A stretch of 64,000 bases of DNA from Ulva prolifera. Its lineage: Eukaryota > Chlorophyta > Ulvophyceae > Ulvales > Ulvaceae. Within the stretch, counting starts at the first letter, position 1, and every line of letters begins with the position of its first letter. Shown here in pieces: positions 1 through 64,000 of the stretch. Location: the NCBI GenBank assembly GCA_023078555.1, contig CM041197.1, forward strand, positions 11,257,257-11,321,256, read 5' to 3'. The position numbers and the translations under genes were made by a program. The notes beneath the pieces are model-generated. The model was not told where the DNA came from. It made no database searches and saw nothing but the letters and a program-made list of their open reading frames with translations.

Positions 1-294
1 TCCTGGAGCTGCAGTGAATGGCACTGCATGCTGGTCAAGAATGGTGCATGAGCATGCGTCCATATTGCAGCGACACGCGCCCCGCTCGTCACTGGATTCC
101 GCATTCAAGTTGGCCCTGCAAGATCGCTGTCCACCCACATGTCCCGTACGACCCAGAATACTGTTCCTGGCGCGTTTTGCATGTTTGTGGGCTGTCCATA
201 GACTCGACGCTCCCGCAGCCAGCAGCGCGTAGTCGCGCACTTGTGAGGAAGGCTCACCAGAGTCCACAAACCATATCACTTCGCACAAATGGTA
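1..294. other. Left flank, no gene recognised
   Basis: Unique-looking sequence before the assembly gap. Short open frames exist on the plus strand but show no recognisable domain and no similarity to the repeated families of this window. Confidence 0.4.
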
Positions 295-394
295 NNNNNN
301 NNNNNNNNNNNNNNNNNNNNNNNNNNNNNNNNNNNNNNNNNNNNNNNNNNNNNNNNNNNNNNNNNNNNNNNNNNNNNNNNNNNNNNNNNNNNNN
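295..394. other. Assembly gap of 100 N
   Basis: Exactly 100 undetermined bases, the conventional filler for a scaffold gap of unknown size. The true missing length is therefore not known. It probably removes most of an LRR-family gene whose start lies just to the right. Confidence 0.98.
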
Positions 395-424
395 CTCGTA
401 TGACGGCGTTGTCATGGCTGGCAT
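395..424 (-). CDS. 5' end of an LRR-family gene cut by the gap
   Basis: The minus strand reads MPAMTTPSYE from position 424 into the gap. The intact neighbour at 4159 has the same in-frame context, PAMTTSQ. The region upstream (about 520-620) also resembles the upstream regions of the genes starting at 4159 and 15458, including the shared ATGTCTACCAGTG motif at 606-619. I infer that this is the first codons of another member of the two-exon LRR family, with the rest lost in the gap or beyond the left edge. Only ten codons are visible, so the coding match alone is weak and the promoter similarity carries most of the weight. Confidence 0.42.
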
Positions 425-605
425 GGGTGAGATCTAGACCATCGATCTGACTGTCTGAAAAGTCGCATCCGCAGACTGACAGCGTATTCAGCGTATTCAG
501 CGACCATTTCTGTCGAACCGTAGAACTGTGGCTTCAACGTTGGGAACGATGGTCAGCCGTCGCGGGATCGTTTCGATTCGGGAAATTGCCGATTCAAAAG
601 GCGGG

Positions 606-619
606 CCACTGGTAGACAT
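606..619 (-). promoter_or_regulatory. Conserved upstream motif, truncated LRR gene
   Basis: Minus-strand ATGTCTACCAGTGG, about 182 bp upstream of the ATG at 424. The same 13-14 bases recur upstream of the LRR genes at 4159, 15458 and 19830 and of the pseudogene near 26417. Whether it is a factor-binding site, a transcription-start element or a relic of the shared duplication unit cannot be told from sequence. Confidence 0.45.
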
Positions 620-1573
620 CGTTGTTGATTCGAGCATTCATGCGGCCAGCCACGCTGCGTGAGCAAGCCATGGCAGGGTGACAGCCAGCACAGTTGTGCT
701 ATGACTCATAGCCTATATATGAGACAATGTTAGAGCAGCATGCAGAAGCGTATACGCTTCTGCATGTATACGAGTGATCCCAGAACAAGAAAGGCACACT
801 TCGCTACTAGCACTCATGCTCAGTCCCGCTTGCGCAGAAATGTGCATTACCGACTTACAGTGGCTCATGTACAGATATACAAGCCTAGGGCTGACACAAC
901 GGATCAACGTGCATGCATGCACAGCTGCAGCTACCGCACGGGAGGCTACCTGCGCCATTGCACCCTTTCAAAATGGCATGCGTATATAGCGCCAACAAAA
1001 AGTGGCGATCATGGCTTCAAGGTGGACACCGGAGCCGGGGATAGCTCCGGCACCGGCGCACAGTGTTACCGAAGAGCGGGGCCCTGCAGAAAAAAACAGA
1101 CCAAAAGCATCTCTTCGAAGTCATTGTTCACACACGCGGCAAGTACCTAGTGACATCCGGTTCACACAACACGGTTGCTAACACTAGGTCTGCAGACAGG
1201 ATCGTATGCCCGAGCAAACAGATCACACACTGAGACCTGATTATGAAATTCTTCACAAGTGAACCCCAGACATGCCACGGTGCCTGATGAGCTCGTAAAG
1301 ATGACAGCAACACGACCGTGTTTGCTGGGAGATGAGCACCCTCCGACCGCGAGCCATGGTGAGTTCTGTAGTCGAATTCAGATTCAACAACTCTGCTTAT
1401 TCACAAGGCCTCACCCGCTGCACCGGCGTGACGGCCCGATTGCATCTGACACCAGCTATGGATCAAACTAAGCCACAAGCCCTGCAGGCACAAAACGTCC
1501 TCTGAATTCGAATCCCAGTCGCCCTTGAACACAACGGCCCCCACCCACCACCGTAGTCCACGGCGAAGAACTG
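620..1573. other. Intergenic, nothing recognised
   Basis: Spacer between the truncated LRR gene and the 3' end of the first intact one. A short inverted motif occurs near 740-770 (agcgtatacgct). No credible exon or repeat-family member was seen. Confidence 0.4.
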
Positions 1574-3425
1574 TCACACAATGTCGAGGTCTAAGGCGAA
1601 GTCGCCGCAGAGCAAGTCGCAAAACGCAAGGCACGCACGGGAGTCACGGCCATCAGGAAACAGGGTCTCAGGCAGGCGCAACTCCTTCAGCGCACGCAGC
1701 TTGGGGATGGTGTTGATGATGTGATTCACGTCGCACACATCGCACAGCAGTTCCAGGTGCGACAGCCGCTCCAGCCCCACGCAAGCGTCCAGCAGAGCCT
1801 CATGGTGGCCAAACACCAGGGTCCCCTCTCCATCATTGACGCACAGGCATTCTAACGCCTTCAGGCCCGCTATTCCCCGGCCGAGCACGCGGGCATCAAG
1901 CCAGGTGCGGTCGTCCCCCGTTACGTCATCGCGCCCGGCTTGCAGCGTCAAATGCGTGAGCTCCGTCAGCTCGAGCAGCGCATTCGTCAGCTCCGCTGAG
2001 TAGACACCACGAGCCTCAAGCGAAGTCCCACACAGGCAGCTCAAGTTCAGGCTGTGCAGCTGCTTGCATATGCCCAGCACACGCATGAACTCGTTCCACG
2101 CACGCCAGACGGACTCGCACGTGCACGCATGACCAACGAACTCACTTACCAAACCCTCGTCATCCGCCAGCGCCACAGTGAGGCTCGTCAACGCGGCGGC
2201 GGACACGTGCGCACAGTCGGCTGCAATTCGCACGGCCGACTGCGGGCACACGCTTCCGACCTCCACCCTTTGCAGCGGCGGGAATGCGCTGCCGGCTGCA
2301 CGTGCTGCGCCCCCCGCGTCACCCGAGCCCGGGCTCTTGTCGGATGGGAGTACGCCATTGAAGGCGAGCCGGCGGAGCGCTGGGAAGCGCGCACGAGTCA
2401 CCTCCGCAAGGAGCGCTCGCACCGAGAACTTTGAGGTCGAAGGGTGAAAGTGGAGTCTGGTCAGGGAGGGCGCGGAGAGGAGCGGGAGGAGCGTGCGAGC
2501 AACACTGGCGCGTGTGCCGTCCCTGAAGAACGCCAGCCAGTCGACAGTGGCGGCGGGACGCTCTTCAATCTGCAGGGTCTGGAGGGCCGGGAGGGAGGCG
2601 GGGGCTGCCGCGAGACGTGCGTAGCTGTGAAGGGACAACTGTGCGGACGCCGCACGGCGGTTGATGACGATGGTAATGGAGAGGGTGGTGAGGGTGGGGA
2701 GGAGGGCGAGGGTGGTGGCGAGCTCCACACAGCCGCAGGGGTGGGCATCAACGGCGATGCGGAGGTCGACGAGGCGCGGCAGGGCCGCCGGCGGGAGGCA
2801 GGCAGCGAAGTTTCGCAGCCACTGCGGCCGGAAGCGCGGGCCGGTGAGCACGAGGGATGTTAGGGAGGGGTGTGCGGAGGCGGCGCGCGCGAGGAGGGCG
2901 CCGGAGGCGGCAGGGTATGGATGCTCATCCACTGCGGGGTCATCGTCCTCGTCAGAATACGGTTCATCATCTACGTCCGCCACCGGACCAAGCTCAAGCG
3001 TGGAGAGGCCGGGGGCGGGCATGCGCACGGTGGGCAATTGCATCAGGACCACCTGGGCTTGTACTGTGTCTATAGCAAGGGTCCCGCCATTGGCGGCCGC
3101 GGCGATGATTGTGGCGTGGAGCGGGGGCGGCAGAGTGTTGATCGCGGAATACATGCAGCGGTCGGCAAGGTAGACCAAGAAGACGCGGTGGAGGAGGTGG
3201 GGGGGGAGGCGGAGGAGGGCGGCCAGCATGGTGTCTGCGCGCGAGCTGTCTCCCCAGACGGTCGTCGCAGCCATGCCTGCGAGGGTCTCCACCCATGCGC
3301 CGTCGTCCTTGTCACCGAGCGCGTCTGCGACCTGCACGTGTGACTGCCGGTGTGGGGGGCATCAGCTTTCCTGACTGAGGCTGTGCCACGGGAGTGTGTC
3401 AAGGCGTACGTCAACCTCCATAGAG

Positions 3426-3460
<35 letters not shown>

Positions 3461-4159
3461 TCAGACGAGATATTAGTCTCTGGTCGCCAGCAGCTGTGAC
3501 CCACTTGCAAGACATTCTGGAGAACGGCGGAATCTAGTGCAGGTCCCCCGCAACTCCTGCTTGACAAAGGGCACTTGCTTCAGGCAGGCGTGCACACGAC
3601 GATTCGATGGACTGACCCGATTCGATCGACACAGCTCCTGTCTGGGCCACTTGATTGGAACTTTACATGTGTTTGCATCGCATCCACGGATGTTTCTGCG
3701 GTGGTCCTGATGCCGCTCAGGTTTAGAAGTTGTGTGATAACATAGCCATTCGGGTCCGGCATTTACCGCCCTAATCCACTTGCAAGATTTTCCCATGAAA
3801 ATTGTGGGCACCAACACGTTCACGTCATATCGTACTGTATGGAACGCGGCTGTGGTGGTGATCACACGAAGATTCGCGGAACGAGGGCTCACCTTCAGCA
3901 CAGCCACGAGCTCATCTGGATGAAATTCAATGTCAACAACGCTTGCTGCTTGCCAGAGACTGATGTCCTGCGGAGAGATGTTGCCTGGAAGGGACGCCAG
4001 CCCTTCCGTGGTCTTGATCCCCGAGAGCAGCCCTGATCGCCTCACAGCCTTTGCCGTCACGCAGTTCCCCACGACGACGGAATTCTCTAACTTATTGGAC
4101 GATAGGTCGTCCTCGATCAGAGCGACGTAGCTTCGTTTCTTGCCCTGTGAGGTCGTCAT
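1574..4159 (-). CDS. LRR-family protein 1 (two exons)
   Basis: Exon 1 is 4159-3893 (89 codons), the intron is 3892-3332 (AAG|GTGAGC to GTGCAG|GTC, phase 0), and exon 2 is 3331-1574. The predicted protein has 674 residues. Residues 8-12 are KRSYV, about 43-60 are SGLLSGIKTTEGLASLP, and the exon ends in DELVAVLK. Exon 2 opens with VADALGDKDD, then a helical stretch LPPHLLHRVF and LPPPLHATIIAAA. About 400 residues of irregular leucine-rich repeats follow, of the type LPRLVDLRI / LPTLTTLSI, resembling RNI-like LRRs. There is no signal peptide or transmembrane segment, so an intracellular protein is likely. The start is the ATG that aligns with paralogues; an upstream GTG was ignored. The partner and function are unknown. 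The closest relative in the window is the gene at 16736-19830. Confidence 0.85.
3428..3458. repeat. Poly-G tract (31 G) in intron of LRR gene 1
   Basis: Thirty-one consecutive G on the plus strand, so poly-C in the transcript, about 100 bp upstream of the exon-2 acceptor. The length may be inexact because of sequencing slippage. Confidence 0.9.
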
Positions 4160-4314
4160 GGCTGGCACACTCGCTCAAGGGAATTTTGAGATCTTCCGTC
4201 CACAGAAAGACAGGCAGAGGAAAGAAATCACACTGAAGCATTTGCATTGGCGTTACATCAACGGTCGGAAGGTAGCCTAATCAGCTGTCGCAGGCTCGGT
4301 CAAACAGACGCGAA

Positions 4315-4328
4315 GCACTGGTAGACAT
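4315..4328 (-). promoter_or_regulatory. Conserved upstream motif, LRR gene 1
   Basis: Minus-strand ATGTCTACCAGTGC, about 156 bp upstream of the ATG at 4159. Similarity to the regions upstream of the other left-end LRR genes extends beyond the core (AGCTGTCGCAGG box near 4281-4300). Confidence 0.5.
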
Positions 4329-4694
4329 GCTGCTACACCTGTGGCCATATATGGAACTAGCTACGTTGGTGACCCGGATGCACAGCTGTGTAACGAGTAC
4401 TCTGCCTCAGCGTGAGGCAGCGCCTCAGGACCTTTGCAGCAGAAATGACACCTTCTGCACTCGCCTGCGGACAGCGAATGCATATACAGTCTGCGGCATG
4501 CCAGATGCTTGGAAGTGCCAGATGGCATATGCATGCGACCCTGCAGGTGATATATATGTGAGCATGCAAGATACCTTGCCAGGTAATGAAGCGTCATGCA
4601 TGCATAGACAAAGTGTGTTTGACATGCCTATTATCCATGTACGGGGCAAGCGTAGCTTGGTCCGTCATCGCAGCATACATGAAGGAGCCACAAG

Positions 4695-4708
4695 CCACTA
4701 GTAGACAT
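4695..4708 (-). promoter_or_regulatory. Second copy of the upstream motif
   Basis: ATGTCTACTAGTGG on the minus strand, one mismatch to the others. It is followed on the plus strand by a ccctgtggccat block also present next to the motif at 15623. This copy lies about 540 bp from the gene start and may be a duplicated promoter fragment. Confidence 0.35.
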
Positions 4709-5365
4709 TCGAGCTAGCGTCCCTGTGGCCATACACAAGCTTATCATGCACAGTGCCAGGCGGTGCCGCAGGCAACATACCATCACCACAAAGCCAGACA
4801 GCACTTTCCGATCTGCACACCAGTGCTGCATCATATTCCTAGCATGCCATATGAATGAAATCGCAGTGCATGCTCTGCAGAGAAGCTATGGAATTGGACA
4901 ATCAATCAGCTCGTTGATGCAGTCACTTCACTTCAAATTGCGCAACCAGCGCGTGTGCACTGTCGCCACTACGCCAATGAACGACGGCGCCCCTGCGTAT
5001 GTCACCGGCACACAGGCAGTTGTCAAGGAGGATCTGATGCATATGTCCGGGAGCGGCTTGATTGTTAAAAACATGATTTTCAGCCCTCGATGTACGCATG
5101 CGTGTATTTGTGTGTAGCGCCTCTTGTGCTTCTAAGAAAACACATACGTCTACATCGTAGGCCTGCAGGGCGCTTCTGAGCAGGCACAACAGCCTCAGGT
5201 ACACCTGGGCCTTGCCCACCTCCCGGGTTTTTTTCCACCAGCGCATGTAGCAGCTCTGCTGCAGCGACATCCTTCTGTCTGGGAACGCACAGGGTCAGCC
5301 ATTCACGAAGCCTCAGCAAAGCCTTTGACACTGAGCACCATGCAGAGCAGATGCATTCAGTGTTG
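4709..5365. other. Spacer before the tandem array, nothing recognised
   Basis: No convincing exon. All open frames are short and lack recognisable motifs. Confidence 0.4.
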
Positions 5366-5369
5366 CCAG

Positions 5370-6127
5370 CGGTCAGGAAAATGCTAATGGGGCCATTCAA
5401 CTCTGTGAATCATCAGGCCCCACCCGCAGACTGCCTGGCGGAATGCACAGCAATCAAGCCCTGTAGACTCTAAAGCAAACTGTGCTGTTTGCATCCAAAG
5501 GACAGGCTTGTTGCGCAGCTGTGGCCCGTGCGGCGGGGGTGTCAGAGCGGTGTATGGGTGCTATGCTGCACCCCCGGGTGGCAGCCAAGCCTACTGAGAG
5601 CGCAATCAGGCCCAACCACACAGATCGCCTGGTTTATCTCTGAAAGTTTTACGGACAACAGATCACCCACTGCCTTATGTCTCCACAAACTCTCGCCGGT
5701 ACAAGACTCCGTACCAGCCCGGTGGCATATCAGACTCTCTACAGTCGCCCGGTCCACGGCGGCGTTCGAAAACTAATCCAGCACCATCTTGCTATCATGG
5801 ATCCGAGATCTGGCCAGCGAACCCACCACAGGCTGCGCGATAATGGTTGTTCTCAGGGCAGTCAACCCGCCATTCCGGCCCGCACAGTGCACCATATGAC
5901 CTGTGCGAGCATCATGAGACTCACAAAAACGCCCTCTACTCAACTATGCCATCCACGCCTGCTCTCGTGCACTACAGATGCCTGTCGTTCTGGGCGTCGC
6001 TCTCCCATGCATACGTGCACATGCACATCGTGCGTGCTGTTGCGCCGCTTGTGCAAGCTTAGCCCACCTTGGATGCTACTTACAGTGTCGTCTACAGCGA
6101 ATGGCCCCATTAGCGATTTTCTGACCG
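5370..6127. repeat. A segment, copy 1 (inverted termini)
   Basis: First 758-bp A segment. Its left end abuts unique DNA ending in CCAG; its right end continues into B with GTGTTCTC. Confidence 0.8.
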
Positions 6128-7278
6128 TGTTCTCATTCCTAAATTCCATATTAAGCGTCCGTTGCAGCCGCCGCGTCTTCAGGTACATCGGGGATGCTGT
6201 GCATTGCGCAATTCGGTGTTCAGGTGGCGCCGCACCCGGCGCAAACCCGGCCGCACGGCCAACCCCGCGCCCGCGCCTGTTGGAGGCGTGTCACCTCAGC
6301 CACGTTCGTGCACAGTTTCGGCTCGCTGTCCGGCATCGGCGAACTAGACAGCGATTGACGAATATGTTCATGACGAGACAGCAGCAGTTGTATGTTGCAT
6401 GCACGCTGGGATGATTTCGCGCAGGCTATCACCGTGTCCATTGCGCCTGTCGCACATGACCTGCTCGGAATACTTGATGATTCTTCACATGTGTGTGATC
6501 ATGCGCGTAGTTGCTACACCGATGCTTCTGTTGTTTCTCGTGGAACGTCTCTGGCTAGTGCGGTCTACCCGAGTTCACAACGGCCTGCAAGCGCGACCCG
6601 GTGCTGTCCGTGGCATGCAAGCGCTTCATCAGCGAGCAGTGTCTAGATGGCCGCACGATCGGCCCAGTCCGCACCTACATCCCAATTTCAAGCACGTATT
6701 TACTACATGGTCGCTCGTAATCCTGCTCTCCGGGTCGCAAGTGCTTAAAGGCTTGCATACAGGTCTTGTTGCTGAAGGCCCGCAGCTGACAATGCTATCG
6801 GGCTCCAGTCCACCACAGCTGCAGCTCTGTAACACATCAGAGCACGTACAAGCCTTTCATGTGTTCAGCGACTCACAAAGCATCAGTTTTCACCTCCAGC
6901 ATGCTGCATGAGTGGCTCACGGAGCACGTGCCAGCAGTATGGTACAGCCCCGACCACTGCAAGGTCACATATGCAGCCAGCTCGCTGCCACAGTACACCA
7001 GCTCGCTGCCACAGTACACTGGAGGTGGCATGCGATATTTTACTACTGGCTGTTGCCCGCCTGGGTGTCCTGTCCTGTCATTTTTGTCGCTGTGTGTCCT
7101 CTTGCTGGAATGAGCAGCATGCACAGCTCAATGGAGCTCGAGAGCTGAGACAGCTTGTGCATAATGAGAAGGGCGTATCCTACACTTATATGTTTCCTTG
7201 ATCATGTGTGCTGCGTGCGTTCCTCACATTTGAGCCAGCAGCACGGCCCACATTCGCACGCTGAGTCAGGTGTGAACA
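6128..7278. repeat. B segment, copy 1
   Basis: 1,151-bp spacer starting TGTTCTCATTCC and ending GTGTGAACA, so its ends are themselves short inverted repeats (GTGTTC/GAACAC with the neighbouring base). It contains a 21-bp perfect tandem duplication. No protein homology recognised. Confidence 0.75.
6978..7019. repeat. 21-bp direct tandem duplication
   Basis: The unit cagctcgctgccacagtaca plus one base occurs twice without mismatch, and recurs in every B segment (offset 1,909 bp). Confidence 0.9.
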
Positions 7279-9187
7279 CGGTCAGGAAAATGCTAATGGG
7301 GCCATTCAACTCTGTGAATCATCAGGCCCCACCCGCAGACTGCCTGGCGGAATGCACAGCAATCAAGCCCTGTAGACTCTAAAGCAAACTGTGCTGTTTG
7401 CATCCAAAGGACAGGCTTGTTGCGCAGCTGTGGCCCGTGCGGCGGGGGTGTCAGAGCGGTGTATGGGTGCTATGCTGCACCCCCGGGTGGCAGCCAAGCC
7501 TACTGAGAGCGCAATCAGGCCCAACCACACAGATCGCCTGGTTTATCTCTGAAAGTTTTACGGACAACAGATCACCCACTGCCTTATGTCTCCACAAACT
7601 CTCGCCGGTACAAGACTCCGTACCAGCCCGGTGGCATATCAGACTCTCTACAGTCGCCCGGTCCACGGCGGCGTTCGAAAACTAATCCAGCACCATCTTG
7701 CTATCATGGATCCGAGATCTGGCCAGCGAACCCACCACAGGCTGCGCGATAATGGTTGTTCTCAGGGCAGTCAACCCGCCATTCCGGCCCGCACAGTGCA
7801 CCATATGACCTGTGCGAGCATCATGAGACTCACAAAAACGCCCTCTACTCAACTATGCCATCCACGCCTGCTCTCGTGCACTACAGATGCCTGTCGTTCT
7901 GGGCGTCGCTCTCCCATGCATACGTGCACATGCACATCGTGCGTGCTGTTGCGCCGCTTGTGCAAGCTTAGCCCACCTTGGATGCTACTTACAGTGTCGT
8001 CTACAGCGAATGGCCCCATTAGCGATTTTCTGACCGTGTTCTCATTCCTAAATTCCATATTAAGCGTCCGTTGCAGCCGCCGCGTCTTCAGGTACATCGG
8101 GGATGCTGTGCATTGCGCAATTCGGTGTTCAGGTGGCGCCGCACCCGGCGCAAACCCGGCCGCACGGCCAACCCCGCGCCCGCGCCTGTTGGAGGCGTGT
8201 CACCTCAGCCACGTTCGTGCACAGTTTCGGCTCGCTGTCCGGCATCGGCGAACTAGACAGCGATTGACGAATATGTTCATGACGAGACAGCAGCAGTTGT
8301 ATGTTGCATGCACGCTGGGATGATTTCGCGCAGGCTATCACCGTGTCCATTGCGCCTGTCGCACATGACCTGCTCGGAATACTTGATGATTCTTCACATG
8401 TGTGTGATCATGCGCGTAGTTGCTACACCGATGCTTCTGTTGTTTCTCGTGGAACGTCTCTGGCTAGTGCGGTCTACCCGAGTTCACAACGGCCTGCAAG
8501 CGCGACCCGGTGCTGTCCGTGGCATGCAAGCGCTTCATCAGCGAGCAGTGTCTAGATGGCCGCACGATCGGCCCAGTCCGCACCTACATCCCAATTTCAA
8601 GCACGTATTTACTACATGGTCGCTCGTAATCCTGCTCTCCGGGTCGCAAGTGCTTAAAGGCTTGCATACAGGTCTTGTTGCTGAAGGCCCGCAGCTGACA
8701 ATGCTATCGGGCTCCAGTCCACCACAGCTGCAGCTCTGTAACACATCAGAGCACGTACAAGCCTTTCATGTGTTCAGCGACTCACAAAGCATCAGTTTTC
8801 ACCTCCAGCATGCTGCATGAGTGGCTCACGGAGCACGTGCCAGCAGTATGGTACAGCCCCGACCACTGCAAGGTCACATATGCAGCCAGCTCGCTGCCAC
8901 AGTACACCAGCTCGCTGCCACAGTACACTGGAGGTGGCATGCGATATTTTACTACTGGCTGTTGCCCGCCTGGGTGTCCTGTCCTGTCATTTTTGTCGCT
9001 GTGTGTCCTCTTGCTGGAATGAGCAGCATGCACAGCTCAATGGAGCTCGAGAGCTGAGACAGCTTGTGCATAATGAGAAGGGCGTATCCTACACTTATAT
9101 GTTTCCTTGATCATGTGTGCTGCGTGCGTTCCTCACATTTGAGCCAGCAGCACGGCCCACATTCGCACGCTGAGTCAGGTGTGAACA
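7279..9187. repeat. 1,909-bp unit, copy 2 (A plus B)
   Basis: Second full unit, A 7279-8036 and B 8037-9187. No difference from copy 1 is visible in any translated frame. Confidence 0.85.
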
Positions 9188-11096
9188 CGGTCAGGAAAAT
9201 GCTAATGGGGCCATTCAACTCTGTGAATCATCAGGCCCCACCCGCAGACTGCCTGGCGGAATGCACAGCAATCAAGCCCTGTAGACTCTAAAGCAAACTG
9301 TGCTGTTTGCATCCAAAGGACAGGCTTGTTGCGCAGCTGTGGCCCGTGCGGCGGGGGTGTCAGAGCGGTGTATGGGTGCTATGCTGCACCCCCGGGTGGC
9401 AGCCAAGCCTACTGAGAGCGCAATCAGGCCCAACCACACAGATCGCCTGGTTTATCTCTGAAAGTTTTACGGACAACAGATCACCCACTGCCTTATGTCT
9501 CCACAAACTCTCGCCGGTACAAGACTCCGTACCAGCCCGGTGGCATATCAGACTCTCTACAGTCGCCCGGTCCACGGCGGCGTTCGAAAACTAATCCAGC
9601 ACCATCTTGCTATCATGGATCCGAGATCTGGCCAGCGAACCCACCACAGGCTGCGCGATAATGGTTGTTCTCAGGGCAGTCAACCCGCCATTCCGGCCCG
9701 CACAGTGCACCATATGACCTGTGCGAGCATCATGAGACTCACAAAAACGCCCTCTACTCAACTATGCCATCCACGCCTGCTCTCGTGCACTACAGATGCC
9801 TGTCGTTCTGGGCGTCGCTCTCCCATGCATACGTGCACATGCACATCGTGCGTGCTGTTGCGCCGCTTGTGCAAGCTTAGCCCACCTTGGATGCTACTTA
9901 CAGTGTCGTCTACAGCGAATGGCCCCATTAGCGATTTTCTGACCGTGTTCTCATTCCTAAATTCCATATTAAGCGTCCGTTGCAGCCGCCGCGTCTTCAG
10001 GTACATCGGGGATGCTGTGCATTGCGCAATTCGGTGTTCAGGTGGCGCCGCACCCGGCGCAAACCCGGCCGCACGGCCAACCCCGCGCCCGCGCCTGTTG
10101 GAGGCGTGTCACCTCAGCCACGTTCGTGCACAGTTTCGGCTCGCTGTCCGGCATCGGCGAACTAGACAGCGATTGACGAATATGTTCATGACGAGACAGC
10201 AGCAGTTGTATGTTGCATGCACGCTGGGATGATTTCGCGCAGGCTATCACCGTGTCCATTGCGCCTGTCGCACATGACCTGCTCGGAATACTTGATGATT
10301 CTTCACATGTGTGTGATCATGCGCGTAGTTGCTACACCGATGCTTCTGTTGTTTCTCGTGGAACGTCTCTGGCTAGTGCGGTCTACCCGAGTTCACAACG
10401 GCCTGCAAGCGCGACCCGGTGCTGTCCGTGGCATGCAAGCGCTTCATCAGCGAGCAGTGTCTAGATGGCCGCACGATCGGCCCAGTCCGCACCTACATCC
10501 CAATTTCAAGCACGTATTTACTACATGGTCGCTCGTAATCCTGCTCTCCGGGTCGCAAGTGCTTAAAGGCTTGCATACAGGTCTTGTTGCTGAAGGCCCG
10601 CAGCTGACAATGCTATCGGGCTCCAGTCCACCACAGCTGCAGCTCTGTAACACATCAGAGCACGTACAAGCCTTTCATGTGTTCAGCGACTCACAAAGCA
10701 TCAGTTTTCACCTCCAGCATGCTGCATGAGTGGCTCACGGAGCACGTGCCAGCAGTATGGTACAGCCCCGACCACTGCAAGGTCACATATGCAGCCAGCT
10801 CGCTGCCACAGTACACCAGCTCGCTGCCACAGTACACTGGAGGTGGCATGCGATATTTTACTACTGGCTGTTGCCCGCCTGGGTGTCCTGTCCTGTCATT
10901 TTTGTCGCTGTGTGTCCTCTTGCTGGAATGAGCAGCATGCACAGCTCAATGGAGCTCGAGAGCTGAGACAGCTTGTGCATAATGAGAAGGGCGTATCCTA
11001 CACTTATATGTTTCCTTGATCATGTGTGCTGCGTGCGTTCCTCACATTTGAGCCAGCAGCACGGCCCACATTCGCACGCTGAGTCAGGTGTGAACA
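9188..11096. repeat. 1,909-bp unit, copy 3 (A plus B)
   Basis: Third full unit, A 9188-9945 and B 9946-11096, same sequence as the preceding copies. Confidence 0.85.
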
Positions 11097-11854
11097 CGGT
11101 CAGGAAAATGCTAATGGGGCCATTCAACTCTGTGAATCATCAGGCCCCACCCGCAGACTGCCTGGCGGAATGCACAGCAATCAAGCCCTGTAGACTCTAA
11201 AGCAAACTGTGCTGTTTGCATCCAAAGGACAGGCTTGTTGCGCAGCTGTGGCCCGTGCGGCGGGGGTGTCAGAGCGGTGTATGGGTGCTATGCTGCACCC
11301 CCGGGTGGCAGCCAAGCCTACTGAGAGCGCAATCAGGCCCAACCACACAGATCGCCTGGTTTATCTCTGAAAGTTTTACGGACAACAGATCACCCACTGC
11401 CTTATGTCTCCACAAACTCTCGCCGGTACAAGACTCCGTACCAGCCCGGTGGCATATCAGACTCTCTACAGTCGCCCGGTCCACGGCGGCGTTCGAAAAC
11501 TAATCCAGCACCATCTTGCTATCATGGATCCGAGATCTGGCCAGCGAACCCACCACAGGCTGCGCGATAATGGTTGTTCTCAGGGCAGTCAACCCGCCAT
11601 TCCGGCCCGCACAGTGCACCATATGACCTGTGCGAGCATCATGAGACTCACAAAAACGCCCTCTACTCAACTATGCCATCCACGCCTGCTCTCGTGCACT
11701 ACAGATGCCTGTCGTTCTGGGCGTCGCTCTCCCATGCATACGTGCACATGCACATCGTGCGTGCTGTTGCGCCGCTTGTGCAAGCTTAGCCCACCTTGGA
11801 TGCTACTTACAGTGTCGTCTACAGCGAATGGCCCCATTAGCGATTTTCTGACCG
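11097..11854. repeat. Terminal A segment, copy 4
   Basis: Last A segment. It ends exactly at its inverted terminus (CTGACCG) and is followed by unique DNA beginning CCAG. Confidence 0.85.
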
Positions 11855-11858
11855 CCAG

Positions 11859-12213
11859 TCGCCGTCTCCACATGTGAACACCACGCATGCCTAGGGGTCG
11901 ACAAAGCTCAAAGCACCGTGACGGGCAGCGGTAGCCGTCCCTGCCACAAACACAGGATGACAGAGTCAATAGGTGTCTGACAGATGGATGCAGACCCAAG
12001 AGACGGCTCCAACGTGTCATAACCGGCAGCATGCATGCAACACGCATGCCGCTTGCAGGCATGCTTCACCGCACCTGACATCAGCGTCTGATTGATCATG
12101 TCAAGTCTATTACAATGCGCGAAGCCGCAACAGCTCTTTCTTGATTGCAGCTAGCCATACCGGGGGCACAACCAGCACGCCACATGACAACCCCCCTTCC
12201 CCGAGAAGAAATA
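11859..12213. other. Spacer between array and LRR gene 2
   Basis: No gene recognised. It contains the probable polyadenylation signal of LRR gene 2. Confidence 0.4.
12110..12114 (-). terminator. Candidate TGTAA polyadenylation signal, LRR gene 2
   Basis: TGTAA on the minus strand, 100-104 nt past the stop at 12214, as expected of chlorophyte 3' ends. Confidence 0.45.
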
Positions 12214-15200
12214 CTATAAAAGTTCCAACTCCAGATGTGGAAAGCGCGCGACGAACGCGCGCCACTTGCGAGAGTTCGGGCCGTCAGGGAACACGTTGTC
12301 CGACAAGCACAACTTCTTCAGTGCACGAAGCTTCGGCACGGCAGCGCTGAGGGCACGAACGCCGTTGCGCATCCAGCACAGGAGCGTCAAGTGCGACAGC
12401 CGCTTCAGCCCCGCACTCGCCTCCAGCAGAGCCTCCCCGTGGTCACTGAACACAACCTCGCCCTGCCCGTCACTGATAAACAGCCACTCCAGTGCCACCA
12501 GCCCGGCGACCCCGCGGCCAAGCGCGCGACCATCGAACCACGTGCCTGAGACTCCTGTTGCTGATTCGCTGCCACCTGCCATCGAGAAGTGCGTCAGCTC
12601 CGTCAGCTCTGGCAGCGCATCTGCGAGCGCTCCGGAGAAGACCCCGCAGTTCTCAAATGACACCCCGAACAAACAGCTCAGATCCAGCCGCCGCAGCTGC
12701 CGGCAGCTGGCAAGCGCACGCGTGAAACTGGCCCATGCACGCCACACCGCTTCGCCGGAGCCCGCGTTACCGCCACACTCACTGTTCTCCTCGCACACAT
12801 CTACGGAGAGGTGTGTCAGGGTGCCCGCGGACAGCTGCGCGCCGACGCTCGCGATGCTCAGGGCGGAGTGCACACACGCACACCACACCGACAGCTCCTG
12901 CAGCGGCGGCGGCATGCTGTCCGCTGCGCACGCTGTGCCCTCCACGTCTCCTGCGCCGGAGCGGTTGCTGGGGGGCGGGGGGCCATTGAAGGTGAGACGA
13001 CGGAGCGCGGGGAAGCGCGCGCGTGTCACCCCCGCGAGTTGCCCTCGGACCGAGACCTCCGCAAGGTCTGACGGTTTGAAGTCGAGGCTCGTGAGGGCGG
13101 GTGCGGAGAGGAGGAGGAGAAGAAGATGCGCCACGCTCGCGCGTGCGCCATCCTCGGAGCGCGCGTGCGGCGGATCGCCAGAGCCGGGGGCGCGCTCGGT
13201 CAGGTTCAGGGTCTGGACGGAAGGGAGGATGGCCGGGGTGGCCGCGAGGCATGCCAGGCGGTGAAAGGTGACCTCGTCAGACGGCACCCAGCGGTTGGTT
13301 GTGATCGTAATGGAGAGGGTGGTGAGGGTGGGGAGGAGGGCGAGGGCGGCGGCGAGCTCGACGCAGCCGCCGGGGTGCGCGTCAATGGCGATGCGGAGGT
13401 TGACGAGGCATGGGAGGGCTGGAGGCGCAACGTACGTGCCGAAGTCTCGCAGCCAATGTGGCCGGAGGCGCGGAGCGGTCACCGTGAGGGCGGTGAGGGA
13501 CGGGTGCGCGGAGACGGCGAGGGCCAGGAGTGCGCCAGGGGACGGGTGCGCAAGCGCATGCATGTCCGAGTGTCCGTCACCGTCACCGTCCTCCAGCGCA
13601 AACCCCCAATGGTCCACCTGGCCCAGCTCAAGCACGCGGAGGTCGGGGTCAGGCACGCAGGCGGCGGCTAGATGCATGAGCACCGCGTGGGCATGGCGAT
13701 TGCGAGTTTTGAGGGTGCCGCTGCTGGCGGCTGCGGCGATGACGGCCGCATGGAGCGGCGGCGGCAGCTTGTCGAGCGCGTCCGCCGCCAACCCGTAGGG
13801 GCGGTCATCTGTGAGGACGCGGTGGAGGAGGAGGGGGGGGAGGCGGAGGAGGGCGGCCAGCATGGCGTCTGCGCGGGCAGCGTCGCCCCAGTCGGTGAGT
13901 CGGGTCAGGTCCGCAAGGGTCTTAACCCATGCTGCGTCGCCTTTGTCGCCAGGCACATCTGCAACCTGCACGCATGGCCTGGACTGCAAGAAGGATGCAG
14001 ATATTCAGTGCTGTCAGATTGGCGGAGATGGATGTGGCATGACGATTGTCTCCGCTCACCAATTCGAAGGGGGCAGCGGTGGCATGTCGTGCCGAGAGGT
14101 TGCGACGCAATGCATGCACCCAAAGAGCACGGCGTTCGAGATCACCTCGAGCATACTGGGCCCCTAGACGAGTTGCAAAATAGACTACGGTACATCTGCT
14201 TATGCTTAGCTGAATCCTGAAGAGGACATTGAAACCTCTGGAAGGATGCGACCACATGCCGTTGTATAACTGCTGCGTCGTTGCTGTGAGCATTGCAAGG
14301 ATACATGCGGCGAAGCCGGCTGCACCGCGGAAGAAGCGAGCAGAGCAAGCACACACCCAGACACCCACGCAACACACATAGAACCCACCACATTGCTGTG
14401 GGTGTGATCAGGGCCGGCCTGGTGGGAAGCAGGCACATCCCGCCTGCCATGCTGGTTGAGACAGGCTCCTGCAGCACCTGCTGAGGGCTGGCATGCAGGC
14501 AACGCCACGAGCAGTGAGGAAACAGAACTCACTGTCCCCGCCCGTCTGCGGACATGGCCGCCATGCCATGTGCCTACACGATGTCACGATACATGCAGCT
14601 CAGCACGCCTTGCCAGGCTGGACAAGTTCAAAGTAGAGGCAGGATGTGACAGATGTGTGCAGCGGCGCCACGCCTCAGCTACAGCGCACGGGCTGCGGAA
14701 TCACACTAAGGCTGCATGCAGGTGTGTGCTGAGGAGCCGCGCTTCTGGGGACAGCTCAACATTGACACTGTGACCAAAACCTCGAGGATATGAGGTAGCT
14801 CGTGCGATGTGATGCCGCATGCTGAATTTTGTATGATTTTACGGTTGGCAGTTTGTGCTGTTGGCAGGTGTGCCATGACGGATCGATCATTCAGGCTGCA
14901 CGGGTCAGATCAACTCTGCCGGTTGGCCAGACTAGAAAATACGAATGCAATCAAAATATATCTTCAATGGACTGACCACACACGGTGGCGCTGCGTCAGT
15001 GCGGCTCAGCTTGTGTGCAGTGTTGATGCCGGCCAAATCAACCCACGTCTGAACACAAATCGATCATCCCACTGGCTGCCGATAGCCATGGAGTATCACT
15101 GTGTTTGCATGGTAGAGTGTTTCACACCGCGAGGCATGGCAACGGCGATCCCGGTGATCAAGGCACACGCACACGCAGGGCTAGGCCGCACCTTCGACAC

Positions 15201-15458
15201 GTCCACAACCTTGTCCAAGCGACAATCGACGTCAACAGAGCTTTCTCCTTTCCAGCGACTATCTTCGTGGGCGATGATCATTTCGGCAATGGCCGCAAGC
15301 CCTTCCGTCGTGTTAACGTCCGGAAAAAGCTTTGAACTCCTGACACCCGTTGCCGTCAAACCGTTGGCCTCTGCTAAAGCATTTTCGAGATCTTCAGGGA
15401 AATCATCTTCCTCTCCCATGCTAACGTAGCTTCGTTTCTTGCGCTGTGAGAGTGTCAT
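12214..15458 (-). CDS. LRR-family protein 2 (two exons, divergent first exon)
   Basis: Exon 1 is 15458-15192 (89 codons), the intron is 15191-13966 (GAAG|GTGCGG to GTGCAG|GTT, phase 0), and exon 2 is 13965-12214. The protein has 672 residues. Exon 2 keeps the full plan: VADVPGDKGDAAW, the helical LPPLLLHRVL segment, PPPLHAAVIAAAA, then LRRs with LPCLVNLRIAIDAHPGGCVE and a C-terminal FPDGPNSRKW block. The first exon keeps RKKRSYV and TTEGLA, but the otherwise conserved LLSGI..LASLP core reads KLFPDVN..LAAIAE and DELV is RLDKVV. Its reading frame is still open, so the change suggests relaxed or altered function of the N-terminal module rather than a dead gene. The start aligns with MTTSQ of paralogues; an in-frame GTG 17 codons upstream was not used. 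Confidence 0.8.
14280..14402 (-). mobile_element. 5'-truncated non-LTR 3' end in intron of LRR gene 2
   Basis: About 102 bp (14291-14392) of the GCGGTGCTGCCCGCC...CCTTGCAA tail family, reading on the minus strand. It is flanked by near-identical direct repeats ttgctgtgag (from 14281) and ttgctgtggg (from 14393), a target-site duplication. Compare the copies at 25154 and 27224. Confidence 0.55.
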
Positions 15459-15622
15459 CTGAGAGCAATCGCAGGGCTGCTGGCACGCGCTACAACGACA
15501 CATCAACAACCAGGAGAAGCTGCATCAGGAGAGGTGGACTGCATAGTTGTGACAGGCACTTTGGGACGATCGCCAGAGCAGCTGTCGCAGGATCGGTGAC
15601 GGTCCGTGAGTTCAAAGACAGG

Positions 15623-15636
15623 CCACTGGTAGACAT
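15623..15636 (-). promoter_or_regulatory. Conserved upstream motif, LRR gene 2
   Basis: ATGTCTACCAGTGG on the minus strand, about 165 bp upstream of the ATG at 15458. The surrounding 80 bp resemble the region upstream of LRR gene 1 (AGCTGTCGCAGG box). Confidence 0.5.
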
Positions 15637-16046
15637 TTGAGCATCCCTGTGGCCATGCCGGGTGAGCATGATATGGGTGTCATGGCATTACGCCAGCAAG
15701 CGCAGCTATGGAAGAAGGACAAATTGGATCGTTTCTCTCACCGGAGTGGCAGACAGAACAGCAGGATCGATCCCTGATCTAGCAAGACACACTGCACTCA
15801 TTTAACTTAACTTTTTACTTTAGTCACGACCAGCTGCCCAAGCACCGAGCGCATCATAGCAATTGCTTTGACTGACTCTATCGCAACGGCCCAGCTGAGG
15901 GGACGTCATTGGCAATCGGGCTGCATGCATGCATGCATGCACCGCTGCTGCTACCTCAGGCCAGGCTGCCCGGACCATAGCCTCCCTGCAACCATCGCCA
16001 ATTGACATTGAGCCCCCCACAAGGACACGTTCTGCTGCAGAGGTCA

Positions 16047-16150
16047 TTGCAAAAGAGTGAACGTGAGAAGACAAACACTACAACCGAATCTCATCAGAAT
16101 CAACAGCAGCGAACACACTACAACCGCACCCACACTGCTTTAAAGGTGGA
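16047..16150 (-). mobile_element. Non-LTR retrotransposon 3'-end fragment (CCCGTTCACTCTTTTGTAA family)
   Basis: The minus strand ends in ...CACGTTCACTCTTTTGCAA and carries the GATTCTGATGAGATTCGG block shared with copies at 34943, 35099 and 35552. Target duplication not found. Confidence 0.5.
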
Positions 16151-16219
16151 CTCGGGCTCGGGGTTTTTTGCGGCTCCTCAACGTTGTGATTCCGATTTCG
16201 AAATGCCAGGTTGCTCGCA

Positions 16220-16277
16220 CATGAGCTGCAGCGAAGGCATATGCATGAGTGCATGCATGAGCTGCAGCGAAGGCATA
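16220..16277. repeat. 22-bp direct repeat, two copies
   Basis: catgagctgcagcgaaggca plus two bases occurs at 16220-16241 and 16256-16277, separated by 14 bp. Confidence 0.8.
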
Positions 16278-16520
16278 CGCCAGCAGAATTGCCATGTTGC
16301 ACAAAGAGACTTGTTGGTCACACTCTTGGCATTTGAAACCCACGCATGATCAGGTGTCTGAGCAGGTCAAGGCACAGTGACCATGGCAGTAATGTGACCG
16401 TCTGTGCCAAGAGCTGCAGCTCTTGTGTCCATGGACACATGTGAACCAAAGAGACGCGGCAAGATCGGCAGATGCACACGATTGGGAAACATGCGTGTGT
16501 GCCGGAAATGTTTGCCGCAT

Positions 16521-16525
16521 TTACA
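16521..16525 (-). terminator. Candidate TGTAA polyadenylation signal, LRR gene 3
   Basis: TGTAA on the minus strand about 210 nt beyond the stop at 16736. It is farther than in neighbouring genes, so less certain. Confidence 0.3.
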
Positions 16526-16735
16526 GGCTCCCTTGGATGTGACTCTGATGTGACCTTACGAGTCCTACCCGATTCTCGCAAGCATAAGTGGCCTTCTATC
16601 ACGGCAGCAGGTGCAGCTGCCCTGTCAGCACCTGCTGTGTCAGCACCTGCCACATACGCACAAGGCGGCACATGCCCGGTCAAAGCTCGAGCAAGGTAAC
16701 CCCCTCAGACCAACGCAGCGCACAGCAAACAAGTA

Positions 16736-19700
16736 TCAGAGGATCTCCAGGTTCAAACTGGCAAAGCGATCCACAAATGCATGACACTCGTCAGAGTCTC
16801 GTCCATCAGGGAACAACGCCTGCGGCAAGCGCAGATCCTTCAGCGCATGCAGCTTGGGGATGGCATCACTGATATGCCTCACCTCACAAACATCGCACAG
16901 CAGTGCCAGGTGCGACAGCCGCTCAAGGCCCACGCATGCATCCAGCACAGCCTCTCCGTGGTGAAAGCACAGATTCCCCTCTCCATGGTCCACACACAGG
17001 CACTCCAGCGCCTTGAGCCCCGCGAACCCCCGGCCGAGTGCCGGCCCATCGATCCACGAGCTGTCGTCACCCAGTACATCATCGAACCCCCCTCGCAGCG
17101 CAAAATGCGTGAGGTCCGGCAGCTCTAGCAGCGCCGCCGCAAGCCGCTCTGAGAGCACCCCCCGTCGCTCGAACGGGACCGCGAACAAGCAGCTGAGGTT
17201 CAGCTTCCGCAGCCGCGTGCAGCTGCCGAGCGCACGCATGAATGTGCTCCATGCACGCCAGACCGCTTCGCGCATGTCCACCTCCTCGGAGAATTCACTC
17301 CCGTCCTCTGACAACACCACTGTGAGGGTCGTCAGTGCGGCCGCGGACATGTGCGCGGCGTCGGCTGCGATGCGGAGCGCCGACTGCGGGCACGCGCTCC
17401 CGACCGCCACCTCTTGCAGCGGCGGCGGCAACGCACTGCGCGCTGCGCGTGCTGTGCCCCCCACGTCTCCCGCACCGGGGTGCTTGTTGGTTCGAAGCGC
17501 ACCGTTGAAAGCGAGCCTCCGGAGCGCCGGGAAGCGCGCCTGCGTCACCTGTGCAAACAGCTCTCGCACAGGGACGGTTGCGATTGACGGAAGAAAGTGG
17601 AGGCTGGTGAGGGAGGGCGCGGAGATGAGCGGGAGGAGCGTGCGCGCCACGCTGGCGTGCAGGCCGTAATCGAAGCATGCCTGCGGGTCGTACGTTTCCG
17701 GGGCCCGCTCTACGATCTTCAGTGTTTGAAGGGCCGGCAGGGAGGCAGGAGCAGCCGCGAGGCGTGCATAGCTATGCAGGGACAGCTCAGCGCGGCGGTT
17801 GATGACGATGGTGATGGAGAGGGTGATGAGGGTGGGGAGGAGGGCGAGAGCAGCGGCGAGCTCCGCGCAGCCGCAGGGGTGGGCATCGATGTTGATGCGG
17901 AGATCGACGAGGCGCGGCAGGGCCGCCGGCGGAAGGCACGCAGCGAAGTTGCGCAGCCACTGCGGCTGGAAGCGTGGGCCGGTCAGCGCGAGGGCGGTGA
18001 GGGAGGGGTGCGCGGAGGCAGCGCGCGCGAGGAGGGCGCCGGTGGAGGAAGGGTAATGATGCGCAGGCATGTCGGTGTCTTCGTCGACATCAGCCTCGCT
18101 CGCCGCGCAATCCGCTTCCCCTCCCGGGCCGAGCTCAAGCGCATGGAGGCCAGGGGCGGGGACGCGGACTGCGGGCAGATGCATGAGCACCGCCTGGGCG
18201 TGGTAGATGCCAATCTCGAGGGTACCATCATGGGCAGCTGCGGCAATCACGGCGGCGTGTAGCGGCGGCGGCAGCGTGCTGAGCGCATTCGTTACGGACT
18301 TGCCGGCAAGGTGGGCTGCAAGCACACGGTGGAGGAGGTGGGGGGGAAGGCGGAGGAGGGCGGCCAGCATGGTGTCTGCTTGGACAGCGTCGTCCCAGTC
18401 GGTCTCCGCAGCCATGCGTGCGAGGGTTTCCACCCATGCGGCGTCATCCTTGTCGCCGAGCGCGTCTGCCACCTGAATGCATGACATGACTTTGAGCAGC
18501 GCCAGAGATTTTGATGGAGGTCGCAGCGGGTGCGGCGCACCCTGCGTTTCAGTCCGTAAAGGGCATGGGGGTAGTAGCGGGCTTGGGGATCGGCAACATA
18601 ATATGTTGTTGCCTGCACTGGTGAGCTGCAGCGTGCGGAGTGGTTTTCAGCTTGCAACACCCGGCATGCAAACGCTGTGCTTGCTGAGCAGTCAGGGATC
18701 GCCTAGAAAAAGAAGAGGCAGAATGTGGACTGGTCAGAGGCAGAATGTGGACTGATAGCCAGCTGGAGGATGGCACGTCAAGGGTGTGCATCATCTACAT
18801 TGGTGACGGGCATGACTGGCGGCAGTGCGTGCCCGCTGCCGCATGCTATGTCTGTGTGGAGCAGAAGTGGCGACTGGTTGCTTTGTTTCTGGGCAGGTGT
18901 GGCACAACCTGGCGCACATGCCATTGACCATCACAAACCAAGGAGGGCGCTGGCCTGAACGCCTGCTCTTCTGCAAATGCGCTCACTGTACTCTCCTCGA
19001 TGCGATGTGCGTGGGGTGTGCTGGTTCATGTCTCCATGTGAGCAACTCTCTGCAGGTGTCAGGCTGTGCAAAATTTTCAGGGCTAACAGATGTATGCAGA
19101 GGAGCCGCAGCTCAGTGACCACACAGCCGAGACAGACAGATGACTATGTCTTTGCTGTGTTCATGGTCAGCATGTGCAGTGCGATGATACCACAATATCT
19201 GTGCCGAAGTGATTGGCGAAGGGTCTGCGCCACAGGTGCATGAGCAGGATTGGATGCTTACCTGTTTCCTTCGTCGCAGCTCTGCGGCATCACCGAACGT
19301 CCATGTGACGACTAACATTAATCGACATGTATCGCAAAGGAACGACTCGAATTGGCGGGTTAGTGTCAGTGCGGATGGGCTTCAGAGCAGTGTTCACGCG
19401 CCATTGCACATTCGGACACAACTATAGAATCACGTCAGTAAACACAAGCGATGAAGAACTCAATCGTTGACAATTTTGTGGTACAGCATTGCTCATGATG
19501 GGCTGTGGGAGACGATGGTCCTGGCGATCAAGGCAAACGAATAAGAACAGGTCGAAGGCGCACCTTCAACACGGCCACGAGCTCATCCGGATGAAAGTCG
19601 ATATCTACCAAGCACGCTGTCTCCCAGAGACTCACGTCCTGCGGGGTGATTTTGCCGGGAAGCGACGCCAGACCTTCAGTGGTTTTGATTCCCGAGAGAA

Positions 19701-19830
19701 GCCCTGACCTTGTCACAGCCTTTGCCGTCACACAGCTTCCCACCACAATCGCGTGTTCATGGATTGCAGTAGAATTGTCGCCTTCTGTCAAGGCAACGTG
19801 GCTTCGTTTTCTGCCCTGCGAGGTCGTCAT
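16736..19830 (-). CDS. LRR-family protein 3 (two exons)
   Basis: Exon 1 is 19830-19564 (89 codons), the intron is 19563-18473 (GAAG|GTGCGC to TTCAG|GTG, phase 0), and exon 2 is 18472-16736. The protein has 667 residues. Exon 1 reads MTTSQGRKRSHV, later TRSGLLSGIKTTEGLASLP, and ends DELVAVLK. Exon 2 starts VADALGDKDDAAWVETLARM and has LPPHLLHRVL, PPPLHAAVIAAAA, then LRRs with LPRLVDLRINIDAHPCGC and a C-terminal LFPDGRDSDE block. It is the closest paralogue of LRR gene 1 in both exons, suggesting duplication of a whole transcription unit. The intron shares segments with the intron of the pseudogene at 23850-26417, as expected for paralogous genes. No membrane segment; biochemical role unknown. 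Confidence 0.85.
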
Positions 19831-20037
19831 TAGTTCACCGACAGGTCAGCACAGGTGGAACACAAATCCGCATCCACAAATTGACAGCCAATAGAACTAT
19901 GACTTGAAGAATTAGCTTACACTGAAGTAGCTTGAATGCCTTACATGAGGTAGCGTGAGTAGCCTTTTCTGGACCGTGCTGCATGTCGCTGCGTTCAGCT
20001 TAACTTCGGAGGTCCGGTGTGCCGGTAGAAGCTAGAG

Positions 20038-20051
20038 CCACTGGTAGACAT
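20038..20051 (-). promoter_or_regulatory. Conserved upstream motif, LRR gene 3
   Basis: ATGTCTACCAGTGG on the minus strand, about 208 bp upstream of the ATG at 19830. The preceding 120 bp match the upstream region of the LRR pseudogene (26530-26660) closely. Confidence 0.5.
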
Positions 20052-21261
20052 TCATGCATCTTCGTGGCAGCACAGGACCAGTTTTCAATTTATGAGCCGA
20101 TTCGGTTGTAAATGGCGAGGCTGTACAACAAGGACATCGACACAGAGGGGCGGCTAACACCACAGCAAGACAGTCAGAACTGGACACCACAACTCGCACA
20201 CCTCCCAACAGAAGTTGGCACAGAGTCCCAGGAACTTTTATCAAGTACTGATAGACACAATTGCAACAAGACGTGAACTACAGTGTCTAACCCCCTGCAT
20301 CATGACTCCATTGCATCTGTCACCTGGGCCTGCGTCGCCCAGTGAAGGCAACACTGATTCATCCTGACACATGACTCATGTCAGACATGTGAATTCTCAA
20401 TTCAGAATCATAAGCACCGGAGTGACTTGCCTACGCATGCCTGCACCAAGCAGGTGGCAGCTATCTCGTAGCGCAAACATGTGTACACAAAGACACATTT
20501 CACAGCCACAGGCCACCTGCTGGACATGGCCTGCAGCAAGCAGGATGATCACCGGGCCCCGACAACACGTCCTCTGTCGTGTATATGGCTGATACCTCAG
20601 CGCGGCCATACCTCGGGCAAAATCACCGCTGCATGGGCATTTGAAGGTTGGCATTCTGGTAGAGGACACGATCACGAATGATGACACCTCAGCGACTTCC
20701 TATGATTTGCTAAATGTTCTTACACTGGCATACTACATGGTAGTACTACGGACGGAAAAAAAGGGTCCCTCGTGGAATGACTGATGAAAGCCACACGTAT
20801 GATACATGTGTGGAACATGCGCATAGCATGCTCAAACAACTGGATCCATTTGGTATTCCAATAATTCATGCGTCCACATTTGACGCCAGCGTCAGCCCGG
20901 ACATCATCGGCATGGGTTCAAATGACCACAACATCGATCTCTGTCACCCCAATTCAATCACGCAGACGCCCCACATGGCGTTCAGAAGCCGCGACCTGGA
21001 ACAGGCGACGTTTTAACACCGACACCGGAAGCGGGGTGGCACTCCATGCCTGTGGCGTGCGCCGTAGCGGCAGAGCGCAGCTGGCGCAAGGAACTGGTGT
21101 TAACCTGCTGGCGTCAACCACACAGATGGTACACCTGTGCAACCCGCATCGCCTGCACGTGGCCACAGGCGCGCGCAGAGCGCACACCCGCACCGACTGC
21201 CTTGGGCATCGATGACACAATGCGATGGCGTCACTCAGAGCCCATATGGGCGGTGCGGCGC
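20052..21261. other. Intergenic, nothing recognised
   Basis: No exon or repeat family identified. Lower GC than the LRR exons. Confidence 0.4.
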
Positions 21262-22226
21262 TCACACGGAACCGCAGGCCAGGACGGTCCCGTCCCAGGC
21301 GGAGGTGAGGCCAACCTCTCCACTGTGGCGGCTCTGCGAGAAGCGCTCGTTCCGCCTCACCCACAGGAAGCCATCATCGCAGCACCCCTACGAGGCCGCA
21401 AAGCCGATGCCCGCGCACTGTCGGCTGGCACGCACACAGTCCGCAGGGTCAGCGCAGCCTCCCGCTGCGGGTGGCGTAGGGGTGGCAGCCGGTGGAGGTG
21501 GTGTGGGAGTCACAGCCGGAGGTGGTGTAGGGGTCGCAGCTAGTGGAGGAGGCGTAGGCGTCGCAGCTGGTGGGGATGGCGTAGGGGTCGTGGCCGGTGG
21601 GGTTGGCGGAGGGGTCACAGGGGGCGGGACAACGGGCGGCTGGACAGGGGTACGACCGGTCGTGACGGCGGCAGGAGTGGGCGATGCCTCGTTGGTCACG
21701 TTGATGACGATGGGGGCGGGAGGATGCGGCGTCGACGGGGTAGTCACGTTTCCAATATTGGTTTGAAAGTCAGTACGGTAATCGATGAAGTCGGTATTGT
21801 TGGAGTGGGGCACTTCCGCGGTGACATTCAGAAAGATATCACATTGGTCGCCGGCGACCTGTGCTGATGCGATGATGCTGGAGACGGACGGGACCAGGTT
21901 GCTCGCAATCGTTTCGGCATTGAATTCAATTCGAAGGGGAGGTCAATGATGCCGCCGATCTGGGCGCAGCTCTCCAGGGTGATGTTCGACGCGAAGCTCA
22001 CGAAGACCGGGTCAATCGCCTCCGTGATGGTCTCCAACGAGGCAGAGTAGAGGTGGTCCGGGCAGAGGGAGCTGGCTTTCGCGACACCCCGCGCAAACGC
22101 CGAGGCGACGGCGCGGCCCACGGGGCGTGCGAATGCCTGGGCCGAAAAGTATCTGACGCCTTTGGCCGCGAGCTCGCAGTTTAAAGAGACATCTCTGAGG
22201 GCGGAGGCTGCCGCATTGGCAATCAC
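21262..22226 (-). pseudogene. Broken copy of the secreted CBM1-like protein (terminal exon)
   Basis: This matches the last exon of the gene at 28304-30733 from the acceptor (CTGCAG|GTGATTGCC) to the same stop (..CGSV). It has a one-base deletion near 21925 that shifts frame between PFEL and SNLVP. A Lys codon has become TAG at 21390-21388, and two conserved cysteines of the C-terminal module are lost (to Trp and Ser). The Pro-rich linker is longer than in the intact gene, with repeated TPTPPP-type units. Upstream exons were not found; the copy ends in a poly-C intron tract and retroelement debris. It is a truncated, decaying duplicate. Confidence 0.75.
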
Positions 22227-22252
22227 CTGCAGCGCAGACGTTACCAGTCAAA

Positions 22253-22268
22253 GGGGGGGGGGGGGGGG
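22253..22268. repeat. Poly-G tract (16 G)
   Basis: Sixteen G on the plus strand, about 25 bp upstream (in transcript sense) of the pseudogene exon acceptor. Confidence 0.9.
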
Positions 22269-22776
22269 TCACAGGACAGGCAGCCGGTAGGGCGGGAATG
22301 GTAGAGCGAAAGCGCTGGACTCCAAATGTGGAGCAGCCGGTGCCACCCAAACACCACAAACTGGCGTCGGCGGCATGCCAGGTGATGACGACACGTGCCT
22401 GCGCACAACATCACCACACGGCGCGCACGCTGCAACATGCTGCATGCACCAGTACACCAGGTCCTGTGACCTGCTTCTATTGCCGAACGGCTCGCAACCG
22501 CGCATGTAGCGGGACGGAACGTAGCATGGCGTAGGTGCACCTGCTGTGGGTCGCAGGCACACGTGTGCATGCATTTGCACCCTCGTGTCGCTGACGGGTG
22601 TGGATTCCGGCGTCAACTATGCTGTCATGGCGTGCTCGTAAAGTTCGATGTATGATGCTGGCCGCCACACGCCGCCACGGGACAGTGGTCACGGTAGATA
22701 GGACCTGCTAGACATCACGGTATATCGCATACGGGATATACGAGACATCATCATGTATGCATATACATATATGTAG

Positions 22777-23215
22777 TTACAAAGGACAGAGGCCGGGCAG
22801 CGAGCCGTTGCCAGGAATACACACGCAAATCCACTCACGCAGTCATGGCACTAGGCCGGGTACGAGCACGTACCACAGCTCGGCCGGTGATGCCAGCCAA
22901 AGATTGAAGCCCCGCACGGAGCACAAGAGCATTCCCCTTGCACAACGCCACACTCAACCGGCGCAGAGCATTCGTCACAAACAAAGCACGGTTCACCTTA
23001 CCACACCGAGACGCAACCTCCGCCAGCCGATTCAAGTGATTCATGGCAGGCCGTCCCAAGCGACCATGCATCTCATGCGATAACGGCACAAAACTATACG
23101 CATCAGGGTCGTACAAGCGATAAGCAGTGCGTTTCTGCACGTCCCGCGTCTCCGCAGCTCCCCCGTCCTCGCGGGCCGCACGGCCGCAATAGGAACCAGC
23201 ACAGGGGTTCACAGC
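22777..23215 (-). mobile_element. Non-LTR retrotransposon, C-terminal ORF fragment and 3' end
   Basis: The minus strand at about 23195-22835 encodes RDVQKRTAYRLYDPDAYSFV, then PLSHEMHGRLGRPAMNHLNRL, NALRRLSVALCKGNALVLRA and a stop. I recall this FVPLS..GRLG..A...LN / LR.LSV.LC.GN.....A pattern as the C-terminus of LINE-type reverse-transcriptase proteins in green algae. It is followed by a short 3' UTR ending CTCTGTCCTTTGTAAC and a TACATA microsatellite. Endonuclease and RT domains are missing, so this is a 5'-truncated dead copy. A search against chlorophyte LINE proteins would settle the assignment. Confidence 0.6.
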
Positions 23216-23242
23216 ACAGCACAGGGGAACCAGCACAGGGGT

Positions 23243-23300
23243 GTATGTATGTATGTATGTAGTTACAAAGGACAGAGGCCGGGCATCGAGCCATTGCACG
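23243..23300 (-). mobile_element. Second LINE 3'-end stub with (TACA)n tail
   Basis: The plus strand shows (gtat)n at about 23243-23260, then gttacaaaggacagaggccg, the same 3' end as the element at 22777. It is a very short truncated insertion abutting the larger fragment. Confidence 0.5.
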
Positions 23301-23430
23301 ATTACAGGGCCGTATGTATGCACGATTACATCATGTCCCGTAACGGACATGACCACGCAGATCTTCGAGATAGAGGGCTCGAGGTGGAGGCTCGTCAGGG
23401 TGCGTGCCACCCTTAGCCACCCCGAGCAGT

Positions 23431-23694
23431 AAAGTCAAGTAAATCAGAATTTACTTAACGTATCCTATTGGACATTGACAACTCCGAATTAACGGGACGA
23501 CATATGCCGAAGGGGTAAACCACCTGGAAACCCCCCTCAGACGACCGTACGCAACTCACAGGGCCTCCTCCTGTGCTAAGCGAGGTGGTCACGTACGGCC
23601 GTTTCGATTCCCCAAAGCGCACGCAGAATCGAACCCACGACCTCCTGAAACGGAGGGGGTAGCTTTTAATCCGTCCTGAACTTATTGGACCCAG
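23431..23694 (-). mobile_element. Putative tRNA-derived SINE, copy 1
   Basis: About 260 bp, over 90% like the copy at 41754-42025. On the minus strand it begins GGACGGATTAAAAGC and has a possible anticodon-type stem CCTCC/GGAGG. It contains GTGGGTTCGATTC, matching the Pol III B box (GGTTCGANTCC). It ends in an AT-rich TTACT tail. An A box is not clear, so the tRNA origin is inferred. Confidence 0.5.
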
Positions 23695-25097
23695 TGCATG
23701 CGGTGCCCTGCGATCCAGTACATGTGGTGCCCTGCGATCCACCCGTAGAGCAGGAATGTGCTCCCCACACTGGCGCACTGGCACGCCATGGCGCGCGTGC
23801 TGTCCTCACAGCATGCCCGCAGACGGTCATACACGGAATCGCACCCTATCACCTGGACAGCCAAGAGCCAAGCGGCAGTGGCCGCAGGGCGTGCGTGGCA
23901 GGGTCAGGGCACCCCGGCGGACGCTCCCTCCAGCGATTGCACGTCAGCGAAACGGAGAGGGGGTTGTGCAGTTGCGGCGGAGGGCAAGGCTGGCAGTGAG
24001 CTCCTCGCAGCCCCCGGGACGGGCGGCAAGGCGGTGCGGAGGTCGCGGCCGACGAGGCGGGGCAGGGCCGCCGGCACGAGGCACGCAGCGAAGTCGCCCC
24101 GCCATCCAGCCGGAGGCATAGGCCGGTCAGCGCGCGCTGGGTGGGTGAAGGGTGCGCGGATGTGACGTGCATGAGGTCCGCGCCGGTGGCGGACAGGTGT
24201 TGCAATGCATGCATGGCGGGGGGTTCGTCCTCATCACCGGCGTCTGCCGCGCAATCCGCGTACTCTGGCTCACCAAGCTCAAGCGCGGAGAGGCCGGGTG
24301 CAGGGGTGCTGACGGCAGGCAGATGCATGAGCACTGCTACATGCATGAGCACTGTGTGGTGCATCTCATTGTGGAGCGGCGCCGGCAGCATGTCATTGAC
24401 CCCCCTGGACTGGCCGGAGAGGTGCGATCAGATGATATGGAGGAGCTGTAGAGGAGACGATGAGGACGGCAGCCAGCACGGGGTCTGGGCAACATCGCCC
24501 CACTTCGTCTCTGCGGGCATGTCCGCGAGAGGTTTCGCCTACGTTCCGTCTGAGTCGCTGAGTGTGTCTGCACCCTGCATGCATGGCCGGGTCTTGAGGG
24601 TCCCGGTCCTGCTGATTGAGGCTGCGGAGGACTTCAGCACAGCCTGCATCTGGAGCCGGAGGGCATGGAACGGGTTCAATCGGGGGCCAAGAACCCTGGA
24701 GGATACGATGTATGCGGCTGCACCGTTGAGCTGCAGCACGCTGAGCGGGCTTACGCTTGCCAGACCCCGGCGAGCTGGCTGTGATTTTGCAACTTGGACA
24801 CGGTCGGCGCTTCAGAGGCACCATACAACCACGCCGTCGTCGACGGTGAGCAGAATGACGTAGACGAAGCACCACACCGCCAGCGGCAGAGTGGACGTGC
24901 ATATGTAGACCGCAGCTTGTGCATGCACAGGCGGGATGCAGCAACAAGTCCAGGTGCTGGAGAAGCATTCAGGGCGTGCAAGCACTGGCGTGTCGCAGCA
25001 CTTGTGGACTAATGGCACGCGAAGGATGACAGGGGAAGGGGGAGTAGCATGTATGAAAATGACAGGCATGCATGTATGGCGGCGGTGGTGTATGTGG

Positions 25098-25300
25098 CAC
25101 AAGGAAAAGCCGGAGTGGCCGGTCGCACCGCCAGGGCAACGGTGGTGTGTGTGTTGCAAGGATGATTGCGGCGAGGCGGGCAGCACCGCGAAAGAGCAAT
25201 CAGATTGGGTACAAACCCAGATACCCACACAACAGAGCAGCAGCGCACAGGGCAACGGTAGCGTGTGTGCAACAGAAGTGGCAGGCGTTGGTCACCTGCG
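25098..25300 (-). mobile_element. Nested non-LTR 3' ends in the pseudogene intron
   Basis: An older tail (complement of acaaggaaaagccggagtgg) is interrupted at 25154-25247 by a second tail of the GCGGTGCTGCCCGCC...CCTTGCAA type. The interruption is flanked by 22-bp direct repeats starting cagggcaacggt (25132-25153 and 25248-25269, two mismatches), the target-site duplication of the younger insertion. Confidence 0.6.
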
Positions 25301-25555
25301 ACTCACATGCCACGCAGCACCGCGCCCAGCGAGGGCACTCGCCTGATCGCCCTCGCTTCTGCGACGATGTCCGGCATGCTATCAGCGTGGGGTGTGCTGA
25401 CGGTGGTCACCATCTGAGTGGCTTTGCAGGCTTGAGGCTGGACACTCCAGACGCAGAGGTGGCTGTGAGGCAGCAGAGGGCCGCAGCTCCGGGACACAAC
25501 AATTGTGACACAGTGGCCACAGCCCCATTGTGGTTTCGATGGCCTGGCCATGCAG

Positions 25556-25656
25556 CAGTGCCGCGTCGCTTTGCAGCATTTCGGGGCTGCCACCCAGAAA
25601 TTAGACCTGAACGTTCGGAATTTTTACATATCATCGGGCCCGACGGCCCAACACTG
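25556..25656. mobile_element. hAT-like MITE, copy 1 (101 bp)
   Basis: Starts CAGTGCCGCGTCGCTTTGC and ends CGGCCCAACACTG, with termini inverted apart from decay. It shares GTCGCTTTGCAGCATTT, TAGACCTGAA, TTCGGAATTTTTACATAT and ATCGGGCCCGA with copies at 32560 and 57060. The flanking octamers are ccatgcag and ctgtgcag (6/8 identical), consistent with an aged 8-bp hAT target duplication. Confidence 0.65.
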
Positions 25657-25696
25657 CTGTGCAGTGTGACGCTGCCAGGTTGCTTAGGCTGATGAG

Positions 25697-25790
25697 TATT
25701 GGGTCGCCTTGCACTGTTTTCAGGGCTGCCATCAGGAAACGAGACACAGATATTCAGAGCTGTGCTGCGTGATCGTGTTCGACGATACAA
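25697..25790. repeat. Possible diverged fourth MITE copy
   Basis: ttgggtcgccttgcactgtt, ttcagggctgcca and gatattcag match the MITE family in order, but the termini are not recognisable. Confidence 0.3.
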
Positions 25791-26652
25791 TACCGACGCA
25801 GACCTGATTGGCAAAGGGTCTGCGCCACAAGGCAAGCGTGCGTGGAGGGGTTGCTCTGCAAGGACCATTCGACGCGGCCCTCAAGACAGCACCCCAATTC
25901 CCTGTGACAAACGATCGTAGTTAATTCAAATCTGCTTCGTAGCCCACCAGGCCTGGCGAATTTGGGGCAGTGCGATTCAGAGTCATGACCCCAGAGAGGT
26001 GTTTACGCGCCACAAGCCATTCCTCATTTGAGCACGTATCGATCAGCACGTCAGCTGACAGAAAGAATGAAACACTGTCACGTTTTAGTTTGCATTGTAC
26101 GTTATCAGGGCCGTGGCAGAGGGCGGTCCTAGTGGTCTCGCCAAACGAACATTCACAGCTGCAGAGGGCACACCTTCACCCCAGCAACGAGTTCATCTGA
26201 AAGGCGAAATCATTCTGAATCATTTCTCAGAAGCTGATTTTCTGGGGTGAAGCCTGTCCTGGGTGGAACTCGATTTCTTCAGTGGGTATTGTTCCCGAGA
26301 GAAGCCCTTATCGCCTGACAATCATCACAAAGTCTCGCACCACGATTGAGGTTTCAAGAAAAGTAAGAGAATTGTGGCCCTTTAAAGCATCAACCAAAGT
26401 AGCTTTGTTTCTGGCCGAGCTTGGTGCGCCGGGAGGGCAGGACTGCTCAGAACATCCTCGCGCGCGTCGACGTCCGCTGAATGACAGGCTAATTGACAGC
26501 CGTGAGAGCTGCGCACGGGCAGTTTTGCTTTATGCGGTGTGGCCTGGATGCCTTGCATGGCATAGCGTGAGTAGCTTATCTCTGAGTGTGCTGCATGCCG
26601 CTCAACTCGGCGTTGCAGGTCCCTGCGGAGGTCTGCCGGCAGACAAAGAGTA

Positions 26653-26665
26653 CACTGGTAGACAT
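26653..26665 (-). promoter_or_regulatory. Conserved upstream motif, LRR pseudogene 4
   Basis: ATGTCTACCAGTG on the minus strand, about 236 bp before the remnant start. The adjoining 26530-26650 region resembles the region upstream of LRR gene 3 (TGCCTTGCATGGCATAGCGT block). Confidence 0.45.
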
Positions 26666-26696
26666 TCATGCGGCCGTGTCGCCACATTCGGCGAGT

Positions 26697-26748
26697 ACAG
26701 TACAGTAAAGTAAATCTAAATTGACTGCAGCTGAGCCGTATCCTGTAT
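26697..26748 (-). repeat. SINE 3'-end fragment
   Basis: agtaaatctaaattgact...gagccgtatcctgta matches the AT-rich end of the SINE copies at 23431 and 41754 only over about 45 bp. Confidence 0.35.
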
Positions 26749-28222
26749 GCTATGGATGCGTGACAATGACCAGCAAGGCAAACACCAGAGAGGCAGATAG
26801 CAACGCATGCAAGACACAAACCCCTTGTCAAATCATTTGATGCTGCAGCCATGGCCATATGGCCATGGCGCAGCTTTTCATCAACAGTCACCCAGCTCTA
26901 AAGCAAACAGTTGTGGTCAAGACCTCGTCAACCTCACTGGCACAGCTGCATACGTGTACGTATACTGCAAGGACAAGATAATGTATCAGATATATTCATA
27001 TCGCTAGCAATATGCGAGCGCGCGCTGCTACATCCTTCCTCCCGGTACCATATGCCACACCACACTTACACGTGCGATACCTCGGCTCGTGGATATTGAC
27101 ACGCAAGTCCCAGTAAGGGCGAACATGCTTTCAGCTTGAACATGCTGACTGATTCATGAAGACCGCGCACGGCTTGCCTCAGCTGCAGCGTCCCGCCGTC
27201 ACCGTGGACGTACCGCTGTAGTGTTATAATTACAAGGACAAAGGCAGCAAGGCGGGCAGCACTGCGAAAGAAGCAAGCAGACGAACCAAACACCCAGACA
27301 CCCGCGCACGCAACACCCACCACGCCCAGAAAACCCAACACGCGCGCAGCAAACAATACAGACCCGCAGACCGCAAAGCACACACCAACACACGTGCGCA
27401 CAGCTGCAGACCCCACAGCCCACATTCGTACCGCTGTAGTGCAACCACTGCAAGCAGTTTCTGCTCACTGAGCACAAGGTACAACAACATCTATTGGACA
27501 TTCATGACTTGCAGCACGCAATACTAGTACTGTTGCAACACGATTGTTATGCCATACAATTTTCCGCGCCTGTGCTCACACCATCTGCTGTCCTCGTATG
27601 CCCAGCTGAGTGCGGCTGCTTCCGCAGAATAACCGAAACAGATCGACTGTGCGCCGGTGGGCGAGACGAAAGCAGCATGAATCATCAGCAATTGCCATAA
27701 CCTGCTGCCTGTTCCTACAGCCGCCACCTACTTACCTCGTAATCGCACTGCATCTGAACAACAGCTGGCTTCACGAATCAAAGGCAAGAAAGTTACAAAA
27801 TCCAGACATGTCCCATGTGACAAACGTGCACAATAAAGTGCCCAAACGATATACTCATGCACCCAGCGCCCTGGGCCGCCACGCCGTCCCTGGTGGCTGC
27901 AACAAGTGCGCATGCATCCGTACCGACAAAGATCCCTCTGACCGCAAATCATATGGATGACTGACATGGACTGCATGTGATCCATGAACAGTGGCTTGAG
28001 ACAACTGCAGATGACTCACCGCTGCCTCCACTGAGCATCGCGGGGAAAGCACACGTGCACAGCATGCGGTGCGTCTGCTGCATGCACATTGGACGTGCGC
28101 AGCCCAGCGCAAGCTTCAGTGCTTGAGTCGGCCACATTGATCATGCAGCTTACGCCGCCTGCACGTGGCCACAGGCGCAAAAGAGTTAAGATCCTCCGCA
28201 CACCACATCGACCAGACCGGGT
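26749..28222. other. Intergenic with one retroelement tail
   Basis: Apart from the insertion at 27224-27426, no exon or repeat family is recognised. Confidence 0.4.
27224..27426 (-). mobile_element. 5'-truncated non-LTR insertion with 15-bp target duplication
   Basis: About 203 bp ending on the minus strand in TTGCTGCCTTTGTCCTTGTA and AT-rich bases. It is flanked by perfect direct repeats cgtaccgctgtagtg at 27209-27223 and 27427-27441. This fixes both ends and the orientation of this tail family. Confidence 0.75.
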
Positions 28223-28227
28223 TTACA
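28223..28227 (-). terminator. Candidate TGTAA polyadenylation signal, secreted-protein gene
   Basis: TGTAA on the minus strand, 77-81 nt after the stop at 28304. Confidence 0.45.
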
Positions 28228-28303
28228 GAATTCTCCTTCGTTCCCCTACCAGTGAGTGATGGTCATGCACAGCTCCAAGGGGCGGTGCGCACGCATGCGG
28301 CTC

Positions 28304-30733
28304 TCACACGCTGCCGCAGGGCAGAATTGTGCCCTCCCAGGCGCTGAGGCCAGGTTCCCCGTTGAGGCGGCATTGCGAGAAGCCCTCATTCCGCCTGACG
28401 CAAAGGAAGCCTGCGTCGCAGCACGCCTTGGAGGCCGCGAACCCTGTGCCCGCGCACTGGCGGTTGGCCGGTACACAGTCAGCAGGATCTGCGCAAACTC
28501 CCGTTGCAGTTGTGGGTGTGGGCGTTGTCACGGCTGGTGGAGGGGTCACAGGTGGTGGAAGCAGCGCAGGGGTCACAGGTGGCGGAATAACAGGCTGCGG
28601 GGCTGGGATTGTGACGGCGGGAGGAGTGGGCGGCGCCACATTGGTCACGTTGATGATCACCGGGGCGGAAGGAGGCGGTGGAGGGGGAATTGTATATTCA
28701 ATAAAGATATCCTCTTCAAGAGTGTAGTCAATGAAGTCACCATCAGAGGCGTCCGGGACTTCGGCCGTGGTGTTGAGGAAGATGGTGCACTCGTCGCCTG
28801 CGACCTGTGCTGATGCAATGATGCTAGAGACCACCGGGACCAGATTGCTTCCGACAAAATTGAGGCTCACCTCGGCCAGATCGAAGCCGCCGGGCGCGTT
28901 ACATGTGTCGATTCCGAGGCCCGTTTGCACAAACAACACAATTGTGTCGATTGCCTCTGCGACGATCTCCGCCGATACCGAGCAGAGGCGGTCTGGGCAG
29001 AGGGAGCTGGCGTTGGCAACGCCCTGGGCAAATGCAGCAGCGGTCGCAAATGCGACTGGGCGGCCAAATGACTGAAGATTGAAGCAGTTGACGCCGTTGG
29101 TCGGGAGCTCGCAGAGCAGGAAGGCTGTTCTGAGAATTGTCAGCGTCGCGTTGGCAATCGCCTGTAGCACAGCCCACGTGTCAACACTGGGCCTGAGAGC
29201 ACTCGGGAGGGAAACGTGTCACCACCGTGACGACAGAATATGAAAGCAACACAGGGGCCGCCCAGACACTGGCACGCTCGTCCGAGATGACAGATCCCAC
29301 AGCAACTCTGCGACAGGCACGCAGCCACAGCGTGCATGCATGCCATGCCAATAGACACGGCGCGTACAGGCCTTCATATGCATGCCCCGCAAATTGTCCC
29401 GCACCAGGAACGTGCTGTGGTCCATGAACCGGCCCCACAGCATTCAAGATAAAACATCAGCGGAAGAATTGTTTCAGAAAAGCGCAAGGGACGAGAGGAG
29501 CACGGCAGAGGTCAACATGCTGCGCGTGTGCAAGGGACAGCTTGAAAATGTGCTTGGGGTGTGGTGTGGCTTGGGGTGTGGTGTGGCTTGAGGTGTGGCC
29601 ACCGAGCGCACCGTTGCAATCTCTGTCTGGTTTTCAAAGGGGACCGTGCCAGGGGCCCCGCACGCGACAGCCACAGCCGCCTCCGATGCCTCAGCAATTC
29701 CGTCGAGGCTCTCGGCGGCAAAGGAGATTGCGAGATCAGTGGAGCAGAACGAATTCTGGGAGCCCGCGGAGGCTTCGGTGTCCAATGTGGCTTGGCAGAA
29801 ACCTGAGTCCGCGACGGCGGTGGACAAAATCTGCAGTGCCTCTTGAACTGTGATCAGGCCCAGCGCAGACAGATGCGGACACTTGGAATCTCATGCTCAC
29901 ACACATAATATTAATGACCATATTACTGTGTACTTTGAGCATGGCTTCCCAATGCGTTGGCACACGGTGTAGCACCGTGGACTCCTGTGGATGAGTCAGT
30001 GCCACCGAGAGGGATGCTGTCCTTCAAACAGAAGCTGTGCTGATGCCTGACGGCATCGATGGTCGTCACGGCAGATCTGAAGATGATGCATTTGGCAACA
30101 CTTGCTGTGTATGGCTGCCAGCTGCAGTGGCAGGCCTCTCAGCGCAACCGAGGCACTCTTGAGAACGAACAAGCACATGCATGTTTGCACCCCGACATCC
30201 GACAGGCTGTTTTTAATACTTGCAGCAGGGTGGTGCACGGCACGGTTTCATGACGCAAAGACACAGCCACTAATTATAACCATCGCGTGGCACATCAAAG
30301 TGGACTGCAACTCCGCCACCTGTATTCCGAGTCTGCAGAAATCCACCAATCATGCAGACTGGCAGAGAAACACATTTGCTTTTGTCACTCTGCGGTAACG
30401 CGAAACACACAGACTGATGGTGGGCTGGCAGGGCTGCACGCACGTACCTCTGCGCTAGCGCTGACGGTGGCGTTGACGACGGTCTCGATGAAGAATTCGG
30501 CAGACTGGCTCACGGTCGTGCCGAACTGCGACTGTCCAGATAGTGCTGTCTCCGCCACGGACACGCCATTGACAATGATCTCCTCAAACAGGCTGCTGAA
30601 CACCTCGATCGCGACTGTGCAGTTGGCACAAGACTCTGAGACGACGAGGGCGTCGATGAGGGCCTCCGCGGTGCTGCGCGCGACAGCAGCGCCGAGGGTC
30701 TGCCCGTTGACGATGAAGGAGCCAAGGTTCGCT
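28304..30733 (-). CDS. Secreted protein with Pro-rich linker and CBM1-like C-terminus (multi-exon, 5' end uncertain)
   Basis: Three exons join in phase 0: about 30733-30448 (..SASAE|GTACGTG), 29830-29612 (CTGCAG|ATTTTG to CAACG|GTGCGC) and 29161-28304 (GCTACAG|GCGATTGCC to stop). The spliced product has an Ala/Ser/Thr-rich helical region with many Cys and several N-glycosylation sequons (NAT, NTT, NVT). A linker of about 65 residues rich in PPP and TPTP follows. The C-terminus QCAGTGFAASKACCDAGFLC...GFSQCR fits the QCGG..G...C..G..C......YSQC pattern of CBM1 cellulose-binding modules. A hydrophobic LLMLLVAFASS stretch just upstream (about 30790-30760) could be the signal peptide, but its joining is unclear. 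I infer an extracellular or cell-wall protein; catalytic activity is not evident. A broken copy lies at 21262-22226. Confidence 0.65.
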
Positions 30734-30838
30734 GCACGCGCGTGAGGGTCGAGTCAGCAGGCGAGCTCGCGAAAGCCACCAGCAGCATCAGCAGAGCACA
30801 CGCACGGAGCGGGAAAACGGAAGCCCAGATTTGCTGCA
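30734..30838 (-). other. Possible signal-peptide exon of the secreted protein
   Basis: The minus strand reads LRACALLMLLVAFASSPADS in an open frame, a plausible secretion signal, but only an internal ATG (about 30790) is available. The frame differs from the next exon, so either a small intron or an upstream exon is needed. Confidence 0.3.
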
Positions 30839-31393
30839 CCCGCGTGAGGAGCTAGTCATTCGCTCATTACACTGGGGTCACCAGACACGCTGATTTGTTA
30901 AAGCTTCCAGGAGAGAGGTGGGAGATGTGTACAACAAAACAAAGTAATAACACAGTGGAGGATCTGCAGCATATGCGCTGTGGACTTCTGGGATCATGTG
31001 ATGCAGGTCCTAAGTCAAGATCTGCTTCAAGTCGCACGACTCAAGAGGGGAAGGCTGGAACTTTATTTTTGCATGATCGATAGGGCTGCTGCCAGCTAGC
31101 CAGACACCTTATCCAGGCCACGCCTGCAATACAAGAGAGACAGCAACACATGTGGCTTCCCGCGGGTGGCTGCGACTCGGGTGTAAATGCGGCTGAAGTC
31201 ACTCTTCTGTGCGTGATTCCGTCTCACCAAAGAAGTGAACGGACTTAGTTTGCCACAACACAAACACCTCTCCCAGACAGCTCCCACAGACAGCCACAAC
31301 CAGGTACAATTCAGTCATGCTGCTCCTCTGATAGTGGCCATGCACGCAGATTTGGACGCAGAGCACATTGTCAGATGCGCGGGACGACCATGA

Positions 31394-31579
31394 TCACCAG
31401 ATGTGACCACAGGCACCCAGCGGGTACACAGCAAACGGGGGCGCACATGCAGTGCAGTCGGCGGTCGCGTTAGCCACGGCCGAAGCGATGGCCGTCGCTG
31501 TATCCATCGCCAGCTCAGTAGCGGTGCGGTCGCCGCCCTCACCACAAACTCCAAGCTCCAGCGCGCTCACTGCATGCAT
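31394..31579 (-). other. Possible further exon of the secreted-protein family
   Basis: Open frame with LELGVCGEGGDRTATELAMD and AIASAVANATADC, a Cys/Ala/Thr-rich composition like the exons at 28304-30448. It is preceded by TGCATGCAG. It could be a 5' exon of that gene or a separate fragment. Confidence 0.25.
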
Positions 31580-32559
31580 GCGCTCTTAGCTTGTCGGCTT
31601 CAGGGGTTGGGGGGTAGCACGCAACCGCGTATGCAATCAGTGAATGCTCGACATCTTGACTCCATCTGTGCCTTCCATGGAAAGATTCAGCAAGTGGGTC
31701 CAGCAAGTGAATCCGGCAAGCGGCTGCAATACGCCGACCGGTGACCTGACAAGTACATCCTCGAGGCTGGAGCTCCAGCAGAGCACACAACATGTACACC
31801 GCATCCCTAGGCTGCCGAGACAATACGGACCGCGGCGTTTCAGAACATGCATGCCCGCGAATTGGTCCCCGAAGAAGGCGGGCTCGATGTGTTGCAGATC
31901 TGAGTCACGCCACCTGTGTGTCAGTTGTCTAAGCGCGTCATCTACGCCGGCCCAGCAGTTGCCTTACGCTGCGAGAACTGACTCTCACTCAGTGTTACGT
32001 TGACCTGAGGTCACCACAGAGCTTATGCTGCAACAAGCATTCATCAATGGCATGACCGAACATTCAGTTGAGGCACCTGATTCAGGCGGCACTTGACTGA
32101 GGACATGTCAAGGACAGCTTTGGAAATCTCGTGCTAAACCCTACTGTCCTGCCGCCTGCTGTTGCTGCGGGTACGCTTCTAGCGTGATTGTCCAAGACAT
32201 GTCGCTGGAATATCAAGAGAGCCCTGCTGACAAGTACCCCAGAAGCGGCATTCTACCAGTGGACACTGAGGGTGACAATACAGTCACCGCCGGTTGATGT
32301 ACAGGTCAAGCTGGTGTGCAGCACGCGCACCTATCTCCACAAACACGTCATCTGATGCCGAATTGCCGAATGCAGAGCCCGAGACGGAGCAGCTCGCTAT
32401 GCTTGGTCCTTGTGCGTTGACTGCATGAAAAACCACTCTATCGACACTGGCAGGGGCCTGAAGATTGAAGCCCTACAGGAAGGGCACTGACGGTGCCCGA
32501 GGATCATCGTCTTCTGCCGCTACAAGCGGCAGCATGGCCTGTCAGCAGTGCAGATGCAC
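31580..32559. other. Intergenic, nothing recognised
   Basis: No exon or repeat family seen. Confidence 0.4.
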
Positions 32560-32667
32560 CAGTGTTGGGTCGCTTTGCAGCATTTTCAGGGCTGCCACCC
32601 AAAATGTAGACCTGGATATTTGGAATTGTTCCATCATTGTGCGATCGGGCCGGATGACCCAACACTG
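32560..32667. mobile_element. hAT-like MITE, copy 2 (108 bp)
   Basis: Termini CAGTGTTGGGTC and GACCCAACACTG are perfect 12-bp inverted repeats. The flanking octamers agatgcac and cgatgcat share gatgca (6/8), consistent with an 8-bp duplication. The inner sequence matches the copies at 25556 and 57060. Confidence 0.75.
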
Positions 32668-33465
32668 CGATGCATGTGGTACCACGCAGCACTTGCGGAC
32701 AATAACGTATGAGTAGTAGCATGCCATGCATGTCAAACATGTGTGTCAAAGGCAACAGGGCCCTGTGTCAAAGGCAACAGGCGCAACAGGCCCCTAGGGC
32801 GCCCCGGGGTACGGCCGGAGAGGCGGGTATGGCTGAAGCACTGCCAGGACCAACCACAATTTGGTTGAGAACTTGGCACCTGCATCTGCAGCACGCGTCG
32901 CCCCGGGGCATGGGCCCATGCATGTGCGCCACACACATGCCAGTGGCACCACAGCCACGTAGTACGTATCTAAACCAGCGTTTGTGGTGACAAAGGTGAA
33001 AGGCGAAACACAACAGTGTCTCCGGCTATAGCATCCACCAATACAAGCAAAGCATACTGTACTGTAACTAGTACTTCTTGATCAGGTCAACATGTGCACA
33101 GGTGCACACTGACAGGTGCCGCATCAGACAAGGCAATGGACAGGGTATCTTGATGCACAGCTGCAGAATCCACAGGGGTACATCGGTCTGGACCGGTCTG
33201 GATGTACATGTGAGCAGGGTGGTGTGGGGGTGGAGGCCTCCTGATGGACGGGGTGGGTTTGGCGGGGAAGGATGGGGCCTCCCCCGGGCCGGGGTTGTGA
33301 GTACCGCAGTGTGTGCTGTGTATGCTGGCTACATGCATGTGGCTACATGCATGTGTTTGGCTATGCAGTCTGTGCTGTGTATGCTGACTAAGGGCGCCTT
33401 TAGAGCTCTGGGGCCAGGCTAGCGCTGTGGGGCGGGGTGCGAGTGGAGGTGGGTGTGTTACAAAG
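32668..33465. other. Intergenic, nothing recognised
   Basis: A 20-bp-scale direct repeat of ctgtgtcaaaggcaacaggg occurs near 32740-32790. No gene seen. Confidence 0.4.
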
Positions 33466-33860
33466 GAAAAAGCCGGAGGGGCCGGTAGCACCGCCAGGAC
33501 CAAAAGGGAGAGCACGAACAACGCAATGCGCACGCAGCAGGAGAGCAACAGCCAACGCCAAGGCACTACAAGCACCCACACACCCCCACGCGCCCACACA
33601 CTACCACACGAACCACACACCGAAACCCGACCCACGCACCCACGCACCCGCACGCGGCCCAGACCCAAACCCAAACACACACCCAAGCACCCCACACAAC
33701 CCACACGCCAACACGCCACACGTGGAGGTGGGTGTGTGAGTGTGATTGCGGGTGTGGCCATGGGGGCCTGCGTGTGTCTTATAAGGACAAAGCCGGAGTG
33801 TGTGTCCGGGTGTGTGTCTGGCTGCGGCCAGGGCGGGTGCTGGCGTCTGCGGTTGCATGG
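33466..33860 (-). mobile_element. Cluster of non-LTR 3' ends
   Basis: Two tails read on the minus strand, one ending GGCTTTTTCCTTTGTAACAC (about 33466-33485) and one ending GGCTTTGTCCTTATAAG (about 33778-33795). Each is preceded by C/A-rich (cacaccca) sequence. The long open frame through this region is low-complexity and not a gene. Confidence 0.5.
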
Positions 33861-33880
33861 GTGTGTCGATCTGTTTGCGT

Positions 33881-33920
33881 TTTTACAAAAGAGTGAACGG
33901 GAGAAAAAAAACACTGAAAC
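33881..33920 (-). mobile_element. 40-bp minimal retroelement insertion with 14-bp target duplication
   Basis: Only 40 bp of the CTCCCGTTCACTCTTTTGTA family 3' end. It lies between perfect direct repeats cgatctgtttgcgt at 33867-33880 and 33921-33934. This is an extreme 5' truncation by target-primed reverse transcription. Confidence 0.75.
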
Positions 33921-33934
33921 CGATCTGTTTGCGT

Positions 33935-34930
33935 GTTCATGGTTGCGCGGGTGTGCAGTTCTACCTAACTCACTGGGTTTGCCTCTGTAACACAGGATCC
34001 ACAGGATGCCCGAGGATGCTCCAACTTGAAGGTCACGGCAGCAGCAGCACGGATTGATTTCAGCAGCACGAGCTGGCCATGGACGTGGCATGAGAATGCA
34101 CCAGCCACTCGAACGCGTTAACGGCTGTCGAAATATAAACACAGTCATGCAAAAAGACAACGGTGGAGATTCACACCGCCTGCGGATGAACGCAGACTTG
34201 AAGGAAGTGCGACCGTGTTCGAGCTATCGACGCGACAGACGCGTGCATGTGACACCGAACTTTTGGGGGCTACAATGCTGTACTTGCGAACAGTTGAAGT
34301 TGGTGCATGTGCATGTGTGCACACCTGAAGACCCGGAACAGAAGCTTCGGTCAGAGCGCATGCATGTGGCAAACACGAGACACGCATACTCCACGGTTCT
34401 GGAGACCGATGCCAAGCCCCGAGGATTGCGGTACCATCAATGTCACCATCGTCATCATCACCATTATCATGTATCCGTAACACAAAGCAGTGCTTTGCTT
34501 CGCAGCCGACCGCGGCCCTGCTTTGTACAAGGGTTTTGTTTCGTGCTTGATAGCGCCGCGGCAGTTCCGGAACTTGAGTACATGTGCACAATCACCCCAG
34601 CTCGGAATGTCGACAACAATCCCGCACAAGGCAGCGCGTGAGTTGTCAAGGACAAGAGGATTGGACATGTGCACACCTCACGGAGGGTGTCATTCTGTGC
34701 ACAGAAGAGGAAGCCTGATCCGCTCGCTTTGCCCTTGTAATACACAAGAGAAAGCATTGGTGCGAGCTGCCCCTGTTTGTGGCCTGCAGTGCTACCTGCC
34801 TCGCTTGGTTCATGCTTGTCACATAGAAGAGCAAGCGAACTTCTTACTTGAAGGCAACATGTACAGAAACGAAGTCACAGAAGTGGACATGCGCAGTTTC
34901 GCGCGGTCAACCCCCACGCGCACGCACACA
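33935..34930. other. Intergenic, nothing recognised
   Basis: Short frames only. A (cat/cac)n-like stretch occurs near 34440-34475. Confidence 0.4.
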
Positions 34931-34942
34931 CGCATGCGAAAT

Positions 34943-35075
34943 CCAAAGAGTGAACGGGAGAAAATAAACACTGAAACCGAATCGCATCCGAATCAACAGC
35001 AACATACACTCACCCACACACGAACACTACAACCTCACTCACAACTCAGCCCGGCAGGATCGCGTCCTCCAGGCC
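34943..35075 (-). mobile_element. Non-LTR insertion with 12-bp target duplication
   Basis: 133 bp, minus strand. It encodes the end of the element ORF (..GLEDAILPG stop) followed by the 3' UTR to CTCCCGTTCACTCTTTGG. It is bordered by cgcatgcgaaat at 34931-34942 and 35076-35087. Confidence 0.7.
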
Positions 35076-35098
35076 CGCATGCGAAATACAATGCACTC

Positions 35099-35257
35099 GA
35101 GGGTTGCGCTATGATGCGGGCCTGGAGGACGCGATCCTGCCGGACTGAATTGTGAGTGCGGTTGTGGTGTTCGTGTGTGTGTGAGTGTATGTTGCAGTTG
35201 GTTCGGATGAGATTCGGTTTCGGTGTTCGTTTTCTCCCGTTCACTCTTTTGTAACAT
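35099..35257 (+). mobile_element. Non-LTR insertion in opposite orientation
   Basis: 159 bp, plus strand. It reads GLRYDAGLEDAILPD stop, then the same 3' UTR ending CCGTTCACTCTTTTGTAA. Flanks are acaatgcactc (35088-35098) and acatgcactc (35258-35267), a target duplication with one indel. Together with the element at 34943 it makes an inverted repeat of about 130-bp arms. Confidence 0.7.
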
Positions 35258-35439
35258 ACATGCACTCACGCATACGCTCCGGAGCCGGTATACCGGTACG
35301 TAGGCCGTCATAGTGACCCGGCGCCGCAAGGCGGGGAGCTGGTGCCCCAACAGTCTGGCCCCTGCTCACGAGAGACGAGGCACCCACTTGAGCGCCACAT
35401 CTCCCAGGCAATTGGTTAACCGTCGGATGAGATGCATGT

Positions 35440-35477
35440 GTGGCCTCCGTCTTCTCCCGTTTGCTCTTTTCTAATCT
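35440..35477 (+). repeat. Non-LTR 3'-end stub
   Basis: cttctcccgtttgctctttt matches the terminal bases of the 35099 family on the plus strand. Confidence 0.4.
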
Positions 35478-35551
35478 CCAGGCAACCCGCGTAACGCAGG
35501 GACTGTACTCGGACAGGGCAGTCCTATGCCACGGGCCCGGCCCCGTGGCAT

Positions 35552-35745
35552 CTTTTCACAAAAGAGTGAACGGGAGAAGACAAACCCCAAAGCCGAATCT
35601 CATCCGAATCAACAGCAACGCACCCATAGACACATGATCACACTACAGCTGCACGCACACCTCAGTCCCGCAGGATCGCGTCCTCCAGGCCTGCCTCATA
35701 CCGCAACCCCCGCTCACGAGAGATGACGAGCCCAGACTTCCGATA
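35552..35745 (-). mobile_element. Non-LTR insertion inside a palindrome, 11-bp target duplication
   Basis: 194 bp, minus strand. It encodes ..SGLVISRERGLRYEAGLED and AILRD stop, then the 3' UTR ending CGTTCACTCTTTTGTG. Flanked by ccccgtggcat at 35541-35551 and 35746-35756. Sequences outside (gtactcggacagggca at 35505-35520 and its complement at 35762-35777) pair with each other. Confidence 0.75.
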
Positions 35746-35777
35746 CCCCGTGGCATAGGTGTGCCCTGTCCGAGTAC

Positions 35778-37109
35778 ACGGCGCCGGCGTACGTACTACT
35801 ACGTACCATAGTACACAGTGCAGCTGTGGCGGGGGCCAAGCTTGTGCATACGTGCACTCTGTTGGTGTTGTACGGGTGCAGCATCAAGAGGAGTCTCTGT
35901 GAGTATGCTGCTCACGCCGCGGCCCTTTCACTGCATGGTGCTGCATGTCCACAACAGACGCAACAGGAAAAGACGATCTTCGCGAAGCTTCGGCGCGCGT
36001 TGGCGCCCGCATGCTCGCAGCGTCCCGATGCATCATGATGTCACATGAAGCAAACCTGATAACGGACCGCCGCCCGGCCGTGCTCATGTTTCCACACGAC
36101 ACCAATTGGGATTCGTCCCACAGATTCCAACAATCAATCGTCAAGCGTTGTCTGCTTGAGACAGACTCTTAAGAGCAAGCTTGTGCTGTTCTTTTCGGAC
36201 CACGTTATGTGCACTGTTGATGACCTGTCTGAGATACTTGCCGTGCTTCGGCCCGTGCTTCATATGAGATATCCGATGTCGCTGCTTTGACAAAATCACT
36301 GTTCGATGATGAATGCCTGCAGCAGTGGGGGTGTCGCACCGACTGCGCATGACAGCAGCGAAGCCGCGGCCACAGCTGCCGGCATCAGCCCTCTCATCAG
36401 AACCATGTTGACAACCCCAGCTGCTTTTCAGGCTGAGCAAGGCGGTGCGGGGAACTTCAGGTCGGTCTAAAGCGGCCAATCCTGGGGCAAGCAGTTTCGC
36501 GAGTTCGAGGGCAGAGCTGCAATTGTAGGTTAACCGGGCGGGATGGAAGCGAACACCCCCGGCAAGCTACGGCTATGCAACTACTGGCGCACACCTCTGG
36601 TTAATGCTATGCTACTGTTGATATCGTATCAGGCGCCTAGGGTACAGGTGGCCTGCGGGGCAGCTGGGGAAACGAGTCGTTGACTCTGCGTTCGAGAACT
36701 GTGCGGTGTCCCGCCTGCGCGTGTTGAGACATATACATGGTCGAACAGAAGCCCTTGTCGAGTCGACTCGCGCACGACGAGACGACCCTTCGGAGGCCTT
36801 CCAGGTGATCATGACCGGGGCCCCGCGGGGCAACGTTCAAGCGCGTGAGAACGAAGGAGCGGCCGCCGCCACGCGTGGTTATGAGCACGGCACAACACAG
36901 CTTGGGACGCTAGCTTGCTGGGCCTGGCTGGGGCACTCTGACGCGACAACAGCACACCTGACCAAAGGTTCGCTGGTGCATGACGAACGCCACACTGGCA
37001 GGCGGGCACGGGGAGGTTGTTACGGCAGAGCAACTGCAGCAACTCCATGGGGACAGGTTTACACACACTGCACAGGAAAGTGCGTCCTGTGATGGTCTAT
37101 CGTCCAGCA
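35778..37109. other. Intergenic, nothing recognised
   Basis: No exon with recognisable domain. Open frames are short. Confidence 0.4.
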
Positions 37110-37450
37110 TCCTGCTTCCAGGCATGCTCTGATTGCCAGCAGGAGGAAGGGGGTGGTGCATCATCTATGGAGGTGACGCCTGCAGGTCACATGTGACCTG
37201 CAGGCGTCACTGGTATTGGCTGTGAACATGTGTCAAACAGATCAGGCATGAAGGCGTTCAGCATCACCCAGCATGCCTGCCCTTCTGCAAACATGTCCTC
37301 GACAATGGGGCATGCCGATTATTCACACCATCTGAGCGGCTCTGCAGGTGTCAGACTGTGCAAACCAGAGGCTGCTAGGAGACGGCATTCCGAAGCTCAG
37401 GGATAGCAAAACCTTGACAAAGGCATGACACCACAGCCGACAGTGTGCTT
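37110..37450. repeat. Isolated segment resembling LRR-gene introns
   Basis: Blocks such as gcatcatctatggaggtgac, cccttctgcaaa and caccatctgagcggctctgc recur in the same order in the intron of LRR gene 3 (18780-19100) and in the pseudogene intron (25300-25450). No flanking LRR exon was found. Confidence 0.35.
37173..37210. repeat. 38-bp perfect palindrome
   Basis: Starts gtgacgcctgcaggtcaca; the second half is its exact reverse complement, centred on CATG at 37191/37192 with no spacer. Confidence 0.95.
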
Positions 37451-37816
37451 ATGATCAGCCTGTGCATTTCGTGCTTTCACATGCTGTATGCTGTACTGAT
37501 TGGATCTCCATTGAATCTTTCGTAATCATCACACAAAATAGCACAGTGCAAGCACCTGAAGCAAGCACGCAGGACACCCTGACTCTCCGGGCAACACAGA
37601 CTCTGTGTCGCCGTCAAATGTCATCAATGCGCGCCGCAAACCAGATCATACACAAAGACCCGGAGTTTACAGGCTCCACCAGCTCGTGCACACTAATACC
37701 ATTTACATAGCAGAAGACAGCTGCCAGACGCCGTTGACACACGTTCTGCTAGACGAACTAGGCTACCCTTTCAGACCATCGTGAAACCTACAGGTACCAC
37801 CTCGTATACAGCACAG

Positions 37817-38726
37817 CAGTGTTGGCACTTTTGTATTTCGTATGGCATACGCTGGGCAGCGAATACGGTATGCAAATACGTTTGCGGTGGGGGAATACGT
37901 GTGTCAAAGTGCACTTGAGGCAGGAACATAGCAACGGGGTGCGGGGGCGCAGCCCCCGCCGACCAGAGTATCTGTGCATGCACCAAGACAACAGCAGCTC
38001 ATTCTGTTGCAACATCCTCGTCGCTGGCATCACTGCTTCCACCCTCGTCCTCTGAAGCAAATGCATCGAAGTACATCTGCTCATAGAGCTCACTACGGTT
38101 GGCGTGCTCTGCCGCATACAGCGTACGCAGGTTCTGGAACACATAAACAAGCTTCTCAGCCTTGTCCTACACTGACGCATCGTGTCGGAAATGTGCTTGC
38201 ATGCTGCTACGCCTCCGCCAGTGCCGCAGAGGTGAGCCACGATGCGGTTCGCAGTTGTGCTCCACTTGTGGTCACCGCCCTTGTTGCAGTAATTGCACAC
38301 AACTGTATAGCTACCCTTCCCATGATTCTCCTTAATATCTACGTGAGATTTCTAGTCATCATCACGCCCTCGCTTTTGCGCTGCAGGGCCCGCGGCCGCG
38401 GGCCTGTTCCCCAAGAACCGCTGCATCGTGCACAGCACGCTGCACGTAAGCCGCAATGTCTCATGACCTCTGACAATACTACAGACACGACTAAACGTTA
38501 CACGAGGCTCTGTGTGGCGGCATGCGCAGCGCAGCGGCCGCGGCAGGTGACTATTGAGCCTACGCGCTTGTCGACAAGCGTCTACAAGCGCAATCTGTGT
38601 ACAGCGCTAGCACTTAGGCGCCCACACGCTGGCCAAGTCCAACGTATGCCGTATTCCATACGCTGTGGCCATAATACGCGTATTTCATACGTTTTTTTCG
38701 AGAATACGCGTATTTTGCCATCACTG
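37817..38726 (-). mobile_element. Internally deleted hAT transposon (910 bp)
   Basis: Ends CAGTGTTGGCA and, inverted, CAGTGATGGCA. It is flanked by a perfect 8-bp target duplication cagcacag (37809-37816 and 38727-38734), the hAT hallmark. Both subterminal regions are packed with AATACG/CGTATT motifs, probable transposase sites. The minus strand encodes the N- and C-terminal ends of a hAT transposase with the catalytic core missing. The element is non-autonomous. Confidence 0.85.
37999..38426 (-). pseudogene. Remnant hAT transposase: BED finger plus C-terminal tail
   Basis: From ATG 38426 it reads MQRFLGNRPAAAGPAAQKRG, RDDD, an in-frame TAG (38354-38352), then SYTVVCNYCNKGG and RIVAHLCGTGGGVAACKHI. 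This is a BED-type zinc finger (C-x2-C, H, C). Near 38167 the frame changes and AEKLVYVFQNLRTLYAAEHA to a stop at 37999 follows, matching the region just after the hATC dimerisation domain. The RNase H-like DDE core (several hundred residues) is deleted at the junction. No active protein is expected. Confidence 0.8.
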
Positions 38727-38812
38727 CAGCACAGAGGTACCTGCGCCCGCGGCTCTCCGCCACAGCATGGCACCCCCACCCGACCCACGTGCATGAGCAG
38801 CACAGGTGCCCC

Positions 38813-38817
38813 TTACA
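38813..38817 (-). terminator. Candidate TGTAA polyadenylation signal, LRR gene 5
   Basis: TGTAA on the minus strand, 30-34 nt past the stop at 38847. Confidence 0.45.
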
Positions 38818-38846
38818 ATCAAAGCTAAACTTACTTTACGATACAG

Positions 38847-41123
38847 TCACTCCAGGACGACTTCGCCAGGGAAGTGGGCCACCATTGCGTTAAAGCCATC
38901 AGGGTCCTCCTCCGCGACGGAGCCCCGCAGCACGAGCGCCGAGAGTGTGGCCATCTTCGGCAGCAGCTCCCTCACCCACCGGAACATCACGCCATGGAAG
39001 CACAGCTCCAGGTCAGCGAGGTGCCTCAGGCCCGTGCACGCGTCGAGCACCGGCTGTGCGCCGGTGTCCTCGAACCGCAGCACACCGGCGCGGGAGTGAA
39101 TGGACAGCTCGCGCAGGTGCGCGAGCGCCGCCAGCGCGCCGCCGATCGCGCTGCCGCTGAGTACGACCGGCATGTCGTCCGCGGGGGCGGGCCCGAGGCC
39201 GCAGGAGAGCTTCAGGCCGGTGAGGCGCGTCAGGCACTCGAGCGCCTGCGCGAGGCTGCGGCTGAAGGACACGCCGTGGCCGTGGAACGGCGTGTTGAGG
39301 CAGACGAGGTCGAGCGCGCGCAGGTGCGTGCACGCGCCGAGGATGCCCCAGAACGGCGGCCACGAGTCCCGCGCCATGCGGACGGTGCACGTGTCGTCGT
39401 GCGGGCCCGTGACCTCGGGGTTGAGCGTCATGCGCAGCTGAGTCAGCGTCGGCGCGAAGCATTGGCACGCGGCCGCGGCGATCCGCCGCACGGACGCCGG
39501 GCATGCGCTCTCGACCATCACGGCCCGTACCGGCGGGAACGACACCCCATCGATCGAGAGCAGCTTCATGCTGGACAAGACGTCGGCTTTGAGGGCGCCA
39601 GAGAGGGCGAGCGTGTGAAGGGCGGGGAAGCGCTCGCTAGTGACCTCCGGCAGGACGGCGGTGAAGGGGGTGCGGACGGGGCAGACCTTGAGCGCGAGGC
39701 GCGTGAGGGCGGGCGCAGTGATGAGCTGCAGGAAGGCGTGCGCGCAGCCGCCGCACTGCCGGGTGTCGATCGGGCGGTCGGCGGCCTCGAAGAAGTCGAG
39801 GTGGTGGAGGCGGGGGAGGGTCGCGGGGCCGCCGGCGAGGCGGGCGTACGCCGCAAGGGACTCGGCCATCGGGGAGCTGTCGTACGGGTGGTTGAGTGAG
39901 AAGGTGACGGTGAGAGTGGTCAGGGTGGGGAGGAGGGCGAGGCAGGCGGCGGCCTCCACGCATCCGCCGGGGTGGGCGCGGGTGGCAATGCGGAGGGCGA
40001 CGAGGGCGGGCAGGGCGGCGGGGGGGAGGCAGGAGGAGAAGGTGCGGAGCAGCTGTGGCGGCTGGCGGTCGAGGTGGAGGGTGGTGAGGGTGGGGTGGGC
40101 GGACACCGCGCGGGCGAGGAGGACGCCCTTCGAGGCAGACATGCTGTTGCGCTGTTGGGGCTCATGGTGTACGGTGAGGGTGTGGAGGCCGGCGGAGGGA
40201 GTGGTGGCGTAGGGGAGCAGCGAGAGGATGGTCGACGCAGTGGCAGCAGGGACGACCAGCGTCGATGCGGACATCATCGCGGAGACGATGGCGATGTGGA
40301 GGGGGGCGGGAAAGGTCTCGAGGGGCGTGGTGGGGACGGAGAAGCGTGGGGGCGGCCTGCGGAGGCAGGCGGAGAGGACGCGGCGGAGGAGGTGCGCGGG
40401 GAGGCGGAGGAGGGCGGCCAGCATGGTGTCTGCCGGGGTCTCCGATTTCCAGTCCGTTGCAGATGCTTTCTCTGCGAGGTCGTCGACCCACTTCTGGTCG
40501 TTGGGGTCGCCCAGGGCGTCCGCGACCTGCAGCGGTGGGTGCATGTCACGAGTGGCTGCATGTAACGATGTTTCGAGTGGCTGCAAGTGCGCGCGTCAGA
40601 CTGGCGCACGGTCAAGGACGGTGCGGAGCTGCCGAAGCTGAGGTGCCAACTCAACTCGCAGCACAGATGAGGACTGCAGCTGAGCAACATGCTTCATGTG
40701 GTGAAGTATGAAACAGCAGGTGACAGCGGGATGGAGCGCAGCCAGTGCCAGCAGACTAGACGAGGACGCGTCTGAATCGCAGGCAGGAGCACACAGAGGA
40801 GGGCAGCACACCTGCAGGATGGTCACGAGCTCATCCACACGTGTTTCTATGTTGAAGGTGCAGGCTGTTTCCCAGAGCTTCACGTCTTGGGGGCACAGGC
40901 CCGCTGGCAGCGACGCCAAGCCCTCAGTGTCCTTTATCCCGGCCAGAAGGCCAGACCTCCGCACCACTTTGCGAGAGACGCGAACTCCGACCACAACCGC
41001 ATCATCGTCATCATTTGACGTTGACGGCTTGTCGTTGCTCTGCGCCAGCGTCACATAGCCTCGCTTCGAGCCACGGACTGCTTCGACAGACGATTGACAG
41101 CGACTGTTAGCTGCATCTGCCAT
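38847..41123 (-). CDS. LRR-family protein 5 (two exons)
   Basis: Exon 1 is 41123-40812 (104 codons), the intron is 40811-40527 (CTGCAG|GTGTGC to GCTGCAG|GTC, phase 0, shortest of the family), and exon 2 is 40526-38847. The protein has 663 residues. Exon 1 has SKRGYVTLAQ, a poly-Asp stretch, then RRSGLLAGIKDTEGLASLP and DELVTILQ. Exon 2 starts VADALGDPNDQKWVDDLAEK. It has LPAHLLRRVL and the LRR region with LPALVALRIATRAHPGGCVE, then SMKLLSIDGVSFPPV and a C-terminal FHGVMFRWVRELLPKMATLS block. Strand-specific GC is very high in the LRR exon, producing long antisense open frames that are not genes. The upstream motif of the left-end genes is absent. ATG choice: first Met in frame before the conserved block; the frame is open further upstream. 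Confidence 0.85.
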
Positions 41124-41753
41124 ACTGTAAATAAAGACTGAGAGACCGATTATAGTTTCTATAATTTTTCTGGTTTGACAGGGTCTGTTTTCTGTGTCCC
41201 GGCATGGTCGATGACTTACTGCTCGAACGGCTGTGTCATGTGGGAGTGTCGCAGCGGCAATGCTGCAATCAGCCACAGCAGACAGTGCTGCAATCGTGTA
41301 TTGATGTTTGAGCGCAAGCAAGCAAGATGCAGGTGACCTTAATGTGGTCGACTGTTGTGCGGGCCGGAATGATGCTCGAGATGTGCATGGCCGTCGATCG
41401 ATGTCATGGGCAGCACGGCCGCAAAATTCAATGGTCAGACCAGCTTCAGAACTCGTGAACACTCGTTGGCGTTGTTGTATTCATGCAATATCATGCACAC
41501 TGCAGTCAATGACTCATGAGCAGGAGATCGCATGCATGCAAGCTACAGGGGCCCGGATGTCCATGTGCATGGTCTCTCGAACACCCCGGGTGGCCACAGA
41601 AGTGAAGGCATAGCACTGGGCTCCAGCCGACAAGGCCGTCCTGTCCGAGAAGGTGGATAAGAGAAGGACTCAGCGCAATTGAAAGTGGCACTTGTGCCTC
41701 CAAAGCTGCAACTGCGCAGCACGCCCAAGCCACACCGCAGCCGTCTCCTAATG
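41124..41753. other. Intergenic upstream of LRR gene 5
   Basis: Presumed promoter region of LRR gene 5. An AT-rich stretch at 41145-41175 precedes the gene. No repeat recognised. Confidence 0.4.
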
Positions 41754-42025
41754 TGTAAAGTAAAAGTAAATATAAATTTACTAAGCCGTATCCTATTGGA
41801 CATTGACAACTCCGAGTTAACGGGACCACATATGCCGAAGGGGCAAACTACCTGGAAACCCCCCTCAGACGACCATACGCAACTCACAGGGCCTCCTCCT
41901 GTGCTAAGCGAGGTGGTCACGTACGTACGGCCGTTTCGATTCCCCAAAGCGCACGCAGAATCGAACCCACGACCTCCTGAAACGGAGGGGGTAGCTTTTA
42001 ATCCGTCCTCAACCCATTGGACGGA
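41754..42025 (-). mobile_element. Putative tRNA-derived SINE, copy 2
   Basis: Near-identical to 23431-23694, including the B-box GTGGGTTCGATTC and the CCTCC/GGAGG stem. Its minus-strand tail is TTTATATTTACTTTTACTTT. One difference is a 4-bp expansion (cgtacgtacgg). Confidence 0.55.
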
Positions 42026-43025
42026 TGTGTACTTCTAGTTGGTCACTCCAAAGGGGCCCAGCCACAGAACACCACGGCAGGTGTCCCTGCGCCCCACACG
42101 AACATCATCCTCACCCACGGAGCCGCTGTTGGTGCAGACCGGCTATGCTGAGTGTGCCGGCGGCAGCGCATGCATGGGCTCCCCTGGGGCGTCACGCATT
42201 CGGCGCTATCCACAGGAGGTGTTTGCCCCGGTGGTCGCCACCCCGACTCCTGCCGCGCTCAGGTATCAGAGCACCCCACGCGCTCTCCGAGAAGGAGTCC
42301 TTCACAGCGAGTCCTTCTCAAGCTTTGAAACTGCTTAGGCGGCGTGATCACCAACCTGCTGATGACTGCAAGGCTGCTGCTCGCGTCGGCGAGCCATCAG
42401 CTGAAGATTCATATAAGGTATGAATCATCGAGTACGGTCAGTCTGCAGCGCTAACGGCAGCGCTCACGGCCGAGCAGAGCAGGTAGGCGTACGCCGCAGG
42501 TAGCCACACGCAAGGGCGGCATGTTCTGCAGTACAGGCGGCAGCCTCAGGAGGATGTTCATGGCACCTTCCTCAGGCCAATGCAGCCGGGGAAATGCAGG
42601 CTGATGTGCACGGCGTGGCTGGGCATGCGCACTCTGCCTGGAACTCCCGCGCAGGCTGTGCATGCTTTGTATGCTGAAATCTGGTGGTCGGAGTGACAGA
42701 TTCATTCTTCTGGTCAACAGCTGCACACCACTGCACTTTGCACAAGGAGTTTGATTCATGGGTTTGCGGAGTACAGCTGCTTGCGGGCATTGCCCGGGCA
42801 TTCGCATTGACCTGCCAGTGCTGAAAGCCTCCGCAATGTGCATTCACCTCAATCAGACACACAGCTGCTGCCTCGACCTCGCATCCTGAGTGCTGCCGCC
42901 ACCGTCTTGCAACACACACAAGTCCAGCCAACCCCGACCTCCAGAGCAACCAAGCAGCACCAAGTATGCAGAGCAGCCTCAAGCATGCGTATGCGGCTGC
43001 GCCAAGCGGAAAGTCAGGAACAGCA
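42026..43025. other. Intergenic, nothing recognised
   Basis: A 130-codon plus frame exists (42025-42423) without motifs. No gene called. Confidence 0.4.
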
Positions 43026-44711
43026 TCATACATCATCAGAAACAGCATTAAAATAATCAGGATCAGCGGTCCACTGCAGGTTGAGCTGCACATCACTGAA
43101 GCGGACGACGCGCTCCGCAAAGGCCTCGCAGTCCGACCTGCGCTCCACAGCCGTGCCTTCCAGCGCGCACACCTCCAGCGCCTGTAGGCGCGGCAGCACC
43201 GCCTCTACCTCCGCAATCGTCCACCCCTCCGCCCTCAGCTTCAGCTCCGCGAGGTCCGCCAGCCCAGCACACGCGCCCAGCACCGGCTGCACGGTGTCAA
43301 ACACCAGCCCCCCGCCGCAGAGCTGCAGCACCTGAAGCCGGGAGAGAGCGGCGACGGCGCCCCCGATGCTGCCTCCGAAGAGCCGCACTGTCGCGCGAGG
43401 GACTATTTCCTGCCACCCGACCTCAAGCTGCAGGGCTGTGAGGGCAGTGAGGCAAGCCAGCCCGGCCGCGAGGTCGAGGCTGAAGTCGGCGGCCGCCTCC
43501 GGCTCCTCCGGCACGCCGCACAGGTATGACAGATTGAAGTTGTGCAGGTGGGCGAGCCGAGGCATTGCGCGGAAGAAGTCAGTCCACATGCCAGCGAGCA
43601 CCCCCGCTGTAGACTCTTCGTCGTGGCATGGATCGACCATCTCATGCATGGAGCTTATTTCCAGCGAGGTCAAGCTTTGCTGGTCCAGGTGGGCGACCGC
43701 CACGCCCATGGCGAGGGCAGACACCGGGCATGGGCTGTAGGCGGTGTAGGCTGCCAGCGGCGGCAAGGGGCCAGAATGCAATGGCTTAGGGTCCTGCATG
43801 GTTCTCCGTCGGCGGGACGCTGCTACATCCTGAACACGTGCGACAGTGAGGGTCGAAAGCTGCTGTAGCTTCTGGAAGCCCGCGGCCGCCTGCAGGAGGC
43901 GCTCAGGCACAGCAAACCCTGTTTGCTTGGATTTTATCAGCGATGTGAGGTCAGGCGCGGACAGCCACGGGAGGAAGTCGTTGGCGCAGCTGTAGCAATG
44001 GGTATCTTTGTAAGGCTCTCGACCTTCGATGAGAGTCAGCTCCCTGAGGGCAGGGAGCACCACCCGCCCCGCGGCTCCTTGGCGGGAGAGGCTTTGCAAG
44101 GACGCCGCCGGTGGCGCCTGCCCCCCCTGCAGCTTGAAACGGGTCCTCAGACAGACGTGTGAGCGCTGGCAGGAGATGCAGGCAGCTGACAACCTCAGCG
44201 CAGCTGTCGGGGTGGGCATCGACGTAGAGGGAGAGGGAGACGAGGCCGGGTAGGCCGCCGGGAGAGGCAGCGGCGGCAAAGATTGCGCAGCCACCGAGGC
44301 GGCAGTGGGGTATCTGCGATGTCGAGTCGGGTGAGGGACGGGTGAGCGGAGGCTGCTTGCGCGACTCGGAGCAGAGCACCCGTGGCCGGTTGAAGCCCTT
44401 GCGTCGCTTCTCCTCGCTTGAAACACCACTTTTCCCTGACCATACGCACTTATAATATTAAGCTAGGTCTGTGGGTGGAAGGGGCGTGGCAATAAGGCTG
44501 TAATGGAGCGACGCGGCGCTGCGGCAGGGCACCGCCAGCGTCCCTCGACGCAATCGGCATTCGGCGGAGACGGCTGCAGCGTGGAGGGGGGACGGGTGCG
44601 TGGCGAGGACACCGTCAAGCCAGCAGCAGCTGTGCTCCGGGTGGCGCTGGCGGCAGTGGGAGAGGACAGTGGAGAGAGCATTGGGGGAGAGGCAGATGAG
44701 GGCTCCGATCA
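43026..44711 (-). pseudogene. LRR-family pseudogene 6
   Basis: The C-terminal two thirds (about 44170-43026) read well: LPALRELTLIEGREPYKDTH, HNFNLSYLCGVPEEPEAA, AAGLACLTALTALQLEVG, then a RFSDVQLNLQW C-terminus. Upstream the family pattern continues but in other frames. LICLSPNALSTVLSHC and PSPLHAAAVSAE lie at 44711-44460, GALLRVAQAASAHPSLTRLD at 44449-44300, and LPGLVSLSLYVDAHPDSC at about 44280-44220. At least three frame changes are needed and no introns fit them. The VADALGD start and exon 1 are missing. It is probably non-functional, though a shortened product from a downstream start cannot be excluded. Confidence 0.7.
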
Positions 44712-44786
44712 TGGCTCTGCTGCAGTGGCTGCTGCCAATCTGTTGCCGTCGCCTGCTATGCGTGCCTCTTGGCCCATTCGCAGCAT
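44653..44786. repeat. Inverted duplication, left arm
   Basis: 134 bp nearly identical (two or three mismatches) to the reverse complement of 44925-45058; loop 138 bp. The left arm contains the LRR-pseudogene segment LICLSPNALSTVLS. Confidence 0.85.
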
Positions 44787-44924
44787 TCCGAATCGCCGAG
44801 AGCATCCGCGACCCACACAGGGTTGAGCGCAGTCGATTGGCTATACATGGAAACATGGCTTGTGGATGCTGTGAGCATGCCAGTCGGGTGTGTGGGAATT
44901 GCATGGAAGGACAGACTTCAGCTC

Positions 44925-45058
44925 ATGCTCCGAATGGGCCAAGAGGCTCGCATAGCAGGCGACGGCAACAGATTGGCAGCAGCCACTGCAGCAGAGCCAT
45001 GATCGGAGCCCTCATCTGCCTCTCCCCCAATGCTCTCTCCACTGTCCTCTCCCAGCCT
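44925..45058. repeat. Inverted duplication, right arm
   Basis: Reverse-complement partner of 44653-44786. It reproduces a piece of the pseudogene on the opposite strand, so it is a duplicate, not a separate gene. Confidence 0.85.
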
Positions 45059-45385
45059 GCATTACCACAGCGCCCTGTGCGGCCACCTTTGCTACAGCGC
45101 CTCTGTGGCCATTGGCAATGGAATTACAGCTCCGCGAAAATCTAAAAACATGCTGCTGCTGCGTGGCTGTTTCGTACAATGGATGCATACAGCAGAGCTG
45201 CCCACATGCAGAGCGTGGCACGTTGCCCCGATTCTCACAGCTCACTCCCAAAAGCTCCCGTGCACAACACAGGATTATGGATGGACAGGCACGCCAGCAG
45301 GCACCCTGCCATGAGTTGTTGCCCGCGCCCCGGCATCTACCAGAGAATCTGAACCTAATTCTCACCGCGAGTGGAACACTGACAC

Positions 45386-48205
45386 TCACCAGAGCTGGGG
45401 CTCCAGACGCTCCGGCCACGTGCGCAACTGCACTCTGCTGAAACGATTCCTGTACTCATGAAGCTCGTCCGGGCTGTAATCTTGCAACACTTCAGCATTC
45501 ACGCGGCAGGACCTCAGGGCAGGCAGCGCCTCGAGCAACGCGGTGAGCTGCACCGGCGTTACAGCATCAAACGTCAGGTCCACAGCGGTCAGCTTTGTCA
45601 AGTGTGCGCACGCATCCATCACTGGCTGCGTATCGTCGCGGGAAAACTTGAAGCGCGCTCTGCTGGTGCCACTCAGGCTCAGGTCCTGCAGCTCTAACAG
45701 CGCTGACAAGGCTTCGCCGAACACCAGCCCGTCCAGAGAGTTGTAGTCTAAACGGAAAGGACTGTCGGGGTCTGCTTCACGCGCCTGCATCGACAGCCGA
45801 GTCAGCTGCGTCAGCGACCTCAGAGCCGAGCCGAAGGAAACAGTCACGTCCGGCTGGGACCACCAGGCTGTGATGCTGTCCAGAGCCAAGACTTGCAGAC
45901 CCTTACAGCAGCGCAGGCTTGCCAGAAACCATCTCCATGCTTTGCACACGGATCTTGACCTATACGTGCACTGTTCGGTGAGCTCGGGTGACAGGGACGC
46001 GACCTCACCGGGAGGCATGCTGAGCTGAAGCGATGTGAGCGTCGCGCCACAGGCTGTCGCGGCCGAGGTGGCGATCGCCAGCGGCGACCACGGGCACGCG
46101 CTCCTCAAGCTGAAACTGGCCAGCGGGGGGAGCTTTGCGGCCGCGGCCACGAAGACGGACTGGTCCTTCGCTGGCGCCAGCTGCTTGACGTCGAACTCAA
46201 CTTCCTGCAGCGCTGTGCATCTCACGGCAGTCTCGATCAGGTCTCGAATCCGGGTGCAGGGCACATCGGATGCAAAGCGCAGCGATGTCAGCGCCGGCAA
46301 GATGAGCAGCTGGAGAAATGAGTTTCCGCAGCTCTGGGTGACCGCCGAGCCCCCAGCCATACAGGCCTCCTGGATCTCCAGGCGCCGGAGGTGGGGGAGG
46401 GCGGCCGGGGCCGCCGCGAGGCGGGAGTAGGCGGAGATGGAGTCGCCGGTGGCCGAGGGGCACAGCCCCAGCTCGATGCGGAGGGAGGTGAGGGCAGGGA
46501 GGCGGGCGAGGGTGGCCGCAACTGCCGCGCAACCGCCAGGGTATGCGATCGCTTCAAGCTCTAGCTCCACAAGCCGGGGCAGCGCTCCAGGGGTGAGGCA
46601 CGAGGTGAAGGCGCGCAGCCACGGCGCGGGGATGTACGCGCCCGAGAGGGTCAGGCGGGTGAGGGAGGGGTGGGCGGCGGCGGCGCGCGCGAGGAGCGCT
46701 GCCGCTCCCAGAGGCAGCTCGCTCACACTCTTAGGGTAGCCATGAGAGACCGCGATCACCTCCTGCAGGCCGGGGGGTGGGAGGGCGGTGTAAGGGAGGG
46801 CGGTGAGGAGGGGCACGGCGGTCACGCCGCAGATGCCCAGCCCGCCGTCGGCGGCGGCAGCGGCGACGATCGCAGGGTGCAGCGCCACCGGGAACGAGTC
46901 GAGGAGCAAGTGTTCAGTTCCGCAAAACTCCAGGCAGTGGGCGATGACGCGGAGGAGGAGGTGGTCTGGGAGACGGCACAGCGCGCACAGCATGGCGCCG
47001 GCCGCGCCACTGTCCTTCCAGTCTGTGGACACCGCCCGCTTTGCCAGTTCGTCAACCCACTCAAGATCACGAGCGTCGCCTAGAACATCACACACCTGCA
47101 TAGCTGAAGCATGTTGAGTGCGGCGGGGGTGGCCAGGCAGAGGCGCGGCCGCCTAGCGTGGTCAGTTCATTCATGCACATGCATTGATGCAGTGGTGTCC
47201 ACTGGTGTGTCCACATGGGTGCTACTGGCGCGTGTGGCAGAAGGCCGGGCAGGGCAGCTGTGTCCGCAGAGCATGTCAGGTCACAATCCGAATATGGTCT
47301 GACATGCTCTTGATAGCCTGTTTTATTGTGAAGTACTCATCGATTTTGATATGTCTTTGCCATAACTATCTGGGATTTCAGAACTCCGAACACACTTGAC
47401 CTGGAGTCCAGAAAACCGTATGCTACTCACAGGGGCTGCTCCCGTAGTGAGCGAGGGGTTGACACGTGGCCGTATGCGTGCTGGGTCTTGCGTGCATGTG
47501 TGACGCCCTCCATGCAGAATTTGAGATGCTGTCTGCGTCTCTGGCGTTCTCCTTGTATAACACGGCCGCATCGCTTCCGCAAAGCACACGCGCGGTTCTG
47601 CCGACGTCGTTCATTCGAGAGTGCCGACACTCCCAAATGCGCCGGCGCAAAAGACAGCTTGCAGGTACCTATGACGCCAAGACAGCGTACCATACTGAAT
47701 GTTGCACTCAACACGACTCACGCAGGTTCTGTTGTACGCAGAGGTTCCTATCGACGCAGACTGCACCTGCAGGTCTGCGGGTAGCGAGCACGCGTCCCGC
47801 AGCCCGGCATCATTCAGTCATCACATAGACAGTAGCATACTGCTGCAGTGATGGTTTCGACACTGCTCCTTCACGAGTGGGTTTCTGACGCAGGAGCCGA
47901 ACATGCTAGACTGATCACACCTTCAGGACGGTCACTAGTTCGTCCAGCGGCAGACGAAAGTCAACAGCGCATGCAGTCTGCCATAGCTGTATGTCTTCGG
48001 GAGTGACCTGAGCAGGAAGCGAGGCAAGGCCTTCCGCGTGTTCAATCCCAGACAGCAGATCCGACCGCTTGACAGCTGCGGCTTTGACGCGATAGCCGAT
48101 AACAAGATCATTCTCGGGTTGCATCTGAGATTCTTGGTGATCGATCAGCGTCACATAGGTTCGTTTCCGTGATGCCAGGGACACGCCGTCTTGCACGTCG
48201 ACCAT
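45386..48205 (-). CDS. LRR-family protein 7 (two exons)
   Basis: Exon 1 is 48205-47921 (95 codons), the intron is 47920-47096 (CTGAAG|GTGTGA to ATGCAG|GTG, phase 0), and exon 2 is 47095-45386. The protein has 664 residues. Exon 1: MVDVQDGVSLASRKRTYVTL, then KRSDLLSGIEHAEGLASLP, EDIQLWQTACAVD and DELVTVLK. Exon 2: VCDVLGDARDLEWVDELAKR, LPDHLLLRVI, LPLGAAALLARAAAAHPSL, LRRs with LPRLVELELEAIAYPGGCAA, and SYRSRSVCKAWRWFLASLRC. With the gene at 49974-52729 it forms a distinct subfamily (SDLLSGIEH.EGLASLP; ARAA.AHP.LTRLTLS). The intron holds a relic of the SINE family. Confidence 0.85.
47320..47480 (-). repeat. Old SINE relic in intron of LRR gene 7
   Basis: aaccgtatgctactcacagg...gtgagcgaggggttgacacgtggccgt follows the order of the SINE body at 41870-41930 with many substitutions. 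The B-box part is lost. Confidence 0.4.
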
Positions 48206-49973
48206 AGCTCCGGACCTGACTAGCTCAGCTCAGGCTGGCGCGCCAGTGCTTCACCAAGAGACAATAAGATGGACTGCGACCTAGCCGATAGCTTGTGGTT
48301 TCCGTCACGGTGCTGGCGGTGTGGACACGGAAAGCAAGTACACGGAAGCAACGTTGACGGTCGGAATCTTGCAGACTCGCTGTCGAACGTTTTGTTCTCA
48401 GAACCACATGAGCGGTCTTCACCAAGCAGGTTTTACTTCTTGTAGAGGGATTCAACTTTGCGGTAGTCTCAGCGACGATAATCTCGTGTTTTTGGCTGCA
48501 ATCTGCTATGTCATTGTGACGCGCCGTGCCAGAGCTCGTGAGGCAAAGGGGTTGAATTTAAACCAGGCCCAACGCGGTATCTGGGCCGTGTTCTACTCGG
48601 ACGCCAGCGGCTTGCGTGTGCAGTGCGTGTGCAGTGGCACGTTGGTGTGTCTCTTGGTGGGCCGTGTACTGTCGTGCTATCTGAAGTTCCGGCTGTGGCG
48701 TTGTTACACCTGTTCGTGCTTCATTTCTCAAGTTGGTGCTTGAGGAATTCCAGCTTAAGCTGCACGTGCACATGCATGTGCAACTATTCCAATGCATGCA
48801 TGCATTGAAATAGCAGCCGCAGCTGGAAGTGGAAGAGCACTGCGCGTGGGTGTGCGTGTATGGGACAACATATGTGTTGTGGTGATGGTGCTGGTGTGCG
48901 GTGGGCTTGTGTAGGGCACGATTGACATCGCATGGCGCGGGCGCGGTGCTGGGTTGGTGATATGAGTTCGTCACGGTGTGTTGGACGCTGAAGTTCAGAG
49001 ATCGCCGCGGTGCCTGCTGCCTCCTCGCCTAGGCTTGAGGCCTGCCCATGTGACACAACTCCTGCATTGCCGAAAGCCAATGTCAGTTCATGCCATCAAT
49101 GTTCTCCTCAGCCAGTGGAGAAGTGAAGGGCTCACAGGACGGTGCCGTGAGCGTGGCTGAGAGTCGGCGTGACAGGAGAGCCACAGCGGCCACTGGGGCA
49201 ACACAGACCCACCTGTCCAGAGAGCTGCTCTAGCCACCAATTGCCATACATCACGGGGAGTGAACGCACTCTACCTCGTACGCAGCACAAATCGGACCTG
49301 CTTTCGCCTCAGTCCCACACAGTCTGGATCAGGCCTTTAAGCATGCACGCATCCAAGCACTGCATTGCGATACTGTAACTGCGGCCTCTGAGAGGTAGAG
49401 ATGCTGGTCACTCCACAGGCAGCGGAAAGGGACATATGTACATATGTACAAGACAGCCTGATCAAGCGGCCAGTTCTTAAAGGTTGCGGTAGCCAGGGCT
49501 GGGCCTGTACTGCCCCATGCCCACAGCAAAGGACCTTGAACAAACATGCGTTACAGCGCATCATGATCTGTGTACATTGAACAGAAAACAAAGCAGTTCA
49601 ATCTAGCCTCGTCAAGCACTCAGTCCAGATACGAGCGCATTTGCTAGTACAGTCCATTGGCGCACTGTCCGAAGTCACACCCGGAACAGTCCCACCCGGC
49701 TTCATGACGTTTTACACATCAACACAGCCGAGGATAGGGCAGCCCTAACAAGACTCAAGTCGGCACTGCTGCTCAGCCATTCCGGATGACAGACGCATGC
49801 GGCAGAGATGGACACACACACACACACACTCTCTCTTTGGTGGGATGCCGCGCATCTACACTGACGACTCCGACTCGCTTTCGTACCCAACATCCATGAA
49901 ATCAATGGGACAGCAGGGCCCCTTTATGAGGCGGCCACCCTGTCACCTCATCCACGAGATCCACTGTCGCTTG
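48206..49973. other. Intergenic between LRR genes 7 and 8
   Basis: No exon recognised. It contains a (ca)n microsatellite at 49811-49828, and TGTAA on the minus strand near 49711, a possible 3' end of LRR gene 8. Confidence 0.4.
49811..49828. repeat. (AC)9 microsatellite
   Basis: Eighteen bases of alternating A and C followed by (tc)n. Confidence 0.9.
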
Positions 49974-52729
49974 CTACAGCTTACGCGCAGACGTAATTAT
50001 TTCAACTTTACTGAAGCGAACCCTGTATTCAGCAAGCTCTGCCGGGTCGTAAACCTGCAGGACTTCTTCAAACACATGGCACAGCTCTAGGGCAGGCGAC
50101 ACTTCAAGCAGCGCCGTGAGCTGCACCGACGTCACCGCATCGATGGTCAACTCCACAGCTTTCAGCTTCTGCAGGCGAGCACACGCTTCCAGCACCGGCT
50201 GCGAACGGTCGAACGTGAACCGTGCGCCGCCACTCACACACAGGGCCAACTCCTGCAGCTCAGACAACCCGGATATGGCTTCGCCAAGCACCGCCCCATC
50301 CAGAGAGACGCGAGCTTGCAGGCCACATCCAGCTTCTGGTGCACGTGCCTGGATGGACAGACGAGTCAGCTGCGTCAGAGCGCTCAGCGCCGACCCGAGG
50401 GCAACGGAGACGCTTTCCTGGCCGTACCACCCAACTAGACAGCCTAGATTCAAGACCTGCAGACCCGTGCAGGTTTCAAGGCATGGGAGAAAACGTGACC
50501 ACGCTTCGGCAATCACCTCGGGCGAAAGAATGACACGTCTTTTCATCTCGAGTGACATGGACGCCTCCATGTCTGCATGCACGCAGAGCTGAAGCGACGT
50601 GAGCGACGCCCTGGAGGCCGCCAGAGCCGAAGTGGCGACGGCCAGCGGCGACAGTGGGCATGCGTTCGTCAAGCTGAGGCTTGCCAGCGGCGGAAACGCC
50701 GCGGCCGCGCCAGTAAACATGTTCTCGCCCTTCTCCGGTGCGAGCACCTCGACGTTGTACGTAACCTCCTTCAGCGCCGGGCACCGCGCGACGACATCGC
50801 CCACGTCCCGGATGCGCATGCTCTGCGCGTCGCTGCTGGCGAAGCTGAGGCAAGTCAGGGCCAACAAGCTGAGCAGCTGGATGAATGAGCTCCCGCAGCT
50901 GGGGGCCACCCTCGCACTGCCAGCCACACGCGCCTCATGGTACTCCAGGCGCTGGAGGTGCGGGAGGGAGGCGGGGGCGGCTGCGAGGCGGGAGCAGGCG
51001 CTTATAGATTTGGCGGTGGCCGGGGGAAACAATCCCAATTCCAAACGAAGGGAGGTGAGGGCGGGGAGGTGGGAGAGGGTCGCCGCGACCGCCGCGCAGC
51101 CGCCGGGGTGTGCCTCGGCGCTGAGAGTCAGCTCCACAAGCCGGGGCAGCGCTCCGGGGGCGAGGCATGCGGAGAAGGCGCGCAGCCACGGCGCGCGGAT
51201 GAACGCGTGAGATAGGGTGAGGCGGGTGAGGCAGGGGTGGGCAGTGGCGGCGCGCGCGAGCAGCTCCGCCGCCGCCAGCGGCATCTCACTCAGATGCTTG
51301 GGGGCCATATGCTTGCGATAGCTCTCTGAGACCACGGCCAGCGCCTGTAGGCCTGGGGGTGGCAATGTGGTGCTAGGGAGGGCAGCGAGGAGGGGCATGG
51401 CAGTGTCTTCGCAAAGGGCCAGTTCTCCGCTGAAGGTGGCAGCGGCAGCGATCGCAGCATGCAGCGGCGCCGGAAACGTGGTGAGGAGTGCTTCGAGGTC
51501 CATCAGCGACCGGCAGCGCACCATGACGCGGCGGAGGAGGTGGTCGGGGAGGCGGAAGAGCGCGCACAGCATCACTCCGCCGTCGTCACCTTCCTCCCAC
51601 GCTGTATTCGAAGCCCGCTTTGCCAATTCAAGGACCCACTTTCCATCATCGGTGTCACCCAGAGCATCAGACACCTGCACAGCCGATGTGGTGTCATGAG
51701 CTGGGCAGCGGCGGGGCAGAGGTGCGGCCGCCTGGCATGGTGAGTGCGCATGTGTCTGCAGCAGTGTGTCTGCAGGGACCCTGTTGGCCAGTGGTGCTTG
51801 GCTGTGATGTTGCAATGCAGGTGTGAGATAAATGTTCGAGGTAGGTCAGATCAACACAGTTCTGTTCTTTCAGTGGAGGGCAACAAGTATGGGACGTGGT
51901 TAGGCCTTTGTCGACTCATCTGCAAGGCCTTCAGTACGTCAGAGGGGTCAGCATGCACCACCCGGAATGTGCACCATTCTGGGGGAGAAAAGGGAGAAGG
52001 GAGAGGGAGAGGGAGAGGGAGAGTGAGGACAGATGACAGGGCGAGACCACTTGGACGCCCGCCGCGACAGCTGCATCTGACGACGTTGGCGCAACATTGG
52101 TGGCCTGTTATGTGTTGCCAGCTATGTGAATTGTTCATTCAATTCCCGAAATGCTCGTCACAGATGACCTTGCTGACACCGTTGAAGCTTTTAGGGACCG
52201 TACGTAAAATATTGTTGGCCATGATTACCGCAAGTTCTGTTTCAAGCATAGAGGCCCATAGAGCACCCACACTGCGACGGCAGGCTTGCTTGTACTGAGC
52301 GCGCGCTCTGATGCGGCCAAACCTTGCTCAGAGCATACGTGAACAGTTTCATGCTGCAGGAGTGGTGGTATCAGCATTGTCACGAATGGGTTTTTCTTCT
52401 GCCACAGCAGTCGAGCATGGCAACGGTAACCATACCTTCAAGACAGTGACGAGTTCGTCAAGCGGCATCTCAGAGTCAACAGCACAAGCAGCCTGCCACA
52501 GCTGTATGTCTTCGGGCTTGAGCTCGGCAGGAAGCGAGGCAAGCCCTTCCGTGTGCTCGATGCCTGAAAGGAGGTCCGAGCGCTCCACAGCTGTGGCCCC
52601 GATGTGATGGCCGATGACCACATTCTCCTGTTGTAAGAGGAGGTCATCATCCTCGATGAGCGTGACATAGGCTCGTTTTCTGGATGCCCGAGACTTCAGG
52701 TCTTGACCAACGACCACATCTCCAGACAT
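49974..52729 (-). CDS. LRR-family protein 8 (two exons)
   Basis: Exon 1 is 52729-52436 (98 codons), the intron is 52435-51675 (TTGAAG|GTATGG to GTGCAG|GTG, phase 0), and exon 2 is 51674-49974. The protein has 664 residues. Exon 1: MSGDVVVGQDLKSRASRKRA, then ERSDLLSGIEHTEGLASLP, EDIQLWQAACAVD and DELVTVLK. Exon 2: VSDALGDTDDGKWVLELAKR, LPDHLLRRVM, MPLAAAELLARAATAHPCL, LRRs with LPRLVELTLSAEAHPGGCAA and LPALTSLRLELGLFPPAT. Closest to LRR gene 7 across both exons. In-frame codons continue upstream of 52729; the chosen ATG aligns best with paralogues. Probably intracellular; ligand unknown. Confidence 0.85.
51991..52023. repeat. (GGGAGA)n tract in intron of LRR gene 8
   Basis: About five imperfect repeats of gggaga on the plus strand. 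Confidence 0.8.
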
Positions 52730-52782
52730 GACAGGCCGATCGCTGATGTACTCCCTGATCAATCTTGTACAGCAAATGAGAT

Positions 52783-52847
52783 CAATTACGGCTGCTCGGT
52801 AGCTTGTGCATGCAATTACGGCTGCTCGGTAGCTTGTGCATGCAATT
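52783..52847. repeat. 30-bp tandem duplication
   Basis: The unit beginning caattacggctgctcggtag occurs at 52783-52812 and 52813-52842 without mismatch, plus five bases. It lies about 60 bp upstream of the LRR gene 8 start. Confidence 0.9.
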
Positions 52848-53919
52848 CAGCTTGCGCTGTGGCCAGGACAGCAACGGTGACGAACATCTGATACTGAACT
52901 AGGGTGTCGCGCTGAGGCCCAATACCTGCTTCTAGTGCCCAGCGTGCACTGCTTCTTAAAGTGTGTGATCTGACATTGCGTTTGGCTGAGCGATGGCACA
53001 CTAGCATGCTTCCCGGATTCCGTGACGCGCATTTCACGCGCCTGGTGAAAGAAGGAGGGGCAAATTCGAACCGGGCGCACCTGAGGTCCAGGCAGTGGAA
53101 GTTGTGCAGCGTCAACTGAAGCAGCAGCCTCGGCTACTTGAGCAAGTGAAGCGCTGTAAGACTGAGGCAGCCATTGCACTGACTTTAGCGTACGTGACTA
53201 CGGCCATGTACACTGATATCAGTATATCACTGATATCAGGATTTGGCATTCTGTAGAACAGGCACGATGCACGGGCTTTTCCCACGAATAATTGCGCAGG
53301 CAGCTGTGAACTGTGTTACAAATTCAAGGGCCAGCTAAAGCCGACGAAGCCTGCAGCCAGCAGGCGACGTTGAATGTGAAATTGAGATGGCGAGCAACTC
53401 AAACACAAACACATGTGGCTCTGGACTGACAATAAGGACAGTTCGCGAACACTACGTTGTTACCATCAAACACAAGTTTGTGTGGCTGTGGACTGACAGC
53501 GAGGACAACTTTGAAACACGTCGTTGTTACCATCATTTTCAGGCTCGAAGAAGGTCCAGGCATTGCCGCGGTGCCCTGCCATACATCTGACTGGCAGAAG
53601 CATGACTTGGCCAATCCTGTTACACAACAGTGCACAAGTGCCAGCCAACACATCACACGGATGCCCATGGCAGCAGCTACCAAGCTCAAAGCCATCGCCT
53701 GCAGCCTTCAGCATCGCCTGCAGCCTTCATTAATGAATTCATGAAGCCAATACACCTCCGCTCCGGCCGGCCATAACCTCAGCCCCCGCACCACACGGCC
53801 CGCTGATTGTGTGTGCGAGACGAAGCCACTCAAAGGCATGCATGAAGTCACCCTGCATCTCAGTCTCCGGTCTTCCCTCGGTGAAGCGCCGCGGCGTGTG
53901 CCCCCACATTTGGCGCCAT
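52848..53919. other. Upstream region of LRR gene 8 and spacer
   Basis: No exon recognised apart from the imperfect dimer at 53400-53534. Confidence 0.4.
53400..53534. repeat. Imperfect dimer of about 67 bp
   Basis: Two diverged copies, each with gtggct.tggactgaca near the start and cgttgttaccatc at the end. Confidence 0.6.
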
Positions 53920-54427
53920 GCACCCAAAACCACTATGGCACAGACACTACTGCTACTAGCAATCTCGGTTGGCATAGCCACAACAGTAGTGCCGCGAACA
54001 GCGATTGCTTCCCGTGGCGGGCCTGCTAAACAAAGACAGCCAGCTCCTAGGCGTCACAGTCTGTGGTGCTTGGCATGAGCACTCTGTCTCCGCTCACGTG
54101 CGAGCCGGGCAGTGGCTCTATGCATCTAAAACCTTGTCAGGCCGCCTCGCAGCGTGCATGCTACCGGAACAGCCCCGCACGCGGACAGACAACCAGGACA
54201 CTGCATGCAAGCTTGCTGCAGTTGGCTCGCATATCACATGACCGCCGTGGTGCACTTGTTGGGGGCCCAACAGCGCCCAGCGCGTGTGTTGCAGCGCCAC
54301 ACCAGCCGCAGGCCGTAGGCCGCTGCCACGGCGGCAACGGACGTACGCCCTTCGCCGCGCCGTTGCGCATTTTTGCACACGCATGCATGCACACTCATTG
54401 CCGCCCTGCGGCACGGCGGACACATGA

Positions 54428-54442
54428 CCCCCCCCCCCCCCC
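54428..54442. repeat. Poly-C tract (15 C)
   Basis: Fifteen C on the plus strand. The right copy of the duplication has only seven C at the matching site (59792-59798). Confidence 0.9.
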
Positions 54443-54761
54443 ACCACCCCCCCACCTGTGGAGTACCTGCTACCGGTAGTGCTCAATGAACCCAGGCACT
54501 GACCCAGGCCGGGGGCTGGACGTCGAGCCTGGCCCAGAAGGCTCCAACATGGGCCGGTGGCGGCAACACGCACGTGAGCGGGGCATGCGGCATCCACGCA
54601 CAGCCCGACCCGGCCTCCCCGGGCCAGTTCCCCCTGTAGACACCCACCTCCGCCATCCCGCACACCATGCAGGGATGCCGGCGGTGTTTGCGCTGCTCTT
54701 GCCACCCGGCGACATGTTGCAACAGCGGCCCGAGGGGGGGGTCGGGGGGCGCCGAGGCGCG

Positions 54762-54937
54762 CTAGGGTGTGCGCGGCTCATCGGCGCCGGGCAGAGCGCG
54801 GACGTGCTGGAATGCCTGGAGGAGGTTGCCGCGTGTCGGGGGCGCAGCAGGGTGCCACGCCAACACGAGCGCGAGCTTCTGCCGCATGCCCACCCTCGTG
54901 GCCGCCCCCGGGCCTGCACTCGCGGCCGCCCCCGGGC
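54762..54937 (-). CDS. Conserved terminal exon in the duplication, left copy (unknown protein)
   Basis: The minus strand reads AGPGAATRVGMRQKLALVLA, WHPAAPPTRGNLLQAFQHVR, ALPGADEPRTP and a stop. The right copy has TKAAMRQQLALVSAWHPAAR and the same exon end and stop position. Both start just after a CTGCAG or GTGCAG acceptor. In this copy the acceptor plus eight codons are tandemly duplicated (24-bp unit), giving two in-frame acceptors (exon start 54937 or 54913). Conservation of frame, acceptor and stop suggests a real C-terminal exon. No family recognised and upstream exons not identified. Confidence 0.4.
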
Positions 54938-55356
54938 CTGCACTCGCGGCCGTGTAAAGACGTTCGCTGACGTGTTGCGGTGCGCGCGGCTTGCACGCGA
55001 CGTGCGGCACAGCCTCTCTCGCTCCCATGCGCCGTGGCCACGCGCACACCCACACCGTCACTGTACAAGCCGGCAAGGGCTGCTGAAGGCGGGCAACGCC
55101 CAATCCGGGGTGCACATTGGTTGCAGGGTATGGCATATATATAATAATATATATAAAAATTTGGCTTTTGTGCATGCACCATACGGTCACCTTGACGAAC
55201 CAGACGCGCGGCGTCAGCCGCTCCCTGATTACGCGGTCTGCGCAACAGGCACAGAATTCCCACGGAGACTGGCGACCATGAGGCGTGTACGCCAGTAGAT
55301 GGTACTCAAAGAGGTGTGTATCGTGAGCACACCTGGCGACACTTCCGGCCACACGG

Positions 55357-58192
55357 TCAGGCATCTGAAGCCGAGTCCTCGGACGAACAGCAGCACACAG
55401 AGACAGCAAGCTCCGGGAAGCGGGCCTGCAGGCCATCTACGCCGGGCTCAACACACATGCTGCCGCCTATGTCCAGCCGCCGCAGCGCTCTCAGCTTCGG
55501 GATCAGCTCCGGCAGATGCACGCCATGCTCCGTGTGCATGCACAGGCCCAGCCGCGACAGCCTCGAGAGGCCGGTGCAGGCCTCCAGCACATGCTGCGGC
55601 TCCAGGAGCTCCATCTCGCCCGTCCTATCGCACACAGAGAACACCTCGAGGGCTGTTAGTGCCGCCAACGCAGTGCCCAGGGGCTGGCCATGCATGCGGC
55701 AGTGGGAGCCGTCCACCACCAGCTCCTCGACGGCGCTCAGCTGGAGGCACGTGAGGCCGGTCAGTGCCGTGAGCGTCGCCGCAAGGTCGGCGCTGTGGCT
55801 CAGGACATGCTCGCCGGTGTGCACGCCAGAGAGCGTGCCCAGCTCGAGATGCAGCAGGCGAGAGCACCGCGCCAACGCTGGCAGCAGGCACTCCCAGGCC
55901 TGCACCACACTGTCCCGCGAGCACCGGGCCGCATAGTCAGCATCCACGCCTTCGCTCGCCACCGTTAGACGCGTGATCATGGGCGCGGCCTGGGCGGCAA
56001 ACGCGGCGGCGGTCAGGGGCGCTTCGGGGCTCATGCTCGTGATGGCAACGCCGGTGAGCGAGGGCAGCACAAAGTCGGCAGTGCGGCGCGTATCAGAGCC
56101 CGCCGCGTCAGCGTGGGCCTCGGAGTCGATTCGCAGCTCCTGCAGGGCTGTCAGGTGCGAGATGGACTCCCCCAGATGCTCGTACACCACGAGGTGTGCC
56201 TGCGTTGTCAGCTTGAGGCTGCGGAGTCCGGGGGCATCGATGAGAGGCAGGAGCGTGGGCAGGCAGGTGCGTGGTCGCAGCATGTTACTTATGTGTTGGT
56301 TCTCGTCGACTTCTAATTGCCGGAGGCTCGGGAGGCGGGCGGGCGAGACATCGGAGCGGATCAAGGCGCCGAGGGTCGAGTCGCCTGACTTCTGCCGTGG
56401 CTGAATGTTGAGCTCCAGGCGTGTGAGAGCAGGGAGGTGCTTCAAACAGGTGATCAGCGGCGTGGTCCCGTTGGGGTGCTCGGTGCTGATCGACAGGTCG
56501 ACTAGCCGCCATGGGCCATTGCGGCAGAGGCACGCTGCGAACCGGGCCGCAGCCCTCATCGGCAGATAAATATCGCCCAGGTCGAGCTTCTGCAGGGATG
56601 GGTGTGCGGAGAGCGATCGCGCGAGAGCCGCGGCCATCACCGAGGACATGCAATAGGTCTGCCCGGATGTTGGCTGGAGCGCCTGCAGGCGCTGCAAGCC
56701 TGGTGACGGCACCGTGGCGGTGGATAGAAGCGCAAGGATGGACAAGTCGAGTGGCGCCGACAGGTGTAGGGATCCATCGGCGACGGAGGCGTCGACGGTC
56801 GGCTGGTGGAGGGCCTGGGGGAGGAGTAGCAGGAGTTTAGGTAGGCTGCTCCAGAGCGGCACGCAGGCGACGAGGCAGCGGTGGAGGAGGTGGGGCGGGA
56901 GCGTGAGGAGGCTGGCCAGCATCGCGTCGGAGGTGGCGCTGTCTTGCCACTCCGTATGAATGATGCGCTGCACAAGCGCGTCTGTCCAGGCAGTCTGGCC
57001 AGTGTCGCCCAGTGCATCTGCCACCTACACACCGCGCCAGTGAGGCTCGTTGTAGTTGACAGTGGTGGGTCGCTTTGCAGCATTTCCAGGTCTGCTTCCC
57101 AGGAATTAGACCTGAATATTCGGAATTTTTACATATGATCGGGCCCGATGACCAAACACTGGTAGCTGAGGAGGTGCAGTGGGCACACAGGTGAACAAGC
57201 TCCAGATGCAAACGCCGCTCTGAGCCGTGTTGGGCAACTTTGAAGAGACCCGCTGGCATGTTTGCCAGAGCCACGAGCAGTGCAACTAGATCATTACGCG
57301 AAAGGGATAGAGGTGCGTTTCATGCCGCCGGGCTCGTCGTGGCCAAGAGCACTCATGATGCGTAGACCGCAGAAGTTTCAGTGGACATACAGTCAAATGA
57401 TACAGTGCAATGGGTTTTTTCAAAGCGATCCCAGGTGGCCTCAAGTTTATGGGACGTTGACAGTTCATGGATTTGGACATGTACCGTATTCGTGGCATTC
57501 CAGTGACATGAGTCGTATCATGTGACCGCTGCACTACTGGATCATTAACGCTGGATCCACTGACCCCACGGCCGCGGAAGCATTGCATTTATGAATATTT
57601 AGGACTACATGCCTTTCACTTGACCTAAAGCATTGGCGTGCCAGATCGAATCGGCCTGCTTCGACTGAAGCCTTGAACGGTCTCAACTGATGCCTGAAAC
57701 AGTCTCTCCGTGCAGCAAAAGAAGGCGACATTGCTGTGAATTTAGCAGCACTGTCAAAGCTGTTTCATGCGTCAACTTCCGACACGGCATTTTGTCTGTC
57801 TTGCATTTGTTACAAGAATCACCAGAAACGTCACACACAGATGTACAGCGTTCTTGCAGTCTCAGACAAGTGAGATCCGGAACACGTACCGTCAGGATCG
57901 TCACTAGTTCATCTGTAGAAGGACTGGTCGGCACTAACTTCGCTAACTGCCACAGCCGCACGTCCTCTGGCGTCAAGTTGTCCGGGAGTGACGCCAGGCC
58001 ATCAGCGTCCGACAAGCCCGACAGCAGCACAGACTGTGCAGCGATGCCCCTACGCAAGCGATGCCCTACGAAAACACCCCTTTCTGTATCTTCCTGGGCG
58101 GAATTCTGGATTAGCGTGACGTGTCCGATGCGTGGCGCTTTGCGACAAGGCATCGCACTGTCCAGGATCGTGTCGACATCGTCGTCTGTCAT
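55357..58192 (-). CDS. LRR-family protein 9 (two exons)
   Basis: Exon 1 is 58192-57890 (101 codons), the intron is 57889-57025 (CTGACG|GTACGTG to GTGTAG|GTG, phase 0), and exon 2 is 57024-55357. The protein has 656 residues and is the most divergent intact member. Exon 1: MTDDDVDTILDSAMPCRKAP, RIGHVTLIQ, QSVLLSGLSDADGLASLP, EDVRLWQLAK and DELVTILT. Exon 2: VADALGDTGQTAWTDALVQR, LPPHLLHRCLVACV, LPQALHQPTVDAS, LRRs with LPALTRLELNIQPRQKSG and LPSLRQLEVDENQHISNMLR. It ends in a Ser/Glu-rich CCCSSEDSASDA tail. A MITE sits 36 bp from the acceptor inside the intron. The gene is bracketed by the two copies of the segmental duplication. Confidence 0.85.
57060..57161. mobile_element. hAT-like MITE, copy 3 (102 bp), in intron of LRR gene 9
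   Basis: Starts CAGTGGTGGGTCGC and ends GATGACCAAACACTG. The flanking octamers gtagttga (57052-57059) and gtagctga (57162-57169) agree at 7 of 8 bases. It is the best-preserved target duplication of this family. Confidence 0.75.
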
Positions 58193-59269
58193 CCCGATCA
58201 CAGTTCTAGGCCACAGTGCAGAACGCGCAAGCAATGAGTGACTGAACAAGAACGTTTGCACCTCAACCTTTTGGCGGAATCACTGCAGTGTCAGATTCAT
58301 TGCCACCAGCGTGACAAACAAACACTCAGCCTCATGCATTCAAGGGCGCAGCGCATGCACAGCACGGTCATCAGCACCACCGTGAGACCAGGCGCCCTAC
58401 GTCCCGCCTCTAGTATATTATGATCGCATGCAATGGGAACACGATCGCATGCAATGGGAACACGGATAGACAGCGGACCCTACTAGCCTGACAATGCCGC
58501 GTTCTTTTTTTCCCCCGATCCCCACTGTTCTGCAGCATACAATATATACCGCCACCAGGCTACATATGCGGGTCACAGCTAGCTTTCATCTGGCGCTTTG
58601 AGGAACTTCAAGAAGTCACATATGCTCATGTTACATATGGCCTGTACTGGTACAAAAAAATACCACTGTGTGGACTCGGTGTGAGGATATTCACAAGGTT
58701 GCTGGTGGCAAGCCCGCCCGTGCGTACAGCTCTGCCACATACGCACTGTCGGGGATTTTGATGCGAATGCTGCAGCACCTGAACTTTCATTCCCTCCACT
58801 GTCTCCAGGCTTCGTCACCACTTCGGCATCCATCTTACTGGGTCTCAAGGTATAATCCGCATACTATACAGTTCCCCTGTTCTGGTCAGCATCAGCAGCA
58901 TCGTGGCGCATGCAGACATTCCAACAGTCGTTACACCAGAGCGAGACCCGACGCCATGTTTGAATGCGGCCATGGTGCACATATGGCGGTCTAACCAGGT
59001 CCAGGAGTCGCGTGAATGTTGTACCGTGAGCAACAAGTTTCCCCGCAGGCACCACACAACACAATCAGACCAGTGTCAGACGTACCCCAGCCACCGTGAA
59101 CAGCCGCGCAGTAATGCCCGAGCAGCTCCTACTGTGCTGCCTGCCCCTCTAGAGCGCTGGAGTTGCTTGCTGTGCTACACGCCTCCAGCCCCTCTGCCCC
59201 TCTGCGCGAGGATGTGCCATTGATGGCACAGTCCGAAGTGTGCGCATCCCCGTGGGCCATGCACCCCGT
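58193..59269. other. Upstream region of LRR gene 9 and spacer
   Basis: No exon recognised. A 21-bp tandem duplication lies at 58422-58463. Confidence 0.4.
58422..58463. repeat. 21-bp tandem duplication
   Basis: gatcgcatgcaatgggaaca plus one base occurs twice without mismatch, about 230 bp upstream of the LRR gene 9 start. Confidence 0.9.
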
Positions 59270-60390
59270 ACCCATCACAGCACAGATACCACGATGTTCT
59301 CAGGCCTTACAGGCACAGCCGCAGTAGCAGTGCAGCGAGCAGCGCTTGCCTCTGCCCGTGGCAGGCCTGCAACAAGTAGAGGCCCAGCTGCCAAGCCTCA
59401 TACTTTGTGGTGCTCGGGACGTCCGCCCCTGCTCTGCCCGGCGGTAGCTCTATGACAGAAAATTTTCCAGGCCATCTACAACTCACTTTTTTTGGTAACA
59501 TCACTTCCACACACACCGGGTGACAACCCCTGAGGAACGCAGGGAAGCTTGCAGCAGCTTGCTGACATGGCATCTCACCGAAGCAGTGCACCTGTGGGGG
59601 CCCGACAAAGCCCTGGGCCCGTTGCAGTGGCACATCAAATGCATGGGGTGCATGCGACGCTGCCCTGAAGGCAAGCGGCACCGCAGCCACCGCAACAGCA
59701 GCAACTGTCGACCGCCGCTGCGCCTTTGCACACTCATGCACACACAGGAATCGTCCCCCCGCGGCACAACGGACCTGAACCATTACCTGAACCCCCCCAT
59801 CTGAGGAGTGCCTGCTGCCGCAAATGGTCACCAACCCCAGGCACTGACCCCGAGAGGGCCCCGAGAGGATCCCAGAATGATGCAACATGGACCGGTAGCA
59901 GCAGCGCATACGCGAGCGTGGCAGGAGATAACCAATGACAGCCCGGCTCCGCCTCCTTGCAAAAGTCCCCTTGTAGCCACCAGCTCTCGTCACCTCGTAC
60001 ACCCTGCAGTGTTGTCGGCGCCGCGTGCCGCCCGGACACAGTACCCCAAGGGGGAGGGCGGCGCCGAGGCGGGCTAGGGTGCGGGCGGCTCATCGCCGAG
60101 CAGAGCGCGCACATGCTGGACAGCCTGGCGGAGGTTGCCGCGTGTCGGGCGCGCAGCGGGGTGCCACGCCGAGACGAGCGCGAGCTGCTGCCGCATGGCC
60201 GCTTTCGTGGCCGCCCCGGGGCCTGCAGTCATGGCCACGAATCAACAGGAGCAGCCGTGCTGCGATGCGCGTGGCTTGCACACGACCTGTGTTACGGACG
60301 TGCTTGCTTCCATGCGCCGTGGCCATGCGTGGACGCACACACCCAGAGCGTTACCGGAGAGAAAGACAAGGGCTGCTCCAGGCCGTAACT
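59270..60390. repeat. Segmental duplication, right copy
   Basis: Colinear with 53920-55110. Neither copy keeps one long frame across the left two thirds, which argues against an intact protein there. Confidence 0.55.
60074..60222 (-). CDS. Conserved terminal exon in the duplication, right copy (unknown protein)
   Basis: After ATGACTGCAG the minus strand reads GPGAATKAAMRQQLALVSAW, HPAARPTRGNLRQAVQHVRA, LLGDEPPAP and a stop. Most differences from the left copy are conservative and the stop is at the same place. Function unknown; a helical, charged segment. Confidence 0.4.
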
Positions 60391-61024
60391 GAATGAAACC
60401 AGGACTGCCGCAATGTGACATGAGAATGGCCTGATCCGCCCAGACTTCACTGAACTTAGTGATGACCTAGCATTGAAAAATCAGGTTGTGGCCAAGAGTG
60501 CCGCTGTGAAGACATCAGGGGCAGTGGCACAGGAGCAACACCTGCTGGTGATGATCCGGTGCCGCATGCGCTGCTCCTCCCTGCTCCAAGTAAGGGCGCA
60601 AGCCGCACTGAGTCATGTGGCGAGTGAGCATTAGCCACCATGAGCGCCGCCACAGCCACACAGACGCACATGTCGACACCTGCAGCCACGTCTACCTCAG
60701 CGACCCCAGGCCTGACAACTGGCCTGTAGTGGCCAGGTGATGTGCTTCCCCAAGTCTGGCGTCCTCGCAACTGAAGCATGCATCACAGATTCACCAGCTT
60801 GAACTGATGGGGCACAGGAACCGAGGAGGGCCGCCGGCCACACACATGACAGGCCATCAGCATTTTCTCGCCGCGAAGCCACGTTGTTCCACGGCGTCTG
60901 CCGAACCGCAAACGGCATTCAGCAGCAGACTGAACACTGCAGCGACCGGAGACACAGCAGCTCCACCTGGCGTGCCGACCAAGGTGAGGCGGCCTTGGTC
61001 TCACACACAGCTGCCACACTGGTC
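60391..61024. other. Spacer, nothing recognised
   Basis: Possible 3' region of the minus-strand gene to the right. No repeat seen. Confidence 0.35.
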
Positions 61025-63092
61025 TCACACACACAGGTCACGGGCCTGGTTGCACGCTCGCAGCCGCGAATAAACACCGGGCGAATAAACACCGGGCCAG
61101 ACCAACGCCCGCCTCCCCTCCAACCTCGAGAACAGCACACCTGTACAGCGTTGCACCACAGCCACCACCGCCGAGACGCTGGCGCACGCAGGGTCGAACA
61201 ACAGGTGAGATGCATGCTCACAGAACCGAGACGCACGCAGCACACACCGGAGCGGCCAGGGTGCCCAGCGTGCCCAGCGTGCCCAGCGTGCCCAGCGTGC
61301 CCAGCGTAGGAGCGCACCGTCATCGTCCACGACCAGCACCTGCCCGCCGCGCGGCACTGTACCCGCTGCCGCAGCTGCCCCAGCGCTCAGCTCTCTCTGT
61401 CCCACGCTGCCCGCAGGCCCGCCGGTCCAGGCCCCCCCACCCTCACCATGACCCACACCGCCTGCGGCGGTCCCGTCATCGCCGCAGTCGCGCTGCGGCG
61501 GGGGCTGGGAAGCGGACTGCGGTGAAGCTGCGGGGGGAGGCGCGCTGGCGTGCAGTGCTATGAAGCGCAGCGCGGGGCCCAGCGCGCGCAGCAGGCCGGT
61601 GCGGTCGCGCTTGCTGCCCAGCACCGGGATGCGGAGGACCGGCACGCCGCCGACGTCAAGCACCTGTGCGCCTGCATGCATGCGGGAGATGCATGCCGGA
61701 GGGCTGGAGCATGTGGGGCGTGCGTGCATGCGGAGCAGGCCTTATGCACCTGCCAAATCACCGAAGCGCATGCACTCCTTCTGACAATTCAAGCTACATG
61801 CATGTGCAGACAAAGCGATTGTTGTGCACTTTGGGCGGCAGGAATCTCGCCCGGCTGCGTAAGCACTCGATGGGGATGCCCTGCAGCATGCTGGGTGCTG
61901 CGTCCAGCAGCTTTGGCCCGTGGCAGTCTGAAAGCACCTGTAGCCACATGTGGCCGAGCACGCATGCATGCATGATCAGCGGAGCCGGTGCGCCTAAGTC
62001 CGCAGCAGTGCGACCCCATGCTTACTAGGCTGTGTGAGGAGTTTCCCAAAGCAGTTTTCCTGTTCAGCGCTGGCCTATCAGAGCCGTCTACGTGGATGCC
62101 ACAGTGGCAGGCTTATGCAAGGCTGAACCAGGTGAGGACGAACGTCAAACACGAAATCATTCACATCGCATCAGATCGCATTCTGCAATCATTGGTGCCA
62201 CTCCAGCATGTCGAGGCGGCAAGCGCGTCTCAGCAGCGGCCCTTGCAGGCCCGGGCCACCATGACGCACGCTGCGGCCTGATGGCTAGCGGTGCAACGCG
62301 CGCAATGATGCCAAGTACCCAGCGCAATCCTGCTGCACTTCAGCTGAACGGCAGGCACATGGGATACTCGGAGGGAGGGGCGGAGGGGGCAGTGGCACGC
62401 ACCTGGCACAGCCCTCTCTCCTGCATCCTGAGCCGCCGCGGCGGCCCCCTGGTCGTCGCCTGCGACAGCATCGCGGCTGCGGAGCCCCCACAGCGGGTCA
62501 CCCCCTCCAGATGTGCCTGCACCGAAACGAGGCGCTGCAGCTCCGCGGAGCATGTGTGTGTGTGCCAACGCGTAGCAGGTGGAGAGGGGCCCCCCGCCTC
62601 GTGCAGCCGCCCCTCCTGCGCTGCCACAGCTGGGTGCACTGAGGGCTCCGGCCCCGGCCCCGAGAGGACCAATGTCAACGACATGGCGCGCCGTCGCCGG
62701 CGTGGGGCACCGCCGTCACATGCACCGTCGCTCAGGCGAGTGTGAATTTTCATGCGTGTGTGTACGTACGTATGCATGCTGACACAGCCATATTCATGGG
62801 GACCTTGAAGATTCCGGTTTGGAGCCCTGGAACAGGGCGCATGCCTCGGCGCCTTGGAGTGAGATCAGGTGGGAATGGGAATGTGCCTGGCGTCGGCGCG
62901 CGGGCTGCCGTACCCTCTCCCAGGCGACTGCTTGGACACACGCGGCACAGCCCAGTACCGCTCACAGCAACTGTGTCGTACGCGTGCATGTGGCCTGCAA
63001 GGGCGGGCCCCCCAGGCAGACCCAGTGCAGCCGGACAGAACCGCAACAGGGGGATTGGGGGGGGAGGGAACAGGGAATGGGGGGCGGGCGCG

Positions 63093-63137
<45 letters not shown>

Positions 63138-63429
63138 TGGGCTGCGCACCATTATCCAGGGGTTGCCGTCCCCGCATGTCCACCACGGCACAGATCCCGC
63201 CGCGGCGAAGCGCCGCCGCGATCCTGGATGCCTGGGGGTCCGCAGCGCGCGGGCCTTCCATGCATGCGGAGGCCCGTGGTGGTGCGCTTGCGGTGAGGTG
63301 GCTCGGGGAGGAGGGGGGGCTTGTGTACATGGTGGTGCTGCTGGAGAGCCATGCATGCAGGTCCGCGGCGGCAGCGAGCGCGAGGCCGGAGGTGCCGATG
63401 CGGAAGACACCCTTCGCCACTTCGCTGAC
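61025..63429 (-). CDS. Unidentified multi-exon gene (partial model)
   Basis: Three exon candidates on the minus strand. The first, 63429-63150 (GCCCAG|GTC to AATG|GTGCGC), reads VSEVAKGVFRIGTSGLALAA, ADLHAWLSSS and RRGGICAVVDMRGRQPLDNG. The second ends at 62403 (TGCCAG|GTGCGTG) and reads RLVSVQAHLEGVTRCGGSAA, AMLSQATTRG. The third starts at 61663 (CACAG|GTG) and reads VLDVGGVPVLRIPVLGSKRD, RTGLLRALGPALRFIALHAS, then an Ala/Gly/Pro-rich region with an Arg-Trp-Ala repeat. The last two join in phase 0. I do not recognise the family. The start, the 3' limit and the first junction (phase 1) are unresolved. Confidence 0.35.
61261..61307. repeat. 9-bp tandem repeat, about five copies
   Basis: gtgcccagc repeated head to tail. 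In the minus-strand frame of the unidentified gene it would encode an Ala-Arg-Trp run. Confidence 0.9.
63094..63136. repeat. Poly-G tract (43 G)
   Basis: Longest homopolymer in the window. It is poly-C in the sense of the minus-strand gene, starting about 13 bp after the predicted donor at 63149. Confidence 0.9.
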
Positions 63430-64000
63430 CTGGGCTGAGCCAGGGGCGGAGCAGCCGCTTGGGCGGAGGTGGTGCTCGTCTGTGGCTACCGGTGCTGCAT
63501 ATGCATCACATAGTCCCATGCATGCCCCATGACTGCATGCATGCAAAACCGGGCCTGGTGTGTCCAGAGTCTCCTGGATGCACTGGGGACGGGAGCATGT
63601 GTGCATCTTTGCATGTGCTCATCAGCTTTGGCCGGCAAGGCACCGGGCGCGTTCACACACGCTCTGAGCGATTCGGTATTCGATGGCGGGGAGGAATCGT
63701 TTGCTCGAGCTGAGACGGAAGATGGGCCAGGGCTGGGCTGTGGCGTTGCAGATGGTGAGACCAGTTGTGTGCATGTGTGACCGTGTCTCAGATAATATTT
63801 GTCACGGGGAAAGGAACTTGCCTGAAGGCTTTTGGTACACACTGCCACGACCCAGGGGCTGCCCATTCTTGTGCTGAGCTGCATCCACTGCTGTGCCAGG
63901 TCCTGCTTGGCCCGTTTCTGGCTGCTGGGACCCGGGCCGGGTGTCTAAATAGTGGGCTATGCGGGTCTTGGCGGCATGCTGAAGCGCTTTCGCACGACCC
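63430..64000. other. Right flank, possible upstream exons
   Basis: Minus-strand frames rich in Ser/Pro (about 63770-63600) could be 5' exons of the gene to the left, but no splice sites or conservation support a call. Confidence 0.3.

Follow-up and report, generated by a model that had tools for sequence, protein, structure and literature searches.

What do the proteins of a tandem gene family do when their C-terminal part reads as an LRR arm and their N-terminal part resembles nothing familiar? The question is raised by 64,000 nucleotides of the Ulva prolifera genome (C2:11257257-11321256, hereafter the window), in which a first-pass annotation had described a same-strand family of two-exon LRR proteins with an N-terminal module of no known domain and had suggested a recognition or adaptor role. 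We approached it from the structure of the genes, their relatives in the whole genome (88.9 Mb in 44 contigs), and the predicted fold of their products. With 38 matches to the light-harvesting family, this is the genome of a photosynthetic eukaryote.

Gene Structure in the Window

Seven intact two-exon genes (A, B, C, F, H, I, and J) lie on the minus strand where the first-pass annotation had placed them, and the plan it had read from them is borne out in all seven: a first exon of 89-104 codons, one phase-0 intron, and a second exon of 555-585 codons. The introns follow the GT..AG rule and span 285-1226 nt. In gene A, exon 1 (3893-4159, 89 codons) encodes most of the BTB-like domain described below and is separated by an intron of the form GTGAG..CAG (3332-3892) from exon 2 (1574-3331, 585 codons), which encodes the end of this domain, the helical linker, and the LRR part. 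Exon 2, intron, and exon 1 of the other genes are located, respectively, at 12214-13965 (583 codons), 13966-15191, and 15192-15458 (89 codons) in gene B; at 16736-18472 (578 codons), 18473-19563, and 19564-19830 (89 codons) in gene C; at 38847-40526 (559 codons), 40527-40811 (285 nt with a single in-frame TGA), and 40812-41123 (104 codons) in gene F; at 45386-47095 (569 codons), 47096-47920, and 47921-48205 (95 codons) in gene H; at 49974-51674 (566 codons), 51675-52435, and 52436-52729 (98 codons) in gene I; and at 55357-57024 (555 codons), 57025-57889, and 57890-58192 (101 codons) in gene J. The proposed total length of 656-674 residues holds for the set; gene B yields 672 residues from the ATG at 15458, or 687 if translation starts at the in-frame ATG at 15503, which extends its exon 1 to 104 codons. 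This exon is diverged and was recovered by the genome search at E 0.002. Measured against exon 2 of gene C, over 527-578 of its residues, the second exons of the six remaining intact genes show 33-67% identity.

Two decayed members are likewise present on the minus strand. One (23956-26421) consists of exon-2 pieces in several frames at 23956-24571 and an exon-1 remnant at 26230-26421; the other (43077-44812) retains a frameshifted exon 2 only. A further copy had been suspected at the assembly gap (N run at 295-394); a tblastn search of positions 1-1573 with exon-1 and exon-2 sequences was empty at E≤0.01, and we rejected a tenth member at this place.

The rest of the window holds features of other kinds. 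A 300-nt stretch within 5370-11396 occurs in four 100% identical copies at an exact spacing of 1909 nt, and identical open frames start three times, at 5644, 7553, and 9462; either the stretch was duplicated in tandem very recently or the repeat is an artefact of the assembly. On the minus strand, 28304-29218 holds a proline-rich frame with a cysteine-rich end and a sub-threshold match to the cellulose-binding family CBM_1 (E 0.0054). An Rfam scan gave nothing at the gathering threshold, and a tRNA scan found none.

Distribution, Kinship, and Selection

The family extends well past the window. Genome searches returned 60 exon-1 matches at E≤1 (38 at E≤0.01) and, with gene F as query, 47 exon-2 matches at E≤0.001. 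The main cluster occupies about 300 kb of C2 (11.23-11.53 Mb), with outliers on C1, C2, and C4. Within it strands alternate: the same-strand arrangement is accurate for the window, but many members along the cluster lie on the plus strand, and we rejected it as a trait of the family. Four weak exon-1 matches (C1:7953722, C1:4079795, C8:2470209, and C8:1717486) share similar score and extent and contain one TAG and one TAA each; they possibly represent a dispersed repeat bearing a broken exon-1 piece.

From the 47 exon-2 matches, of which 30 were fetched, 26 loci were examined. A script paired 24 of them with an exon 1, all with an AG acceptor and 23 with a clean K/Q/T|GT donor; the remaining donor, in L029, was misplaced by the script, and this locus was excluded from alignment A2. 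The script left two loci unpaired, among them gene B, whose exon 1 was joined by eye; for L031 and L035 the script gave no donor. The partial loci L051, L062, L065, and L066 were kept out of the exon-2 set. The alignments and the dN/dS analysis omitted L055 for its stops and L067 for its poor start, and alignment A2 omitted L013 (stop in exon 1), L037, and L063 (upstream stop in both). In a tree of 24 exon-2 proteins physical neighbors mostly cluster, which is the pattern expected from tandem duplication. The same tree joins gene J, which lies at 11.31 Mb on the minus strand, to a plus-strand member at 11.47 Mb, and one C1 copy to one C2 copy.

A second, distant branch became visible with a C9 exon 1 as query: of the 108 matches that it gave at E≤0.01, a hand count places 89 on C9 at 1.47-4.03 Mb. 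This branch adds about 100 N-modules, mostly on C9, where its expansion is larger than that of the branch in the window; both exon-1 listings at E≤0.01 together contain about 143 separate N-module places (hand count, decayed copies included). At C9 2.44-2.49 and 2.54-2.56 Mb several matches come in pairs whose scores are equal or nearly so and whose members lie about 75 or 98 kb from each other (2482661/2557634, 2473753/2548753, and 2438497/2536161 among them), as a recent duplication of large blocks would produce.

The link between the two branches draws on intron position and on their second exons. By eye, six distant members carry the intron at the same position, with five GT and one GC donors and six AG acceptors; L081 has it there as well (also by eye). 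From a set of seven distant regions the frameshifted L080 was not used; the L082 junction, for which a script gave a wrong donor, was excluded from the count. A profile of 24 C2/C1 second exons found four of seven distant members, namely L077 (4.5e-41), L078 (2e-25), L079 (5.8e-20), and L081 on C9 (9.4e-13), and missed L074, L075, and L082; 140 shuffles gave no hit. Pairwise results speak against grouping the branches together: the best cross-branch exon-1 matches are weak (0.003 from the C9 query to C2, 0.017 on C9 in the other exon-1 search), and the exon-2 search with gene F returned nothing on C9 at E≤0.001. As separate observations on splicing, L078 likely has a GC-AG intron at the conserved position with the donor after VLK, and L076, L081, and L082 (the last by eye) have, at about this position, short in-frame introns free of stops, with which spliced and unspliced products would both be open.

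Pairwise substitution rates indicate purifying selection on these genes, stronger for exon 1 than for exon 2: dN/dS is 0.33-0.58 in the closest 25 of 276 exon-2 pairs, and the pooled values are 0.44 for exon 2 (eight independent close paralogue pairs) and 0.28 for exon 1 (seven of these pairs, two of them near saturation with pS 0.59 and 0.72). The eighth pair was left out for exon 1 because one partner has a stop there. Positive selection on the LRR part was not seen with a crude pairwise test: pN/pS stayed below 1 in all 45 overlapping 25-codon windows, and the peak (0.85) is located in the linker. We rejected positive selection as the driver, and this comparison gives no hint of diversifying selection acting pervasively. 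In the best reading, the family expanded through tandem birth and death while purifying selection acted on its members.

Predicted Fold of the N-Terminal Module

The claim that the N-module corresponds to no known domain stands for sequence profiles but is weakened by predicted structure. Scans of the family with Pfam and NCBIfam gave no support for a domain in the N-module, and neither PF00651 (BTB) nor PF01466 (Skp1) matched any member scanned above the cut-off; genome-wide, PF00651 has at least four matches in six-frame translation and PF01466 two, all outside the family loci. Profile-versus-PDB sequence searches with family profiles gave no support, nor did hhalign (Python) against small SKP1/BTB alignments. 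Pattern-based scans of viral contigs for the family, the genome's own SKP1, and BTB confirmed no relative.

AlphaFold models, made from unspliced translations with the intron retained, tell a different story from the profiles. In models of two branches the elements follow the order B1-B2-A1-A2-B3-A3-A4-A5, with B2 just two residues long in the second-branch model; this is the order by which the BTB/POZ core fold is defined in Stogios 2005 (PMC1257465). BTB-fold proteins head the matches of the predicted N-module models in two structure libraries, some rows with high rmsd, and Foldseek with these models gave no significant match. For the gene F model, the top Foldseek PDB match is SKP1, aligned over model residues 22-235, with BTB and Elongin C scoring about equally. 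In this gene, AlphaFold, Foldseek, and VIA-align delimit a BTB-like domain at 40458-41060 on the minus strand (model residues ~22-104 and 200-222), which the intron interrupts inside helix A4. The module is also not coextensive with the first exon: roughly 25 codons at the start of exon 2 complete it. The first-pass annotation had named a match of the N-module to a known domain as refuting its claim, and by this standard the predicted BTB-like fold weakens the unknown-module claim as regards the fold, while leaving it intact as regards the sequence family. That the module is instead a new small alpha/beta fold merely resembling BTB is in our estimate improbable: while neither sequence searches nor Foldseek gave significance, the identical element order in both branches and the rank of BTB-fold proteins in both libraries speak against coincidence.

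Linker and LRR Arm

Support for the proposed RNI-like nature of the LRR part comes from the modeled structure of one distant member (the family profile recognizes its exon 2) and from sub-threshold LRR matches in members of the window. The predicted structure displays the repeating beta-strand/helix horseshoe of the RNI type; it lies near FBXL17, and SKP2 complexes as well as the LRRs of NLRP and NLRC4 are also among its structural matches. Between head and LRR lies a small helical linker, in which the motif LP..LL.RVL resembles an F-box. PF13013 (F-box-like_2) matches two of 22 members (best E 0.0041); in the member shown in full, E is 0.18 and the score 12.3 bits against a cut-off of 21.6. 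NACHT and NB-ARC had no Pfam match in seven exon-2 frames and one exon-1 sequence.

Competing Readings of the Architecture

Taken as a whole, the models lead us, with moderate confidence, to regard the family as divergent BTB-LRR proteins composed of a diverged BTB/SKP1-type head, a helical linker, and an RNI-type LRR arm. Exon 1 and the initial ~25 codons of the second exon would form the very diverged head, which may dock on a cullin or self-associate, and the arm would bind a varying target. A BTB-type head followed by a variable repeat arm is a usual plan of cullin-ligase substrate receptors (see also PMC4209131), and from this plan we infer receptors or adaptors that may bring varied targets to a cullin. 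By this analogy the proteins are probably cullin-ligase receptors; the genome contains three cullin loci (17 matches) and one SKP1 locus. Such interchangeable substrate receptors or sensors could have been multiplied by tandem birth and death, and a recognition or adaptor family is a fair reading of the evidence.

Alternatively, the proteins could be BTB-like LRR sensors working through self-association, as an immune-like or signaling scaffold independent of cullins. We judge this unlikely but regard it as the main rival: BTB domains can homodimerize or form tetramers (Stogios 2005, PMC1257465), the LRR part resembles those of NLRP and NLRC4, and tandem clusters with decayed copies resemble recognition repertoires, whereas no nucleotide-binding or signaling domain exceeded the cut-off in the eight sequences scanned and diversifying selection was not seen. 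Improbable, in our view, is a one-chain SKP1, F-box, and LRR assembly in which the head and the F-box-like helices pack together and thereby meet a CUL1-type cullin without separate SKP1, for although the SKP1 alignment, the linker motif, the PF13013 matches, and the proximity to FBXL17 and SKP2 point this way, the F-box match is limited to two of 22 members, and is below the Pfam cut-off in the member shown in full, and BTB and Elongin C score about as well as SKP1 in the structural comparison.

Relation to Known Systems

The BTB-LRR architecture preferred here is already known from the PEX1 family of Protochlamydia, for which Domman 2014 (PMC4209131) counts 73 members, all with LRRs and all but three with a BTB domain; Stogios 2005 (PMC1257465) lists 43 BTB-LRR proteins in UWE25. 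PEX1 and the Ulva family share an N-terminal BTB-type domain, C-terminal LRRs, and a lineage-specific birth-and-death expansion, a likeness of architecture alone: PEX1 is bacterial and its BTB domain is seen by profiles, whereas the Ulva family is eukaryotic, carries an intron within the domain, and has a head that profiles miss. F-box-LRR proteins (FBXL17, SKP2, TIR1/D3) are similar in their RNI-type arm and in the possible F-box-like motif preceding it; they are not known to have an N-terminal BTB/SKP1-like domain of their own. SKP1, Elongin C, and BTB proteins agree with the N-module in predicted element order and are its best structural matches, but the module has no sequence-profile match to them; SKP1 and Elongin C contain almost nothing beyond the core fold (PMC1257465). 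NLR and RNase-inhibitor LRR proteins share the LRR fold, whereas the Ulva sequences scanned have no NACHT/NB-ARC match and a different N-terminal domain. A literature search that left most subscription journals aside found no description of the Ulva family.

Significance

Elsewhere, BTB-LRR-like plans select proteins for degradation or recognize foreign molecules. More than 100 copies (decayed ones included) could constitute an innate repertoire of intracellular recognition proteins with a profile-invisible BTB-like head, marking foreign or surplus proteins for degradation through a cullin, a proposal that we put forward tentatively and consider doubtful as it stands. If the BTB-LRR reading is right, annotation by sequence profiles overlooks the majority of this genome's BTB-fold proteins, given at least four Pfam BTB matches versus about 143 places with the diverged module (decayed copies included). 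BTB-LRR repertoires would then have arisen in a photosynthetic eukaryote besides chlamydiae, and the genes described here would be concrete candidates for intracellular recognition, or for the choice of degradation substrates, in algae.
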